This document shows positions 1-64,000 of a stretch of DNA of 64,000 nt, in pieces (the stretch's first letter is position 1; every line of letters starts with the position of its first letter). Position numbers and translations under genes: made by a program. The stretch is from NCBI GenBank assembly GCA_028714315.1, contig JAQTMN010000005.1:1-64000 (forward strand), in the 5' to 3' direction. The notes under the pieces are model-generated. The model ran no database searches, had not been told where the DNA came from, and was given only the letters and a program-made list of their open reading frames with translations. This DNA is from Sulfuricella sp. (GTDB lineage: Bacteria; Pseudomonadota; Gammaproteobacteria; Burkholderiales; Sulfuricellaceae).

Positions 1-1092
1 GACCCGCCGCGCGCCGAGGCCGTTGCGGCGGTCAGGGCCTGCCACGCGGCGGGCATCGCGGTGAAAATGATCACCGGCGACCACGCCGACACCGCTGCCG
101 CCATCGCCGCCCAGCTCGGCCTGGAGACCAGCGCGCAGCCGCTCACCGGGAGGCAGCTGGCGGCGATGTCCGACGCCGAACTGCGCGCGGCGGCGGAGGG
201 CGCCACGGTGTTCGCCCGCGTCGAGCCCGAGCAAAAGCTGCGTCTGGTCGAAGCCTTGCAGGCCGGGGGCCACGTCGTCGCGATGACCGGTGATGGCGTC
301 AACGACGCGCCCGCCCTGAAACAGGCGGATATCGGCATCGCGATGGGTCTGAACGGCACCGAAGTGGCCAAGGAGGCCGCCGCCATGCTGCTCACCGACG
401 ACAACTTCGCCTCGATCGAGGCGGCGGTGGAAGAAGGCCGCGGCGTGTTCGACAACCTGGTAAAGTTCATCACCTGGACGCTGCCGACCAATTTCGGCGA
501 AGGCTTCGTCATTCTCGCCGCAATCGTTCTGGGTACCACCCTGCCGATCACGCCGCTGCAAATCCTCTGGATCAACATGACCACCGCCGTACTGCTTGGC
601 CTGATGCTGGCGTTCGAACCGATCGGCCCGGACGTCATGCGCCGCCCGCCGCGCCCACCCGCCGCGCCGATCCTGACTGCGGCGCTGATGCAGCGCGTCC
701 TCCTGGTCGGCGCGCTGCTGCTGGGCGGGGCGTTCGGCCTCTTCATGCGCGAACTGGCAAGCGGCGAAAGCCTGGAGCAAGCCCGCACCGTGGCGGTCAA
801 CGTGTTTGTCATGGGTGAGCTGTTTTACCTGTTCAACTGCCGCTCGACGACGGATTCGCCCTTCCACGCCAGCTTCTTCTCCAATGCCTGGCTGTGGAGC
901 GGCGTGTTTTTGACGATCGCTCTGCAACTCTTCTTTACCTACGCCCCGCCGATGAACCGCCTGTTCGCCAGCGCGCCGATCGGCCTGGACGAGTGGATGG
1001 AAATCGTGGCGGTCGGGCTGGCGATCTTTTTCGTCATCGAGACAGAGAAAGCTTGGCGGCGCGGCCGGAAGAAAGGCCGTTTTTCTGGTTAA
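1..1092 (+). CDS. Cation-transporting P-type ATPase, C-terminal part (truncated by window start)
   Basis: Frame open from base 1; MITGDH and VAMTGDGVNDAPALKQADIGIAMG HAD/P-type ATPase motifs followed by C-terminal TM helices. Confidence 0.93.
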   Translation, partial: DPPRAEAVAAVRACHAAGIAVKMITGDHADTAAAIAAQLGLETSAQPLTGRQLAAMSDAELRAAAEGATVFARVEPEQKLRLVEALQAGGHVVAMTGDGVNDAPALKQADIGIAMGLNGTEVAKEAAAMLLTDDNFASIEAAVEEGRGVFDNLVKFITWTLPTNFGEGFVILAAIVLGTTLPITPLQILWINMTTAVLLGLMLAFEPIGPDVMRRPPRPPAAPILTAALMQRVLLVGALLLGGAFGLFMRELASGESLEQARTVAVNVFVMGELFYLFNCRSTTDSPFHASFFSNAWLWSGVFLTIALQLFFTYAPPMNRLFASAPIGLDEWMEIVAVGLAIFFVIETEKAWRRGRKKGRFSG

Positions 1093-1101
1093 AATGGAAC
1101 C

Positions 1102-1866
1102 ATGCTGATCGACACCCACTGCCATCTCGATGCCGCCGAATTCGACGCCGACCGCGACGCTGTGGCCGCGCGCGCTCGAGCCGCCGGGGTTGAAGCGGTG
1201 GTGGTACCGGGCGTCGAACGCGCCGGGTTTGCGGCGGTGCTGGCGGTGTGCCAAAGCTATCCCGGCTATGCCCCGGCACTGGGCATCCATCCGCTATATG
1301 TGGACCGGGCCGACCCCGCCGACCTGGACGCGCTGCGCGCCGCCATCGTCCTCCATCGCCCCGTCGCCATCGGCGAAATCGGCCTGGATTTCTTCGTGCC
1401 GGGCTACGACCGCGAGCGCCAGGAATTCTATTTTGCCGAACAGCTGAAAATCGCCCGAGAATTCGATCTGCCGGTGCTGCTGCACATCCGCCGCGCGCAG
1501 GATTCGGTGCTCAAATTTCTGCGCCGGTTCAAGGCGGCGGGCGGCATCGCCCACGCTTTCAACGGCAGCCGCCAGCAGGCGGAGGAATTCATCAAGCTGG
1601 GCTTCAAGCTCGGCTTCGGCGGCGCCATGACCTGGCCGCGCGCGACCCGGCTGCGCGAGCTGGCGGCCAGCCTGCCGCTGGAATCCATCGTACTGGAAAC
1701 CGACGCGCCCGACATGCCGCCGGTGTTCGTCGGCAAGGGACGCAACAGCCCGGAATACCTGCCGCGCATCGCCGAGGTGCTGGCGGAATTGCGCGGCATC
1801 GGCCTGGACGACGTGGCTTCGGCCACCACGGCCAATGCGCGGACAGTATTGAAAGGCCTGGCATGA
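1102..1866 (+). CDS. tatD: TatD family DNase/hydrolase
   Basis: MLIDTHCHLDAAEFD, GEIGLDFF, LETDAPDMPP motifs. Confidence 0.92.
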   Translation: MLIDTHCHLDAAEFDADRDAVAARARAAGVEAVVVPGVERAGFAAVLAVCQSYPGYAPALGIHPLYVDRADPADLDALRAAIVLHRPVAIGEIGLDFFVPGYDRERQEFYFAEQLKIAREFDLPVLLHIRRAQDSVLKFLRRFKAAGGIAHAFNGSRQQAEEFIKLGFKLGFGGAMTWPRATRLRELAASLPLESIVLETDAPDMPPVFVGKGRNSPEYLPRIAEVLAELRGIGLDDVASATTANARTVLKGLA

Positions 1867-2765
1867 GGAACGACGACGTCCTGCGCATGGCCTGGCTGTC
1901 CATCGCCACCTCGCTGGCGACGCTCGCGCTCAAGTTCGGCGCGTGGTATCTCACCGGTTCGGTGAGCCTGTTTTCCGATGCCGCCGAATCGGTGGTCAAT
2001 CTTGTCGCCGGGCTGATCGCGCTGGCCGCGTTGACCGTCGCCTCCCGCCCCGCCGATGCCTCTCACGCCTACGGCCACGACAAGGCGGAATATTTTTCCA
2101 GCGGGGCGGAAGGCTCGTTGATCCTGGTGGCGGCGGCGTCGATCATTTACGCCGCGGTCGGACGCTTCCTCCACCCGGCCCCGCTGGAGCATCTTGGACC
2201 CGGCTTGGCAGTGTCGCTGGCGGCGGCGGGGCTCAATTTCGCCACCGCGCGGGCGATGCTCAAGGTGTCGCGGCACCATGACAGCATCACCCTGGAGGCT
2301 GATGCCAGGCATCTCCTGACCGATGTCTGGACATCGGTCGGCGTGGTGGCCGGACTGGCGGTGGTGATGTTCGCGCCGCCTACCTGGCAGATACTCGACC
2401 CGTTGATGGCGGTGGCGGTGGGACTCAACATCGTGTTCACCGGCATCGGCCTGCTGCGCCGCTCCTGGGCCGGCCTGATGGACGCCGCGCTGCCGCCGGA
2501 CGAGGTGGGCCGCATCGAACTGGAAATCGGCAAGCTGATGGCGCCGGGCACGTCGTTTCACGATCTGCGCACGCGCAAGTCAGGCCCGCGCCGGTTTATC
2601 GATTTTCACCTGCTGGTGCCAGGCGAAAGTACCGTGAACGAAGCCCACGCGCTGTGCGACCGGATCGAGGCGGCGCTGGCCGAGACCTTGCCGCAGGTCG
2701 CGGTGACGATTCATGTCGAACCGATAGAAACTCACTTAACGGACAGTCAACGCGATCCGCGGTAG
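1863..2765 (+). CDS. Cation diffusion facilitator (CDF) metal transporter
   Basis: LTGSVSLFSDAAESVVN, HAYGHDKAEYFSS; ATGA overlap with tatD. Confidence 0.92.
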   Translation: MRNDDVLRMAWLSIATSLATLALKFGAWYLTGSVSLFSDAAESVVNLVAGLIALAALTVASRPADASHAYGHDKAEYFSSGAEGSLILVAAASIIYAAVGRFLHPAPLEHLGPGLAVSLAAAGLNFATARAMLKVSRHHDSITLEADARHLLTDVWTSVGVVAGLAVVMFAPPTWQILDPLMAVAVGLNIVFTGIGLLRRSWAGLMDAALPPDEVGRIELEIGKLMAPGTSFHDLRTRKSGPRRFIDFHLLVPGESTVNEAHALCDRIEAALAETLPQVAVTIHVEPIETHLTDSQRDPR

Positions 2766-2770
2766 CCTGT

Positions 2771-2816
2771 GTGGGTCAGGCTTCAGCCTGACATGTACGG
2801 CTAAAGCCGTACCCAC
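2771..2816. repeat. Compound REP-like element: GTGGG-[TCAGGCTTCAGCCTGA]-CAT-[GTACGGCTAAAGCCGTAC]-CCAC
   Basis: Two small hairpins enclosed by GTGGG/CCCAC; near-identical copy at 56044-56089, half copy at 13786-13808. Confidence 0.85.
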
Positions 2817-2844
2817 GACGGTTCAAGTCCACAACCATGCCAAT

Positions 2845-3594
2845 ATGACGGAGAGTAACTTGCTGCCTCAATTCGAACGCACCCACATCCTGATCGGCGA
2901 CGAGGGGCTTGCCCGGCTCGCCGGGAAACACGTCTTCGTCGCCGGCCTCGGCGGCGTCGGCTCCTACTGCGCCGAAGCGCTGGCGCGGGCAGGCGTCGGC
3001 CAGCTGACGCTGCTCGATCACGACGTGGTGGCCGCGTCCAACATCAACCGCCAGCTGCCGGCGCTGCTTTCCACCGTCGGCCAGCCCAAGGCCGAGCTGA
3101 TGGCGGCCCGCATCCGCGATATCCATCCCGAATGCCGGCTCACGGTCATCCGCCAGTTTCTCAACACCGAAAACGTCAACGACCTGGTGCCGGGAGACTG
3201 CGACTATGTGGTGGATGCGATCGACTCGCTGGCGTGCAAGGTTGCGCTGGTGGCGGAAAGCCTCAAGCGCGGGCTGAGAGTGGCGTCCAGCATGGGCGCC
3301 GGCAACCGCCTCGACCCGACCAAAATCAAGGTGGCCGACATCAGCAAGACCGAGATGTGTCCGCTGGCGCGGCAGATGAGGAAGCGCTTGCAGCGCCAGG
3401 GCGTGACCCGAGGCGTGCTGACCGTCTATTCCGACGAACAGCCCAGCGCCCCGCTGCCACCCCAGCCGGTTGACGGCGTCGGCCGTCCGCGCGCGGTCAA
3501 CGGCACCATCAGCTACATGCCGCCGCTGTTCGGTTTGATGCTGGCGGGAGTGGTGATCAGGAAATTGCTGGAGGCCGATGCCGCGGATGTTTGA
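2845..3594 (+). CDS. tcdA: tRNA threonylcarbamoyladenosine dehydratase (ThiF/MoeB family)
   Basis: FVAGLGGVGSYCAEALARAGVG, LLDHDVV..SNINRQ, CSD-type C-terminus. Confidence 0.9.
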   Translation: MTESNLLPQFERTHILIGDEGLARLAGKHVFVAGLGGVGSYCAEALARAGVGQLTLLDHDVVAASNINRQLPALLSTVGQPKAELMAARIRDIHPECRLTVIRQFLNTENVNDLVPGDCDYVVDAIDSLACKVALVAESLKRGLRVASSMGAGNRLDPTKIKVADISKTEMCPLARQMRKRLQRQGVTRGVLTVYSDEQPSAPLPPQPVDGVGRPRAVNGTISYMPPLFGLMLAGVVIRKLLEADAADV

Positions 3595-3646
3595 ATGCCT
3601 GACGCCTTTGGCTTATGGAGCCATGACTATTGCGCTTTGCGCACCA

Positions 3647-3895
3647 TCAGGCAGCGTGCAGTTCCTCACGCAAAACCCGGCGCAACGCTTCGACCGTGAC
3701 TGGGGCGTTCTCGGGCATCACGGCGCTGCGGAGCGCTTCGTTTATGAGCGTTTGATAGCCCTTGCCGCTGGCCTCGGCGCGCACACGAAAAGCCGCCAGC
3801 ACATCATCGTCAAGGAAGATTGTAATGCGAGTCTTGGCCGCAGGCTCGATTACCGCGCCCCGCTTCGCCTCCGAGAAATCGTATTCAGTTTTCAT
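3647..3895 (-). CDS. BrnA-type antitoxin
   Basis: 82 aa; KTRITIFLDDDVLAAFRVRAEASGKGYQTLINEALR RHH-like BrnA signature. Confidence 0.85.
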   Translation of the reverse strand: MKTEYDFSEAKRGAVIEPAAKTRITIFLDDDVLAAFRVRAEASGKGYQTLINEALRSAVMPENAPVTVEALRRVLREELHAA

Positions 3896-4150
3896 ATGCC
3901 CTCCGTTCCGTCGCAGTCGCCCCGCGTGCTGAAATCAGGCGGGTAAAATCATCGCGAACAGTCCAACCACGGTCAACACCCGTCCCAACGCTCCCATGCC
4001 AACCGAAACAAACCGCGCCTCGCCTTCGGCATCGTCGTCCTCGATAGTCAATGCCATCGGGTCATATAGCACGGGTTCCGCCTCCGCAAACGAAACACCA
4101 TGCTTATTCAGGTTGGCGGCGGCTTTGGCCGGGTCGAATTCCACACCCAT
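3885..4150 (-). pseudogene. BrnT-type toxin disrupted by a 1-nt deletion
   Basis: N-terminus FDPAKAAANLNKHGVSFAEAEPVLYDPMALTIEDDDAEGEARFVSVGM is BrnT; ORF runs into VVGLFAMILPA-stop, while the adjacent frame continues WTVRDDFTRLISARGATATERRAYEN-stop (the BrnT C-terminus), overlapping the brnA start. Confidence 0.8.
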
Positions 4151-4198
4151 GAGTTAAGTATGTATATTGTATGCATACATGTCAAGGCAAACCGTTAA

Positions 4199-4420
4199 TT
4201 ACCGCCCCGCTTCTTCCGCGGCCTTGCCCCGATCCCGCCCGGCTTGCTCCAGCGTCTTCCCCACCTCCTTCGCCTTGTCCAGCGCCTCGCGTTGCGGCTC
4301 GAAAAGCTTGACCGCCGGCTTGTCCTGGTCGGTGTTCGGCACCGGCGGCTTATAGGGTTTTTGTTCGCAGGCGGCGAGCAGGGCGACGCTCGCCAGCATC
4401 AGGATCAAGGCTTTTTTCAT
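4199..4420 (-). CDS. Small lipoprotein
   Basis: MKKALILMLASVALLAACEQKP lipobox. Confidence 0.7.
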   Translation of the reverse strand: MKKALILMLASVALLAACEQKPYKPPVPNTDQDKPAVKLFEPQREALDKAKEVGKTLEQAGRDRGKAAEEAGR

Positions 4421-4971
4421 GATTGTTCCTCTTGGAATAATCCGGTCGGCAGGCCGTCGATGCTGACCTGGTTTTTTTCGCGCTGGTAGTCGCGCACGCC
4501 CGGCTCACCCTTCTTTTCCACCCAGCGCAGCAGCGCTTCGCGCTCTCCCCGGTATTCGTACAGGGGCACGCCGGCGCCGCAAGAGGTTTGCAGCGATTCG
4601 ACGTCGAGCAGGAATATCTGGCGGATGCCGGGGAAGCTGGGGAATTGCGCGGCCAGCGCGGCCCATTCGGACTGATCCGGCTTGATGCTGCGCCCTTGCC
4701 CGTACAGGCGCAGAATCAGGTGGTCGCCTTCGAAGGCGCAGAACATCAGGGTGACGCGGCCGTCGGCCAGGAGGTGGGCGGCGGTTTCGTTGCCGCTGCC
4801 GGTGAGGTCGAGCCAAGCGACGCGCTTGCCGTCGAGCACGCGCAGGCTGTCGAGGCCCTTGGGCGAGAGGTTGATGCGCCCGTCCGGCGCCGCGCTGGCG
4901 ACGAAAAAGACGTGCTGCCGCGCGATGAAGGCTTTGAGATTCTCGTCCAGCTCGGGATAGAACTTGGCCAT
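4417..4971 (-). CDS. Pyridoxamine 5'-phosphate oxidase-like (FMN-binding split barrel) protein
   Basis: AFIARQHVFFVASAAPDGRINLSPKG; start re-assigned to MAKFYPEL. Confidence 0.85.
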   Translation of the reverse strand: MAKFYPELDENLKAFIARQHVFFVASAAPDGRINLSPKGLDSLRVLDGKRVAWLDLTGSGNETAAHLLADGRVTLMFCAFEGDHLILRLYGQGRSIKPDQSEWAALAAQFPSFPGIRQIFLLDVESLQTSCGAGVPLYEYRGEREALLRWVEKKGEPGVRDYQREKNQVSIDGLPTGLFQEEQS

Positions 4972-5585
4972 TATTCGCCCTCCCCCCAGCGCGCCATCAG
5001 CCGATGCTCGACGCCGATATGGTCGAGGATGCGGGCGACGATGAAGTCCACCACTTCGTCCACGCTCTGCGGGTGATGGTAGAAGCCGGGGTTGGCGGGA
5101 AGGATGACGGCGCCGGCGCGCGCCAGCTTGAGCATATTTTCCAGGTGAATGGCCGAGAACGGAGTTTCGCGCGGCACGATCACGAGCTTGCGGTTTTCCT
5201 TCAGCATCACGTCGGCGGCGCGCTCGATCAGGTTGTCGGACAGGCCCGCCGCGATCGAGGCGAGCGTGCCCATGGTGCAGGGGCACACCACCATGGCGTC
5301 GGCCGGGTTGGTGCCGGAAGCGACCGGGGCGAACCATTCGTCGCGGCCGAATACCTTGAGCCGGTCCGGCGTCACGCCGTAGCGCTCGCACAGCATTTGC
5401 CGCGCTTCCTGCGGGCGGGCGGAGAGGATCAGCTCCATTTCCTGTTTCGCCACGACCTGCGCCGCTTGTGAATACAGCAGATAGACATTGGCGCCGCTGT
5501 CCAGCAGGCATTGCAGCAGACGCAGGCCATAAGGCATGCCGGAGGCGCCGGTCAGCGCCAGGGTGACGGTTTTTTGAGATTTCAT
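4971..5585 (-). CDS. ubiX: Flavin prenyltransferase UbiX
   Basis: LTGASGMPYGLRLLQCLL, MVVCPCTMGTLASIAAGLSDNLIERAADV. Confidence 0.93.
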   Translation of the reverse strand: MKSQKTVTLALTGASGMPYGLRLLQCLLDSGANVYLLYSQAAQVVAKQEMELILSARPQEARQMLCERYGVTPDRLKVFGRDEWFAPVASGTNPADAMVVCPCTMGTLASIAAGLSDNLIERAADVMLKENRKLVIVPRETPFSAIHLENMLKLARAGAVILPANPGFYHHPQSVDEVVDFIVARILDHIGVEHRLMARWGEGE

Positions 5586-5617
5586 GGTTCCGATTGTAAG
5601 CCAGGCGCACGCCGGGC

Positions 5618-6154
5618 TCAATGCGCCGGCGCGGCTTCGGGCGGGGCGGCCTCGGCCGGAGAAGGCGCGGGCGAGGCGGCGCCGGTTTCGGGCTGCGCCG
5701 GTTTCGCGGCCCTGGCCTTGGTTTCCGCCTCGGCCTGAGCCTTGATCCGGTTTTCCTCCTGCGCCTGCCTGACCAGCGGGCAGACGGACTTCTCGAACAC
5801 GTCGCCCAGGCTGTCCGGGATGATGGGCGCGGCTTCGCCTTCCTTGCTGGGAGCGTATTCGATCACTTCTCCGGCCGGGGTATAGAGCAGGTAGCTGACC
5901 AGCTTCAAGGTATGCTCGGCGCAGTTGATCCGTTCGCGGTAGAGGCCGCTGGCGATGAGCCGGTCGTTGAAGAATTGAGGCACCTTGAACACCACTTTTT
6001 TCCAGTAAGTGATCTCGTTGTCGTGGATGAACAGTTTGGAGCGGTCGTAAAAATACTGGCTCTGGTCAGCGGCGGTATGGATTTTCACCCAGTCCGCCGC
6101 GCCGGCCGGCATCGCGGCCAGGCAAGCCAGCAAGGACAGGATAGCGCGCTTCAT
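5618..6154 (-). CDS. Secreted protein, surface-adhesin E-like
   Basis: Signal peptide MKRAILSLLACLAAMPAGAADWVKI; Ala/Pro-rich tail. Confidence 0.6.
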   Translation of the reverse strand: MKRAILSLLACLAAMPAGAADWVKIHTAADQSQYFYDRSKLFIHDNEITYWKKVVFKVPQFFNDRLIASGLYRERINCAEHTLKLVSYLLYTPAGEVIEYAPSKEGEAAPIIPDSLGDVFEKSVCPLVRQAQEENRIKAQAEAETKARAAKPAQPETGAASPAPSPAEAAPPEAAPAH

Positions 6155-6690
6155 GGCGGGGAAAGCACGGCGCACCCGGCCGGAGCTTGCTCGTCGGCCA
6201 GCAGCCGGGCGGTGATCAGCCCGTTCACGCTGCCGAACAGCAAGGCTGCGGCGGCGAAGACTGGGACAAGGTAAAGGATGCCGGCATGGGGGATGAGCCA
6301 CAGGTACACCACCGCCATCTGCCCGGCCACGTGGGCGAACGAGGCGGCAATGCTCATCGACACCGGGCCGAAGGCGGCTTTGGGCAGATGCCGCGCCAAT
6401 GCCAGCGCCGCCAGGCTGGCCGCCGCACCGGATGCGCTGAGGACGAACGACGGCGACAGGAAAGTGCCGAGCAAGAGGCTGCCGGCCACCACCCGGAGCA
6501 GCGACACCCAGATCGCGGCACGCATGCCGAAGCGCTCGAGCACCAGCAGGGTGATGATGTTGGCCAGCCCCGGCTTGATCCCCGGCAGCGGCGAAGGAAT
6601 CGCCGCCTCGACCAGCGACAGCCCGATGGCAAACGCCGCCAGGCGGGCGATGCGGTGATCTTCGGCGGTGGTCTGGATATGAATGTGCAC
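6151..6690 (-). CDS. Gx transporter family / heptaprenyl diphosphate synthase component I-like membrane protein
   Basis: IARLAAFAIGLSLVEAAIPSPLPGIKPGLANIITLL. Confidence 0.8.
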   Translation of the reverse strand: MHIHIQTTAEDHRIARLAAFAIGLSLVEAAIPSPLPGIKPGLANIITLLVLERFGMRAAIWVSLLRVVAGSLLLGTFLSPSFVLSASGAAASLAALALARHLPKAAFGPVSMSIAASFAHVAGQMAVVYLWLIPHAGILYLVPVFAAAALLFGSVNGLITARLLADEQAPAGCAVLSPP

Positions 6691-6700
6691 TGTCGATGAA

Positions 6701-6772
6701 CCCCTAACCCTCTCCCCTAACCCTCTCCCGCAAGCGGGCGAGGGGGACGAAGTCTCGCTTCGCGAGTTTCAC
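6701..6772 (+). repeat. Palindromic element (AGEG family), copy 1
   Basis: CCCTAACCCTCTCCCGCAAGCGGGCGAGGGGGACGAAGTCTCGCTTCGCGAGTTTC; homologous copies at 11598-11664, 26341-26406, 59085-59151. Confidence 0.85.
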
Positions 6773-6780
6773 GCTAAAAT

Positions 6781-6838
6781 TGTAGGTGCGAATTCATTCG
6801 CACAACCGAGCTCCCGTGCGAATGAATTCGCACCTACA
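6781..6838. repeat. REPIN-like doublet, perfect 23-bp inverted arms TGTAGGTGCGAATTCATTCGCAC
   Basis: Arms 6781-6803 and 6816-6838; same 23-mer at 47740-47762. Confidence 0.9.
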
Positions 6839-6887
6839 GGCCGGTTGCACCGCGTTGGCGTGGGCGAATCGCTCGCCAAATGCCCCG

Positions 6888-7280
6888 TTAATAACTCAGC
6901 GAATCATACAACTTCTTCGTCCCGGTCAGCTCAAGGCTGACTTGGTTGGGCAGGCACAGCGCGGCTTCCCCGGCTTTGGACAGCCAGCCTTGCTGGACGC
7001 AATACTGGCGTGGACTCGGATCTTGCGCCACGCGCGCGCGGCGGTCGCGGATTTCGATGCGGCTGGTACCGAGCGGACCGTGCGCCAGGAAGCTGCGGTT
7101 TTGCGTCAGGCTGAGTTCGGCCACCACCTTGCCGCCGGCGCGCACCACCGCCTTGTCGGCGGCGTGGCCCTGCCAGAGCGCGGCAAACAGCCAGGCGGTG
7201 GCCGCTGCGCCGCCGACCATCACCAGCCAATCGCCGGGCTTGATCAGTCCGAGCAATCCGTCGTTCCCGGTGGTCTTCAT
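6888..7280 (-). CDS. NusG domain II-containing protein
   Basis: LIKPGDWLVMVGG..., RIEIRDRRARVAQDPSPRQYCVQQGWLSKAGEAALCLPNQVSLEL. Confidence 0.8.
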   Translation of the reverse strand: MKTTGNDGLLGLIKPGDWLVMVGGAAATAWLFAALWQGHAADKAVVRAGGKVVAELSLTQNRSFLAHGPLGTSRIEIRDRRARVAQDPSPRQYCVQQGWLSKAGEAALCLPNQVSLELTGTKKLYDSLSY

Positions 7281-7323
7281 TTCGAAATTATAGGCTGCAC
7301 GCCACGCACCGCCGTGCGCGGCC

Positions 7324-8163
7324 TCACATCAGCTCGCGGTGGCGCACCATCGTTTGCTGCGCTTTGGCGCGAAAGTGCGCCGCCAGTTTTTCGGCGAAGA
7401 ATACCGAGCGGTGCTGTCCGCCGGTGCAGCCCACGGCGATGGTCAGGTAGTTGCGGTTGTCCAGGATGAAGCAAGGCAGCCACTCTTCCACGAAGCGGCG
7501 AATGTCGCCCAGCATTTTCTGCACATTGGCATCGCCTTCGAGAAAAGCGGCGACCGCCGCATCCTTGCCGGTGAGCGGGCGCAGGTTCGGGTCGTAGTGC
7601 GGGTTGGGCAGGCAGCGCACGTCGAAAACAAAGTCGGCGTCGAGCGGGATGCCGTGCTTGAAGCCGAACGACTGGAACAGGAGCGTCAGCCCGGCGCGGT
7701 CGAACTCGATAAAATCCTTGATCCAGGCGCGCAGGGCATTGGGGTTGAGATCGCTGGTGTCGATGCGGTGGCCGAGCGCGCCGACCGGTTCGAGCAGGTC
7801 GCGCTCGAGCTGGATGCATTCCTGCAGGGTACGCTGGCCGCTGCTCAGCGGGTGATGCCGCCGCGTTTCGCTGAAACGCTTGACCAGGGCGTCGGTCTTG
7901 GCTTCGAGAAACAGCAGGCGCAAGTCGAAACCCTTCGCCTTGAGTTCGGCAACGATGTCCGGCAGCTGCTGCAGCGCGCCGCCGCCGCGCACGTCCACGC
8001 TGAGTGCGATGCGGTCGTGGCCGGTCTGGTCGAGAAAGCTGGCGATATTTGACAGAAGCTGCGCCGGCAAGTTGTCCACGCAGTAAAAGCCGCTGTCTTC
8101 CAGCACGTTGAGCGCGACGCTCTTGCCGGAGCCGGACAGGCCGCTGATCAGGATCAGTTGCAT
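7324..8163 (-). CDS. rapZ: RNase adapter protein RapZ
   Basis: [49 protein letters not shown]. Confidence 0.96.
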
Positions 8164-8170
8164 GAAGGAC

Positions 8171-8261
8171 GGTGAGGGGTGAGGCGTGAGGGGTGAGGCG
8201 CAAGATCAAAAACAGCACAGCGGGAGTTTTTCCTTCTCACCCCTAACCCCTCACCCCTCCC
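8171..8261. repeat. Heptamer-period foldback: (GGTGAGG)x4 ... (CTCACCC)x3
   Basis: GGTGAGG GGTGAGG CGTGAGG GGTGAGG at 8171-8198; CTCACCC CTAACCC CTCACCC CTCCC at 8236-8261. Confidence 0.9.
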
Positions 8262-8272
8262 GGCTTCCGGTT

Positions 8273-9217
8273 TCATTTCCCCTCCGCATCCATCATTTGC
8301 TCGTGCCGTTCGACGAACTCGCGCGTGCTGTTGATCCCGCGCTTGTGCAGGATGTGGTTGCGCACCGCGACTTCCACCAGCACCGCGATGTTGCGGCCGG
8401 ATGCCACCGGGATGCGCACCTTGGGCACTTCCACGCCGAGGATGCTTTCGCTGAATTCCTCGATCTGGAGCCGATTTTGCGACGAGGTGGCGATATTGGC
8501 AAGCTTCTCCAGATGCACGATCAGCTTGAGGTTCTTTTTGGCCTTGACCGAAGTCTCGCCGAACAGGGTACGGATGTCCAGCACCCCAAGGCCGCGCACT
8601 TCCATGAAGTCCTGCAGCAGCGGCGGGCAGCGTCCTTCCACGCTATCGAGCGAAATCAGGTAGAAATCCACCACGTCGTCAGCGATCAGGCGGTGGCCGC
8701 GGGTGATCAGCTCCAGCGCCAGTTCGCTCTTGCCGATGCCAGACTCCCCGGTGAGCAGCACCCCCATCCCTTGCACTTCCAGGAACACCCCGTGGCGGGA
8801 GGTCGATTCGGCCAGCACCTGGGTAAGGTAGTGGTTGAGCACGTTCATCAGGTAGGGACTGGGCTGCGGCGAGGTGAACAGCGGCGTCTGGCCGCGGTTG
8901 GCGGCTTCGAGCAGCACTTCCGGCACCGGCTCGTTGTTGGCGACGATGATCAGCGCGAGCTCGGTGGAGAACAGGTTGCAGATCGCCTGGTCGAGGGAGT
9001 CGGCGGTGAGGCTGCGCAGGAAATCCATTTCTGCGCAGCCGAGCACCTGCACCCGGTTGGGATGGACGAAATTGAGGTGGCCAATCAGCGCCAGGGTGGG
9101 CTTTTGCACGATTTCGCCGGCGAGCTGGCGCACGCCGCCCTCGCGCCCGGCAACCCAGGCTAGGCCCAGCTTCTCGTGAGTTTCGTCGAATAATTGTTTG
9201 ACGCTGATTTGAGACAT
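8273..9217 (-). CDS. hprK: HPr(Ser) kinase/phosphorylase
   Basis: GVLLTGESGIGKSELALELITRGHRLIADDVVDF. Confidence 0.96.
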   Translation of the reverse strand: MSQISVKQLFDETHEKLGLAWVAGREGGVRQLAGEIVQKPTLALIGHLNFVHPNRVQVLGCAEMDFLRSLTADSLDQAICNLFSTELALIIVANNEPVPEVLLEAANRGQTPLFTSPQPSPYLMNVLNHYLTQVLAESTSRHGVFLEVQGMGVLLTGESGIGKSELALELITRGHRLIADDVVDFYLISLDSVEGRCPPLLQDFMEVRGLGVLDIRTLFGETSVKAKKNLKLIVHLEKLANIATSSQNRLQIEEFSESILGVEVPKVRIPVASGRNIAVLVEVAVRNHILHKRGINSTREFVERHEQMMDAEGK

Positions 9218-9230
9218 GTTTTAGGTCCGG

Positions 9231-9285
9231 GTAGGAGCGGCCTGCTGGCCGCGACGCGCTATCGCGGCCAGCAGGCCGCTCCTAC
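9231..9285. repeat. REPIN-like doublet, perfect 23-bp inverted arms GTAGGAGCGGCCTGCTGGCCGCG
   Basis: Arms 9231-9253 and 9263-9285; each arm is itself palindromic. Confidence 0.9.
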
Positions 9286-9293
9286 GAAGGATT

Positions 9294-9746
9294 TTAGCTC
9301 CATTCGACAAGCAAACGGTGAATTTCAGCCGGGTCGGCGCTGGCCTGCAGATTATCGCGCAAACGGCGGTCGCTGAACATTTGCGCCAGTTCGCCCAGAA
9401 TTTGCAGGTGCAGGTCGGTGGCCTGTTCGGGCACCAGCAGGACGAACAGCAGACCGACCGGCCGGCCGTCCGGCCCGTCGAAGGGAATCGGCGTCTTCAG
9501 TTTGACGAAAGCGCCGGTGGCTTCGCGCAGGCCCTTGATGCGTCCATGCGGAATGGCGATGCCCTGGCCCAGCCCGGTGGAGCCCAGCTTTTCACGGGCA
9601 GCCAGGCTGTCGAGCACTTTTTTGGGTGGAATCTGCTGGTTCGCTGCAAAAAGCTGGGCGACGGCTTCGAACAACTGGTCCTTGCCGACGGCGTCGAGAC
9701 CGCAGAGAACGTTGCCTGGGGGGAGAATTTTGGCGATGAGGCTCAT
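9294..9746 (-). CDS. ptsN: PTS IIA-like nitrogen regulatory protein
   Basis: LGSTGLGQGIAIPHGRIKGL, position between hprK and hpf. Confidence 0.93.
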   Translation of the reverse strand: MSLIAKILPPGNVLCGLDAVGKDQLFEAVAQLFAANQQIPPKKVLDSLAAREKLGSTGLGQGIAIPHGRIKGLREATGAFVKLKTPIPFDGPDGRPVGLLFVLLVPEQATDLHLQILGELAQMFSDRRLRDNLQASADPAEIHRLLVEWS

Positions 9747-9802
9747 TGTTTCAGCTTGAATACGGCGGAACCTGGCTAGATTCCGCCGTGCGGGAAGTTC
9801 TT

Positions 9803-10132
9803 CTATTCGGCGACGGCGGTCTGATGTTTGCCGCCGCTGCCGCGGGTCGGGCCGCCGTTCATTTCCTTGTGCTTGACGATCTGGCGGTCGAGCTTGTCGA
9901 CCAGGCTGTCGATGGCGGCGTACATGTCGGCGTCCTCGGACTTGACGAAAATATCCTTGCCGCTGACGTGAACGTTCACTTCGGCCTTCTGGACCAGTTT
10001 TTCGACGGTCAGGATCACGTTGACATCGATCACCTGATCGAAATGGCGGGTCACCCGGCTCAGTTTGTCGGTGACGTAATCGCGGATGGCGGGGGTGACT
10101 TCAACATGGTGGCCGGTTACGTTCAGGTTCAT
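9803..10132 (-). CDS. hpf: Ribosome hibernation promoting factor
   Basis: MNLNVTGHHVEVTPAIRDYVTDKLSRVTRHFDQVIDVNV. Confidence 0.93.
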   Translation of the reverse strand: MNLNVTGHHVEVTPAIRDYVTDKLSRVTRHFDQVIDVNVILTVEKLVQKAEVNVHVSGKDIFVKSEDADMYAAIDSLVDKLDRQIVKHKEMNGGPTRGSGGKHQTAVAE

Positions 10133-10154
10133 TTGTGACTCCTTTGGGTTGATG

Positions 10155-11588
10155 TTAGATGGACTTGCGCAAACTCACCGCGGCAATTTGCATGCCTTCC
10201 CGATACTTTGCCACAGTGCGGCGGGCAACGACAATGCCCTGTTTGGCCAGAATCTCGGCGAGCTGGCTGTCGGACAGCGGTTTCTGCGGATTTTCCGCTG
10301 CCACCAGCTGCTTGATCAGCGCCCGGATGGCGGTCGAGGAGCAGGCACCGCCCGCTTCCGTGGCGCAGGAACTGCCGAAAAAATACTTGAGCTCCAGCAC
10401 CCCGCGCGGGGTAAGCATGTACTTCTGCGTGGTGACGCGCGAAATGGTGGATTCATGCAGGCCGACCACCTCCGCAATCTCGCGCAGCACCAGCGGGCGC
10501 ATGGCGACTTCGCCATGCTCGAAGAATTGCCGCTGGCGCTCGACGATGGCCTGCGACACGCGCAGGATGGTGTCGAAGCGCTGCTGGATGTTCTTGATCA
10601 TCCACTTCGCTTCCTGCATCTGGCTCGACAGATACTGGCTGCCGCTGTCGCGGTTGCGCCGCAAAATGTCGGCATAAATGCGGTTGATGCGCAGCTTCGG
10701 GATGATTTCCTGGTTCAGGCTGGCGACCCAGCGCCCCTTCACTTTCTTCACCTCCACATCGTGCTGGATGTAGCGCGTGTCCACGTTGGCGAAAGCCGCG
10801 CCGGGGCGGGGGTTGAGCTGGACGATCAGCTGCTGGACGGCGCGCAGCTCGTCGTCGTCGCAGCGCAGCAATTTCTTCAGCTTGGCGAAATCGCGGGCAG
10901 CCAGCAGGGCCAGATGGTTCTTCGCAAGCGTGAGCGCTTGCTCCAGGTGAGGCGTTCCTCCAGGCAGGAGTTCCAGCTGCAGCACCAGGCATTCCGCCAG
11001 GTTGCGCGCACCGATGCCGGGCGGATCGAGATTCTGCAAGTGGCACAGCGCGGTATGCAGCTCGATCGGCTCTATTTCCAGTTCGGGCGGCAGCAACGCG
11101 GCGAGCTCATCCAGATCCTGGGTGAGATAGCCATCCTCATCGAGGGCATCGATCAACAGCGCGACGATCTTGCGGTCGTGGTCGGACAACTGCGTCAGCC
11201 CCAGCTGCCAATTGAGATGGCTGCGCAGATCGATCGGCTCGGCGCGAAGCGAGGCATAGTCGCTGTCTTCGTCCTCGTCGGGGTCGTGCGCGGTCCACGG
11301 GCTGTCCTGATCCCAGTCGTTCTCGGTCGGGGACGGCGCTTCCGCCGGCGCTTCGTCGGCTGCGCCGCTGGCGGAAGGTGGAGCCTCCGCCGTAAACTCG
11401 TCCGGCTTGGCCTCGCTCGCCTCGGCTTCCTCGCCGTCCGCCCGTTCGAGGAAGGGATTTTCCTGGGTAAACGCGTCCAGCTCCTGGCTCAATTCCAGCG
11501 TTGACAGCTGCAACAACCGGATCGATTGCTGCAGCTGGGGCGTCAGGGTCAGATGTTGTGAGAGCTTGAGTTGTAGGCTGTGCTTCAT
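10155..11588 (-). CDS. rpoN: RNA polymerase sigma-54 factor
   Basis: MKHSLQLKLSQHLTLTPQLQQSIRLLQLS; C-terminal ARRTVAKYREGM RpoN box. Confidence 0.97.
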   Translation of the reverse strand: MKHSLQLKLSQHLTLTPQLQQSIRLLQLSTLELSQELDAFTQENPFLERADGEEAEASEAKPDEFTAEAPPSASGAADEAPAEAPSPTENDWDQDSPWTAHDPDEDEDSDYASLRAEPIDLRSHLNWQLGLTQLSDHDRKIVALLIDALDEDGYLTQDLDELAALLPPELEIEPIELHTALCHLQNLDPPGIGARNLAECLVLQLELLPGGTPHLEQALTLAKNHLALLAARDFAKLKKLLRCDDDELRAVQQLIVQLNPRPGAAFANVDTRYIQHDVEVKKVKGRWVASLNQEIIPKLRINRIYADILRRNRDSGSQYLSSQMQEAKWMIKNIQQRFDTILRVSQAIVERQRQFFEHGEVAMRPLVLREIAEVVGLHESTISRVTTQKYMLTPRGVLELKYFFGSSCATEAGGACSSTAIRALIKQLVAAENPQKPLSDSQLAEILAKQGIVVARRTVAKYREGMQIAAVSLRKSI

Positions 11589-11597
11589 GTCTAAACG

Positions 11598-11664
11598 TGA
11601 AAGTCGCGAAGCGAAACTTCGTCCCACTCGCCCGCAGGCGGGAGAAGGCTAGGGGTGAGGGAAA
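11598..11664 (-). repeat. AGEG-family palindromic element, copy 2, in rpoN leader
   Basis: Minus strand CTTCTCCCGCCTGCGGGCGAGTGGGACGAAGTTTCGCTTCGCGACTTTCACG matches copy 1. Confidence 0.75.
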
Positions 11665-11778
11665 CGGTGATGGCGCCAGCGAGTTTCATTTTTCAGGAGG
11701 TGGTAATTCGCCATAACCGTTTGGTTACGGGAGGCTGTCCGCTCGAAGCCCGAGCCTTTCTCGCCTTTGCTGCCGGCG

Positions 11779-12501
11779 CTACATCCGGAAATGTTCTCCC
11801 AAATACACTTTTCTTACGCTTTCATTATAAACGATTTCATCCGGCTTTCCGCTGGCCAGCACTTCCCCGTCGTTGATAATGTAGGCGCGGTCGCAAATCC
11901 CCAGGGTTTCCCGCACGTTGTGGTCGGTGATCAGTACGCCGATACCCTGGTCGGTGAGGAAACGAATGATCTTCTGGATGTCCAGCACGGCGATCGGGTC
12001 CACCCCGGCGAAGGGCTCGTCAAGCAGAATGAAGCGCGGCTGGGTGGCCAGCGCACGGGCGATCTCCACCCGCCGCCGCTCGCCGCCCGACAGGGACAGC
12101 GCCGGGTTGTTGCGCAGGTGGCCGATGTGCAATTCGCGCAGCAGCTCTTCCAGGCGCTCCTCGACCCGTTCTGGCTCGAAGGCCTGTAGCTCCAGGATCG
12201 CCCGGATGTTCTCGGCCACGGTCAGCTTGCGGAAAATCGAGGCTTCCTGCGGCAAATAGCTCAAGCCCAGGCGCGAGCGGCGGTGGATCGGCAGATGGGA
12301 CAGCTCCGTGCCGTCAAGGCGGATGCTGCCGCCGTCGAGCGGCACCAGTCCGACCATCATGTAGAAGCTGGTGGTCTTGCCCGCGCCGTTCGGCCCGAGC
12401 AGCCCGACCACTTCGCCGCTGGAAACTTCCAGCGAAACGCTTTTCACCACCTGACGCGATTTGTAGCGCTTTTTCAGGCCTTGGACGTTGAGTTGACTCA
12501 T
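11779..12501 (-). CDS. lptB: LPS export ABC transporter ATP-binding protein
   Basis: [26 protein letters not shown]...[12 protein letters not shown]. Confidence 0.96.
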
Positions 12502-12518
12502 GGGATGGTCCTGATTAC

Positions 12519-12574
12519 CGAGTGCCAAGTCCCGAGCAGCTTGTTTTCTGCCCAGGACTTGGCACCCAGCACTT
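12519..12574. repeat. Heptamer-period foldback between lptB and lptA
   Basis: GAGTGCC AAGTCCC GAG / CCAGGAC TTGGCAC CCAGCAC. Confidence 0.7.
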
Positions 12575-12575
12575 T

Positions 12576-13187
12576 CTAGCGTTCTCCGGGATTGGCGATA
12601 TCTTCGGCGGGCTTGAGCTTGACCGGCGCGACGGGCGCGGACGCGGCACCCGTCTTTTTCGGCTGCATTACCGTGCGCACCCGGCCGCGGGGATTGCCGG
12701 GCGTCGCACTTTCCTTGCTGCCGACCACTTGAAAGAATTCGGTCTTGCCGTCGTAGGAGATGTAGTTGCCGCGCGCCTCGTCCTGGTTGCGCTTCAGGCG
12801 CGCCTGGCTGAACATCTGCATCAGGTCGTTTTTGCTGTCGTACTCGATGCGCAGGGCGTAGCCCTCGATATACTCGTCGATGCCTTCGCGCTTCTGCCGG
12901 AATGAGGCCGGGTTGCCGTAGGCCGTGCCGTGCTGGTAGCCCTCGGCGTCTTCCCGCACGACCAGCTTGTCGGCGCGGATTTCCAGCGTGCCCTGGGTCA
13001 GGATCACATTGCCCTGGTAAACGCTCTCTTTCTTGACGTCGTCCGACGTGGCGGTGTTCGACTCCAGGTTGATCGGCTTGTCCCGATCCGCCTTTTCCGC
13101 GTGCGCCGCGGGCGCGGCCACCAGTGCCAGCGTTGCCCACAGGCAGACGCGGAGGAGCGACAACAGATTAATGCTTAGGTTTCTCAT
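12576..13187 (-). CDS. lptA: LPS transport periplasmic protein LptA
   Basis: OstA-like fold; operon position. Confidence 0.92.
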
Positions 13188-13746
13188 AGCGGCCTTTGAC
13201 GCGCGAAAACAGTTTCATCACGTGGGTTTTGCTGTTCAATTCTAAACCAACCCCATCGATATTGGTATGCGCATCCCGGATGGTGACCGGCTTGTCCGAC
13301 AGGGCCAGGTCCCGTTCCGGAATGACATGGAGATAGCTGGTGGCGAGGGTCAGCGCGCTCCGGTCGCGGAAGGCCTCGCGCGTCACCAGCACGTTGCCGG
13401 TGAAATAGGCGTGTTCGCCGTCCTTCGAGATCAGGCCGCTGCTCGACTGGATATGCAGTGGCGCCTTGCCTTGCGCGAAGCGGGTGAAATGCGGGCGGTC
13501 GAGGTGGGTGGAATCGTCGTCAGGGTAATGCACCATCCTGACGGCGGACAGCGTATGCAGCGGCAGGCCGTCCGTTCCCATGCGGGTGGCGGTGAAATTT
13601 TCCACGGTATAGTCCGGATCGTGCCGGCTGCTGCCGTCGTTTTTCGGCGGCGGCGGCTGCACCGTACGGTCGAGCCAGAACGTCAGCATCGCCAGCAATG
13701 CCAGCAGGCCGGCGGGAAACCAGAGGGCCAAACGATCGCGCATCAT
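13168..13746 (-). CDS. lptC: LPS export protein LptC
   Basis: N-terminal TM anchor; DPDYTVENFTATRMGTDGLPLHTLSAVRMVHYPDDD; operon position. Confidence 0.9.
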   Translation of the reverse strand: MMRDRLALWFPAGLLALLAMLTFWLDRTVQPPPPKNDGSSRHDPDYTVENFTATRMGTDGLPLHTLSAVRMVHYPDDDSTHLDRPHFTRFAQGKAPLHIQSSSGLISKDGEHAYFTGNVLVTREAFRDRSALTLATSYLHVIPERDLALSDKPVTIRDAHTNIDGVGLELNSKTHVMKLFSRVKGRYEKPKH

Positions 13747-13845
13747 CGGGTCAGGACATTGCCCGAGGCAATCCGGATAAAGCGTGTGGGTCAGGCTTCA
13801 GCCTGACAGGTGCGACTGAAGCGCTCGGGGCAGCACCGACGGAAG

Positions 13846-14367
13846 TCATCTCAAATAAGGCGCCAGTTGGGCTTCGAAAGTTCCCTGCGCCTGCATGATC
13901 AGCTCGCAGATTTCGCGCACCGCGCCCTGGCCGCCCGCCAGCTGGCTGACGTAATGCGCATGCTGCTTGACCAGCGCCGGCGCCGCCGGCACGCACAGCG
14001 CCAGGCCGCAGCGGCGCATCACCGGCAGATCCACCACGTCGTCGCCCATGTAGGCGCATTCCGACGGTTCCAGGCCGGTCTTTTCCAGCAGGTCGGCGAA
14101 GGCCGCCAGCTTGTCTTCCGAGCCCTGGTAAAGATGGGTCACTCCCAGGTTGGCGGCGCGCAACGCAACCACCTGCGAGTTCCGCCCGGTGATGATCGCC
14201 AGTTCCACGCCCGAACGGTTCAGCATCTTCATGCCATGACCGTCAAGCGAGTTGAAAGCCTTGTATTCCTGGCCGCCGTCTGCCAGATAAAGGCTGCCGT
14301 CGGTCAATACGCCGTCCACGTCGAAAATGGCGAGCCGGATTTTTTTTGCGCGTTCGAAGGTATCCAT
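13846..14367 (-). CDS. kdsC: 3-deoxy-D-manno-octulosonate 8-phosphate phosphatase
   Basis: LAIFDVDGVLTDGSLYLADGGQEYKAFNSLDGHGMKML. Confidence 0.95.
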   Translation of the reverse strand: MDTFERAKKIRLAIFDVDGVLTDGSLYLADGGQEYKAFNSLDGHGMKMLNRSGVELAIITGRNSQVVALRAANLGVTHLYQGSEDKLAAFADLLEKTGLEPSECAYMGDDVVDLPVMRRCGLALCVPAAPALVKQHAHYVSQLAGGQGAVREICELIMQAQGTFEAQLAPYLR

Positions 14368-14376
14368 TGTCTTATC

Positions 14377-14401
14377 GTAGGTCGGGCACCCCGTGCCCGA
14401 C
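14377..14401. repeat. REP-like hairpin GTAG-GTCGGGCACCCCGTGCCCGAC
   Basis: 9-bp stem with 3-nt loop after a GTAG foot. Confidence 0.75.
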
Positions 14402-14414
14402 GATTTGCTTTTAT

Positions 14415-14588
14415 CCCAGATAATCCATTAGGACGCGAGATGATGGCGAGGCGTTTTGCGAGGCAGTTTCGTTGCTTGGGAGGAGTCCCATGGTTGTTCC
14501 ATGGGCGACGAGCAAGCGGCGAAAATGGCCGCAAAACGTCCGCCAGCACTCGCGTAGGCCCAAAGGGCCGCCTAATGGATTATCTGGG
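14415..14588. repeat. 174-bp long imperfect palindrome (MITE-like)
   Basis: 18-bp perfect terminal inverted repeats CCCAGATAATCCATTAGG / CCTAATGGATTATCTGGG plus nested internal complementarity. Confidence 0.85.
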
Positions 14589-14589
14589 T

Positions 14590-15579
14590 TCATACGACCC
14601 CCGCCCTCAATAAATCATGCATGTTCAATGCCCCGACCAGGCGACCGTCCGCGTCCGCCACCAGCAGGCCGTTGATCTTGAACTGCTCCATCATCTGCAC
14701 CGCTTCGGCCGCCAGCCTGTCCGGACCGATGGTGCGCGGATTGCGCGTCATCACCTCGGCCACTCGGGCGGCGCGGATATCGAGCGGCCGGTCGAGCGCG
14801 CGGCGCAGGTCGCCGTCGGTGAACAGGCCGAGCAGGCAGTCGGCGCCGTCCACCACCGCAGTCATGCCCAGCCCCTTGCGCGACATTTCCAGCAGCGCTT
14901 CGGTCAGCAGCGCGTTTTCCGCCACCTTGGGCAGCGCGCCGCCGGCATGCATCAGGTCGCCGACATGTACCAGCAGTCTGCGGCCCAACGCGCCGCCGGG
15001 ATGGGAGCGGGCAAAATCCTCCGCGCCGAAACCGCGCGCGTCGAGCAGGGCGATGGCGAGCGCATCGCCCAGCGCCAGCGCCGCGGTGGTGCTGGCGGTC
15101 GGCGCCAGGCCGAGCGGACAAGCCTCCTGCGCCACGCTGGCGTCGAGATGGACGTCCGCCTCGCGCGCCATGGCCGATTGCGGATTGCCGGTCATGGCGA
15201 TGTATTTCGCGCCCTTGCGCTTGACGATGGGGATGATGGTGAGCAGTTCCGGACTTTCGCCGGAATTGGACAGTGCGATCAGCACGTCCCGGTCGGTGAT
15301 CATGCCGAGATCGCCGTGGCTGGCCTCGCCGGGGTGGACGAAAAATGCCGGCGTGCCGGTGCTCGCCATGGTCGAGGCGATCTTGCGCGCGATGTGGCCG
15401 GACTTGCCCATGCCGCTGACCACAACCCTGCCCGGGCAGTGTAGAATCAGCTGCAAGGCGCGGACAAACTCCCCGTCCAGTCTTTCGATCAGCGCCTCGA
15501 CGGCTTTTGCCTCGATGGCGAGCACCTGGCGTGCCAGATCGAGCGCGCTGCGGTCGGATATCGGTTCGGTGGCATTCAT
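14590..15579 (-). CDS. kdsD: Arabinose-5-phosphate isomerase (SIS + CBS domains)
   Basis: GRVVVSGMGKSGHIARKIASTMASTGTPAFFVHPGEASHGDLGM. Confidence 0.95.
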   Translation of the reverse strand: MNATEPISDRSALDLARQVLAIEAKAVEALIERLDGEFVRALQLILHCPGRVVVSGMGKSGHIARKIASTMASTGTPAFFVHPGEASHGDLGMITDRDVLIALSNSGESPELLTIIPIVKRKGAKYIAMTGNPQSAMAREADVHLDASVAQEACPLGLAPTASTTAALALGDALAIALLDARGFGAEDFARSHPGGALGRRLLVHVGDLMHAGGALPKVAENALLTEALLEMSRKGLGMTAVVDGADCLLGLFTDGDLRRALDRPLDIRAARVAEVMTRNPRTIGPDRLAAEAVQMMEQFKINGLLVADADGRLVGALNMHDLLRAGVV

Positions 15580-15637
15580 CCGCGCAAGTATACTAAACCC
15601 CATGGCCAGTTGCCTATTGCCCATTGCCTGACCGACC

Positions 15638-17608
15638 ATGTCCAACTCATTGCAACTCGTCCTGATCCTGCTTGCAGCCGCCGTGCTGGTGGTGGGGCTG
15701 TTCAAGTTTTTGCGGCTGCCGCCGCTGCTCGCCTATCTGCTGATCGGCATCGTGATCGGGCCGCACGCGCTGGGCTGGATTTCGGAAAGCCGCCAGATCA
15801 GCTACCTGGCCGAGTTCGGCGTGGTATTCCTGATGTTCAGCATCGGCCTGGAGTTCAGCCTGCCGCAGCTGAAAACCATGCAACGCCTGGTGTTCGGCCT
15901 GGGCGGCGCGCAAGTGGCGCTGACCTTGGCGGGCGTGCTGGCGGCAAGCCTCGCGCTCGGCCTCTCCTGGCAGGCGGGCGTGGCGCTGGGCGGGGTGCTG
16001 GCGATGTCGTCCACCGCCATTGTCAGCAAGCTGCTGGCGGAGCGGGTCGAGCTGCATTCCCGCCACGGACGCGAAATCGTCGGCGTGCTGCTGTTTCAGG
16101 ATCTGGCGGTGGTGCCGCTCCTGGTGCTGATCCCTGCTCTCGCGGCGGGAGACAACCAGCTCGGCTGGACGCTGGGGGAGGCTTTCCTCAAGGCGGCGGC
16201 GCTGCTGGCATTGCTGCTGGTGTTCGGCCAGCGCATTGTGCGGCCGTGGTTTCACCTCGTCGCCGGGCGCAAATCGTCCGAGCTGTTCATGCTCAACGTG
16301 CTACTGGCCACCCTCGGCCTCGCCTACCTGACCGGGCTGGCCGGCCTGTCGCTGGCGCTGGGCGCCTTCCTGGCCGGCATCCTGATTTCGGAAACCGAAT
16401 ACCGCTACCAGGTGGAAGCCGACATCAAACCGTTCCGCGACGTACTGCTGGGCCTGTTCTTCGTCACCGTCGGCATGCAGCTCGACCTGCCCGCCGTGTA
16501 CGAAAATATCGGCCGGGTGTTCGGCCTGCTGCTCGCGCTGATCGCGGGGAAGGCGGTCATGATCGGGGTCCTGAGCCGCTTTTCCGGCAGCCAGCCGGCG
16601 GTGGCCATCCGTACCGGGCTGGCCCTGGCGCAGGGCGGCGAATTCGGCTTCGTCCTGCTGTCCCTGGCCGGCGAAGTCCATTTGTTCGGCGGCGCGATCA
16701 TGCAGATCTGCCTGTCGGCCATGCTGCTTTCCATGCTGGCGGCGCCGTTCCTCATCCTGCACAGCGACCGGATCGTTCGGCGGCTGACCGGCAGCGAGTG
16801 GGCTCATCGCGCAAAGGAGCTGCACGAAATCGCGGTCCGCAGCGCCGCCAGCGAGGAGCACGTCATCGTCTGCGGTTATGGCCGTAGCGGCCAGAACCTG
16901 GCACGCTTCCTGGAGCAGGAACACCTGCCTTTCATTGCGCTCGATCTCGATCCCGAGCGTGTCCTGGCCGCGGCGATAGCGGGCGAAAGCGTGGTGTACG
17001 GCGATGCCGGCCGGCGCGAGGTGCTGATGGCGGCCGGGTTGAACCGCGCCAGGGCGCTGGTGGTAACTTATGCCGACGTCAAATCGGCGATGCGGGTGCT
17101 GCGCCATACCCATGAAATGCGCCCGGACCTGCCGGTGATCGTGCGCACGCTGGACGACACCGACCTGGAGAAACTGCGCGGCGCCGGCGCCGCCGAGGTC
17201 GTGCCCGAAGTGCTGGAAGGCAGCCTGATGCTCGCCTCCCATACCCTGATGCTGCTCGGCGTGCCGCTGGCGCGCGTGGTCCGGCGCGTGCGGCAGGTGC
17301 GCGAGGCGCGCTACAGCCTGCTGCGCGGCTTTTTTCACGGCGTCACCGACCAGGATTACGAACTGAGCGAAAAAATCCAGCCGCGCCTGCACACCGTCGC
17401 CCTCAACCCGGGCGCCGCATCGGTCGGCAAGACCCTGGCGGAAGTCGATCTGGACAGCTTGCTGGTGCAGGTGACGGCGGTACGGCGGAACAATATCCGC
17501 GCCCTGGAGCCGCAGCCCGAAACAGTGCTGCAGGCGGGCGACGTGGTGGTGCTGATGGGTGTGCCGGAAAGCCTGGCGGCGGCGGAAGTGAGGTTGCTGC
17601 AGGGGTGA
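15638..17608 (+). CDS. Kef-type monovalent cation:proton antiporter-2 with TrkA-N domain
   Basis: LPPLLAYLLIGIVIGPHALGWI; VIVCGYGRSGQNLARFLE. Confidence 0.92.
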   Translation: MSNSLQLVLILLAAAVLVVGLFKFLRLPPLLAYLLIGIVIGPHALGWISESRQISYLAEFGVVFLMFSIGLEFSLPQLKTMQRLVFGLGGAQVALTLAGVLAASLALGLSWQAGVALGGVLAMSSTAIVSKLLAERVELHSRHGREIVGVLLFQDLAVVPLLVLIPALAAGDNQLGWTLGEAFLKAAALLALLLVFGQRIVRPWFHLVAGRKSSELFMLNVLLATLGLAYLTGLAGLSLALGAFLAGILISETEYRYQVEADIKPFRDVLLGLFFVTVGMQLDLPAVYENIGRVFGLLLALIAGKAVMIGVLSRFSGSQPAVAIRTGLALAQGGEFGFVLLSLAGEVHLFGGAIMQICLSAMLLSMLAAPFLILHSDRIVRRLTGSEWAHRAKELHEIAVRSAASEEHVIVCGYGRSGQNLARFLEQEHLPFIALDLDPERVLAAAIAGESVVYGDAGRREVLMAAGLNRARALVVTYADVKSAMRVLRHTHEMRPDLPVIVRTLDDTDLEKLRGAGAAEVVPEVLEGSLMLASHTLMLLGVPLARVVRRVRQVREARYSLLRGFFHGVTDQDYELSEKIQPRLHTVALNPGAASVGKTLAEVDLDSLLVQVTAVRRNNIRALEPQPETVLQAGDVVVLMGVPESLAAAEVRLLQG

Positions 17609-17629
17609 GAATAAACCCAAAAAAAGCGG

Positions 17630-17760
17630 TTAACCACGGAGGACACGGAGGTCACGGAGAAAAATCAAGACATCGCATAGAGCTTACGTTTCACCCATTG
17701 GGTGAGCGCGCTCGATATTTCCCGAAAGCTTTGGTTTTACTCCGTGTTCTCCGTGGTTCA
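17630..17760. repeat. Nonamer-period foldback CCACGGAGG ACACGGAGG TCACGGAGA ... CTCCGTGTTCTCCGTGG
   Basis: Arms 17630-17659 and 17740-17760. Confidence 0.85.
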
Positions 17761-17841
17761 AGTGAGGTTTTTAGGATAAATCGACGGACGTCCGGAGATG
17801 CCCGCCGAGGCCATGGTCATTGCCGGTTCAACGCCGACAAT

Positions 17842-18468
17842 CTATATCTTCTTGCACAAAGTGACATACGGCTTGGCCGGGTCCGGCGCGGCGTAGTCCG
17901 CAGCCGCACCGGAGGCGCCGTTTAGCGCCGCATAGGTGGCACCGGCGCGAACGTCACCGCTCGTGGCTACCCCATCATCGATGCCCGCATCGATGCTTTG
18001 GGCATAGGACGATTCAATGCTCACGCACGCCGCCGTGCCGGTCAGCCCCAGGGGAGCAGCTTCAACACCGAGGATGCCGCCGGTTGCGGCAAAAGGCGGG
18101 ACGCCGCTGGTGCCTTCGCCTTTCATGAAGCCGGCGCTTCTGACATGCTGCCAGAAGTTCGACGATTCCCCGGCGGCGGCGGGCACGGCCAGCGTGTAGG
18201 CGCCGGCGATGGCGCCATTCCCACCCCCGTTGGTTACGCCCGCGCCGAAATGCGTGATGGCGGCCGCGTCGTCGCCGGGCATGGCCCGGTAACGATCCTG
18301 ATAGGCATGGAAAGCGGTTTGAACCGCATTGAGATCGTTGGTCACGTTGCGGATCTTGGCGCTTTCGATCATCGCCTGCCCCTTCAGCACCCCGCCGAGC
18401 AACAGGCCGATGATCACCAGCACGATAGCGATTTCCACCAATGTAAAACCGGATTGATGTTTTTTCAT
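17842..18468 (-). CDS. Solitary type IV prepilin-like / pseudopilin protein
   Basis: MKKHQSGFTLVEIAIVLVIIGLLLGGVLKGQAMIE prepilin motif. Confidence 0.88.
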   Translation of the reverse strand: MKKHQSGFTLVEIAIVLVIIGLLLGGVLKGQAMIESAKIRNVTNDLNAVQTAFHAYQDRYRAMPGDDAAAITHFGAGVTNGGGNGAIAGAYTLAVPAAAGESSNFWQHVRSAGFMKGEGTSGVPPFAATGGILGVEAAPLGLTGTAACVSIESSYAQSIDAGIDDGVATSGDVRAGATYAALNGASGAAADYAAPDPAKPYVTLCKKI

Positions 18469-18756
18469 TTTACCCCCTTGTTGTTGGAATACGTTAAATG
18501 CCAAAACAGTCATGATGTCGGCCTGTCAAGCGCCAAACGGCAGCTACTCGATATTATGCCAACTGCAATGACATGCTAATACGCATTTATGCCAACTTCA
18601 AGTATTCAAATGAGATAGCTTCCAGCAACAAAGGGATAAAAACCGACTGGCGGGAGATTGCAAAAACCGGCGCGAAACGGTGCCGGAACGGATGAAGCGC
18701 CTAGCGCCCTAAAGGGCACAAGAGCCTGACCCGCAGATCGCGCATCCTGTTTCGCG

Positions 18757-20871
18757 CTAACCCTTCACCCGCGCGATCCTCACCACTTCCTGGATCTTCC
18801 GCAGGCTGCGCATCACGTTGGCGAGATGCACCCGATTTTCCACTTGCAGGGTGAAGTTCATGGTGGTGTAGGCGCTGCCGTCCACCTCTTCCATGCTGAC
18901 GTTGTCGATGTTCGAGCCGGCGTCGGCGATGGCGGCGGCAACCTTGGCCAGCACCCCGCGCTGGTTCGCCACCACCAGCTTGATGTTGACGTCGAAGGCT
19001 TTTTTCGGCGCTTCGGGGTCCCACTCCACGTCCAGCCATTTTTCGGTGTCGGCGCGGCTCTTGGCGATGATCGGGCAATCGTGGGTGTGGATGACCAGGC
19101 CCTGGCCCTTCTTGATGAAGCCGATGATCGGGTCGCCGGGAATCGGCTGGCAGCAGCGGGCGAATTGCACCGCCATGCCCTCGGTGCCACGGATGGTGAT
19201 CGGGCCCAGCGTGACGTGCTTGCGCTCGTCGCCCTCGTTCAGCGCCAGCAGCTGGCGCGCGACCACCAGGTTGAGCCGCTTGCCCAAGCCGATGTCGGCC
19301 AGGATTTCCTGTTTGCTCTTGCCGCTGATTTCGCGCAGCAGCCGCTCCCATTGCGCTTCGCCGATTTCCACCGGGCTGGTGCCGTGAGCCCGCAGCGCCT
19401 GGTTGAGCAGGCGTTCGCCAAGCACCGCGGATTCGTCGTACTGCATGGTCTTGAGGAAATGGCGGATGTGCGAGCGCGCCTTGCCGGTGATAACGTAATT
19501 GAGCCAGGACGGGTTGGGCTTGGCGTGGCCGGCGGTGACGATTTCCACCTGGTCGCCGTTCCTGAGCTCGGTCCGCAGCGGCATCAGCTCGTGGTTGATC
19601 TTCACCGCGACGCAGCGGTTGCCGACGTCGGTGTGCACGCCGTAGGCGAAATCCACCGCGGTGGCGCCGCGCGGCAGGGCCATGATCTTGCCCTTGGGGG
19701 TGAACACGTAGACCTCGTCGGGAAACAGGTCCACCTTGATATGTTCCAGGAATTCGGTGGCGTCGCCGCTCTCGGACTGGATTTCCAGCAGGCTTTGCAG
19801 CCACTGGTGGGTTTTCTGCTGCAGCTCGTTGATGCCGGCATCGCCACTCTTGTATAGCCAGTGCGAGGCGACCCCGGCTTCGGCGATCTTGTGCATGTCC
19901 ACGCTGCGGATCTGGATCTCGATCGGCGTGCCGAACGGCCCGAACAGCGTGGTGTGCAGCGACTGGTAGCCGTTCGCCTTGGGTATGGCGATGTAGTCCT
20001 TGAACTTGCCGGGGATCGGCTTGTAGAGCTGGTGCAGCGTGCCGAGGGCGAGGTAGCAGGTGGGCACGTCCTTGACGATGACACGGAAGCCGTAGATGTC
20101 GAACACCTCGGAAAAGGTCAGCGACTTTTCCGTCATTTTCCTGTAAATGCTGTACAGATGCTTTTCGCGGCCGGACACCGTGGCATCGATCTTGCAATCC
20201 TTGAGCTTCTGCTTGATCGCCTCCAGCACTTTGCCGATCACCTCGCGCCGGTTGCCGCGCGCGGCCTTGACCGCCTTGGCCAGCACTTCGTAGCGGTTGG
20301 GATGGAGATGGCTGAAACCGAGATCCTCCAGTTCGCCATAAACGTTGTTCAGCCCCAGCCGGTTGGCGATCGGCGCGTAAATCTCCAGGGTTTCGCGCGC
20401 GATGCGGGCGCGCTTTTCCGGCGCCATCGCGCCGAGCGTGCGCATGTTGTGCAGGCGGTCGGCGAGCTTGATCAGGATGACGCGCACGTCGCGCGCCATC
20501 GCCAGCAGCATCTTGCGGAAATTTTCAGCCTGGGCGTGGGCCTCGGTCTGGAACTCGATCCGGTCGAGCTTGGAAACGCCGTCCACCAGATCGGCCACCG
20601 CCTTGCCGAATTTTTCGGCGATCTGTTCCTTGGTGATGGCGGTGTCTTCCATCACGTCGTGCAGCAACGCGCCCATCAGCGCCTGCGCGTCGAGATGCCA
20701 TGCCGCCAGGATGCAGGCCACCGCCAGCGGATGGGAGATGTACGGCTCGCCGCTGACCCGGAACTGGCCGGCATGGGCGGACTCGCTGAAGCGGTAGGCC
20801 GCTTCGAGGGGAGCGACGTCTTCCGGCTTGAGGTAGGTGAGTAGGGAGGAGAGTTCCGAGAATTCGGGCAT
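18757..20871 (-). CDS. spoT: Bifunctional (p)ppGpp synthetase/hydrolase
   Basis: HD, synthetase, TGS and ACT regions; HDVMEDTAITKEQI; next to rpoZ-gmk. Confidence 0.95.
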   Translation of the reverse strand: MPEFSELSSLLTYLKPEDVAPLEAAYRFSESAHAGQFRVSGEPYISHPLAVACILAAWHLDAQALMGALLHDVMEDTAITKEQIAEKFGKAVADLVDGVSKLDRIEFQTEAHAQAENFRKMLLAMARDVRVILIKLADRLHNMRTLGAMAPEKRARIARETLEIYAPIANRLGLNNVYGELEDLGFSHLHPNRYEVLAKAVKAARGNRREVIGKVLEAIKQKLKDCKIDATVSGREKHLYSIYRKMTEKSLTFSEVFDIYGFRVIVKDVPTCYLALGTLHQLYKPIPGKFKDYIAIPKANGYQSLHTTLFGPFGTPIEIQIRSVDMHKIAEAGVASHWLYKSGDAGINELQQKTHQWLQSLLEIQSESGDATEFLEHIKVDLFPDEVYVFTPKGKIMALPRGATAVDFAYGVHTDVGNRCVAVKINHELMPLRTELRNGDQVEIVTAGHAKPNPSWLNYVITGKARSHIRHFLKTMQYDESAVLGERLLNQALRAHGTSPVEIGEAQWERLLREISGKSKQEILADIGLGKRLNLVVARQLLALNEGDERKHVTLGPITIRGTEGMAVQFARCCQPIPGDPIIGFIKKGQGLVIHTHDCPIIAKSRADTEKWLDVEWDPEAPKKAFDVNIKLVVANQRGVLAKVAAAIADAGSNIDNVSMEEVDGSAYTTMNFTLQVENRVHLANVMRSLRKIQEVVRIARVKG

Positions 20872-20880
20872 GGGCAGCCG

Positions 20881-20956
20881 TCAGTGATCAGTAATCAGTA
20901 ATCAGTAAATCAGACCAGTCCAAAAACTGACGACTGAAGGCTGATGACTGATAACT
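20881..20956. repeat. Heptamer-period foldback TCAGTGA TCAGTAA TCAGTAA TCAGTAAA ... ACTGACG ACTGAAG GCTGATG ACTGATA
   Basis: Direct reading of both arms. Confidence 0.85.
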
Positions 20957-20961
20957 CACAA

Positions 20962-21168
20962 TCAGGCTTGCCCGCGGTTGAGCACTTCCAGGCCGACCTT
21001 GCCCTGGGCGATTTCGCGCAGTGCGATCACGGTCGGCTTGTCGCGGTTGGGCTCCACCATCGGGGTGCCGCCCTGCGCGATCTGGCGGGCGCGGACAGTG
21101 GCTACCAGAGCCAGCTCGAACCGGTTGGTAATGGTTTTCATGCAGTCGTCTACGGTAATGCGTGCCAT
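20962..21168 (-). CDS. rpoZ: RNA polymerase omega subunit
   Basis: [30 protein letters not shown]. Confidence 0.96.
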
Positions 21169-21190
21169 GTCGTTTCCTTAAATTTGCGGG

Positions 21191-21802
21191 TTATTTCAGT
21201 TTGGCGATCAATTCGGCGTACTGGCTGAGCTGCCGCTCGGCTTTCAGCCGCTGCGCGCGGGTGACGGCGACCAGATCCTGCAGCGCCGTTTCAAAGACAT
21301 CGTTAATTATAACATAATCAAACTCTTCCACGTGGCTCGCATCCTCGCGCGCGGCGGCGACGCGGCGCGCGATCACCTCGTCGGAATCCTGGCCGCGCCC
21401 CTTGAGCCGCGCCAGCAGCGCTTCGAGCGAAGGCGGCAGGATGAATATCCCGATCGCCTGGGGAAAGAGTTTCCTCACCTGGGCCGCGCCCTGCCAGTCG
21501 ATCTCGAGCAGGACGTCGGCGCCGGCGCGCATCGCGCCCTCGATCCAGGACTGCGAGGTGCCGTAGCGGTTGCCGTAGACCAGGGCGCTTTCCAGAAAAT
21601 CGCCGCGTTCGAGCATTTCCAGGAAAACCGTTTCGGCGACAAAATGATAATCCTTGCCGTCCGCCTCGCCCGGACGCGGCGATCGGGTGGTGTACGAAAT
21701 CGACAGCTTCAGCTGGCTGTCGCGTTCCAGCAACGCCCGTACCAGGCTGGTCTTGCCGGCGCCGGAAGGGGCGGTGACGATGAATAGATTTCCGCTTGCC
21801 AT
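21191..21802 (-). CDS. gmk: Guanylate kinase
   Basis: LFIVTAPSGAGKTSLVRALLERD. Confidence 0.96.
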   Translation of the reverse strand: MASGNLFIVTAPSGAGKTSLVRALLERDSQLKLSISYTTRSPRPGEADGKDYHFVAETVFLEMLERGDFLESALVYGNRYGTSQSWIEGAMRAGADVLLEIDWQGAAQVRKLFPQAIGIFILPPSLEALLARLKGRGQDSDEVIARRVAAAREDASHVEEFDYVIINDVFETALQDLVAVTRAQRLKAERQLSQYAELIAKLK

Positions 21803-21820
21803 GATCAATCCCGTTAATTA

Positions 21821-21883
21821 GGTGAGGCGGAAAAACGAGCGGCAGATTTGCTTTTCCTCACCCCTCCCGCCTCACTCCTCACC
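21821..21883. repeat. Heptamer array CCTCACC CCTCCCG CCTCACT CCTCACC with one complementary GGTGAGG
   Basis: 21821-21827 and 21856-21883. Confidence 0.75.
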
Positions 21884-21885
21884 GA

Positions 21886-22752
21886 TTATTCGATATTTTG
21901 AATCTGCTCCCGCATCTGCTCGATCAGCACCTTCAGCTCCATCGCCGTCTGCGACACCTCGGCCGCGACCGATTTCGAGCCCAGGGTGTTGGCTTCGCGG
22001 TTGAATTCCTGCATCAGGAAATCCAGCCGCTTGCCCGCCGCGCCGCCTTTTTCGAGGATGCGGCGCAACTCGGCAAGATGGGTCTGAAGCCGGGACAGCT
22101 CCTCGTCCACGTCGATTTTCTGGGCGAACAGCGCGACTTCCTGGCGAATGCGGTCTTCGTCCCCCGCCGCCATGACTTCCCGGAGGCGTGCGGCAAGTTT
22201 TTCGCGGTAGGCGGCGACCAGGCGCGGAATGTGCGGCAGCACGCCCGCCACGAGCGAATCCATCTGGCCGGAACGCTCCTGCAGGAAGGTTTTCAGCTTG
22301 TCACCCTCGCGCCGGCGCGAGGCGGCAAGCTCGTCGAGGCCCTTGCGCAGCAGGCCGAGACAGGCGCCATGCAGGCTCTCGACATCGACGCTGTCGCCTT
22401 CGATCATGCCCGGCCAGCGCAGCAGGTCGGCCACCCCCAGCGGCCGGCCGTCGGGCAGCAGCGCCTGGGCGGTGCGGCCGAGCTGCGCCAACTGCCCCGC
22501 CAGCGCGGCGTTGAGCCGCAGCGGCGCCTGCCCGGCGGCGCGGACGGTGAAGTTGAGCCGGCATTCCACCTTGCCGCGGCTCAGAACGGCGCCGATCTGT
22601 TCGCGCAGGGCAGGTTCGAGCGCGCGGAACGCCTCATCCAGGCGGAACTGGATTTCCAGGTAACGCGAGTTGATGGTGCGCAATTCCAGGCTGAGCGAGC
22701 CCTGCTCGACTTCCTGCACCACTGCGGCGAATCCGGTCATGCTGTAAATCAT
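21886..22752 (-). CDS. yicC: YicC family endoribonuclease-like protein
   Basis: MIYSMTGFA...; RLDFLMQEFNREANTLGSKS. Confidence 0.94.
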   Translation of the reverse strand: MIYSMTGFAAVVQEVEQGSLSLELRTINSRYLEIQFRLDEAFRALEPALREQIGAVLSRGKVECRLNFTVRAAGQAPLRLNAALAGQLAQLGRTAQALLPDGRPLGVADLLRWPGMIEGDSVDVESLHGACLGLLRKGLDELAASRRREGDKLKTFLQERSGQMDSLVAGVLPHIPRLVAAYREKLAARLREVMAAGDEDRIRQEVALFAQKIDVDEELSRLQTHLAELRRILEKGGAAGKRLDFLMQEFNREANTLGSKSVAAEVSQTAMELKVLIEQMREQIQNIE

Positions 22753-22852
22753 GGAAATCGGTTTCCTGTCTCTCCGGCTTCGCCGGCTTGGGCTTTACTT
22801 TATCCAGCCAAATCAGAATAATGCAAAAGTTGACAATCATACAGACGGCGCG

Positions 22853-23809
22853 ATGGCCTCACAACCTAATCAGGCGCTCCCTTGCGGCTATCAGCTGCTC
22901 AATTACCGCATCGAAAAACAGCTCAGCGCCGGCGGCTTCAGCCTGGTCTACCTGGCCATGGATGAAAACGACATGCCGGTGGTGATCAAGGAATTCCTGC
23001 CCAACGCCCTGGTGCTGCGCGAGGCGGGTTCCCTGGTGCAGGCCACCTCGGCGGAAAACCTCAACCTATTCCGCTACGGGATGAAATGCTTTTTCGAGGA
23101 AGGCCTGGCCCTCGCGAAAATCGCCCATCCCAATGTGGTGCGGGTGACCAATTTCTTCCGCGCCAACGAGACCGTCTACATGGTGATGCAGTACGAGCGC
23201 GGCCGCACCCTGCAGGACTATATCCTGCACCGCAAGAAAGAGATCAAGGAAAACTTCATCCGGCGCATTTTCGCCGAACTGCTCGGCGGACTGCGCGAGG
23301 TCCACGCCCACAAGATCCTGCATCTCGACATCAAGCCTTCGAACATCTACATCCGCCTGGACGGCTCGCCGCTCCTGATCGATTTCGGCGCGGCAAGGCA
23401 AACCCTCACCCAGGAAAAGACCAGCCTCAACCCGATGTACACGCCGGGCTTCGCCGCGCCCGAGCAGTACAGCCACGACCGCGACAAACTCGGACCCTGG
23501 ACGGACATCTACGGCGTCGGCGCCAGCATGTTCGCCTGCCTGTTCGGCTTCGCACCGCAGGCCGCCAATCTGCGTCTGGTAGACGACAAGCAGGAATCGG
23601 TCAAAAAAATCTGGACCGGCCATTATTCCGACCATCTGCTCGAACTGATCGACTGGTGCCTGAAGCTCGACCCGCTGCAACGGCCGCAAAGCGTGTTCGC
23701 TGTGCAAAAGGCGCTGCTGGAAAACGCAGCGGACCCGGAAACCCAGAAAAAACCCTCGCTGTTGAACAGCCTCCGCAACAAATTCAGCAAAACCACGGGT
23801 GCACGGTGA
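22853..23809 (+). CDS. Serine/threonine protein kinase
   Basis: YRIEKQLSAGGFSLVYLAMDENDMPVVIKEF, ILHLDIKPSNIYI, LIDFGAAR. Confidence 0.92.
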   Translation: MASQPNQALPCGYQLLNYRIEKQLSAGGFSLVYLAMDENDMPVVIKEFLPNALVLREAGSLVQATSAENLNLFRYGMKCFFEEGLALAKIAHPNVVRVTNFFRANETVYMVMQYERGRTLQDYILHRKKEIKENFIRRIFAELLGGLREVHAHKILHLDIKPSNIYIRLDGSPLLIDFGAARQTLTQEKTSLNPMYTPGFAAPEQYSHDRDKLGPWTDIYGVGASMFACLFGFAPQAANLRLVDDKQESVKKIWTGHYSDHLLELIDWCLKLDPLQRPQSVFAVQKALLENAADPETQKKPSLLNSLRNKFSKTTGAR

Positions 23810-24723
23810 AATTCTCGATTTTTCAATCCAGCCGCCAGGGCGGCCGCAAGTACAACCAGGACCGCCTGGCCTATTCCTACAGCCGCGACACGCTCCTGAT
23901 GGTGGTCGCCGACGGCATGGGCGGGCATTTCCACGGTGAAATCGCCTCGCAGATCGTCGTCCAGTTCCTGGTGGATAACTTCCAGAAACAGGCCACCCCC
24001 GCGCTGCAAGACCCGTTCCGCTTCCTGCTCGAGGCCATCGGCCAGGCCCACGAAGCGATCGGCGATTACGTCCTGGCGCACGGCCTGCGGGACCATCCCC
24101 GCACCACCTGCATCGCCTGCGTGGTGCAGGGCGGCAGCGCTTATTGGGCGCATGTCGGCGACACCCGCCTCTACCTGTTCCGCAACGGCAAGCTGGTCAT
24201 GCGCACGCGCGACCACTCTCTGGTGCAGCAGATGTTCGAGCGGGGTCAAATCAGCGAAGATCAAATGACCACGCACCCCGACCGCAACAAAATCTACAAC
24301 TGCCTCGGCGGGCCGATTCCGCCCGACATCGAATTGTCGCGCAAGACGCCGCTGCGCGAGGGGGATACCCTGCTGCTCTGTTCCGACGGGCTGTGGAGCC
24401 TGCTCTCGGCCAGCGAAATCGCCTCGATTCTCGACACCTACCCGATCACTACGGCGGTGCCCGAACTGCTCGACCATGCCGAACTGCGCGGCGGCGAGGA
24501 AGGCGACAACCTGAGCGCGATCGGCATGCGCTGGGGCGACGAGAGCGAAGTGTTCAACCCGCGCTCGATCTCCACCGCCACCATGCCGCTCGATTCCTTC
24601 ACCGTGGAACTCGACGCCTTCGACATGGCCCAAGGCAAGCACGGGGAAATGGAAGTGTCGGAAGCGGACATCGAACGCGCCATCGCCGAAATCCAAACCG
24701 CGATCCGAAAATACTCCAAGTGA
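23806..24723 (+). CDS. PP2C family protein phosphatase
   Basis: YNQDRLAYSYSRDTLLMVVADGMGGHFHGEIAS; GTGA overlap with kinase. Confidence 0.93.
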   Translation: MKFSIFQSSRQGGRKYNQDRLAYSYSRDTLLMVVADGMGGHFHGEIASQIVVQFLVDNFQKQATPALQDPFRFLLEAIGQAHEAIGDYVLAHGLRDHPRTTCIACVVQGGSAYWAHVGDTRLYLFRNGKLVMRTRDHSLVQQMFERGQISEDQMTTHPDRNKIYNCLGGPIPPDIELSRKTPLREGDTLLLCSDGLWSLLSASEIASILDTYPITTAVPELLDHAELRGGEEGDNLSAIGMRWGDESEVFNPRSISTATMPLDSFTVELDAFDMAQGKHGEMEVSEADIERAIAEIQTAIRKYSK

Positions 24724-24807
24724 GCCGGTAGCTTGTAGTCCGGTTGAGCGCAAAGCGCGCACTGCTTTTGCCACAAGCAACCCGCTACAAGCCACAAGCT
24801 AAAAGCT
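24723..24807. repeat. Heptamer-period foldback AGCCGGT AGCTTGT ... ACAAGCC ACAAGCT AAAAGCT
   Basis: Direct reading. Confidence 0.8.
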
Positions 24808-24842
24808 ATAATGGCGAACTTTCTTTGAACCCGAGGACTCCC

Positions 24843-25562
24843 ATGCGGCCCAGCCAGCGCAATCCCGACCAGCTCCGCGATATCGCCATCACCCGCAATT
24901 ACACCAAACACGCCGAAGGCTCGGTATTGATCGAGTGCGGCCACACCAAGGTGATCTGCACCGCCAGCATCGACGAAAAAGTGCCGCCGTTCCTGCGCGG
25001 CAAGGGCCAGGGCTGGACCACCGCCGAATACGGCATGCTGCCCCGCTCCACCAATACCCGCATCGACCGCGAAGCCGCCCGCGGCAAGCAGACCGGCCGC
25101 ACCCAGGAAATCCAGCGCCTGATCGGCCGCTCCCTGCGCGCGGTGGTGGACCTGAAAGCGCTGGGCGAGCGCACCATCCAGATCGACTGCGACGTGATCC
25201 AGGCCGACGGCGGCACCCGCACCGCCGGCATTACCGGCGCCTATGTCGCGCTGCACGACGCCGTTTCGTTCCTGCTCAAGGAAGGCAAGCTGCAGACCTC
25301 GCCGCTGCGCGACTTCGTCGCCGCGGTCTCGGTCGGCGTCTACCAAGGCATGCCAGTGCTGGACCTCGACTACGCCGAGGATTCCGACTGCGACACCGAC
25401 ATGAATGTGGTGATGACCGGCAGCGGCGGCTTCGTCGAAATCCAGGGCACCGCGGAAGGCGCGCCGTTCTCGCGCAGCGAAATGGACGCCATGCTGAATC
25501 TGGCGCAAAGCGGAATTGCGCAGCTGGTTGCGAAGCAGAAAGCAGCGCTTGAGAGCTGGTAG
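24843..25562 (+). CDS. rph: Ribonuclease PH
   Basis: [42 protein letters not shown]. Confidence 0.96.
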
Positions 25563-25645
25563 CCAGTAGGCGGTAGCTGGTAGCAAAAACCGCCTGCTTC
25601 GCGGGCGGCAACCAGCTACAAGCTACCAGCCACAAGCTACCAGCT
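25554..25645. repeat. Heptamer-period foldback (AGCTGGT)x4 ... (ACCAGCT)x5
   Basis: AGCTGGT AGCCAGT AGGCGGT AGCTGGT (25554-25581); ACCAGCT ACAAGCT ACCAGCC ACAAGCT ACCAGCT (25611-25645). Confidence 0.93.
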
Positions 25646-25665
25646 AACATAAGGATTCTAAAACC

Positions 25666-26256
25666 ATGAAAAAACTCGTCATCGCTTCCAACAACGCCGG
25701 CAAGCTGCGCGAAATCGGCGCCATCCTCGAACCGCTGGATTTCGAAGTCCTGCCGCAGTCGGCGTTCAACATTCCGGAAGCGGAAGAACCTTACTGCACC
25801 TTCATCGAGAATTGCCTGACCAAGGCGCGCCACGCCTCGGCGCACTCCGGCCTGCCCGCCCTGGCGGACGACTCCGGGATCTGCGTCGATGCGCTGAACG
25901 GCGCGCCCGGCGTGTATTCCGCCCGCTTCGCCGGCGAGCCGAAATCGGACGAGCGCAACAACCAGAAGCTGATCGAGCTGCTGCAGGGCCACGCCAACCG
26001 CAAGGCGCATTACTACTGCGTGATGGTGCTGGTGCGCTGGCCGGAAGACCCGCAGCCGATCATCGCCGAAGGCGCGATGTACGGCGAGATCATCGACACC
26101 CCGCGCGGCGATGGCGGTTTCGGCTACGATCCTTATTTTCTCTTGCCCGAATACGGCCAGACCGGCGCCGAAATCCCAATGGAGCTAAAAAACAAGATCA
26201 GCCATCGCGGCAAGGCGCTGGCGACATTGGTGGAGAAGCTCAAAGGTGCCTGGTAG
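25666..26256 (+). CDS. rdgB: XTP/dITP diphosphatase (RdgB/HAM1)
   Basis: KLVIASNNAGKLREI; LADDSGICVDALNGAPGVYSARFAG. Confidence 0.96.
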   Translation: MKKLVIASNNAGKLREIGAILEPLDFEVLPQSAFNIPEAEEPYCTFIENCLTKARHASAHSGLPALADDSGICVDALNGAPGVYSARFAGEPKSDERNNQKLIELLQGHANRKAHYYCVMVLVRWPEDPQPIIAEGAMYGEIIDTPRGDGGFGYDPYFLLPEYGQTGAEIPMELKNKISHRGKALATLVEKLKGAW

Positions 26257-26434
26257 GAGCGGCCTCCCGGCCGCGAACCAGCCTATCGGTCATGGCGAAT
26301 TGCCGTCCCGATCAAGAAACGGCAATTCGCCATGACCGATTCCCTCTCCCCTAACCCTCTCCCACAAGCGGGCGAGGGGGGCGAGGACTCGCTGCGCGAG
26401 TTTCGCTCTATAGCGGCCGGGAGGCCGCTCCTAC
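26253..26434. repeat. Nested composite: REPIN-like arms enclosing a 21-bp perfect inverted repeat and an AGEG element
   Basis: Outer arms 26253-26275 / 26413-26434; inner IR 26286-26306 / 26319-26339; AGEG copy 26341-26406. Confidence 0.85.
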
Positions 26435-27567
26435 AGCCGCCGCTGTCGCTCTACATTCACCTGCCCTGGTGCGTGCGCAAGTGCCCCTACTGCGACTTCA
26501 GCTCGTTCGAATCGCGCGACGGCCTGCCGGAGCAGGACTATGTCGCGGCGCTGATCAAGGATCTGGAAACCGCGCTGCCCCAGGTCTGGGGCCGCAAGGT
26601 GACGAGCATCTTCATCGGCGGCGGCACGCCCAGCCTGTTCTCGGCGCGGGCGATTGACGCGCTGCTGACCCAGGCGCGCACCCTGCTGCCGGTCGAAGCG
26701 CATGCCGAAATCACGCTGGAAGCCAATCCCGGCACCGCCGAAGCGCAGAAGTTCGCCGATTTCCGCGCCGCCGGGGTAAACCGCCTGTCGCTCGGCATCC
26801 AGAGCTTCAACCCGCGCCATTTGCGGGCGCTGGGGCGCATCCACGACGACGTCGAAGCGCGCCGGGCGATCGAACTGGCCCAGCGCCATTTCGACAATAT
26901 CAACCTCGACCTGATGTACGCCCTGCCGGGGCAAAGCATGGACGAGGCTTTGGCCGACATCCGCGCGGCCATCGCTTTCACACCGCAGCATCTTTCCGCC
27001 TACCATCTCACGCTGGAACCGAACACGGCTTTTTACCATAAACCGCCCACGCTGCCCGACGACGACACCTCGGCCGCCATGCAGGAAGCGATCGAGGCCG
27101 AGCTGGCCGCGGCCGGCTACGAGCACTACGAAACTTCGGCCTTCGCGCAAAAGCATCGGCGCTGCAAACACAACCTCAACTACTGGGCATTCGGCGATTA
27201 CCTCGGGCTGGGCGCGGCGGCGCACGGCAAGCTCACCTTTCACGACCGCGTCCTGCGCCAGGTGCGCCACCGCAATCCGCAAACCTACATGGAACGCGCC
27301 CTGGCCGGCTACGCGCTGGAAGAGGCGCACGACGTTGCCGCCGCCGAGCTGCCGTTCGAATTCATGATGAACGCCTTGCGCCTCACCGAAGGCTTCCCCG
27401 CTGCCCTGTTTTCCGCCCGCACCGGCCTGCCGCTGACCGCCATGCAGCCTGCGCTGGACGAAGCCGTGCGGCGCGGACTGATCGAGCGCGATGCGCTGCA
27501 CATCCGCCCGACCCTGCTGGGACGGCGTTTTCTCAACGACCTGCTGCAAATCTTTTTGCCCGTATAA
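26332..27567 (+). CDS. hemW: HemW-like radical SAM protein
   Basis: LYIHLPWCVRKCPYCDFSSFE; only ATG is inside the repeat. Confidence 0.92.
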   Translation: MTDSLSPNPLPQAGEGGEDSLREFRSIAAGRPLLQPPLSLYIHLPWCVRKCPYCDFSSFESRDGLPEQDYVAALIKDLETALPQVWGRKVTSIFIGGGTPSLFSARAIDALLTQARTLLPVEAHAEITLEANPGTAEAQKFADFRAAGVNRLSLGIQSFNPRHLRALGRIHDDVEARRAIELAQRHFDNINLDLMYALPGQSMDEALADIRAAIAFTPQHLSAYHLTLEPNTAFYHKPPTLPDDDTSAAMQEAIEAELAAAGYEHYETSAFAQKHRRCKHNLNYWAFGDYLGLGAAAHGKLTFHDRVLRQVRHRNPQTYMERALAGYALEEAHDVAAAELPFEFMMNALRLTEGFPAALFSARTGLPLTAMQPALDEAVRRGLIERDALHIRPTLLGRRFLNDLLQIFLPV

Positions 27568-27650
27568 CATTTACGACATCGATAACAGGCGTGGGAAACG
27601 CACATCATATCGATTATAATTTCAGCATCTCCACGAACAAGGAGCATGAC

Positions 27651-27857
27651 ATGCACGCAGTCACCGTCTCTCCCAAATTTCAGGTCGTCATTCCCCAGGT
27701 AGTGCGGGAACTCCTGCACCTGGAAGCAGGACAGAAAATGCAGGTGATCGCCTATGAAAACCGCATCGAGCTGATCCCGCTGCAATCCCCCGCCCAGTTG
27801 AGAGGCTTCCTCAAGGGGATAGACACCACAGTCATGCGTGAGGACGACCGCGCATGA
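27651..27857 (+). CDS. vapB: AbrB/VapB-type antitoxin
   Basis: MHAVTVSPKFQVVIPQVVRELLHLEAGQKMQVI. Confidence 0.88.
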   Translation: MHAVTVSPKFQVVIPQVVRELLHLEAGQKMQVIAYENRIELIPLQSPAQLRGFLKGIDTTVMREDDRA

Positions 27858-28231
27858 ATGTCGTGGACTCATGCGGATGGCTGGAATATTTCGCCGACGG
27901 CACGAACGCGGATTTCTTCGCACCGGCCATCGAGGACATGGCGACTCTCGTCGTGGCAACGGTCAGCCTGTTCGAAGTGTTCAAGCGCATCCTGCAGCAG
28001 CGCACGGAAAACGAAGCGCTACGCGCCGTAGCGGTCATGCAGCAAGGGCATGTGGTAGCGCTGGACGCCACCATCGCACTGTCGGCGGCGCGGTTGTCCT
28101 TCGACCTCAAACTGCCGACGGCCGACAGCCAGATACTCGCAACCGCCCGCGCCAACAACGCGGTCTTGTGGACACAGGACGAGGATTTCGAAAACATTCC
28201 CGGGGTGCGCTACATCCGAAAAAACGGGTAA
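27854..28231 (+). CDS. vapC: PIN-domain toxin VapC
   Basis: VVDSCGWLEYF...LPTADSQILATARANNAVLWTQDEDF; ATGA overlap. Confidence 0.9.
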   Translation: MNVVDSCGWLEYFADGTNADFFAPAIEDMATLVVATVSLFEVFKRILQQRTENEALRAVAVMQQGHVVALDATIALSAARLSFDLKLPTADSQILATARANNAVLWTQDEDFENIPGVRYIRKNG

Positions 28232-28253
28232 TCGTTTTTTTCCGTAAAACCCC

Positions 28254-28362
28254 GCCACAGAGAACACAGAGACGATGGGGGCTCCAATACCCAGTTATGG
28301 GTGGATGCAATAACACCGACAACCCATTTGTTTTTCTTTGTGCACTCTGTGTTCTCTGTGGC
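28254..28362. repeat. Nonamer-period foldback CCACAGAGA ACACAGAGA ... CACTCTGTG TTCTCTGTG GC
   Basis: Direct reading of arms 28254-28272 and 28338-28362. Confidence 0.85.
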
Positions 28363-28386
28363 TAAATTGCTTTTTTAGGTTTACCC

Positions 28387-29232
28387 ATGAACTACCGCCA
28401 CGGCTACCATGCCGGCAACTTCTGCGATGTCTTCAAGCACCTCGTGCTGATGCTGCTGATCGAGCATTTCAAGCAGAAGGAAAAGGGCTTCACCGTGCTC
28501 GACGCGCATGCCGGCGACGGCACCTACAGCCTGCGCGGCGAGCTTGCCGCCAAGACCGGCGAGGCGGAGCAGGGCATCCTGCGCGTGCTGGCTCAGCCCG
28601 ACCCCTCGCCCGCCCTGGCCGATTTTCTCAACCTGGTGCGCCGCCTCGGTCTGCCGGACGCCGAGGGCCAATTGACCAGCTATCCCGGTTCGCCGCGCCT
28701 GGCGCGCGCGCTGCTGCGTCCGCAGGACAAGCTATTGCTGTCCGACATCCATCCGGATGCGCTCAATTCGCTGAAACGGCTGTTCCGCGACGACCGCCAG
28801 GCGCGCATCCAGGAACTCGATGCCGCGCTGGCGCTGAAGTCGCAACTGCCGCCGGAAAGCCGGCGCGCGCTGGTGCTGCTCGACCCGCCCTATGAAGTGC
28901 AGGACGAATTCCGCCGCCTGCTGGATAGCCTGAAAGAAGCCTACAAGCGCTTCCCCACCGGCACCTACGCCATCTGGTACCCGCTCAAGAGCCCGGAACC
29001 GGTGCGCCACTTCCACCGCCAACTGGCCGCCAGCGGCATCCGGCGCGTCCTCACCGCGGAAATGCACCTCGCCCCGCTCAACAATTTCCAGCTCAACGGC
29101 AACGGCATGACCATCGTCAATCCGCCATGGAAACTCGAGGAACAGCTGCGCGTTTTGCTGCCGGAACTACTGGCCGCGCTGGGCGCGGAGAAACAGGGGG
29201 CGACGCGGGTGGAATGGACAGTGCCGGAGTAA
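28387..29232 (+). CDS. rlmJ: 23S rRNA (adenine(2030)-N(6))-methyltransferase
   Basis: MNYRHGYHAGNFCDVFKHLVLMLLIEHF; LDPPYE. Confidence 0.95.
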   Translation: MNYRHGYHAGNFCDVFKHLVLMLLIEHFKQKEKGFTVLDAHAGDGTYSLRGELAAKTGEAEQGILRVLAQPDPSPALADFLNLVRRLGLPDAEGQLTSYPGSPRLARALLRPQDKLLLSDIHPDALNSLKRLFRDDRQARIQELDAALALKSQLPPESRRALVLLDPPYEVQDEFRRLLDSLKEAYKRFPTGTYAIWYPLKSPEPVRHFHRQLAASGIRRVLTAEMHLAPLNNFQLNGNGMTIVNPPWKLEEQLRVLLPELLAALGAEKQGATRVEWTVPE

Positions 29233-29366
29233 ACGCGTTTACACAAAAAACCATCGATCGTAGGGCGTCAATAAGCGAAGCGCATTGCGCCGAATGTCGG
29301 CGGCTATTGCACGCATTCGGCGCAATGCCCGCTGGTTATTGCGCCCGTCCCTGAACCGCGGACAGC

Positions 29367-29822
29367 TCAACCCAGCAACAACAACGGCCGGCTCGCCTTC
29401 TGCGCCAGGATCCTGGCAAGGGATTTGAGGCTGGGCCGGCCGCTGACCTGGAACACTTGCCGGCTGACGACGAGCAGATCGGTGCCGGGCAGGTTGGCGA
29501 GCTTGACGAGCTCTTCGGTCGGATCTCCGGCGAGCACGGAAAAATGAGCGCTTTCGAGCCCGGCGACGGCAGTCTCAAACTGGCCGCGCGCGGCTTCGGC
29601 CTGTTGTTCCTGCTCCCGGCGGATGTGGTCGAGAAAGCCCTGCCGAGCGCCCTTGGAGGATTGCCAGTCGTTGCCGATGAAATCCGCCCAGTTGCCGTCC
29701 AGCACGAAAACGCCCGTCAGCGCAGCGCTGCTCTGGCGGGCGAGGCGGACGGCATGTTGCAGCGCTTCCGCCGTGGCCGTTGAGCCATCCACCGCCACGG
29801 CGATATGCCGATACACGGTCAT
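29367..29822 (-). CDS. Universal stress protein (UspA family)
   Basis: YRHIAVAVDGSTATAEALQHAVRLA. Confidence 0.9.
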   Translation of the reverse strand: MTVYRHIAVAVDGSTATAEALQHAVRLARQSSAALTGVFVLDGNWADFIGNDWQSSKGARQGFLDHIRREQEQQAEAARGQFETAVAGLESAHFSVLAGDPTEELVKLANLPGTDLLVVSRQVFQVSGRPSLKSLARILAQKASRPLLLLG

Positions 29823-29971
29823 TTCATCGTCAGCACGACAATCACCGCGATCATGATGACGCTGAGAACGATCGCGCCGATATCTTCGGTGCGGTCATCC
29901 TTGAACAGGGTCATTTTGGCTTTTTCCCCCGCGCTGCCGAGGGTTTCGCTGCCGCTTTGTTCGTTTGCCAT
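29819..29971 (-). CDS. 50-aa single-TM small membrane protein (not in ORF track)
   Basis: MANEQSGSETLGSAGEKAKMTLFKDDRTEDIGAIVLSVIMIAVIVVLTMK; overlaps uspA start, 12 nt after the exporter gene. Confidence 0.7.
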   Translation of the reverse strand: MANEQSGSETLGSAGEKAKMTLFKDDRTEDIGAIVLSVIMIAVIVVLTMK

Positions 29972-29983
29972 GTTCGTCTCCCC

Positions 29984-31129
29984 TTAAATCGCCACCAAGA
30001 AATCCTTGATCAAAATGACCAGGATCAGCGCCAGAACGTATTTGGTCATACCGACCAGCAGGCCGATCTTGAGCGGCGTGCCGCCGGCCCTGGCCAGTTC
30101 CTTGAAGTCGATGTAGCCGCCCAGGCCGACCAGGCCGAAGCCGAAAATCCAGGTCATCCACAGGCGCAGCATCTTGATCGTGTCGGAGGCGGGCGGGCCG
30201 CCCTTGATGCCGACCTCGCCGAACGCGCCCATGCTGGTAAGCGCCACCATCGCCAGGAAGCCGATCACGAATACCGGGAATTTTTCCACCAGCAGGCTGC
30301 CCAGGCTTTTCTTCCGTCCGCCCGGGTCCGAATCATCCTTGCCGGCCCAATACCACACGGTGACGGCAAACACCGCGAAGGGAATGGAAATCACGCGCAT
30401 GATGTTCCAGATTTCCGCCACCGACACGGCCGTTCCCGGCGCCACATTGGAGTTGAAGGCGAGCGCCGCCGCCAGCACCTGCCCGGAATTGAGGATTCCC
30501 GTGCCGATCCAGGCGCCGTACTGGAGATCGGTGAAACCCAGCGCGTGGCCGATGAACGGGCTGATGAACATGGTAAGGATGCCGAAGCCGAGAATGGTGG
30601 CGATGGCATACGCGACCTGGCTCGCCTTGGCCTCGACCGCAGGTGAAGTCGCCACCGCCGCCGACACGCCGCAAATGGAAAGCGCGTTCGCCAGCACCCC
30701 GGTCATCGAGCGGTCGAGCTTGAACAGCTTGCCGATCCACAACACCATGGCGATGGTCATGATGACAAAGCCGCCGATCAGAAAAATCGCCATGGAACCC
30801 AGCTTGACGATGGCCTGCACGGTGTAGAGCGAACCCAGCAGGATGATGCCGGTCTTGATCATGAGGCGCGAAAGCTTGAAGCCGTCATCCAGCACCGCCG
30901 GCATCTTGCCGCCGAAAACCACGTTACGGTAAAGCATCCCGCAGATAATGCCGAGCAGGATGTAGTTGAGATGGAAAGCGTCGGTCAGCGGCTTCTCCAT
31001 GCCGAACACTTTGGTATGGGCCATCCACGGCTCGATCCACAGACGGATCACGACCATGGTCAGAACAATCAGCACAAGGCCCGGCAGGGCGCTGGGAAGC
31101 TTGCGGAAAAATCCGACGTCGCCATTCAT
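29984..31129 (-). CDS. yeiH: YeiH/UPF0324 family putative sulfate exporter
   Basis: LLGIICGMLYRNVV, GVLANALSICGVSAAVATSPAV. Confidence 0.88.
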   Translation of the reverse strand: MNGDVGFFRKLPSALPGLVLIVLTMVVIRLWIEPWMAHTKVFGMEKPLTDAFHLNYILLGIICGMLYRNVVFGGKMPAVLDDGFKLSRLMIKTGIILLGSLYTVQAIVKLGSMAIFLIGGFVIMTIAMVLWIGKLFKLDRSMTGVLANALSICGVSAAVATSPAVEAKASQVAYAIATILGFGILTMFISPFIGHALGFTDLQYGAWIGTGILNSGQVLAAALAFNSNVAPGTAVSVAEIWNIMRVISIPFAVFAVTVWYWAGKDDSDPGGRKKSLGSLLVEKFPVFVIGFLAMVALTSMGAFGEVGIKGGPPASDTIKMLRLWMTWIFGFGLVGLGGYIDFKELARAGGTPLKIGLLVGMTKYVLALILVILIKDFLVAI

Positions 31130-31226
31130 GTTGCCTCCTCCGGTTGTTCAATATTTCGCTAAATTCTTGTTATGAATTTTTTATAGCACAAAATATTTAC
31201 AACCAAAGACCGAGCCCGATGTGGGC

Positions 31227-32264
31227 TCAGGCGAACAGGGCGGCGATCTTCTCCTTGTCGGGCATGGGCACCACGCCCTTTTCCGTGATCAGCCCGGTCA
31301 CCAGTTCGGCCGGGGTGACGTCGAAGGCCGGATTGCGCACCGACACGCCTTGCGCCGCCCAGCGGCAGTCGCGGAAGCCGGTGACTTCCTCCGCCGCCCG
31401 CTCCTCGATCGGAATATCCGCGCCGCCGGCGATGTTGCGGTCGATGGTGGAAAGCGGACAGGCAACGTAGAACGGGATGCCGTGGCGCCGCGCCAGCACC
31501 GCCACCATGTAGGTGCCGATCTTGTTGGCGACATCGCCGTTGGCGGCCACCCGGTCGGTGCCGACCACCACCGCGTCCACTTCGCCGTGCGCCATCAGGT
31601 GGCCGGCCATGTTGTCGGTGATCAGGGTGAGCGGAATCCCCTCCCGCACCATCTCCCAGGCCGTGAGGCGCGCCCCTTGCAGGAACGGGCGGGTCTCGTC
31701 GGCGATGACGGAGATTTTCTTGCCCGCTTCCGCCGCCGAGCGGATCACGCCCAGCGCCGTGCCCCAGCCCGCCGTGGCGAGCGCGCCGGCGTTGCAGTGG
31801 GTGAGCACGCGCGCGCCGTCCGGCAAGAGCACGGCGCCGTGCGCCCCCATGGCGCGGTTGATGCGGATGTCCTCGGCGAGGATTTCGTGGGCTTCGCCCA
31901 ACAAACGTTCGGCAATCGCCGCCGGAGCCGCGCCGCCCAGGGCATGCCACACCCGGCGCATGCGCTCCAGCGCCCAGAACAGGTTGACCGCCGTGGGTCG
32001 GCTGGCGGCCAGCACAGCGAAACCTTGTTCCATGCCGGCGCGAAAGTCCGCCGGCGCGCTTTCTCTGAGCCGCAAGGCTTCCAGCGCCACGCCGTAGGCA
32101 GCGGCGCAGCCGATGGCCGGCGCGCCGCGCACCACCATGCTGCGGATGCCTTCAGCCACCGTGGCGGCGGAAGCGTAGGCCAAGTATTCGAAGCGCGCCG
32201 GCAGCACGCGCTGGTCGATCATTTCGAGCGCGCCGTCACGCCAGCGCAGGGTTTCGATGTTCAT
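31227..32264 (-). CDS. mtnA: S-methyl-5-thioribose-1-phosphate isomerase
   Basis: MVVRGAPAIGCAAAYGVALEA; LTHCNAGALATAGWGTALGV. Confidence 0.95.
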   Translation of the reverse strand: MNIETLRWRDGALEMIDQRVLPARFEYLAYASAATVAEGIRSMVVRGAPAIGCAAAYGVALEALRLRESAPADFRAGMEQGFAVLAASRPTAVNLFWALERMRRVWHALGGAAPAAIAERLLGEAHEILAEDIRINRAMGAHGAVLLPDGARVLTHCNAGALATAGWGTALGVIRSAAEAGKKISVIADETRPFLQGARLTAWEMVREGIPLTLITDNMAGHLMAHGEVDAVVVGTDRVAANGDVANKIGTYMVAVLARRHGIPFYVACPLSTIDRNIAGGADIPIEERAAEEVTGFRDCRWAAQGVSVRNPAFDVTPAELVTGLITEKGVVPMPDKEKIAALFA

Positions 32265-32324
32265 GGGGTTATCCTTGATGGAACAATTGATTCATTCACC
32301 GCAGCGAAGGGTAGAAAAAAATTA

Positions 32325-32394
32325 GCCGCGAAAAGGCGCAAAAGTCACAAAAATAAAAGCTCGCTTTTTTGTGCTTTTTGCGCCTTTTTGCGGC
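32325..32394. repeat. Nonamer-period foldback CCGCGAAAA GGCGCAAAA GTCACAAAA ... complementary arm
   Basis: Direct reading. Confidence 0.8.
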
Positions 32395-32428
32395 GGAGGG
32401 TTGGGTCTGTTTTGGTTTGTTTTCGCAT

Positions 32429-32473
32429 GCATCGTTCGCGATTGATGCGGTTCGTTCCTCACCCGCATCCTAC
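32429..32473 (-). repeat. REP-like element GTAGGATGCGGGTGAGGAACGAACCGCATCAATCGCGAACGATGC
   Basis: Second full copy at 60878-60946. Confidence 0.8.
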
Positions 32474-32483
32474 ATTCGGGTTT

Positions 32484-33980
32484 CTAATTCGCCACGGGAG
32501 AAAGATCGAGCAGCGCCCGGCACGCCTTGGCCAGCCCTTCATTGTCCGAAATCAGCAGGTCGATCCCGCCAAAGCGGCGCACCGCCTGCTCCAGCACGCT
32601 GCCGATGCCGTCTTCGGCCCAGGCCAGCCCAAGGTAATCGCAGCGCCGATATAGCGTCCGCACCGCCGGATCGGCGTCCAGCCCGACCACGGCGGCGCCG
32701 CGGGCGAGCAGGTCGTCGATTTTTTCCCGGTTTGCCCGCGCACCGTCCACCAGCACGACCTGGCCGGTCAGCTCGTGCTTGCTGCGCACGGCCTGCTCGA
32801 AGCCGCCGTACTCGATCTCGGCGGCGAGCACTTCGCGCGGCGAAAGAGATAGGTATTCATCCAGCGCTTCGGCGCGGCAGAAAATCGTCATGGCATGGCG
32901 GAACATTTCCGCCGTGGCGTCGGCGTAGAAGGCGTTGATTCCCGCCGCGGCGAAGCCCCACGCCGGGTCGATCGCCACGCGCGGCGCCGGGTCGGGCAGG
33001 CGCTTCGCATCGGCCGGGGCGTTTTCCGCCAGATAGCAGCGGTAGGCGGCGGCATAGCCGGCGACGTCGCGGCCCAGCAGCGGCAGGCGCTTGGTGAATA
33101 CCGCATGCTGCGGCGTGGCCGGGCCGCGCTGGGAAAGCGAGGCGAGATCGGGGCGGCGGGCGAAGGCGAGGCTCATCGGGTCGCCGCACACGTTCATCAC
33201 CATAGGGAAGCCGGCGGCGCGGGAGATGTCGCGGCGCAACGCGGCGATGGCCTCCGTGCCCGCCTCAATTTGTGCGGCGGGCGCAGCCGGGGCGGCGGAG
33301 AAGTGCGGTGGAATATCCCAGGCCTGCCGGCTTTTCAGGTAATCCTCGGCGCGGCTCACCAGCGCGATCATGCGCTCGTAGGACTCCTTCGCCGTATCGC
33401 CGAAGGCGAAAATACCGTGGTGCAGCAGCACCATGCCAATCGTGTCCGGCGTGGCGTGGCGGGCGAAAACTTCGTGGCAGACCTTGGCCAGCTCGAAGCC
33501 GGAATGCCGGTAAGGCACGACCAGCACGGCATCGCCGAAGGCGGCGCGGATGTGCGCCTCGCCGCTGCGGGTGTCGGCCAGCGCCAGCACCGCGTCGGCA
33601 TGGGTATGCTCCACCCACTTGAACGGCAGGTTGGCGTGGAGCACGGTTTCGATCGACGGCCGCGGCGCCTGCGGATCCTTCAGGGCGGCGCGGAATTCGG
33701 CGATCATCTCGTCGTTGCCGAGCGCCTCGCGCTCGATCAGCCGCCTGACCGGTTCGAGCCGCACCGGAGAAAAATCCTTCTCCGTCACCAGCGCCAGATC
33801 CGAGCCCGAGCCCTTGATGTACAGGATATCCTCGCCATCCTGCCGCAGCTTGACCGAAGTGTTGCCGCCGCCGTACATCGCCAGCGCCTTTTCGCCGCCG
33901 AGCAGGCGCGAGGTGTAGGCGCGCAAGGCAAGCTCGTTGCCGCATGCGGCCGCGGCGGCGTCGTTCCAGAGACTGTCCAT
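32484..33980 (-). CDS. Class II aldolase/adducin-domain protein with truncated C-terminal SDR-like segment
   Basis: MYGGGNTSVKLRQDGEDILYIKGSGSDLA; VLHANLPFKWVEHTHADAVLAL; C-terminal GQVVLVDGARANREKIDDLLARGAAVVGLDAD. Confidence 0.82.
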   Translation of the reverse strand: MDSLWNDAAAAACGNELALRAYTSRLLGGEKALAMYGGGNTSVKLRQDGEDILYIKGSGSDLALVTEKDFSPVRLEPVRRLIEREALGNDEMIAEFRAALKDPQAPRPSIETVLHANLPFKWVEHTHADAVLALADTRSGEAHIRAAFGDAVLVVPYRHSGFELAKVCHEVFARHATPDTIGMVLLHHGIFAFGDTAKESYERMIALVSRAEDYLKSRQAWDIPPHFSAAPAAPAAQIEAGTEAIAALRRDISRAAGFPMVMNVCGDPMSLAFARRPDLASLSQRGPATPQHAVFTKRLPLLGRDVAGYAAAYRCYLAENAPADAKRLPDPAPRVAIDPAWGFAAAGINAFYADATAEMFRHAMTIFCRAEALDEYLSLSPREVLAAEIEYGGFEQAVRSKHELTGQVVLVDGARANREKIDDLLARGAAVVGLDADPAVRTLYRRCDYLGLAWAEDGIGSVLEQAVRRFGGIDLLISDNEGLAKACRALLDLSPVAN

Positions 33981-34025
33981 ATTCGCGTATTATAAGGGCA
34001 ATATCGTTTTTTCGAGGCCATCGAC

Positions 34026-34667
34026 ATGTCAGACTGCTGCGACCACGACCATCCCACGCCCCCGTCCGGCAGCCTAGGGATTCCCTGTGTCGGCCATTTC
34101 GACGCGGTCGCTTTCGAACAGGCCGTCACCGACCTGCTGCGCGCCTGCGGCGTTTCGCCGGACTGCACCCACACCGGCAAAACGGCGCGGCGCGTGCGCG
34201 ACCTGTGGGAAAAGCGCCTGCTCGGCGGCTACGACATGGATCCCGGCGAAGTGCTGGGCGAAGGCTTCGCCGACCCGCGCGAGGACATGGTGGTGATACG
34301 CGGCATCGCCGTGCACGGCGTCTGCCCGCATCATCTCGTGCCGTTTCGCGGCATCGCCCACGTCGCCTACATCCCCGGCGGACGGCTGCACGGCTTCGGC
34401 CGCATCGCCCGGCTGGTGGACGCCATCGGCCATCGTTTCACCTACCAGGAATGGATGACGCGCGACATCGCCGAAGCGCTGGTCGCGCACGGCAAGGCCA
34501 AGGGCGCCGCCTGCGTGATCGAGGCCGAGCAGCTCTGCCTGTTGCTGGGCGAAGACCGGCGCGGCGACGAGCGGGTCTACACCCAGGCCTTCACCGGCTG
34601 TTTCAAGGACAGCAACCAGTTCCGCAACGAATTCCTGCGCGCCATCCACGGCCAAATGCCCTACTAA
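34026..34667 (+). CDS. folE: GTP cyclohydrolase I
   Basis: HTGKTARRVRDLW; GIAVHGVCPHHLVPFRGIAHVAYIP. Confidence 0.92.
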   Translation: MSDCCDHDHPTPPSGSLGIPCVGHFDAVAFEQAVTDLLRACGVSPDCTHTGKTARRVRDLWEKRLLGGYDMDPGEVLGEGFADPREDMVVIRGIAVHGVCPHHLVPFRGIAHVAYIPGGRLHGFGRIARLVDAIGHRFTYQEWMTRDIAEALVAHGKAKGAACVIEAEQLCLLLGEDRRGDERVYTQAFTGCFKDSNQFRNEFLRAIHGQMPY

Positions 34668-34671
34668 GGGC

Positions 34672-34700
34672 GTAGATCGGGCGCCCCGTGCCCGATCTAC
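34672..34700. repeat. GTAG-footed hairpin GTAGATCGGGC...GCCCGATCTAC
   Basis: 11-bp perfect stem, 5 nt after folE stop. Confidence 0.8.
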
Positions 34701-34915
34701 TTCTGCTGGCAAAACGCCGCGCTACAGTCTATACATAGAAATGGACCCCTATCCGGGTCCTTCCCAGTACACCGCTCGCCGGCACATGGCAGGCGCGTGA
34801 CGATGAAGAAAAATCCAGATCGAAGGAGGATGCCGCGCCGGGCGATGCGGGGTTGCCTCGAGCCAGCGCGGCCAGCGAAGCGCGACCCCGAAATCGGCAA
34901 AATTGGAGGTGCGGC

Positions 34916-35323
34916 ATGTTAGGAGAAATGATCAGTCAAGCGCAGGGCCAGATCACGTCAATGAGGGTATTGCCCTCGGAAGGATCGGGCCTTTGCATCG
35001 AGAGCAGTTTCCAGGCAACCGGCAGCCTGCTCGGCAAGGACGTTACCGAAGTGGGAACCTATGTGGCCTCTCTCACGCCGGCCGGCGTGTTTCACGGCGA
35101 AGGCCAGGGCATGTTCACCACGCGGGACGGCGAAATCATCACCTGGACCGGACAAGGCGTCGGCAAACCGAAGGGAAGCGGCCAGGCCGCCAGCTGGCGG
35201 GGAGCACTCTACCTGCAGACCCAGGCGCAGCGGCTGGCGCAGTTGAACAGCATGGCGCTCGTCTTCGAGTATGAGGTGGACGAGAGCGGAAAGGTCCAGG
35301 GCAAGCTCTGGGAATGGAAGTAA
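34916..35323 (+). CDS. Hypothetical protein (135 aa)
   Basis: Uninterrupted ORF with coding-like composition; no family recognised. Confidence 0.6.
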   Translation: MLGEMISQAQGQITSMRVLPSEGSGLCIESSFQATGSLLGKDVTEVGTYVASLTPAGVFHGEGQGMFTTRDGEIITWTGQGVGKPKGSGQAASWRGALYLQTQAQRLAQLNSMALVFEYEVDESGKVQGKLWEWK

Positions 35324-35374
35324 GCGAGGCAGGCGGGTCGGATGCGAATCCCAACCCGCCGCGCCAGCCTACCT

Positions 35375-35707
35375 TTACTTCATGTTTTCCGGCCCCTTGG
35401 CCTTCAGGCAACCGCTCATGAACTTCTTGCGCTCGTCGCCTTTCTTGCCGTCGGCCGCTTTATTGCAGGTGGCCATGGGGGTCAGCTTCGGCGCCGGTTC
35501 CGCGGGTGCCGCGGCCTCGGGTGCCTTGGCCTTCAGGCAGTCGCTCATGAATTTCTTGCGCTCGTCGCCTTTCAGCGCCTTCTCGCCCGCTTCCTTGTTG
35601 CAGGCGCCCATCTTGGTCTGCTGCGCGGTCGGCGCTTTTCCATCGGCCGCATAAGCGCCGGCGGCAAAGCCGGCGGCCAGAAACAAAGCGATCAACGTAT
35701 TTTTCAT
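35375..35707 (-). CDS. PsiF repeat-containing secreted protein
   Basis: Two repeats KMGACNKEAGEKALKGDERKKFMSDCLKAK / PMATCNKAADGKKGDERKKFMSGCLKAK. Confidence 0.88.
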   Translation of the reverse strand: MKNTLIALFLAAGFAAGAYAADGKAPTAQQTKMGACNKEAGEKALKGDERKKFMSDCLKAKAPEAAAPAEPAPKLTPMATCNKAADGKKGDERKKFMSGCLKAKGPENMK

Positions 35708-35864
35708 GTTATCTCCTTTTTGGTTGGTAAATCCCACGATTGCGCCACATGCCTTGGACTCGACATGCCCCCGGCTTGCGGCGGCGCATCAGTGTAACCC
35801 GTATCCGATCGGCCGGATACCGGAGTGCTCTTGACGGCTTATCGGGGCGGCGGCTGGTCCGGCG

Positions 35865-37928
35865 TCAGCCTGGCCGCACGTCGCAAGAGACGCCGCGCAG
35901 GGCATTGCTGCCGGATACGGCATCGAAGCGCTCCCCGTCCATGGCGGCGTTATAGTTGACGCTCCGGACATCGTGCCACCAGCCATAGTGAGCCCAGACC
36001 GTGCCGGCCGCGAGTTTGAGATTGATTTCCGCGCGGTAATGCACCTCGCCGGTCGCGGTGCGGACCACGATGGCGCCGCCGGACGCCACGCCGCGTGCCA
36101 TCGCGACATCCGGCGCGAGTTCGGCCACGGGTTCGGGCTGGCGCTTGCGCAGGCTGTCGATCTGCCGGAACTGGCTATGGCAATAGGCAACCGTCTTGCC
36201 GCAGGTCAGCGTGAACGGCAGCGCCGGATCGGCGGCAGGCGGCCGCCAGATCGGCAGAGCCCCGCCTCCCAGCCGGGCAAGCGTTTCAGACCACAGCGTG
36301 ATGCGGGGGACAGGCGGCTCGCTTCCCAGATTGGGAGCGGCCAGGCCGCGGCGTTGAGTCCGCAGGCTTGCCGCGTCCAGCCCGCTGGGAGCGAGGATGT
36401 GGGCGAGCCCGGCTTCGGGGTCGCCGCCGAAAAATGCATCGCTCAAGCCCAGGGTTCGAGCCAGGCCGAAAACAATGGCGGTGTCGGCGCGCGCCTCGCC
36501 GGGCGGCCGCGCCACGGCGGGACGCAGCTGGACGTGCGCTTCGGCGCTTTCGTCCACCATGAATCCGCCTTGCAGCCCCTCCCGTTCCCAGCACGACGAC
36601 GCCGGCAGCAGCAAGTCCGCCCAGCGGGCGGAGGGCGTTTCGAACAGCTCGGTCTGGACGAAAAAATCCAGCTTCGCCAGAGCCTCCTCGGTATGGCGGG
36701 TCGCCGGTTTGGAAACCAGGAAATTGCCACCGAAAGCGACCAGCGCCCGGATCGGATAACGCTGTTCCGAGACGATGGCGCCGAACAGGTCGCGAGTCGT
36801 GATCCAGCCGCGGGATGGCGGGCCAAAGGGGCGCTCCTCGATACCGAGCGTCCGAGCCCGGACTTCGGGGGCGACCTGGTCGAAAGCGGCAATATCGTTC
36901 AGCCGGGCCTTGGCGAACCAGCGGTTGCCGCCCGGCTGGCCGAGACTGCCGGTGAGCGCGTACAACAGGTTGATCGCCCGCGTGGCGGCGGTGGCCTGTT
37001 CCTGCTGGCAGGTGCCGGTCCAGGTGTAGAGGCTGACCGGCTTCGCCGTACCGAGCAGGTCGGCAACCTGACGCAACGCATCCTCGGCAATACCGGTGAC
37101 GTCGGCAACCCGTTCCGGCGGCCAGGCCGAGGCATGCTCGGCCAAACGCTCGAGCACGGTGCCTGGCCCATCCGGAGCGGGAGAAAAAGCATCGCTGTGC
37201 CAGCGCAAAAAGTCGAGATCGGCGCCGCCTTCGGACAGCAGCAGATGGATCAGGCCGAGGGCGAGCGCCGCATCCGTGCCGGGCTTCACCGCCAGCCAGA
37301 CGTCGGCGCCGTTGGCCAGCCCACTCTTGCGAGGATCGACGACGACGAGCTTGGCCCCGCGCTGCTGCGCGGCGCGAATGCGCTCGGCGTGGGCCAGCCA
37401 AGTGGCGGAAGGATTGCTCCCCCACAGCAAAATGGTGCCGGTATTGGCGTAGTCGGGCATGCCCAGGCCGCCGCCCCAGGTGAGGGCGGGGCTGAAGTCC
37501 CGATGCCAGTTGCAATTTTCGGTGGCGAATACGAGATTGGGGCTCCCCCAGACATGGGCAAGGCGGTGTATCCAGCCGAAGCTGTCGGCGACGGCGGTGC
37601 CGCTTGGCGTCGCGACGGCGAACGCCGTGCCCTCGGGACCGGCGGCCCGCAGATGCCGGCCGGCCAGGGCCAGGGCTTCGTCCCAGCCGATGGGCTGCCA
37701 GCCGGGGTCGGGATCGCCTTTCGGCCTGGTACGCAGGAGCGGCATGGTTAGCCGCTCGCGGTGGGCCGCCAGCTCGGGGGCCGCCTTGGCCTTGATGCAT
37801 ATGGCGCGGCCGGTGGGATGGCCGGGGTCGGGCGCGACGCTCACCAGCCTTCCGTCTTCGACGGTAGCCAGGCAGCCGCAGCGGGATATGCACAACGCGC
37901 AATAAGTATGGAAAGTTTCACGTGCCAT
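35865..37928 (-). CDS. Molybdopterin-dependent oxidoreductase, single subunit
   Basis: CALCISRCGC 4Fe-4S motif; LLWGSNPSATWLAHAERI; MGD-binding C-terminus. Confidence 0.87.
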   Translation of the reverse strand: MARETFHTYCALCISRCGCLATVEDGRLVSVAPDPGHPTGRAICIKAKAAPELAAHRERLTMPLLRTRPKGDPDPGWQPIGWDEALALAGRHLRAAGPEGTAFAVATPSGTAVADSFGWIHRLAHVWGSPNLVFATENCNWHRDFSPALTWGGGLGMPDYANTGTILLWGSNPSATWLAHAERIRAAQQRGAKLVVVDPRKSGLANGADVWLAVKPGTDAALALGLIHLLLSEGGADLDFLRWHSDAFSPAPDGPGTVLERLAEHASAWPPERVADVTGIAEDALRQVADLLGTAKPVSLYTWTGTCQQEQATAATRAINLLYALTGSLGQPGGNRWFAKARLNDIAAFDQVAPEVRARTLGIEERPFGPPSRGWITTRDLFGAIVSEQRYPIRALVAFGGNFLVSKPATRHTEEALAKLDFFVQTELFETPSARWADLLLPASSCWEREGLQGGFMVDESAEAHVQLRPAVARPPGEARADTAIVFGLARTLGLSDAFFGGDPEAGLAHILAPSGLDAASLRTQRRGLAAPNLGSEPPVPRITLWSETLARLGGGALPIWRPPAADPALPFTLTCGKTVAYCHSQFRQIDSLRKRQPEPVAELAPDVAMARGVASGGAIVVRTATGEVHYRAEINLKLAAGTVWAHYGWWHDVRSVNYNAAMDGERFDAVSGSNALRGVSCDVRPG

Positions 37929-38107
37929 CGTGAGGCTCCGGGACAACGGTTGAAATCGGCGAAAAAGGCGCGGAAATTCCACCGCCCACTGGGAATGCTA
38001 GACCCTCCGGCCGATCGGTACAATCAGCCGGCCTAGCTAGCCTCGGCTAGTTATTCTGGGTATTTGCATGTCCTATCCGATGGTCGCGGCAAATCCGCTT
38101 GACACGA

Positions 38108-38123
38108 CATACCGATCGGTATG
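38108..38123. promoter_or_regulatory. Putative TetR operator, perfect 16-bp palindrome CATACCGATCGGTATG
   Basis: 11 bp upstream of the tetR start; half-sites repeated at 38868-38889. Confidence 0.75.
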
Positions 38124-38133
38124 TAATGACGTC

Positions 38134-38739
38134 ATGGACAACCGCAAACCCGACCTCACCCGCCGTCAGATCCTCGACGCCGCATTTTGCGAAATTCATC
38201 GCTGCGGCTTCCAGGCGGCCAGCATCGCCAATATCCTGGCCGATACGAAGCTGACCAAGGGCGCGTTGTATCACCACTTTCCCACCAAGCAGGCGCTGGG
38301 GTTGGCGGTGATCGACGAGGTCATCGGGGAAAGGCTGGATGGACTGATATTCAAGCCGCTACGCGAAAGCGAGCGGCCGGTGGAAACCCTGCTCGAAATC
38401 ATCGCCACCATCGACGATTGGCGGCCGGCTAACTTCATCGACTTGGGCTGCCCGCTCAACAACCTGATGCAGGAGATGAGCCCGCTCGACGAGGCGTTCA
38501 AGCACCGCCTGAACGCGGTGCTGACTATCTGGAAGGACACCCTGGAAAACGCCCTGCGGCGCGGCCAGGCGCAGGGCACGGTGCGCCCGGAAGTGGACTG
38601 CAAGGCAGTAGCGTTGTTCGTGGTATCGGCATGGGAAGGCTGCATCGGCATCGCCAAGAATTTGCAGTCTCCCGAGGCGTTTAGCCTGTGCATGCGCCAA
38701 TTGCACGACTACGTGCGGGGAATGACGGTGCCGACATAA
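38134..38739 (+). CDS. TetR/AcrR family regulator
   Basis: RRQILDAAFCEIHRCGFQAASIANILADTKLTKGALYHHFPTKQALG. Confidence 0.95.
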   Translation: MDNRKPDLTRRQILDAAFCEIHRCGFQAASIANILADTKLTKGALYHHFPTKQALGLAVIDEVIGERLDGLIFKPLRESERPVETLLEIIATIDDWRPANFIDLGCPLNNLMQEMSPLDEAFKHRLNAVLTIWKDTLENALRRGQAQGTVRPEVDCKAVALFVVSAWEGCIGIAKNLQSPEAFSLCMRQLHDYVRGMTVPT

Positions 38740-38750
38740 GTGCCGATTTT

Positions 38751-38833
38751 GTAACTACTCAGGGCTGTTTTCCCCCTTCTCCCGCCTGCGGGAGGGGCTC
38801 ACGCCGCATATTCACGAATGCCTGAGTAGTTAC
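38751..38833. repeat. 83-bp element with perfect 13-bp terminal inverted repeats
   Basis: GTAACTACTCAGG ... CCTGAGTAGTTAC; right half also at 61142-61206. Confidence 0.8.
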
Positions 38834-38867
38834 CGATTTTTTTGCATTAGATTTTTTTGCATTATCA

Positions 38868-38889
38868 GCATACCGAATGGTCGGTATGC
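38868..38889. promoter_or_regulatory. Second putative TetR operator GCATACCGA-ATGG-TCGGTATGC
   Basis: Same half-sites as 38108-38123, immediately upstream of the next operon. Confidence 0.7.
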
Positions 38890-38909
38890 ATTTTAATAGG
38901 AGCGCACGA

Positions 38910-39443
38910 ATGAGCATAGTCCAGACCGTAGCACCCGAGCAGGCCAGCGGAAAAGTGGCGCAGATATACGCCCGCTTTCAGGAAGCCATGGGACGAGTTC
39001 CGACCGGGTTCCAATTGTATAGCGCCAGCCCCGACTTGCTGGAGCAGTTGGCACAGCAAACTGCGTACTACATGCAGCATCCGACCCTGGGTTTCGCCCT
39101 TCTGGCACTGATCCGCATGCTAGTGTCGGAGCAGAACGATTGCGCCTATTGCATCGGCTTCAACGAAAGCCTGCTGATCGACCGGCTAGGCTACTCGCCG
39201 GACCAGATTGCCGCTATCAAGCGCGATCCGGCGACGGCGCCGCTGGACGAAAGGGACAAGGCCATGTTGCTGTTCGTGCTGAAAGGAACGTGCAAACCCA
39301 AGACGATCACGGCAGACGATCTCGACCGCTTGCGCACCTTGGGATGGAATGATCGCGACATCGTCGATGGCCTCTACCATGGCGCCCGCAACGCCGCCGT
39401 GGACATCATGTTCGATGCCCTGAAGGTGGAAAACGATTTTTGA
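38910..39443 (+). CDS. Carboxymuconolactone decarboxylase/AhpD-like protein
   Basis: NDCAYCIGFNESLL CxxC motif. Confidence 0.85.
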   Translation: MSIVQTVAPEQASGKVAQIYARFQEAMGRVPTGFQLYSASPDLLEQLAQQTAYYMQHPTLGFALLALIRMLVSEQNDCAYCIGFNESLLIDRLGYSPDQIAAIKRDPATAPLDERDKAMLLFVLKGTCKPKTITADDLDRLRTLGWNDRDIVDGLYHGARNAAVDIMFDALKVENDF

Positions 39444-39474
39444 ACCGGAACAAACTTTGACGAGGGAGAGCATC

Positions 39475-39702
39475 ATGCAAATCAGCGACATCCTCATACA
39501 CGTCGACGAAACGCTGGACACCGATCGGAGACAGGCGCTGGAGGAAAGGGTGCGCACATTGCCGGGCGTGCTCGCGCCGCGCTTCAATCCGGGGCGCGAC
39601 CACCTGCTCCTGGTGGCCTTCGATCCCGAGCGTACCCGGATTTCCGACCTGCTCGGCGAAGTCGTCGCGGCGGGCTACCGGGCGCAACTGGTCGGCGCAT
39701 GA
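39475..39702 (+). CDS. Small HMA-fold-like protein lacking CxxC
   Basis: ILIHVDETLDTDRRQALEERVRTLPGVLAPRFNPGRDHLLLVAFDPERT. Confidence 0.6.
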   Translation: MQISDILIHVDETLDTDRRQALEERVRTLPGVLAPRFNPGRDHLLLVAFDPERTRISDLLGEVVAAGYRAQLVGA

Positions 39703-39736
39703 ACTGACGCATCATCAATCACCAAGGAGAAAAAAC

Positions 39737-40357
39737 ATGAACGTTTCAACCGCCATCGAACAACGCCGCGCCGTCAAGGGTTTCGACCCGGAACACCGCA
39801 TGACCGAAGCGGAAATCGACAACCTGATGTCGCTCGCCATGCTCTCGCCCAGCGCCTTCAACATCCAGAACTGGCGCTTCGTGCTGGTGCGCGACCCGGA
39901 ACTGCGCAAGCAGGTGCGGGCGGCGGCCTGGGACCAGGCGCAGGTCACCGACGCCTCGCTGCTGGTGGTGCTGACCGCCGACCTCGGTGCCTGGGACAAG
40001 GAACCGGGGCGCTACTGGAAAAACGCGCCGCAACCGGTGCAGGACTACCTCGTCCCGGCCATCGGCCAGTATTATCGCGGCCGTGAGCAGGTGCAGCGCG
40101 ACGAGGCCATGCGCTCCTGCGGCATCGCCGCGATGACCCTGATGCTGGCGGCGAAGGAAATGGGCTACGACTCCTGCCCGATGGACGGCTTCGATTTCGA
40201 CGCCGTGGGCCAGCTCGTCAACCTGCCGCAAGATCACGTGATCGCCCTATTCGTCGCCATCGGCAAGGGCGTGCGCGAGCCCTTCCCCCGCGGCGGCCAG
40301 TTGCCGGCAAGCGCGGTGGTGGTGCGGGACCGGTTTGCCCAAGGAAACGCTGATTAA
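39737..40357 (+). CDS. Nitroreductase family protein
   Basis: IEQRRAVKGFDPEHRMTEAEIDNLMSLAMLSPSAFNIQNWRFVLV. Confidence 0.93.
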   Translation: MNVSTAIEQRRAVKGFDPEHRMTEAEIDNLMSLAMLSPSAFNIQNWRFVLVRDPELRKQVRAAAWDQAQVTDASLLVVLTADLGAWDKEPGRYWKNAPQPVQDYLVPAIGQYYRGREQVQRDEAMRSCGIAAMTLMLAAKEMGYDSCPMDGFDFDAVGQLVNLPQDHVIALFVAIGKGVREPFPRGGQLPASAVVVRDRFAQGNAD

Positions 40358-40358
40358 A

Positions 40359-40430
40359 CGTCATTCCCGCGAAAACGGGAAATCCATACGGCACTGAAAA
40401 TACTGGATTCCCGCCTTCGCGGGAATGACG
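40359..40430. repeat. dRS3-like pair TCATTCCCGCGAAAACGGGA / ATTCCCGCCTTCGCGGGAAT
   Basis: Inverted ATTCCC-N8-GGGAAT-type units; related unit at 51538-51594. Confidence 0.8.
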
Positions 40431-40454
40431 AAATCGGAATAAATCAGCGCATCC

Positions 40455-41261
40455 CTAGCCGCTGTTCTTGCGCGCCAGCAGGTAGATGCGATGAAAATCC
40501 AGGGAAACCAAGCCGTCGGGGCCGGCCTGGGCCTGCAAGGCATCGGCGATGATGGCGGCGGCGCGTGCCGGGTAATCGGGCGGCGCTTCCCCGACGTAGC
40601 ATTGCGGGTTCAAGTACGCCAGCGCCGCGCCGGAACGGAAAATCTCCATGGCCTGTTCCGGCGAGCACCGGCTGGAAACCGTTTCCATGCGGCTTTCCGC
40701 CACCTCGAAGCCCGCGTCGGCGAACAGGCGTGCGTAGTTCCCGGCGGTTTCCAGGAACAGCCAGGGCGATTTGTAGCGGGCGAAAACGTCTCGCGTTTCA
40801 GCGTGTTCGCGCAAGCCTTCGACCGCCTGAATGAAGGCTGGGCAGAATTCCGCCTTGGCGGGAGACTGCATCGCCATCCGGCCGCTCGGCCGCAACGCCT
40901 TGAGGCAGCCGGCCAGCACCGCGGCGGGGTCGGCAAACCACTGGAACGACGAATTGCAGTAGATCGCGTCGAACTCGTCCATGAACGGCAGCGCCGCCGC
41001 GTCGCATTCGACGAACTCGATGCCCGCGTCACCATGCTGGCGGCGCGCCTCGGCGATCATGCCGGCAGCGGCATCGCAGCCCGCCACACGCCCGCGCGTG
41101 ATGCCGCGCAGGCGTGCGGTCAGGGCGCCTGGGCCGCAGGCCAGGTCGAGGACGTCCTCGCCCGGCGCAACGGCCAGCATCTCCAGCAAGGCCTCGCCCG
41201 CCGATAGCTGGACGCTGGCGCGCCTCTGGTAGTCGGTTGCGATGGGGGAAAAGTCGGCCAT
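40455..41261 (-). CDS. Class I SAM-dependent methyltransferase (BioC-like)
   Basis: VLDLACGPGALTARLRG; AIYCNSSFQWFADP. Confidence 0.88.
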   Translation of the reverse strand: MADFSPIATDYQRRASVQLSAGEALLEMLAVAPGEDVLDLACGPGALTARLRGITRGRVAGCDAAAGMIAEARRQHGDAGIEFVECDAAALPFMDEFDAIYCNSSFQWFADPAAVLAGCLKALRPSGRMAMQSPAKAEFCPAFIQAVEGLREHAETRDVFARYKSPWLFLETAGNYARLFADAGFEVAESRMETVSSRCSPEQAMEIFRSGAALAYLNPQCYVGEAPPDYPARAAAIIADALQAQAGPDGLVSLDFHRIYLLARKNSG

Positions 41262-41376
41262 ATCGATCTCCAGGGAACAGGGAGACCGATTTTGCCGCCG
41301 GGCGCGGCGGCTTAGCCAATCGTTTTTTGCGATCGGCGCCATCAGGTGGCGCGATAGCGAGGCATCGGAGTCTGCG

Positions 41377-41497
41377 AAAAAACGACACCCCCAACCGCAA
41401 AGGCGCGAAGGCGCAAAGAAAACCCACGTGAAATCAAAACGATTTCCTTTGCGCCTTCGCGCCTTTGCGGTGGATTTTGAATTTTTTCACAACCTCT
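41377..41497 (-). repeat. Octamer-period foldback element, inverted copy flanking lysR (A)
   Basis: CGCAAAGG CGCGAAGG CGCAAAG ... CTTTGCG CCTTCGCG CCTTTGCG; reverse complement aligns to 42551-42693. Confidence 0.9.
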
Positions 41498-42381
41498 CAG
41501 CCCTCCCACACCTCGCACAGTACTTCGCGGAACGCCGCCATGACGGGCTCTTCCCGGCGTTGCGCCAGGCAGATGAAGTCGAGCCGCGTTTCCTCGCGCA
41601 GGCCGGGAATCAGGATCACGTCGCCGGCCTGCTCCGCCTTCAGCGCCTGTTCCTCGTGAAGCAGGCCGATGCCAGTGCCGGCGGCGATCAGGCTTTGCAC
41701 GGTGGCGTTGCGGTCGGCCTCGACGATCTTGCGCGGCGCGCCGCCGCGCCGCTGAAAAACCGCCTCCGCCAACCGCCCGCAGAAAGTCAGCGGCGGCATG
41801 CCGATCCACGGCAGCACGGCCAGCTCGTCCCATCCCGCCCGCTCCACCCGCTCGCGCCAGGCCGCCGGGGCGGCGAGGCGCAAAGCGAACTTCATCAGCT
41901 CGACGCGGGCCAGCGCGCCGGCTCGGGGTTCGTCGGAAAAAACCGTAAAACCGGCATCGAGACGGTCGTGCAGCACGTCCTCGATCACCGCGCCGGAAAA
42001 TCCGCTGCGCAGCTGGATGGTAACGTGGGGATGGCGTTCCGCCATGCGGGCGAGTATGGGGCCAAGGCGCAGCATTTCGGCGTCGCCGACGGTGCCGAGG
42101 CGCAAATTGCCGCTCACCGCGCCCTTGATGCGCCCGGCTTCGTGGATCAATTCCTGGCGCGCGGCCAGCACCTTCTCGGCGTAATCCAGCAAGCGCCGCC
42201 CGGCGGAGGTGAGGGTCATCCCCTTGGCGCCGCGTTCGAACAGCGGCAGGCCGAGTTCGTCCTCCAGCGCCTTGACATGGGCGCTGACCGCCGGCTGGCT
42301 CAGGCACAGCAATTCGGCGGCGCGGGTCAGGTGGGCTTCGCGCCCGACGGCGACGAAGGTGCGCAGATGATGGAGTTCCAC
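41497..42381 (-). CDS. LysR family transcriptional regulator (GTG start)
   Basis: ELHHLRTFVAVGREAHLTRAAELLCLSQPAVSAHVKALEDELGLPLFER. Confidence 0.94.
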   Translation of the reverse strand: MELHHLRTFVAVGREAHLTRAAELLCLSQPAVSAHVKALEDELGLPLFERGAKGMTLTSAGRRLLDYAEKVLAARQELIHEAGRIKGAVSGNLRLGTVGDAEMLRLGPILARMAERHPHVTIQLRSGFSGAVIEDVLHDRLDAGFTVFSDEPRAGALARVELMKFALRLAAPAAWRERVERAGWDELAVLPWIGMPPLTFCGRLAEAVFQRRGGAPRKIVEADRNATVQSLIAAGTGIGLLHEEQALKAEQAGDVILIPGLREETRLDFICLAQRREEPVMAAFREVLCEVWEG

Positions 42382-42550
42382 GGCATGGCGTCTTCTGGAG
42401 TTTTTTCCATCATCGCCGAAATACCCGAACGGAGCAATCGGCCGCGCTGATGGCGAGCATCCGCAAATGCGATTGGATGGAGGCGAATAGTGCCGGCAGA
42501 ATGAATGCCACACTTCAACCTGCCGCAGGAAAAACGCCATGAGAGCCCCG

Positions 42551-42693
42551 AGAGGTTGCGAAAACTTCAAAATCCACCGCAAAGGCGCGAAGGCGCAAAG
42601 CATACGCAAAGGAAATCATTTTGATTTTACATGGACTTTCTTTGCGATCCCTCGGCGCCTTCGCGCCTTTGCGGTGGGGGTGTCGTTTTTTTT
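42551..42693 (+). repeat. Octamer-period foldback element, inverted copy flanking lysR (B)
   Basis: Homologous to reverse complement of 41377-41497 with two short insertions. Confidence 0.9.
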
Positions 42694-43390
42694 AAAGGCC
42701 CTGAGAACCCATTTCGGCAAATTGCCCGCCGCCTTGCTGCTATTCGCCCTGGCGCTGTCCGCTCCCTTTGCCGCCGCCGAAACCGGCAACGGCCCCGCCA
42801 CCCTGCTGCAAATTGCCGGCGTGGAAGCCCGGCCGACGAGCCTGTCGGACAGCGTCGTCGTCATCATCGACGCTCAGCGCGAGTATGCCGACGGGCGGCT
42901 CCCCCTGGCGGACATGGACAGTGCGGTGCGCGAAACCGCGCGGCTGCTGGCGCTGGCAAGGCGGAACGGCACCCCGGTCATCCACATCGTCCACCAGGCC
43001 AGGCCCGGATCGGCATTGTTCGACCCCGCCGGGCCGTTCGTGGACGTCATTCCCGAGCTCGCACCCCAGGCGGGCGAAACAGTCATCGCCAAAACGCTGC
43101 CTAATGCCTTCGCCGGAACCGTGCTGGAAAAACGGCTCGCCCAGACAGGAAGGAAAAACCTGATCGTCGCCGGCTTCATGACCCACATGTGCGTGAGCGC
43201 GACGGTACGCGCAGCGCTCGATGTGGGCTACCGGACGACAGTGGTGGAAAGCGCGACCGCCACCCGCGACCTGCCCGACGGCGCGGGCGGCACGGTGCCC
43301 GCCACTATGGTGCAGCGGGCGGAAATCGCCGCGCTGCGCGACCGCTTCGCCGCGATCGTCGGCCATGCCGACGATTTGCCTGTGCGTTGA
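42680..43390 (+). CDS. Isochorismatase-family cysteine hydrolase with predicted signal peptide
   Basis: VVIIDAQREYADGRLPL; LIVAGFMTHMCVSATVRAALDVGY; leader LPAALLLFALALSAPFAAAE; GTG start proposed. Confidence 0.82.
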   Translation: MSFFLKALRTHFGKLPAALLLFALALSAPFAAAETGNGPATLLQIAGVEARPTSLSDSVVVIIDAQREYADGRLPLADMDSAVRETARLLALARRNGTPVIHIVHQARPGSALFDPAGPFVDVIPELAPQAGETVIAKTLPNAFAGTVLEKRLAQTGRKNLIVAGFMTHMCVSATVRAALDVGYRTTVVESATATRDLPDGAGGTVPATMVQRAEIAALRDRFAAIVGHADDLPVR

Positions 43391-43422
43391 TAAGCGCGTT
43401 ATGAATAACTCTTAAGTTGCGA

Positions 43423-43492
43423 TTAACCACGGGGCGCACGGGGAACAAGGGGGTAACTCGTGCACGTTTTTCCCCCGTGTCCCCCGTGGTAA
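43423..43492. repeat. Nonamer-period foldback CACGGGGCG CACGGGGAA CAAGGGGG ... CCCCCGTGT CCCCCGTGG
   Basis: Direct reading. Confidence 0.85.
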
Positions 43493-43515
43493 TTTTTACG
43501 ATGGAAAGGAACCTC

Positions 43516-43917
43516 ATGACCCCGCCATTCGACGACCCGGTAAAACAGGAAATCTGGGCCACGCTACGCGCCCTCAACGACGCCTGGACGCAAGGCCGCC
43601 CGGACGACCTCGCCCGCCATTTTCACCGCGACATGATCGCCATCACCGCCACCGACCGGCACCGCCTCGACGGTGGCGCCGCCTGCATCGCGGCCTGGAA
43701 AAAATTCGCCGAGGCAACCCGCGTCCATCGCTGGCGGGAAATCGACCCGGTCATCCACGTTTACGGCGATGCGGCGGTGGTCGCCTACGACTTCGACATG
43801 ACCTTCGATATGGGTGGCCAGGACATCCGCCTGGGTGGGCGGGACATGTTCTTTTTCGTGAAGGAAGAAGGCCGCTGGCTGGCGGTGGCGGACCAGTTCT
43901 CGCCGTATCCGGTTTAG
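43516..43917 (+). CDS. NTF2-like/SnoaL-type protein
   Basis: LNDAWTQGRPDDLARHFHRDMIAITATDRHRLDGGAACIAAWKKF. Confidence 0.8.
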   Translation: MTPPFDDPVKQEIWATLRALNDAWTQGRPDDLARHFHRDMIAITATDRHRLDGGAACIAAWKKFAEATRVHRWREIDPVIHVYGDAAVVAYDFDMTFDMGGQDIRLGGRDMFFFVKEEGRWLAVADQFSPYPV

Positions 43918-44073
43918 CTCGTAGCCCGGAATGCGGGGCGGTCTCGGCTCGTGAGCACAGCCCGGTATGCGAAGCTCCACCCTGGGCATATACTCGCCAA
44001 GCGACAGAACCCATTGAAATCACACCCCCTTTCCTCTAGCATTTCAAAATGAAATACGTTTGGAGATACGTCG

Positions 44074-44310
44074 ATGAACATGATATCCGTTCGCCTGCCG
44101 GACAAGCTGCTTGGTCAAGCGGACACCTTTGCCCGCCAAATGCATGTTTCGCGAGCCGAATATATCCGCCTGGCGCTGGAAACGATGAACCGGGAGATGG
44201 AAGCCGGAAAGCGCGGAGAGCGGCTTAAATCCTTGAGCCTGCGCTTGCGGGAAGAGAGCATGAAAGTCAATGCGGAACTGGATGGGGCCGATGACTTCAG
44301 CGCCCCTTGA
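44074..44310 (+). CDS. Ribbon-helix-helix antitoxin
   Basis: MNMISVRLPDKLLGQADTFARQMHVSRAEYIRLALE. Confidence 0.85.
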   Translation: MNMISVRLPDKLLGQADTFARQMHVSRAEYIRLALETMNREMEAGKRGERLKSLSLRLREESMKVNAELDGADDFSAP

Positions 44311-44647
44311 GCACGGCGCGGTCTATCTCGCCAACCTCAATCCAGGACGGGGCACGGAACCGGGCAAAATACGCCCCGTCCTGGTAGTGCAGCACCCCGC
44401 CCTGCTCGAAGCCGGCCATCCTTCCACCCTGGTCATCCCCCTCACCACAGCACTCGCGGACAACGCGGAACCCATGCGCCTGCGGCTACCCGCCCGCGAC
44501 AAGCTGGAACAGGATTCCGACTTGCTGGTGGACCAGTTGCGCGCCATCGACAATCGGCGGCTGATGGGCGAACCGTTGACCCTTTGCGGCGAAGGCTTCA
44601 TGGCGAGAGTTTATGCGGCGGTGGCGGAGGTAATGGGGTTTTGTTGA
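44291..44647 (+). CDS. PemK/MazF-type toxin
   Basis: LEHGAVYLANLNPGRGTEPGKIRPVLVVQHPALL. Confidence 0.9.
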   Translation: MTSAPLEHGAVYLANLNPGRGTEPGKIRPVLVVQHPALLEAGHPSTLVIPLTTALADNAEPMRLRLPARDKLEQDSDLLVDQLRAIDNRRLMGEPLTLCGEGFMARVYAAVAEVMGFC

Positions 44648-44766
44648 TTTGGGAATGGCAAAGGCTGTTTTCTCCGAAAGGCAAAAACACCGCAGCCAGC
44701 ATGGAGCATAGCGAAATGCGGGACGTCGCGGCACGGGAAGCAATCTCTAATATTTGAAACTGTCAG

Positions 44767-45666
44767 CTAAGAGTGCGGCGGATGAGGGTTTACTTTGCGG
44801 TCATACAAAGAAAACCGACGCTCAATATGCTGCCCCACAAGGTGAATAAACATCGCGGGAAGAGCCCACAGGGCGAACAGTACTCCAAGTGCCGCTAGTT
44901 GGTACGATGCATTTTCTGCCTTGTACGCCACAAGGAGCAGATAGCAAAGCCCTGCAAGAGTAAGTTCCAACACAAAGATAAATGCCGAATTGCCGTGCTC
45001 TCGCATGTGTCGATAAGTATCAATAAGCTCTCGCCTCCAAACAGACCTTTTCCTCCACTCCGCTTCTTCGTCAAATTTGTCACCGGTCTCTTGATCCTCC
45101 TGACCCTTTGCCGATTGCTTCGTGATCGACGATTCTTCTACCACACCCCGGCGCCTAGATAGAGCGAATGTGTATGCAAAGACTTTGGAAACCGGATCGG
45201 TTAGCCCATTAAAGGCAACTTCTCTCAAGGCTAGATTTATGCGATAGAGCTGAAGACCCACAAACACAAGAGCTATGGCAAATGGAACTACAGGATTGAC
45301 TCTGGAGCTTTCAATAGTTACCACGCTCAGGAGGAATATGACGAATGCAATGAGCAACGTACTGACATATCCGTCCCATACGCAATGATGCCAAGCACCT
45401 CGTTCAAAATCGACTACTCGTGTGACGTGAAAACCCAGGATTGGATAAGAGGATATATAACAAAACAGATTTCCATATAAGAACAACAACGCTAAGGTCG
45501 GTGTTTGTAGCCCTTGATTCCCAACTTCGAGCAGGAGAAGATTCCTGACGCAGGGATGTCCAGCCGCAACTAACCAATTCACTATCACAGCACCTGCAAT
45601 TGATGGCATCAGATAACGGACGAGGTAGTTTTCCCACCACCGATAAGCACCATTTTCGCCGTTCAT
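44767..45666 (-). CDS. Orphan multi-TM membrane protein in low-GC segment
   Basis: Multiple hydrophobic helices around a charged cytoplasmic-like stretch; base composition visibly AT-richer than flanks. Confidence 0.65.
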   Translation of the reverse strand: MNGENGAYRWWENYLVRYLMPSIAGAVIVNWLVAAGHPCVRNLLLLEVGNQGLQTPTLALLFLYGNLFCYISSYPILGFHVTRVVDFERGAWHHCVWDGYVSTLLIAFVIFLLSVVTIESSRVNPVVPFAIALVFVGLQLYRINLALREVAFNGLTDPVSKVFAYTFALSRRRGVVEESSITKQSAKGQEDQETGDKFDEEAEWRKRSVWRRELIDTYRHMREHGNSAFIFVLELTLAGLCYLLLVAYKAENASYQLAALGVLFALWALPAMFIHLVGQHIERRFSLYDRKVNPHPPHS

Positions 45667-46040
45667 ACAACTGCCCCTTTTGAGAGAAAGCCCATATTTT
45701 TTATAAAAAAACGGTTTTGCGTTCCACTCGTGTCGGTCTCCCAACTCGTTAATGCGACCGCATCCGCAATTTTTACGACAGCATATAACCCGAAAATACT
45801 TGTGTCCATGGATACACACGCAAAGCCCACGTTGACATCCCTTCAAACCCCCGCTAAAGTCCACCCATGGCCACCACCAACCACATCCATTCCACCCCCC
45901 TCACCACCAACCGACTGTGGCTGCGGAGCACCTCCCCCTGCCGCGGCGCTGCATTCTCGATTCAACTGTAACAAGGCAACCGCGGGTCTGACCGCGATTG
46001 CTTCCGCTCTACGACCCGCGCATTTGGCGAAAGGGTCTTC

Positions 46041-46961
46041 ATGACAAGCACAACACACAGCATTTCAATCAACCGCAGCGCGGCGCTCGGCGTGGGCTTT
46101 GCCTTGCTGGCGGCGGTCGGGTTTTCGGCCAAGGCGATCCTGGTCAAGCTGGCTTATGCCGATGCGGTGGATGCGGTCACGCTGCTGGCTTTGCGCATGG
46201 CATTTTCGGTGCCGTTTTTCGTGCTGGCCGCGCTGTGGACGAACGGAAACAAGCAAGCGCGGTTGGAGAGGCGGGATTGGCTGGCGGTGCTGGGGCTGGG
46301 ACTGGTCGGCTATTACCTGTCCAGTTTTCTCGATTTTCTCGGGCTCCAGTTCATCTCGGCCGGGCTGGAACGGCTGATCCTGTTCCTTTATCCCACCATG
46401 GTGGTGATCCTGTCGGCGGCGATTTCGCGCCGCGCCGTCGGGCGTGGGGAAATTGCCGCGCTGGTGTTGAGCTACGCCGGGATCGCGCTGGTTTTCACGC
46501 ACGACGTGAGCGTGAGCCGGGGCGGCATCGCGCTCGGGGCGGCGCTGGTTTTCGCCAGCACCTTGTCCTATTCGGTTTACCTGGTCGGCGCCGGCCACGC
46601 CATCGCCCGCATCGGCGCAACCCGCTTTACCGCCTACGCCATGATCGTGGCCAGCGCCGCCAGCCTGATCCAGTTCGGCGCAACGCACCCGCTCGCGGCG
46701 TTGAACCTTCCGCCGCGGGTCTACGGCCTGGGCATGGCGATGGCGCTGTTTTCCACGGTGCTGCCGGTGTTTCTGCTCTCGGCCGGGATACGCCGCATCG
46801 GGTCCGGACATACCTCGCTGATCGGGTCGATCGGGCCGGTGGCAACGATCTACCTGGCGCACGTTTTCCTAGGCGAGGAGGTGTCGATGCTGCAAATCGC
46901 CGGCTCGGCGCTAGTGCTGGCGGGGGTGTTGACGATCAGCATTAGCCGGAGAAAGGGATGA
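46041..46961 (+). CDS. EamA/DMT family transporter
   Basis: GVGFALLAAVGFSAKAILVKLAYADAVDAVTLLALRM. Confidence 0.92.
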   Translation: MTSTTHSISINRSAALGVGFALLAAVGFSAKAILVKLAYADAVDAVTLLALRMAFSVPFFVLAALWTNGNKQARLERRDWLAVLGLGLVGYYLSSFLDFLGLQFISAGLERLILFLYPTMVVILSAAISRRAVGRGEIAALVLSYAGIALVFTHDVSVSRGGIALGAALVFASTLSYSVYLVGAGHAIARIGATRFTAYAMIVASAASLIQFGATHPLAALNLPPRVYGLGMAMALFSTVLPVFLLSAGIRRIGSGHTSLIGSIGPVATIYLAHVFLGEEVSMLQIAGSALVLAGVLTISISRRKG

Positions 46962-47004
46962 AAGTGAAATAAATTCGCGGCCCTCCCCAAAGGGGGCGAG
47001 GGAG

Positions 47005-47700
47005 TTATTTACCGGTTTTCCTGAACACGATATCCCACACCCCGTGCCCGAGCCTGATCCCGCGCTGCTCGAACTTGGTGAGCGGGCGGTAGTCCGGGCG
47101 TGGCGCGTAATCGGCGGCGGTATTGGAAAGGCTGGGTTCGGCGGAGAGCACGGCGAGGATGTGCTCGGCGTATTCCTGCCAGTCGGTGGCGGCGTGGAGA
47201 TAGCCGCCGGGCTTGAGTCTACCGCACAACAGGGCGACCAGCGCGGGCTGGATCAGGCGGCGCTTGTTGTGCTTTTTCTTGTGCCAGGGGTCGGGGAAGA
47301 AAATATGCACGCCGTCGAGGCTGGCCGGGACGAGCATGTGCTTGAGCACTTCCACCGCGTCGTGCTGCATCACGCGCAGGTTGGTCAGGTGCGCGGCCTC
47401 GATCTGGTTGAGCAGGCTGCCGACGCCGGGGCCGTGGACTTCGATGCCGAGGTAGTCGTTTTCGGGGTGCTCGGCCGCGATCCTGGCGGTACTGTCGCCC
47501 ATGCCGAAGCCGATTTCGAGGATTTTCGGCGCGGCGCGGCCGAAGGTCTGGTCGAGATCGAGCGGCGCTTCCCGGTAGGGGATGCCCCAGCGCGGCAGCA
47601 GGGTTTCCAGCGCGCGGGTCTGGGCGACGGACATGCGGCCCTGGCGCAGGACGAAGCTGCGGATGGGGCGGCGCTTTTCTGGGTTGACGGTATCGTTCAT
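47005..47700 (-). CDS. trmB: tRNA (guanine(46)-N(7))-methyltransferase
   Basis: [46 protein letters not shown]. Confidence 0.96.
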
Positions 47701-47739
47701 ACGAGGGTGTGGGTGTGCACGGCGCACCTTGCGAGAATC

Positions 47740-47790
47740 GTGCGAATGAATTCGCACCTACATTTGTAGGGCCGAATTCATTCGGCCTAC
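47740..47790. repeat. REP-like pair: GTGCGAATGAATTCGCACCTACA and TGTAGGGCCGAATTCATTCGGCCTAC
   Basis: First half identical to an arm at 6781-6838; second half a compensated variant. Confidence 0.85.
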
Positions 47791-48572
47791 GGCTTGCCGA
47801 TCAAACCCGTCGTCGGCGAGCTCGGGCTGGCGGAATAGAGCTTCTTCGGCATCCGTCCGGCCAAAAAGGCTTCGCGCCCGGCTTCCACCGCCTTCCTCAT
47901 GGCCGAGGCCATCAGCACCGGGTTCTGCGCGCCGGCGATGGCGGTATTCATCAGCACGCCGTCGCAACCGAGTTCCATGGCGATGGCGGCGTCGGACGCG
48001 GTGCCCACGCCGGCATCGACGATCACCGGCACCTTGGCGTTGTCGATGATGATTTGCAGGTTCCACGGGTTGAGGATGCCCATGCCGGAGCCGATCAGGC
48101 TGGCGAGCGGCATCACCGCGACGCAGCCGATTTCTTCCAGCTGCTTGGCGATGATCGGGTCGTCGGAAGTGTAGACCATCACCTTGAAGCCATCCTTGAC
48201 CAGCACGTCGGCGGCTTTCAGGGTTTCCACCATGTTCGGGTAGAGCGTCTTCGGGTCGCCCAGCACTTCCAGCTTGACCAGGTCGTGGCCATCCAGCAGC
48301 TCGCGCGCCAGGCGCAAAGTACGGATCGCATCGTCGGCGCTGTAGCAGCCGGCGGTGTTGGGCAGGTAGGTGTATTGCGACGGCGGCAGCGCGTCGAGCA
48401 GGCTGGGCTCGCCCGCGGTCTGGCCGATGTTGGTGCGGCGGATCGCCACGGTCACGATCTGCGCGCCGCTGGCTTCCACCGCGCGGCGGGTCTCGTCGAA
48501 ATCCTTGTACTTGCCGGTGCCGACCAGCAGGCGCGAGGAATAGGGCTTGCCCGCGATGATGAGATTGTCCAT
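47787..48572 (-). CDS. thiG: Thiazole synthase
   Basis: [32 protein letters not shown]. Confidence 0.97.
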
Positions 48573-48585
48573 TTTTTTCCAGTAA

Positions 48586-48640
48586 GGAGTGAAGAGTCAG
48601 GGGTGAGGAGCAAGTGCGGGGTGGGCGTCACTCCTCACGG
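48586..48640. repeat. Heptamer array between thiG and thiS with short complementary arm
   Basis: GGAGTGA AGAGTCA GGGGTGA GGAGCAA ... TCACTCCTCACGG. Confidence 0.75.
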
Positions 48641-48649
48641 CTTCGAGAA

Positions 48650-48850
48650 TCAGCCGCCGCCGACGGCGACCACAATTTCCAGCTTGTCGCCATCGGCCAG
48701 CTGCGTTTCGCCGAACTGGCTGCGCGGCACGATCTCGCCGTTTCTCTCCACCGCCACGCGTTTTCCGGTCAGGCTCAGGGTTTCCAGGAGTTGCGCGAGG
48801 CTGGGAGAATGCTCGAAGCTGTGGGAGGTGCCGTTGACGGTGAGCTGCAT
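48650..48850 (-). CDS. thiS: Sulfur carrier protein ThiS
   Basis: MQLTVNGTSHSF...VVAVGGG C-terminal GG. Confidence 0.93.
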   Translation of the reverse strand: MQLTVNGTSHSFEHSPSLAQLLETLSLTGKRVAVERNGEIVPRSQFGETQLADGDKLEIVVAVGGG

Positions 48851-48929
48851 TGCCTTCAATAAAACCGCAAAATAAAGTATCATCGCATTTTACCATGTGG
48901 CTGTTGCCCAATGGTAGGATCAAGTCAAA

Positions 48930-49003
48930 GCGGGCGTCGTATAATGGTAATACCCTAGCTTCCCAAGCTAGAGCCGTGGGTTCGATTCCCATCGCCCGCT
49001 CCA
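48930..49003 (+). tRNA. tRNA-Gly (anticodon CCC)
   Basis: Acceptor GCGGGCG/CGCCCGC, anticodon stem CTAGC-TTCCCAA-GCTAG, T-arm GTGGG-TTCGATT-CCCAT, encoded CCA. Confidence 0.97.
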
Positions 49004-49427
49004 CTTCGACTTTCCAAGGACTTCCACCGAAATCCAAAGAGTGTTGTAAGTCGCTGATACAGTTATTGTTTTTATCATTTTCTCGATCCAGCGAAATCCA
49101 CTGACAGCCGGTCTCGACCGGTACATTTAGTGCCAATGCGTCGGCGGGTTTGTTCCATCGCCACTCCCCCGTGTAGTGAATGACGTTGATGCTGCGGCGC
49201 ACCCACTCAGGCGCAGCAGAGAAAGAAAACTCCCGTACGACCGGATTGATGGCGCAACGCCGTCCCAGTCATTGAGCCCGAAGCCGCCTTAGGATTCTCA
49301 ACAGACCCCAATTTTTAGTTAAACGCCCCACTGGGAACATTTATTGCCCCCCCCGTGGCGCCGACTGATATAATCGTCCCAACAGAACTCCGTATCCGAC
49401 ATTAAGAATCCCTTGGGAGCGATTAGC

Positions 49428-49754
49428 ATGGAATCCCCGATCCCCCTGCCTGTCGAGCGCGCCATCCACAAGCTCGGCAGCGACATTTCGCTGGCGCGCC
49501 GCCGCCGCCATATCTCGCAGGCTTCGCTGGCCGAGCGCATGGGCGCATCCCTTTCCACCGTGCGCCGCATGGAGAAAGGTGACGTGCGCGTGCCCATCCA
49601 CTTCTTCGCCCGTGCACTGCACGTCTTCGGCGAAATCCAGGCGCTGGAGCATCTGTTGGACACTTCTCGTGACGAGATCGGCCTGACGCTGATGGACGAG
49701 CGTTTGCCCAAGCGCGTGCGCAGCAAGCCAGGCGGCACCTCGGGAGCGCTCTGA
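49428..49754 (+). CDS. hipB: HipB-like XRE antitoxin
   Basis: LGSDISLARRRRHISQASLAERMGASLSTVRRMEKGD. Confidence 0.88.
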   Translation: MESPIPLPVERAIHKLGSDISLARRRRHISQASLAERMGASLSTVRRMEKGDVRVPIHFFARALHVFGEIQALEHLLDTSRDEIGLTLMDERLPKRVRSKPGGTSGAL

Positions 49755-51058
49755 TGGCCGCCGTCGCCCAGATCCGCCGGCAGGTCCAGTTGTGCATCGG
49801 CAAGGCTGGCCTGCCGGTCGGCTCGCTCATCTATGTCCGCCAGGGCCAGCGCGAGAACTGCGCCTTCGCCTATGACGCGGCCTGGCTGGCCAATCCGGCG
49901 TGCTTCAACGTGTCGGCCGACCTGCAGTTGATGTCGGGCCACCAGCCGCACAAGGCTGCATCGCCCCATGATTCCGTGTTCCATGGTGCGATCGCGGATA
50001 CCGCGCCGGATGCCTGGGGCCGACGCATCATCGCCCGCGACCATGCCAAGCGCCGTAGGGCCGATCCGGAACGGCCGGCCCTTACCGAGCTGGACTACCT
50101 GCTGGCGGTCGACGACTTTAGCCGCGTCGGTGCACTGCGCCTGCGCGATGCAGATGGGACTTGGCACAGGACGGTCGCGAAAGGCCGGCGTAACACGCCG
50201 CCGTTGATCGAGCTGGAGCACATCTACCAGGCTAGCCGTGCCGTCGAACGCGGGCAGGAATCGGCTGAGGATTTGCGCTACCTGCAAGGCAAGGGCACGT
50301 CGCTCGGCGGGCTGCGACCCAAGTGCACGATGGTGGACGAGGACGGATGGCTGGCCATCGGCAAGTTTCCGAGCGTGGGCGACACCCGCAGCGTCACGCG
50401 CGGCGAGATACTGGCCCTGAAGCTGGCGGCGCAGGCGGGCATCGATGCCGCGCCCGCGCGCATCGTCTTGCTGGGTGACAGGGGAAACGAGGCGCCGGTA
50501 GCGGTCATCCGCCGGTTCGACCGCGATAGCGAAGACGGCCGCATTCCCTACCAGTCGGCTGCATCGCTGCTGCAGGCCTCGCGCGAGGAGGATCGCAGCT
50601 ACACAGAGATCGCAGACGCCATCCGCTCCCACAGCCACGCGCCTACCGAGGATGTACGCCAGCTTTGGCGCCGCCTGGTGCTCAACCTGCTGATCACCAA
50701 CGTGGACGATCACCTGCAGAACCACGGATTCCTGCACGTGGAGCACGGGCTCTGGCGCCTTGCGCCTGCCTTCGACATCAATCCTTTCCCGGACAAGGAC
50801 AGGGAGTCCAAGACCTGGCTGAGCGAGCAAGATGGGCCGATCACTGACGTGCAGATGCTGCTGGCCCGCGCATCGTATTTCGCGCTGGACGAGGCACAAG
50901 CCATGGCCGTGCTGGGTGAAGTGCATGCCGCGGTATCGAGCTGGCGCCAAGTCGCGCTCAGCCCGGAGGTCGGATTGCGCGCGGTCGAGCTGGATGACTT
51001 CGCGCCCGCCTTCGAGCATGAGCAGATGGATGCCGCCGCCGCGCTTCTCGGGCGGTGA
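49754..51058 (+). CDS. hipA: HipA-like Ser/Thr kinase toxin
   Basis: SLGGLRPKCTMVDEDGWLAIGKFPS; LLITNVDDHLQNHGFL; PAFDINPFPD. Confidence 0.92.
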   Translation: MAAVAQIRRQVQLCIGKAGLPVGSLIYVRQGQRENCAFAYDAAWLANPACFNVSADLQLMSGHQPHKAASPHDSVFHGAIADTAPDAWGRRIIARDHAKRRRADPERPALTELDYLLAVDDFSRVGALRLRDADGTWHRTVAKGRRNTPPLIELEHIYQASRAVERGQESAEDLRYLQGKGTSLGGLRPKCTMVDEDGWLAIGKFPSVGDTRSVTRGEILALKLAAQAGIDAAPARIVLLGDRGNEAPVAVIRRFDRDSEDGRIPYQSAASLLQASREEDRSYTEIADAIRSHSHAPTEDVRQLWRRLVLNLLITNVDDHLQNHGFLHVEHGLWRLAPAFDINPFPDKDRESKTWLSEQDGPITDVQMLLARASYFALDEAQAMAVLGEVHAAVSSWRQVALSPEVGLRAVELDDFAPAFEHEQMDAAAALLGR

Positions 51059-51067
51059 CGCAAGCGA

Positions 51068-51464
51068 GTGACGGACATGGATTGCTTTCACATCGACGAG
51101 AGTGGCTATACGGGGTTCGACCTGCTCAACGCGGAGCAGCGCTTTCAAGGCGCCACGGCGGTGGCCATCAGCGATGAAGAAGTTGCACGGCTGATCCAAG
51201 CGTACTTCCCTAACCCGCAGGCGCCCGAACTCAAGTACCACGCCCTCGCGCGCAGGCCGGGTTACCGGCAGCCACTATTGGACTTGCAGCGCGCCGTGCT
51301 GTCCCAGCGCAGGTGCGTTACCTACGTCTGCGACAAGCGCTTTTTTGCTGATCCTCATGTTCCTGGACTACGCCGTCGAACCGTTCTACTACGAGCGCGG
51401 CACTTCGCCGAAAACCCGGTCTTGCATTGTAGCCAACCGGCGGACACCGTTTGACTATGCTTAA
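51068..51464 (+). pseudogene. DUF3800-like protein remnant: frameshift at T6 tract and 3' truncation
   Basis: FHIDESGYTGFDLLN...ALSQRRCVTYVCDKRF; +1 frame continues LLILMFLDYAVEPFYYERG before stop. Confidence 0.72.
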
Positions 51465-51613
51465 CGTAACAATCGCAAACGCCGCGCGGGGCGAGTTGCC
51501 GTTCCATGGCCCCGGCGTCAGGTTTGGTCAGGATTTTGTCGTTCCCGCGCAGGCGGGAATCCAGTATCTTTAGTAACTTAATGGATTCCCGCCTTTGACC
51601 TTGGAGCCGCCCC

Positions 51614-53632
51614 ATGAACAAATACGTCAAATATGGCCTGATCTCCCTGGGAGCACTGCTGGCCGTGCTGGCGGCGCTGGCCGCCTACATCGCCGCGACC
51701 TTCGACCCCAACGCCTACAAGCCGCTGATCGTCAAGCTGGTGCAGGAGAAAAAACAGCGCACGCTGAAGATCGACGGCGACATCAAGCTCACCTTCTACC
51801 CCAAGCTGGGCGCCGACCTCGGCAAGATATCCCTGAGCGGACACGATAGCCCGGAGGAGTTTGCCGCGGTGGACAGCGCGCGGGTTTCGCTGGCCTTGCT
51901 GCCGCTTTTGCACCATGACCTGGTGGTGGACCAGGTGCACGTCCAGGGCCTGCACGCCAAGCTGGTGCGCTACAAGGACGGCACCACCAGCATCGACGAC
52001 CTGCTGTCCAAGGACGAAAAAGAGCAGAAGCAATTCAAGTTCGACATCGAGAGCATCGACGTCTCCGACACCGTGCTGACGGTGGACGACCAGAAGGCGG
52101 GGCGGACCATCGCGGTCAGCGGCCTCGCCCTGAAAACCGGCCGGCTCGCCGACGGCAAACCCAGCGACATCGACCTCAAGCTCAAGCTGCAAGCCGACAA
52201 ACCCAAGGTGAATGCCGACGTGAAGCTGTCGGCCAGCCTGCTGTTCGAGATGGAAGCGAAGCACTTTCGGCTGGACAAGCTGGACGCCGAGGTCAAGGGC
52301 GAAGTGGACGGCATCTCCAACCTGGCGGCCGGACTCAAGGGCAACGTCGATTACAACGGCACGGCCCAATCCCTCAGCGCGGACAAGCTGGCGCTGGAAG
52401 CCAGCGGCAAACAGGGCGAGACCGAATTCAAGGCCGAGCTGAACGCCACGCTTGCCGGCAGCCCCGACGTGATGGACCTGCGCGGGATAAAAGCCAGCCT
52501 GGCGGCGACGAGCCCCGCCACGGCAGGAAAGAAACTGAGTGCGGACCTGACCGGCACGGCGCACATCGACCTCAAGGCGCAAAACGTCGCGGCGAACATC
52601 GCCACCAAGCTCGACCAGAGCGACATCAAGGCCCGCCTCGGCATGAGCCGCTTCGATCAGCCGCATTACACCTTCGACATCGCCATCGACCGACTCGACG
52701 CCGACCGCTACATGAGCCATGGCGGCGGCGCAAAAACCGGCAAGGCCGCCGCGCCGGAAAAACCGCTGGACCTCTCCGCGCTGAAAAAGCTCGACGCCGA
52801 CGGCAGCCTGCGCATCGGGGCGTTCACGGTGGCCAACATCAAAACCAGCGACGTGCGCATGGACATCAAAGCCGGCGCCGGCAAACTGGACATCAGCCCA
52901 TTCGCGGCGAACCTCTACCAGGGCAATGCCCGCGGCTCGGCCCATGTGGACGCCAGCGGCGCCGCTCCCCAGTTCGGGCTGAAGCAAACGCTGTCCGGCA
53001 TCAGCATCGGCCCGCTGCTGAAGGACGCGCTCGACAAGAACATCCTCGACGGCAAGGGCAACGTGTCGCTCGACGTCAACACGCGCGGCGCGACCACCGC
53101 CGCCCTGAAGAAGGCCCTGCAGGGGCAGGCCCGGCTGGAACTGCGCGACGGCGCGATCAAGGGCATCGACATCGCCGCCACCCTGCGCAACGCCAAAGCC
53201 AAGCTGGGCGCGCTCAGGGGCGAACAGACACAGGCCGCGAACACCGCCGAAAAAACCGACTTCTCCGAGCTCAAGGCGAGCTTCAACATCCACAACGGCA
53301 TCGCTCACAACGACGATCTCGAGGCGAAATCGCCGCTCCTGCGCTTGGCGGGGAACGGCGACATCGACCTGGGCGAAAGCCGCATGAACTACCTCGCCAA
53401 GGCCACCGTGGCCGCCACCCTGGAAGGCCAGGGCGGCAAGGAACTGGCGGCGCTGAAAGGCGTCACCGTGCCGGTGCGCATTACCGGGCCGTTCGCCCAT
53501 CTCGGCTATTCCCTGGACTTCAACGCGCTGGCGGGCGGCGCGGTCAAGCAGAAGCTGGAAGAGAAAAAAGAAGAAGCCAAGGGCCGGGTGGAAGAGAAAT
53601 TGAAAGAAGGATTGAAGGGGCTGTTCAAGTAA
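51614..53632 (+). CDS. AsmA family protein
   Basis: N-terminal TM then DPNAYKPLIVKLVQEKKQRTLKIDGDIKLTFYPKLG. Confidence 0.92.
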   Translation: MNKYVKYGLISLGALLAVLAALAAYIAATFDPNAYKPLIVKLVQEKKQRTLKIDGDIKLTFYPKLGADLGKISLSGHDSPEEFAAVDSARVSLALLPLLHHDLVVDQVHVQGLHAKLVRYKDGTTSIDDLLSKDEKEQKQFKFDIESIDVSDTVLTVDDQKAGRTIAVSGLALKTGRLADGKPSDIDLKLKLQADKPKVNADVKLSASLLFEMEAKHFRLDKLDAEVKGEVDGISNLAAGLKGNVDYNGTAQSLSADKLALEASGKQGETEFKAELNATLAGSPDVMDLRGIKASLAATSPATAGKKLSADLTGTAHIDLKAQNVAANIATKLDQSDIKARLGMSRFDQPHYTFDIAIDRLDADRYMSHGGGAKTGKAAAPEKPLDLSALKKLDADGSLRIGAFTVANIKTSDVRMDIKAGAGKLDISPFAANLYQGNARGSAHVDASGAAPQFGLKQTLSGISIGPLLKDALDKNILDGKGNVSLDVNTRGATTAALKKALQGQARLELRDGAIKGIDIAATLRNAKAKLGALRGEQTQAANTAEKTDFSELKASFNIHNGIAHNDDLEAKSPLLRLAGNGDIDLGESRMNYLAKATVAATLEGQGGKELAALKGVTVPVRITGPFAHLGYSLDFNALAGGAVKQKLEEKKEEAKGRVEEKLKEGLKGLFK

Positions 53633-53686
53633 CGGGGCGGCAGGATTTCCGCAAACCGAAATAGGGTAAAATGGCCTCTATTCTAT

Positions 53687-54919
53687 TTGCGAAAAGACGC
53701 TCCCTTGACCGATTTTGAAGTTCCCCGCGCGCCGGAATACCTCGGCCTCGCCGCACTGCTACGCCTCAGCCTGGCGGGGGAAAACCTGACGCCGCTGTGC
53801 CAATCCCTGCTCGACAACGCCGGTCGAAACCCCAACGACGCCTGCTCCCTGATGGACGCCGCGGTGATTTTCCAGTTTCACGGCAACCCGGAAATCGCTT
53901 TGCAGCTGCAGCAGGAAGCACTCCGGCTGCAGCGCCTTTATCGCATTCCCGCCAGATTGCCGGCCAGGCTGCGCCTGCTGGCGCTGATGGCGCCCGGCGA
54001 GATCATGGCGAACGTTCCCGTCGAATGCCTGCTGGAAAACTCCGACACCGAACTCGATATTTTTTACGCAACGGGTGTCGATGACGATCTGTCGAAAATC
54101 CCGGATCACGATGTGCTTTTCGTCGCGATCGGCGAATCGGAAGCCAATCGCCCGATCCTGGAATCGTGGCTGCCGGTACTGGCCGAATGGCCGAGGCCGG
54201 TAATCAACAATCCGTTCCACATGGAGCGGGTGGCGCGCGACAGCGCCTCGCGGTTGCTCCAGTCCCTGCCCGGCATTGCGATGCCGCCCACGCTGCGCAG
54301 TGGCCGCGAGGAACTCCAGCGGGCCGCGGCGGGAAGCGGCTTTCCGGACGGCATCGGCTTTCCCGTCATCGTGCGCCCCCTCGATTCGCATGCGGGCCAT
54401 GATCTCTACAAGATCGACACGCCCGCCGAACTGTCGGACAAGCTCGCCGTGATGCCCGGCGATGAATTCTTCGTTTCCCCGTTCATCGACTATCGCAGCG
54501 GCGACGGCCTGTTCCGCAAATACCGCGTGATCCTGATCGACGGCCGGCCGTTCGCCTGCCACATGGCGATTTCCAGCCACTGGATGATCCACTATCTCAA
54601 TGCGGGCATGGCGGAAAGCGCCGACAAACGGGCCGAGGAAGCACGCTTCATGGCCGATTTCGACCAGGATTTCGCCGTCAGGCAGGGAGCGGCGCTGTCG
54701 GAAATCCATCGCCGCATCGGGCTGGACTATCTGGGCATCGACTGCGCCGAAACGGCGGATGGCCGCCTGCTGATCTTCGAAGTCGATCCCGCCATGGTCG
54801 TCCACGCGATGGACCCGGCCGATGTCTACCCCTACAAACAGGCCGCCATGCAAAAGCTTTTCGCCGCGTTCCGGGCCATGTTGGCAAAAGCGGCCGAGAG
54901 ACAGCCGGCTTCCCGGTAG
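53687..54919 (+). CDS. ATP-grasp family enzyme (start codon uncertain, TTG 53687 or 53705)
   Basis: FPVIVRPLDSHAGHDLYKID; IGLDYLGIDCAETADGRLLIFEVDPAMVVH. Confidence 0.75.
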   Translation: MRKDAPLTDFEVPRAPEYLGLAALLRLSLAGENLTPLCQSLLDNAGRNPNDACSLMDAAVIFQFHGNPEIALQLQQEALRLQRLYRIPARLPARLRLLALMAPGEIMANVPVECLLENSDTELDIFYATGVDDDLSKIPDHDVLFVAIGESEANRPILESWLPVLAEWPRPVINNPFHMERVARDSASRLLQSLPGIAMPPTLRSGREELQRAAAGSGFPDGIGFPVIVRPLDSHAGHDLYKIDTPAELSDKLAVMPGDEFFVSPFIDYRSGDGLFRKYRVILIDGRPFACHMAISSHWMIHYLNAGMAESADKRAEEARFMADFDQDFAVRQGAALSEIHRRIGLDYLGIDCAETADGRLLIFEVDPAMVVHAMDPADVYPYKQAAMQKLFAAFRAMLAKAAERQPASR

Positions 54920-54926
54920 GCGATCG

Positions 54927-56030
54927 ATGAACGGCCTCAACTTCTCCGGCGGACCAGGCATTTTGCCTGAAGCCGTTCTCGCCGAAACCCAGCAGGCGAT
55001 TTCCATGGTGCCGGAGGCCGGCCTTTCGATCCTGGGCATCAGCCACCGGTCGGACTGGTTCGCCGCCGCCGTGGCCGAAGCCGAACAGAACATCCGCGCA
55101 TTGCTCAAGCTTCCGGAGAGCCACGCCGTCCTGTTTTTGCAGGGCGGCGCGTCCCTCCAGTTCTCCATGATTCCGATGCTGCTCCTGCGCGGCAGCGGCA
55201 AAACCGCGGAATACCTGCGCACCGGGTACTGGAGCGCCAAGGCAATCCCGGAAGCGGCCCTCGAGGGCAAGGTGCGCGTCATCTGGGACGGCGAGGCGGA
55301 GGGGTTCCGGCGCCTGCCCGAGCCGGACGAATTATCCTGCTCCGCGGACGCGGCCTACCTTCACTACGTTTCCAACGAAACCGTCGAAGGCACGCAATTT
55401 CACGCCATTCCAGGCATCGACGGCGTACCCCGTGTGTGCGACATGTCGTCGGACTTTCTCTCGCGCCCGTTCGACCCCGAACGCTTCGACCTGATCTATG
55501 CCCACGCCCAGAAAAACCTCGGACCGGCGGGCGTCACCGTCGTCGTCATCCGGCGCGACCTGCTGGACCGGGCGCCGGCGGAGCTCCCCGCGCTGCTCGA
55601 TTACCGCAGCCATCTGGAAGCCCACTCCGTCTACAACACGCCCCCCGTATTCGCCATCTACGTCACGATGCTGGTCACGCGCTGGCTGTTGAACGAAATC
55701 GGCGGACTGGAAAACATGGCTTCGATCAACCGGCAGAAAGCCGGGAATCTGTACCAGGCGATCGACGCCAGCGACGGTTTTTACCGGGGTTGGGCGGCGC
55801 ACGGCAACCGCTCGCTGATGAACGTGGTTTTCAAGCTGAAATCGGCCGGGATGGAAGCCGATTTTCTGCAGCGCGCTGCGGCCGAAGGTTTCAGCGGGCT
55901 GGCCGGGCATCGTTCGCAGGGCGGCATCAGGGCCTCGATCTACAATGCCATGCCCCCCCAAGCCGTCAGGCTGCTCTGTGCGTTCATGGAAGATTTCGCG
56001 CGCAGCTACGGCAGTAGCCAGTCATCTTGA
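54927..56030 (+). CDS. SerC-like class V aminotransferase
   Basis: LNFSGGPGILPEAVLAETQQ; LFLQGGASLQFSMIPMLLL; YAHAQKNLGPAGVTVVVIRRDLL. Confidence 0.88.
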   Translation: MNGLNFSGGPGILPEAVLAETQQAISMVPEAGLSILGISHRSDWFAAAVAEAEQNIRALLKLPESHAVLFLQGGASLQFSMIPMLLLRGSGKTAEYLRTGYWSAKAIPEAALEGKVRVIWDGEAEGFRRLPEPDELSCSADAAYLHYVSNETVEGTQFHAIPGIDGVPRVCDMSSDFLSRPFDPERFDLIYAHAQKNLGPAGVTVVVIRRDLLDRAPAELPALLDYRSHLEAHSVYNTPPVFAIYVTMLVTRWLLNEIGGLENMASINRQKAGNLYQAIDASDGFYRGWAAHGNRSLMNVVFKLKSAGMEADFLQRAAAEGFSGLAGHRSQGGIRASIYNAMPPQAVRLLCAFMEDFARSYGSSQSS

Positions 56031-56043
56031 TTCGCAGCGATCT

Positions 56044-56089
56044 GTCGGTCAGGCTTTAGCCTGACATGTACGGCTAAAGCCGTACCCAC
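56044..56089. repeat. Compound REP-like element, second full copy of 2771-2816
   Basis: GTCGGTCAGGCTTTAGCCTGACATGTACGGCTAAAGCCGTACCCAC. Confidence 0.85.
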
Positions 56090-56140
56090 CACAGCTCACG
56101 CACCCGTCATTTTGCCTTGACTGGCTGCCAAAGCCTGTCG

Positions 56141-57433
56141 TCAGACGGGGTTGCTGATCACGAACCGGTGCTTGCCGGAAACCGTGCGCTTGATCTCGTC
56201 CACGTACACCACTTCCAGCACCATCCCGGCATCGACCTCGCGGCGGATTCTTTCGCCGAGCGCGCCCAGCGTTTCGGCGGGCAATCCGCCCGGCGCGACC
56301 AGGTTCAAGGTGATCTTGTCCGCTTCGCGCTGGACGAACTGGTATTGGCCGATGCCTTCCAGCCCATCCAGCAGATGAATGAAATACGAAGGATAAAAGC
56401 GTTTGCCGCTGCGGGTGCGAATCAAGTCGTTGCTGCGGCAAAGGCCGATTTCCATCAGCGGGAACGGCGAGCCGCAGGCGCAGTCGCCCTCCTTCAGCCG
56501 GCCCGAATCGCCGATGTCGTAGCGGATGAAAGGCATGGCGCGGTTGGTCAGCGAGGTGACGATCAGCCGGCGTTCATGCTCGATGTCGAGCGACTCCAGG
56601 TAAACCATGTCGGTAAAGACATGCAGATTGCCGTGCCGGCATTCGCAGGCGATGTTTGGAATCTCCCGGCTGCCGTATTGGTTGAACACCTTGCAGCCGA
56701 ACGCCCGCTCCATCAACTCCCGCTGCCAGCCGTAAAGCACTTCGGCGGTGGAGAACACGCCGCGCAGCGTAGCGGGCATCGGTATTTTGTGGTCGATGAC
56801 GTAGCGGGCAAGCTCGGCCAGGATCGAGGCATAGCCCTGCAGCAGGACGGGCCGGTACGAACGGATGGTGGCGGCCCAGGCGCGCAGCTCGGCTTCGGTG
56901 TATTCATACGCGCCGATGGTCCGCTCGGCGGCGATGTAGGCGTTCACTCTCTGGCCGAAACCGGGGCCGCTTTTGATGTCCTGCCGGGCGCCCCAGAAAT
57001 TCAGGATCTTCTCGCCGGGCTTCCAGCCGGCCCACATGTAGCTTCGCGCCATGCCCGCGCGCATCAGCTCGCCCTTGAAGGCGTCGTAGTAGAAAGACAC
57101 CGGCTTGCCGGTCGATCCGCCGGTGTTGCCGATCTTCAAGGCGCTCCAGTCGAAGTCCGCGGCCACCAGCCGGTCGCGGTGCCGGATCACCTCGTCCTTG
57201 TGCAGGATGGGCAAGCTGCCCATCGCCAAGCCCTGCGCGGCAACCTCGGCATATTTTTCCCGATAGTACGGCGCGCGGTCGTAGGCATGGCGAATGATCT
57301 CGGACAAGTCGTGTTCCCGCTTGGCGAGCAGCTGCTCCCTGGTCATGGCCTGGTTGCGCAGCAGCCCGTCGAGCAGGGCGTATCTTTCGGGATGCCGGTT
57401 GCGATGCAGCCAGTTTTTCAGGCGGTAGATCAT
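56141..57433 (-). CDS. PaaK/CapK-like adenylate-forming enzyme
   Basis: IGNTGGSTGKPVSFYYD; FNQYGSREIPNIACEC. Confidence 0.87.
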   Translation of the reverse strand: MIYRLKNWLHRNRHPERYALLDGLLRNQAMTREQLLAKREHDLSEIIRHAYDRAPYYREKYAEVAAQGLAMGSLPILHKDEVIRHRDRLVAADFDWSALKIGNTGGSTGKPVSFYYDAFKGELMRAGMARSYMWAGWKPGEKILNFWGARQDIKSGPGFGQRVNAYIAAERTIGAYEYTEAELRAWAATIRSYRPVLLQGYASILAELARYVIDHKIPMPATLRGVFSTAEVLYGWQRELMERAFGCKVFNQYGSREIPNIACECRHGNLHVFTDMVYLESLDIEHERRLIVTSLTNRAMPFIRYDIGDSGRLKEGDCACGSPFPLMEIGLCRSNDLIRTRSGKRFYPSYFIHLLDGLEGIGQYQFVQREADKITLNLVAPGGLPAETLGALGERIRREVDAGMVLEVVYVDEIKRTVSGKHRFVISNPV

Positions 57434-59211
57434 GCACGCTCCGCCAGCCTGGCCAGCACTTCACCCCACGCGGCCTCGTCCTCGGCGTGGCCGGTGATCG
57501 CGGCGGCGATCTCGGCATGGCGCTGGGCCTTGCCGGCGGCGATGTTGGCGTAGGCGCGGTCGCCGAAATTGTGCGCGATGTTGTCGATGAACTGATTGCA
57601 ATTGCCGACCGCGTCGGCGTACGCCGCCGACCGATTCCACCACCGGTCCGGGTCGTGCGCGATGGCGCGCAGGGCGTTCAATTTTTCCTGGATCAGCTGG
57701 CGCTTCTCGCCGTATTGCAACTCGATGGCCGCATGCGTCGCCGCCAGCGCATCGGCGACCGTCCCGGCAGACAGTTCGACTTCCGGATAGCCCATGGCAG
57801 TCAGTTTTTCCATGGTGAACAGCATCACGTCGCCGTAAAACTGGCGCTCGAACTCCCCGGCCAGATCGACGAGGGCGGCGTCGGCGGCGATGCCGGGACG
57901 GAATTCCGCCTGGCCGGTGGCGCGCACGGTGCGCTTGTGCAGCATGGGGAGATTGGCGGAGACGAAGCGGTCGCCCAATGCGGACTTGATCAGCCGCCCC
58001 AGCACCGGCCCCGCCATCCTGAGCTTGAGCGGGGCGAAGGGGATGAAGTACTTCAGCCCCTCCGGCTTGAAGATGTAGTTTCCGGTGTAGATGGTTCGGG
58101 CCGGACGGATGCCGGCGATCAGGTCTTCGTGGCGATAATAGGTTTTGCGGGTGGGATGCTCGCCATAGAAAAATCGGCTCAGCTTGCGCGAAAAATGGCT
58201 GAAACAGGCTGCATTGTCGTGCTCGCCGCTGAGGGTGCAGCGATACCGGTAGGGCGCCTGCGCCGACGCGAAGCCGAACAACGCGGCCATGTCGTGGTAG
58301 GACGCATCGTTCCCGTCGGGCTCGCTCGCGCCGTGGAATTCGCATGGCCCGGACGGGCTCTGCACGGCGATTTGATCCAGGAAACCGATGACGTCTTCAA
58401 GGAAATTGCCGGCCATCACGGCGGGCGACACGGGCGGATCGCCCACCACCTTGCCGGTGAGGATGGCGGCCCCGGTTTCGGAAAAAATCCGGTCCAGGTC
58501 GTACAGGTAGTTGATCGCGTAGATATTCCTATCGCCCGCCGGAGTGCCGACCTTCACCCGGAATTCCTGGTCGCTGTCGATGAAGTAGAACAGGATTTTT
58601 TCCGCCCCGCGCCCGATTTCGTTCAGCTTCAGGTAGGCGATGTTGCGCATCAGCGACGGGCCTTTGTGGTAGAAGGCTTTGCGGTCGGCGCTGCCGAGTA
58701 TTCTGGCCAGGGACTTCTGCTCGTCCGCGCTCAGCGCACCGATCTGCGCCAGCTGTTCGTCCAGGCCGAAATAAAGGGTTTCGATGCCCTGCCCGCTGAA
58801 ATAGCTTGCGATTTCCTTGTTGCGGGCGATGTGGCCGCCGTCTTTGCTGTCGTCGGCAATGACGACGGAAACCTTGCCGTAGCGGCCGTCGGCAAACCCG
58901 CCGTAGCCGAACGCGCGGCACAGGTGCAGCAGGCTGTCGAGGCAGCTCTGCAAATGCTGCGGCCGGTCCGCCACCGGAATGACGATGACGAACTTGTGGC
59001 GGTCGTCGTTTCCTTGTTCGGCGATGAGCTGTTCGAGTTGGCGGAATGCGGCCTGATAGGACTCGATCCGGTCGGACAAGACAGAAAACTCGCGCAGCGA
59101 GCCTTCGTCCCCCTCTCCCGCTTGCGGGAGAGGGCCGGGGAGAGGGAACTCATGCCACAGCGCCTGCTCGATGGCCGAAATACGGGCCTTGCACGCCTCG
59201 ATTGCCGTCAT
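57430..59211 (-). CDS. Glycosyltransferase-like protein with repeat-encoded insert near the N-terminus
   Basis: KFVIVIPVADRPQHLQSCLDSLLHL, ADDSKDGG; residues HEFPLPGPLPQAGEGDEGSLREFS match the AGEG element translation. Confidence 0.68.
   Translation of the reverse strand: MTAIEACKARISAIEQALWHEFPLPGPLPQAGEGDEGSLREFSVLSDRIESYQAAFRQLEQLIAEQGNDDRHKFVIVIPVADRPQHLQSCLDSLLHLCRAFGYGGFADGRYGKVSVVIADDSKDGGHIARNKEIASYFSGQGIETLYFGLDEQLAQIGALSADEQKSLARILGSADRKAFYHKGPSLMRNIAYLKLNEIGRGAEKILFYFIDSDQEFRVKVGTPAGDRNIYAINYLYDLDRIFSETGAAILTGKVVGDPPVSPAVMAGNFLEDVIGFLDQIAVQSPSGPCEFHGASEPDGNDASYHDMAALFGFASAQAPYRYRCTLSGEHDNAACFSHFSRKLSRFFYGEHPTRKTYYRHEDLIAGIRPARTIYTGNYIFKPEGLKYFIPFAPLKLRMAGPVLGRLIKSALGDRFVSANLPMLHKRTVRATGQAEFRPGIAADAALVDLAGEFERQFYGDVMLFTMEKLTAMGYPEVELSAGTVADALAATHAAIELQYGEKRQLIQEKLNALRAIAHDPDRWWNRSAAYADAVGNCNQFIDNIAHNFGDRAYANIAAGKAQRHAEIAAAITGHAEDEAAWGEVLARLAERA
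59085..59151 (-). repeat. AGEG-family palindromic element, copy 4, inside a CDS
   Basis: CCCTCTCCCGCAAGCGGGAGAGGGGGACGAAGGCTCGCTGCGCGAGTTTT on minus strand. Confidence 0.88.
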
Positions 59212-59220
59212 CGCCCCGCA

Positions 59221-60864
59221 CTACCTCGTCGAGACATAATCCGGAAAGGCATCTTTATCGATCATGATTTCGATCAGATTGATGGCGCCGGTCAGATCGG
59301 CCTGGGCGAACAGGTCGTCGATGTCGGCTTCGGCCTCGATTTTCCGGTGGTTGATGCCGAACGACAGGGCCAGGTAGCGATAGTCAGGATTGACGAAATC
59401 GCAGCCGATATAGCGTTCGCCGTAGAGCTGGAACTGGTTCTTGCGGATCAGGCCCATGGTCGAGTTGTTGAACACCACGATGTTGAGTGGGATGGCGTAA
59501 TTCACCGCCGTCATGATTTCCATGCAGCACATCTGGAAACCGCCGTCGCCCAGAATGGCAAAAGTCGGCTTGGCCTCGGAAAACCGGGCGCCGATCGCGG
59601 CGGGAATGGCGTGGCCGAGCGAGGAAATGCCGGAATTCGGGAAGTAGCGGTTGCCGCTCGACACGTGGAAAAAGTTCTGCGCGAACACGATGTTGTCGTC
59701 GAAGATCATCGTTTCGGCCGGGAACTTTTCGGCCAGGCCGGCGTAGAACTTCTCCACCAGGGCGAAGCGGGACGGCCCCTTGGCGAGCCCGCCCATGTGG
59801 CTCTGGAACTGGTGCAGGCACTTTCTCTCCGCCCCGCTTTCCTCGATCCGTGCCAGCACCTGGGTCAGCACGTCCTTGATGTCGCCGTGGATCGCGACAT
59901 CCGCCCGGAACACCTTTTCCAGCTGTTCCGGGTCGTTGTCGATCTGGGCGATTTTCTTGTTTTCCAGCAGCTTCTCGTCCCACAAATAGCTGGTGCGCTC
60001 GTTGAAGCCGGCGCCCAGGAACAGGACCAGATCGGCATGCTCGATCATGTACTTGTAGGCCGCGCCGTTCGAGGTGACGCCCAGGCTGCCGAGGGACAAT
60101 TCGGACCCGTCGCCGATCACTCCCTTGGCCTTGAGGCTGGTGGTCACCGGGATCGCCAGCGCTTCGCTCAACTGCGCCACGGCTTCCTGCGCGCCGGATT
60201 TGATGCAGCCGTAGCCCGCCACCATCACCGGGTGTTTCGCCGCCACGATCAGCTCCGCCAGCGCATCCACCGGCAGCGGGCGCGGCTGCGGCGCATGGGC
60301 GCTGCGGCGGGTGTTGACCTGCTCCAGCAGGTCTTCCTCGACCAGCTCTTTCTGGACGTTGTAGGGGAAGCTGAGCAGCACCGGGCCGGCATTGGCGGAC
60401 AGCAGGATTTTCGACGCCTGGTTCAGCACGTGGGCCAGGTAGTCGGTCCGTTCGACGATCTTGTTGTAGCGGGTGATGCCTTTGAACAGCGCAGCCTGAT
60501 CGATGCTGCCGCCCTCGCCGGAGCTCTCCTGCAGGCCGCCCTTGCCGAAGATGTAGGTCGAGGTTTCGCCGGTGATCACCAGGATCGGCTGCTTGTCGGC
60601 GTAGGCATTGGCGATGCCGGTCACCAGGTTGGTCGCGCCCGGTCCGGCGGTGGCGATGCAGGCGGCAATCCGGCCCGAAGCCCGCGCATAGCCGCCGGCC
60701 ATGAACGCCGCCCCTTGCTCGTGCTTGACCAGGACGCTTTTAATGCCGGAGTCGTACAGGCTGTCATAGACCGGCAGGATATGGGCGCCGGGCATGCCGA
60801 AAACGATTTCGATGCCGAGGCGTTCCAGATACCTTACCAGTAATTCGCTGACCGCTATTTTCAT
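59221..60864 (-). CDS. Acetolactate synthase-like ThDP-dependent enzyme
   Basis: GIEIVFGMPGAHILPVYDSLYDSGIKSVLVKHEQGAAFMAGGYARASG; ILGDGGFQMCCMEIMTAVNYAIPLNIVVFNN. Confidence 0.9.
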   Translation of the reverse strand: MKIAVSELLVRYLERLGIEIVFGMPGAHILPVYDSLYDSGIKSVLVKHEQGAAFMAGGYARASGRIAACIATAGPGATNLVTGIANAYADKQPILVITGETSTYIFGKGGLQESSGEGGSIDQAALFKGITRYNKIVERTDYLAHVLNQASKILLSANAGPVLLSFPYNVQKELVEEDLLEQVNTRRSAHAPQPRPLPVDALAELIVAAKHPVMVAGYGCIKSGAQEAVAQLSEALAIPVTTSLKAKGVIGDGSELSLGSLGVTSNGAAYKYMIEHADLVLFLGAGFNERTSYLWDEKLLENKKIAQIDNDPEQLEKVFRADVAIHGDIKDVLTQVLARIEESGAERKCLHQFQSHMGGLAKGPSRFALVEKFYAGLAEKFPAETMIFDDNIVFAQNFFHVSSGNRYFPNSGISSLGHAIPAAIGARFSEAKPTFAILGDGGFQMCCMEIMTAVNYAIPLNIVVFNNSTMGLIRKNQFQLYGERYIGCDFVNPDYRYLALSFGINHRKIEAEADIDDLFAQADLTGAINLIEIMIDKDAFPDYVSTR

Positions 60865-60877
60865 CAGTATTCACTTC

Positions 60878-60946
60878 GTAGGATGCGGTGAGGCACGAAC
60901 CGCATCGTTCGCGATTGATGCGGTTCGTTACCTCACCGCATCCTAC
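60878..60946. repeat. REP-like inverted element GTAGGATGCGGTGAGG ... CCTCACCGCATCCTAC
   Basis: 16-bp outer arms plus inner CGAACCGCATC / GATGCGGTTCG. Confidence 0.88.
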
Positions 60947-61004
60947 GCACTCCTCACGGGACATGAATTCTAACCGAACGGTAGCTCCTCCGGTCGGTTT
61001 TCTC

Positions 61005-61080
61005 CCTTCTCCCGCATACGACTCCACACGGGCTTCAGCCCGTAGTGAATCGGAGTCCTTTAGGGCAGGCGGGAGAAGGG
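61005..61080. repeat. Nested hairpins: GACTCC...CGGGCTTCAGCCCG...GGAGTC inside CCCTTCTCCCGC / GCGGGAGAAGGG
   Basis: Outer 12-bp perfect arms; inner arms complementary. Confidence 0.75.
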
Positions 61081-61141
61081 CCGGGGATGAGGGTGTTTGC
61101 ATCCCAGTAAGCGTTGCCCAAGCGCAAAGTCCCTCACCCCA

Positions 61142-61206
61142 GCCCCTCTCCCGCCCGCGGGAGAGGGGTTCTTAACGCCGCATATTCGCGAATGCCTGAG
61201 TAGCCA
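61142..61206. repeat. Partial copy of the 38751-38833 element
   Basis: CTCTCCCGCCCGCGGGAG...ACGCCGCATATTCGCGAATGCCTGAGTAGCCAC. Confidence 0.7.
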
Positions 61207-61246
61207 CACCGAACCAGACTCTCCCGAATAACCGTTTCTTGGCGGC

Positions 61247-62641
61247 TCAAACCGTGCCGTGATGGGGAAAGCGCACGGCGATCAGCGTGCCGTGGCCGTT
61301 CGCGCCGGTGGAGAGGCCGATCTCGGCGCCATGCAGGTTGACCACCTCGCGCACGATGGCGAGCCCCAGCCCGCTGCCGGGCTGGCCGCTGCCGAGGATG
61401 CGGTAGAAGCGCTCGAACACCAGCTCGCGGTGCTCTTCGGAAATCCCCGTGCCGTTGTCCTCGACATGCAACACCGCGCCGCCCTCTTCGTAGCCGGTGC
61501 GCAACGTCACCGTGCCGCCGGACGGGGTGTAGCGGATGGCGTTGTCGAGCAGGTTGCCGATCATCTCCTGCAATCCGAGGGGATTGCCGCGCACCGGCAC
61601 GACCTGGCTCGACCCTTCGAAGCCGAGGTCGATGTTTTTCCGCAGCGCCTCCGGCACCCACAGCATGGTGGCTTCCTGCGCCAGCCGGTTCAGGTCGAGC
61701 ATCTCGAAAGAGCTGTAGGCCTGCCCGCCCGGCTCGTTGCGCGCCAGCGAGAGCAATTGGTTCACCAGATGGCTGCAACGCTCCGCGCTGGTCAAAATCT
61801 GTTGCAGCGCATGGTGCACCCGTGCCGGGTCGTCCTCGCGCAGGGCGAGCTCGGCCTGCGTTTTCAGTCCGGCGAACGGGGTGCGCAGCTGGTGGGCTGC
61901 ATCGGCGATGAAGCGCTTCTGCGCTTCCATCACCCGCTTCAACCGCTGCAGCAGGTCGTTGACCGCATCGATCAGGGGCCGCACCTCCACCGGTGCCTTG
62001 TGCTCGTCGAGCAGGCTCACGTCGTCGCGCGAGCGCTGCGCCACCTCCTGGCGCAGGTGTTCGAGCGGCATCAGGCCGCGCCCCAGCGCGTACCAGACGG
62101 CAACGCCCGCCAGGATGATCAGCAGCAGCTGCGGGATCACGATATTGCCGAGGATGCCGCGCGTCAGCGCCTGGCGCTTGCCCACGGTCTCCGCCATCTG
62201 GAGCAGGACGAAGCCGTTGGGGTCGGCCGGCGCGTGAAAGTAGCGCAGGCTGACCATACGGATTTTCTCGCCCTTGAGCTCGCCGTCGCTGAACACCGGT
62301 TCGTTCTTGCTGACCAGGAAGGCCGGCGGGCGGGGCAGCCTGACGTTGCCGGCGATGACGCGGCCGCCGGAGGTGGACACGGTGTAGAAGGTTTTGTCGC
62401 CCGTTTCGGCCACCGGAAGTTTGCCCACCGCCCGGATGTTTTCGACGCCCGCCTGGCTGCCCAGCTTCAACTCCCCCGCCAACGCCCGCGCCCGCTCGAT
62501 CAGAGCGAGGTCGTACGGCTGGTTGGCGTAGTTCAGCGTCGCCATGTACCCCGCCGCCGTGCTGAATATCCACAGCACGAACAGCGGCGTGAACAGCCAG
62601 TTCATGAGGTGGTTGCGCAGCGAGAGGATGTCTTCGTTCAT
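61247..62641 (-). CDS. Sensor histidine kinase (TctE/QseC-like)
   Basis: KRFIADAAHQLRTPFAGLKTQAELAL; GSGLGLAIVREVVNLHG. Confidence 0.94.
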   Translation of the reverse strand: MNEDILSLRNHLMNWLFTPLFVLWIFSTAAGYMATLNYANQPYDLALIERARALAGELKLGSQAGVENIRAVGKLPVAETGDKTFYTVSTSGGRVIAGNVRLPRPPAFLVSKNEPVFSDGELKGEKIRMVSLRYFHAPADPNGFVLLQMAETVGKRQALTRGILGNIVIPQLLLIILAGVAVWYALGRGLMPLEHLRQEVAQRSRDDVSLLDEHKAPVEVRPLIDAVNDLLQRLKRVMEAQKRFIADAAHQLRTPFAGLKTQAELALREDDPARVHHALQQILTSAERCSHLVNQLLSLARNEPGGQAYSSFEMLDLNRLAQEATMLWVPEALRKNIDLGFEGSSQVVPVRGNPLGLQEMIGNLLDNAIRYTPSGGTVTLRTGYEEGGAVLHVEDNGTGISEEHRELVFERFYRILGSGQPGSGLGLAIVREVVNLHGAEIGLSTGANGHGTLIAVRFPHHGTV

Positions 62642-62654
62642 GGAAACCTAAACC

Positions 62655-62718
62655 GTAGGGGCACCCCTGGTGGGTGCCCTGTTTTCGGCGGATGGGCACC
62701 CACCAGGGGTGCCCCTAC
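62655..62718. repeat. REPIN-like doublet, perfect 25-bp inverted arms GTAGGGGCACCCCTGGTGGGTGCCC
   Basis: Arms 62655-62679 and 62694-62718; each arm is itself a hairpin. Confidence 0.92.
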
Positions 62719-62728
62719 ATCCGACCGG

Positions 62729-63394
62729 TTAAATCTTGTCCAACAAATAACCCAGCCCGCGGATCGTGCGGATGGTCACCCCGGCCGCCTCGATCTTCTT
62801 GCGCAGGCGGTGGACGTAGACTTCGATGGCATTGCTGCTGGCTTCCTCGTCGTGGCCGTAGAGATGTTCGATCAGGTGCTCCTTGCTCACCACCTTGCCC
62901 ACCTTGGCCAACAGGGTTTCCAGCACGCCCAGTTCGCGCTGGGACAGTTCCACCGCTTCGCCATGGATGGTGACCCGCCGGCCGACGCTGTCGAACGCCA
63001 GCGCGCCGTACACCATCAGCGGGCTGGCGCCGCACTGGCCGCGCCGCAGCAGGGCGCGCACGCGGGCTTCGAGTTCGGGCAGGTTGAACGGCTTGGTCAG
63101 GTAATCGTCGGCGCCCAGGTCGAGGCCCTTGACGCGGTCTTCCACGCCCTCGCGCGCGGTCAGGATGATCACCGGCACGTGCTGGTTGTGGGTGCGTAGT
63201 TTTTTCAGGACGGAGAAGCCGTCGAGCTTGGGCAGGCCGAGATCGAGGATCACCAGGTCGTATTGCTCGACCAGCAATATCTGCACCGCCTCCTTGCCGT
63301 TGCCGGCGCAATCCACCGCATAGCCGGATTGCTTCATGGAGCGGCACAGGCCATCGAGCAGGACTTCATCATCTTCGACGATCAGGATGCGCAT
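62729..63394 (-). CDS. OmpR-family response regulator
   Basis: MRILIVEDDEVLLDGLCRSMKQSGYAVD; DLVILDLGLPKLDG. Confidence 0.95.
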   Translation of the reverse strand: MRILIVEDDEVLLDGLCRSMKQSGYAVDCAGNGKEAVQILLVEQYDLVILDLGLPKLDGFSVLKKLRTHNQHVPVIILTAREGVEDRVKGLDLGADDYLTKPFNLPELEARVRALLRRGQCGASPLMVYGALAFDSVGRRVTIHGEAVELSQRELGVLETLLAKVGKVVSKEHLIEHLYGHDEEASSNAIEVYVHRLRKKIEAAGVTIRTIRGLGYLLDKI

Positions 63395-63522
63395 GGGGAT
63401 CCTTGAAAGAGCGGATAGCCCGTAAGGTTTGTGTAAGCATGCAGGTATAGCATAAAAACATGGCCTATTTGAATGGGCTATGGAGCAAGCCACGGACATC
63501 AATTTAAGTTGGAGGAGTTGAA

Positions 63523-63843
63523 ATGTCAAAACCAAGCATGAACTGGGCGGCGATCGATGCCGACCCCCGGTTCCAGGCACTGCACAAAAAGAAAACGACG
63601 TTCCTGTGGGGGCTGATGATTTTCTCGACGGTCTATTATTTCCTGCTGCCGATCGGCGCGGCCTATTACCAGGATCTGTTCAAGATCAAGGTATGGGGCG
63701 TGGTCAACGTCGGCATCCTGTTCGCGCTGTCGGAATTCATCGTCGCCTGGACTATCGCCTTTGTCTACTCGAAGAAGGCCAACGCCGAATTCGACGCCAT
63801 GGCGCAGGAAATCATCAACGACGCGCACAAGATGGGAGCCTGA
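63523..63843 (+). CDS. yjcH: DUF485 family membrane protein
   Basis: FQALHKKKTTFLWGLMIFSTVYYFLLPIGAAY; followed by actP. Confidence 0.92.
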   Translation: MSKPSMNWAAIDADPRFQALHKKKTTFLWGLMIFSTVYYFLLPIGAAYYQDLFKIKVWGVVNVGILFALSEFIVAWTIAFVYSKKANAEFDAMAQEIINDAHKMGA

Positions 63844-63845
63844 AC

Positions 63846-64000
63846 ATGACAAAAACCATTAACAAGCTCGGATTCACCGCGGCGGCGCTGTTCGCCAGCG
63901 GCTCCGCCTTTGCCGCCGGCGCGGTCGCCGACGAATTCAAGTGGATGACCTTCGCCGTGTTCGGCGTGATCATCGCCATCACCATGGCGATCACCTTCTG
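63846..64000 (+). CDS. actP: Cation/acetate symporter ActP, N-terminus (cut by window end)
   Basis: MTKTINKLGFTAAALFASGSAFAAGAVADEFKWMTFAVFGVIIAITMAITF. Confidence 0.85.
   Translation, partial: MTKTINKLGFTAAALFASGSAFAAGAVADEFKWMTFAVFGVIIAITMAITF

Follow-up and report, generated by a model that had tools for sequence, protein, structure and literature searches.

For decades, heptamer repeats have been recorded from separate groups of bacteria (cyanobacteria, Beggiatoaceae, Xanthomonas, Geobacter), each of which was explained apart. The closest described system is that of Geobacter metallireducens, where Aklujkar et al. 2009 (PMC2700814) catalogued classes 1-3 of multicopy sites made of tandem repeats, the arrays being paired on opposite strands at variable distance and built from units of 8 (GTTGCTYN), 8-9 (TCTCCGTS[Y]) or 7 nt (MTYCTGA). 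The TAACTGA repeats of Beggiatoaceae, Cyanobacteria and Bacteroidetes (MacGregor 2015, PMC4679880) are likewise intergenic, keep a heptamer step and are patchily distributed over phyla, for which horizontal transfer was suggested; they were described as direct repeats that mostly lie shortly before start codons; one case was "indirect", and they lack a predicted secondary structure. In Xanthomonas and Nostoc, GGGNATC repeats (Rehm et al. 2015, PMC4692102) form heptamer arrays, some as inverted pairs, which are located between aligned genes, are under-represented between divergent genes and occur to 83 % at the same place in two species. Next to the cyanobacterial STRR sequences, degenerate heptamers of two sequence classes and variable copy number also fold into P6b, a hairpin in the tRNA-Leu intron of cyanobacteria (PMC3488679).

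The elements reported here belong to this already known kind, and it is the variant that is new. An earlier note on the present DNA knew of no described mechanism for paired 7-mer/9-mer hairpins; that they are undescribed is contradicted by the Geobacter catalogue of paired 7-9-nt arrays, one class of which (TCTCCGTS[Y]) even comes near our CACGGAG nonamer. The available text of that paper, however, treats a single genome, reads the sites as presumed IHF/HU sites and describes them without target duplications, a junction rule, unit replacement or occurrence across phyla and phages. TCAGTTA, a member of our TCAGTNN family, reads TAACTGA on the opposite strand. The present heptamer class shares with the STRR and TAACTGA repeats the intergenic tandem 7-nt units common to several phyla, but it is not composed of direct repeats lacking a foldback and located mostly upstream of starts; instead, inverted pairs begin at stop codons. 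The GGGNATC repeats differ by their G-quadruplex reading, their single unit family and the lack of a unit swap in place, and P6b by its location within a group I intron rather than dispersed at junctions.

Periodic foldbacks in intergenic DNA

The window, i.e. the whole analysed stretch of 64,000 nucleotides from Sulfuricella sp. (contig JAQTMN010000005.1), was studied together with a statistics sample of 1.24 Mb (42 % of the genome, taken as stretches) comprising 708 intergenes (133 kb). Dinucleotide-shuffled intergenes served as null model, and periodic segments were defined by at least 12/14 identity at a given lag. This autocorrelation, proposed in the earlier note, yielded a clear intergenic excess at lags 7 (57 segments vs. 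0.7 ± 0.8 shuffled), 8 (19 vs. 0.8) and 9 (52 vs. 0.7) as well as at lags 14 (46 vs. 0) and 21 (31 vs. 0.2). All other lags had 0-8 segments each; intergenic self-similarity is limited to lags 7, 8, 9 and their multiples. Length-matched coding DNA contained 0, 1 and 6 segments at lags 7, 8 and 9, respectively, while the window alone reached z = 8.5 at lag 7, z = 3.2 at lag 9 and z = 1.5 at lag 8 (3 segments vs. 0.1). Foldbacks numbered 249 in the intergenes of the sample, 4 in the shuffles and 8 in coding DNA, and the periodic ones comprised 28 of lag 7, 7 of lag 8, 17 of lag 9, 5 of lag 10 and 3 others. Both counts show the period-fixed intergenic foldbacks of the earlier note to be real.

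Among the 14 loci named there, 12 fit the description well, whereas the one at 15603 has no foldback and that at 48586 is weak. Unit lengths of 8 and 9 nt both occur as proposed, and a length of 10 nt has to be added (GCGAAAAGG family). Folding z ranges from -2.7 to -10.4 for 11 of the 14 loci, which are listed below without assigned strand and together with the corresponding site in the sister genome G007 where informative.

8171..8261, 7-mer foldback GGTGAGG/CCTCACC at the hprK-rapZ junction (z -4.6); in G007 the corresponding site is occupied by a different heptamer, AGTGAGA
12519..12574, decayed foldback of the heptamer class, a plain hairpin in this genome (z -3.4); the G007 orthologue is a clear CTGAGTC heptamer array
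15599..15630, short TTGCCYA heptamer array with a single arm and no foldback (z -0.3)
17616..17775, 9-mer MITE with arms CACGGAGNN, ends CCCAAAAAAA...TTTTTAGG and target duplication ATAAA (z -7.3); absent in G007
20881..20956, 7-mer foldback TCAGTNN/NNACTGA at the rpoZ-spoT junction (z -4.5)
21821..21883, 7-mer foldback GGTGAGGCGG / CCTCACTCCTCACC (z -2.7)
24723..24807, 7-mer foldback of the TAGCTNG family, partly decayed, complementary heptamer arms visible (z -1.2)
25554..25645, 7-mer foldback of the TAGCTNG family (z -7.0); inherited in G007 with conserved loop and changed spacers
28254..28362, 9-mer foldback CACAGAGAA, same MITE family as 17616..17775, ends less clear (z -6.1)
32325..32394, 9/10-mer foldback GCCGCGAAAAGGCGCAAAAG (z -6.7); absent in G007
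41377..41497, 8-mer foldback CGCAAAGGCGCGAAGG (z -10.4); the matching G007 intergene has a CACAGAGAA 9-mer element instead
42551..42693, second 8-mer foldback CGCAAAGG, an inverted copy of 41377..41497 with ~35-40 nt of flank in common (z -9.4); absent in G007
43423..43492, 9-mer foldback CACGGGG (z -3.8); absent in G007
48586..48640, weak heptamer foldback of the GGAGTGA family (z -0.9); also in G007

Rfam models matched only a tRNA in the window and assigned the elements to no known structured RNA family.

Nonamer elements as miniature transposons

The CACRGRG nonamer elements are MITEs (miniature transposons), 36 copies of which were found in ~2 Mb from two genomes. They are ~110-190 bp long, non-coding and dispersed, with termini CCTNAAAA...TTTTNAGG enclosing inverted arrays whose units combine a 7-nt core with a 2-nt spacer. 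Identity between the flanks (suffix vs. prefix) peaks at a width of precisely 5 bp, with 58 % compared to 25-37 % for the other widths (3 of 2000 shuffles), and the five perfect duplications (ATAAA, TTAAA, TTGAT and twice ATTAT) are AT-rich. Short non-coding sequence, dispersal, inverted termini and 5-bp target duplications are shared with bacterial MITEs, from which the CACRGRG elements differ in that their inverted ends run on into tandem 9-mer arrays. Since the duplications are 5 bp long and AT-rich, the DDE_Tnp_1_4 family (IS1380-type) was chosen, as a guess, as candidate parent; this one family was searched and had no match in genomes G000, G004 and G011, with fragments present in G007. 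The families with 8- and 10-nt units probably resemble the nonamer MITEs.

The heptamer class does not fit bacterial MITEs. In 116 heptamer elements, the sequence outside the arms showed no target duplication, whichever width or offset was considered, and the same analysis found no recent, near-identical copies. One paired 7-mer/9-mer system is not supported: the CACRGRG 9-mers have 5-bp target duplications, and the heptamers show none. The two classes differ and are best read as separate kinds of dispersed palindromic element with a common outward design. In one case (L021:10220-10343), a heptamer element is nested inside the loop of a 9/10-mer element.

Turnover and position of the heptamer elements

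Heptamer units consist of a 5-nt core and a 2-nt variable spacer, and two inverted arrays flank a short loop; in 35 of 52 arms, where chance predicts 1/3, the two most variable registers are neighbours. At two junctions compared in six related species, each with arms of its own, the arms match within species and not between them (hprK-rapZ, mean score 12.8 vs. 7.1, 3 of 720 permutations; rpoZ-spoT, mean score 13.7 vs. 5.5, 2 of 720 permutations), in agreement with the earlier claim that the period stays constant while the sequence diverges and both arms change jointly. In relatives, the rpoZ-spoT junction is occupied by CTGAGTNC, TCAGCNN, GTGAGGG or GGATGAA, or is empty, and hprK-rapZ measures 0-10 nt in G002, G005, G008, G009 and the outgroups and holds various heptamer families in the others. 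G004 and G011 (~94 % identical over aligned DNA, with little overlap) differ at two junctions by different or absent units, and in one Acidobacteriaceae ribosomal operon the heptamers change from junction to junction. The TCAGTNN foldback pattern has 71 matches in the present genome, against 5 in the nearest species and 3 in another one; the other members of the genus have 0, which indicates a lineage-specific burst. The same foldback is present in at least 10 bacterial phyla.

About half of our confidence rests with the reading of the heptamer foldbacks as mobile junction elements which burst in individual lineages and are moved by a putative machinery, next to the nonamers as MITEs. The arrays would be the sites of a DNA- or RNA-binding mobilising machinery which may read the core every 7 nt and require the inverted arrangement; operon junctions would be where insertions land or survive, because no gene or promoter is broken there. 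This reading is favoured by the TCAGTNN burst, the coexistence of empty and filled junctions, the arm matching within species, the design of core and spacer, the position at stop codons, the short leftover junction at heptamer elements (median 24 nt, where random insertion would hit junctions of median 159 nt), the occurrence across phyla and in phages, and the nested element. It is weakened by the missing heptamer target duplications and near-identical recent copies, by the lack of a linked transposase (the REP tyrosine transposase being absent from heptamer-rich G004), and because filled junctions look replaced and not just interrupted. Gene families recurring near foreign TCAGT copies included no recombinase and were mostly ribosomal and other housekeeping ones. 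More tentatively, a sequence-agnostic machinery distributed across phyla and phages may install or maintain strict 7-nt inverted arrays right after stop codons, such that the whole unit with its 5-nt core could be exchanged in all repeats and both arms, by species or by operon junction.

Position is among the arguments for a rather unlikely alternative, according to which the heptamer foldbacks are functional gene-end hairpins at the level of RNA (or DNA), serving transcript-end protection, attenuation or operon insulation, with selection keeping the architecture while the sequence turns over. Elements start at a median of 2 nt past the upstream stop codon (≤15 nt in 18 of 21), seldom lie between divergent genes (2 of 28) and occur within ribosomal operons (7 of 80 foreign loci). 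Tailed-phage contigs have the TCAGTNN foldback at 10 of 11 and 9 of 13 junctions, and at many junctions in others. In phage structural operons nearly all junctions are occupied, a regularity beyond that expected of plain selfish insertion, which weakens the mobile reading. The phage pairs compared for short-term change were mostly identical contigs, and a clean heptamer insertion was not seen in them. Stable folds, arm matching within species and different units along one operon also agree with a gene-end function. Against it stand close relatives without the element at the same junction and with no hairpin in its stead, as well as the decay of several orthologous copies; furthermore, a fixed 7-nt step would be left unexplained. 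Arms match through the core, whereas facing spacers are not paired beyond composition (25.5 % matching dinucleotides vs. 23.7 ± 1.9 % permuted), so that there is no sign of selection for their pairing, which also counts against a gene-end function, and this result, together with the decayed orthologues, speaks against the fine co-evolution of arms suggested previously.

The spacers also bear on an improbable origin as a by-product of replication, i.e. slippage with a 7-nt preference (an idea built on the polymerase footprint and attributed to Mrazek 2007 in PMC4679880 and PMC4692102) combined with template switching that perfects palindromes. It would account for a period of 7 whatever the sequence, for variable repeat number and for spacers being more alike inside one element than across elements. 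Facing spacers, however, do not follow each other in the order that copying of one arm from the other would produce, and template switching was rejected as the main route. Moreover, one unit that most relatives lack occurs at dozens of junctions of a single genome, the identical unit recurs in different phyla, and the 9-mer elements with target duplications are left unexplained.

Mobilisation as REP/REPIN elements by RAYT tyrosine transposases, very improbable, finds a starting point in the seven Y1 transposase genes of this genome, one of which is adjoined by GTAG-type palindromes; none has heptamer or nonamer arrays beside it, the arms are tandem arrays and not one 20-40 nt palindrome carrying a GTAG or CGTC tag, and G004 (99 % complete, 2 contigs) and G017 lack Y1 genes yet possess 9 foldbacks in 180 kb (8 of them heptamer) and TCAGT foldbacks, respectively. 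RAYT transposases are not required for heptamer foldbacks, and this origin was rejected. Equally remote are nucleoid protein (IHF/HU-like) binding sites, as suggested for the same paired opposite-strand 7-9-nt arrays of Geobacter metallireducens; that proposal, in the available text of PMC2700814, is a sequence prediction only, and a core varying freely between sister species would be unexpected for such proteins.

The present evidence unites the separately explained groups by one architecture with many units, a junction rule, unit turnover at fixed places and occurrence in phage operons. Should a machinery be responsible, the mobile or gene-end system that it represents would be widespread and lack a known enzyme; should selection be responsible, an operon gene-end signal would have been overlooked by annotation. 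Carriers include the culturable hosts Calothrix, Granulicella and Chthoniobacter, which together with the phage contigs make both readings testable.

Periodic foldbacks in intergenic DNA

The window spans the initial 64 kb of contig C5. The source genome is a 2.92 Mb draft in 148 contigs (85% complete), 42% of which is covered by the statistics; genes were called with a simple home-made hexamer model, yielding 88% coding DNA. With segments defined by 12 or more identical positions out of 14, 708 intergenes totalling 133 kb gave 57 for lag 7, 19 for lag 8 and 52 for lag 9, as compared to 0.7–0.8 in dinucleotide shuffles, such that the excess autocorrelation at lags 7 and 8–9 proposed in the earlier note was borne out. 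Lags 14 and 21 were likewise high, the remaining lags yielding 0–8 segments each. Ungapped foldbacks amounted to 249 in intergenic DNA, as compared to 4 for shuffled and 8 for coding sequence; internally periodic ones had periods of 7 (28), 8 (7), 9 (17), 10 (5) or any other length (3). Among the 14 loci listed in that note, 11 fold as RNA far better than shuffles; the exceptions are:

15603-15630, direct array only
48586-48640, weak foldback
24723, partly decayed foldback

The catalogue comprises the heptamer families TCAGTNN, TAGCTNG and TGAGGNG and the longer-unit families CACGGRGNN and CACAGAGNN (9 nt), CGCRAAGR (8 nt) and CGCRAAAAGG-type (9–10 nt). Variation is concentrated at two neighbouring positions in 35 of 52 period-7 arms, scored without the unit sequence (chance, 1/3); the heptamer therefore consists of a 5-nt core and a 2-nt spacer. 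The nonamer unit is a 7-nt core plus 2 nt, and the octamer has no spacer. In 115 TCAGTNN foldbacks picked irrespective of spacer, facing spacers match at 25.5% versus 23.7±1.9% with units permuted within arms, hence the arms have a common core and are not ordered copies of one another. A GC-rich loop mini-hairpin is shared by the TCAGT and TAGCT families in excess of expectation (9 observed, 0.9 expected). Nesting was also seen: a 9/10-mer GCCGCGAAAAGGCGC element holds a TAGCTNG element in its loop (L021:10220-10343), and another encloses a GTAG-type REP (L057:7012).

Heptamer elements at gene junctions

Heptamer elements follow a junction rule. At co-directional junctions they begin a median of 2 nt past the upstream stop codon (within 15 nt in 18/21) and end a median of 20 nt ahead of the next start, gene starts resting on the same caller; location between divergent genes is rare (2/28). 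Minus the element, the junction has a median of 24 nt; for length-weighted random insertion, the expected median is 159 nt. A serious rival to the machinery proposed below is selection for a hairpin at gene ends, favoured by the location at stop codons and by the occurrence in phage operons.

On the scale of species, elements are mobile or replaced. The best sister genome, G007, is ~90% identical to the window and collinear over most of it, and one genome per species was compared at two junctions with differing heptamer arrays:

window 8164-8272, junction of genes which we take to be hprK and rapZ
window 20872-20961, junction of the presumed rpoZ and spoT genes

The former carries, depending on species, GGTGAGG, AGTGAGA, CTAGAGG-type, GATGAGT or GGTAATG-type arrays, a single decayed arm or none, the junction being 0–10 nt long or otherwise array-free in G002, G005, G008, G009 and most more distant relatives. 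The latter carries TCAGTAA, CTGAGTNC, TCAGCNN, GTGAGGG, GGATGAA or none. With arms and junctions cut by hand, left arms matched their own species' right arms at means of 12.8 (hprK-rapZ) and 13.7 (rpoZ-spoT), versus 7.1 and 5.5 for right arms of other species (permutation, 3/720 and 2/720). Arms therefore change jointly, as whole elements or arrays, in agreement with the earlier claim that they change together. Old copies decay, losing arm pairing. The TCAGT pattern, counted 71 times in this genome, 5 times in G007, 3 times in G003 and 0 times in the rest of the genus, reflects a recent lineage burst.

Machinery behind such mobility or replacement would recognize cores that recur at 7-nt steps in inverted arrays. 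The sharing of units among unlinked loci makes pure slippage less likely. The REP/REPIN transposase RAYT was rejected as mover: G004 (99% complete) is devoid of any PF01797 gene and has 9 periodic foldbacks in 180 kb (8 heptamer), and no heptamer or nonamer arrays occur at this genome's seven RAYT-like loci.

Longer-unit elements and other repeats

The CACRGRG nonamer element is a miniature transposon. Its termini, CCTNAAAA...TTTTNAGG, lie outside the arrays, and the flanks just beyond agree at exactly 5 bp (58% identity versus 25–37% at other widths; reached by 3/2000 shuffles), with perfect duplications ATAAA, TTAAA, TTGAT and ATTAT.

window 17616-17775, CACRGRG element with duplication ATAAA, missing from G007

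The two 8-mer elements of the window (41377, 42551) are inverted copies with common flanks; in G007, the intergene of the former holds a CACAGAGAA element instead.

Further repeats and a tRNA gene were observed:

window 6708-6887, REP-like palindrome GTAGGTGCGAATTCATTCGCAC bearing a GTAG tag; in its place, the corresponding G007 intergene has nested elements of 8-mer and 9-mer type
window 11597-11724, 26278-26404, 60877-60952 and 61004-61168, dispersed repeats of ~70–165 bp, one pair oppositely oriented, with matches elsewhere in G007 (C15)
L041:16542, L053:2405, L064:9340 and 13098, L067:7793, similar copies in this genome of a separate ~113 bp palindromic dispersed element, CCCCTCTCCCGC...GCGGGAGAAGGG
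window 48930-49000, tRNA gene (Rfam RF00005)

Occurrence in other phyla and phages

Paired arrays have precedents. For Geobacter metallireducens, Aklujkar et al. (2009, PMC2700814) describe opposite-strand array pairs, which they presume to be IHF/HU sites, with units of 8 (GTTGCTYN), 8–9 (TCTCCGTS[Y]) and 7 nt (MTYCTGA). TAACTGA direct repeats occur in Beggiatoaceae, Cyanobacteria and Bacteroidetes (MacGregor 2015, PMC4679880), GGGAATC heptamers include inverted pairs (Rehm 2015, PMC4692102), and a heptanucleotide hairpin resides inside a Nostoc tRNA-Leu intron (PMC3488679). The open-licence papers covered contain no account of unit exchange at a fixed junction, of a stop-codon rule for inverted heptamer pairs or of the phage heptamer pattern.

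In surveys scoring this single unit family, a three-unit TCAGTNN foldback was detected in at least 115 public genome stretches, from Planctomycetota, Chloroflexota, Acidobacteriota, Bacteroidota, Cyanobacteria, Verrucomicrobiota, Desulfobacterota, Nitrospirota, Chlorobiota, Alphaproteobacteria and Bacillota, and in none of 397 other genomes sampled evenly from this genome's phylum. Of 80 public-genome TCAGT loci, 7 fall in ribosomal protein operons; in an operon of this kind from Acidobacteriaceae (L228:431-7509), successive junctions bear the differing heptamers GGTCGTT, TAGCTNT, GTTCGYC, AGCTACT and TCAGTNN. Tailed-phage contigs encoding tape measure, tail assembly and Mu-like protease carry heptamer foldbacks at 10/11 (L324), 9/13 and 8/~15 junctions.

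L339, L320, L324, L347, L360 (IMG/VR 3300025409_000011, 3300044824_000335 and relatives), phage structural operons with a TCAGTNN-type foldback between nearly all gene pairs

Other IMG/VR phages (L394, L382, L439 and related) possess single-arm CACRGAG nonamer arrays right upstream of start codons, varying in presence between related phages; the GGAG therein could serve as ribosome binding site.
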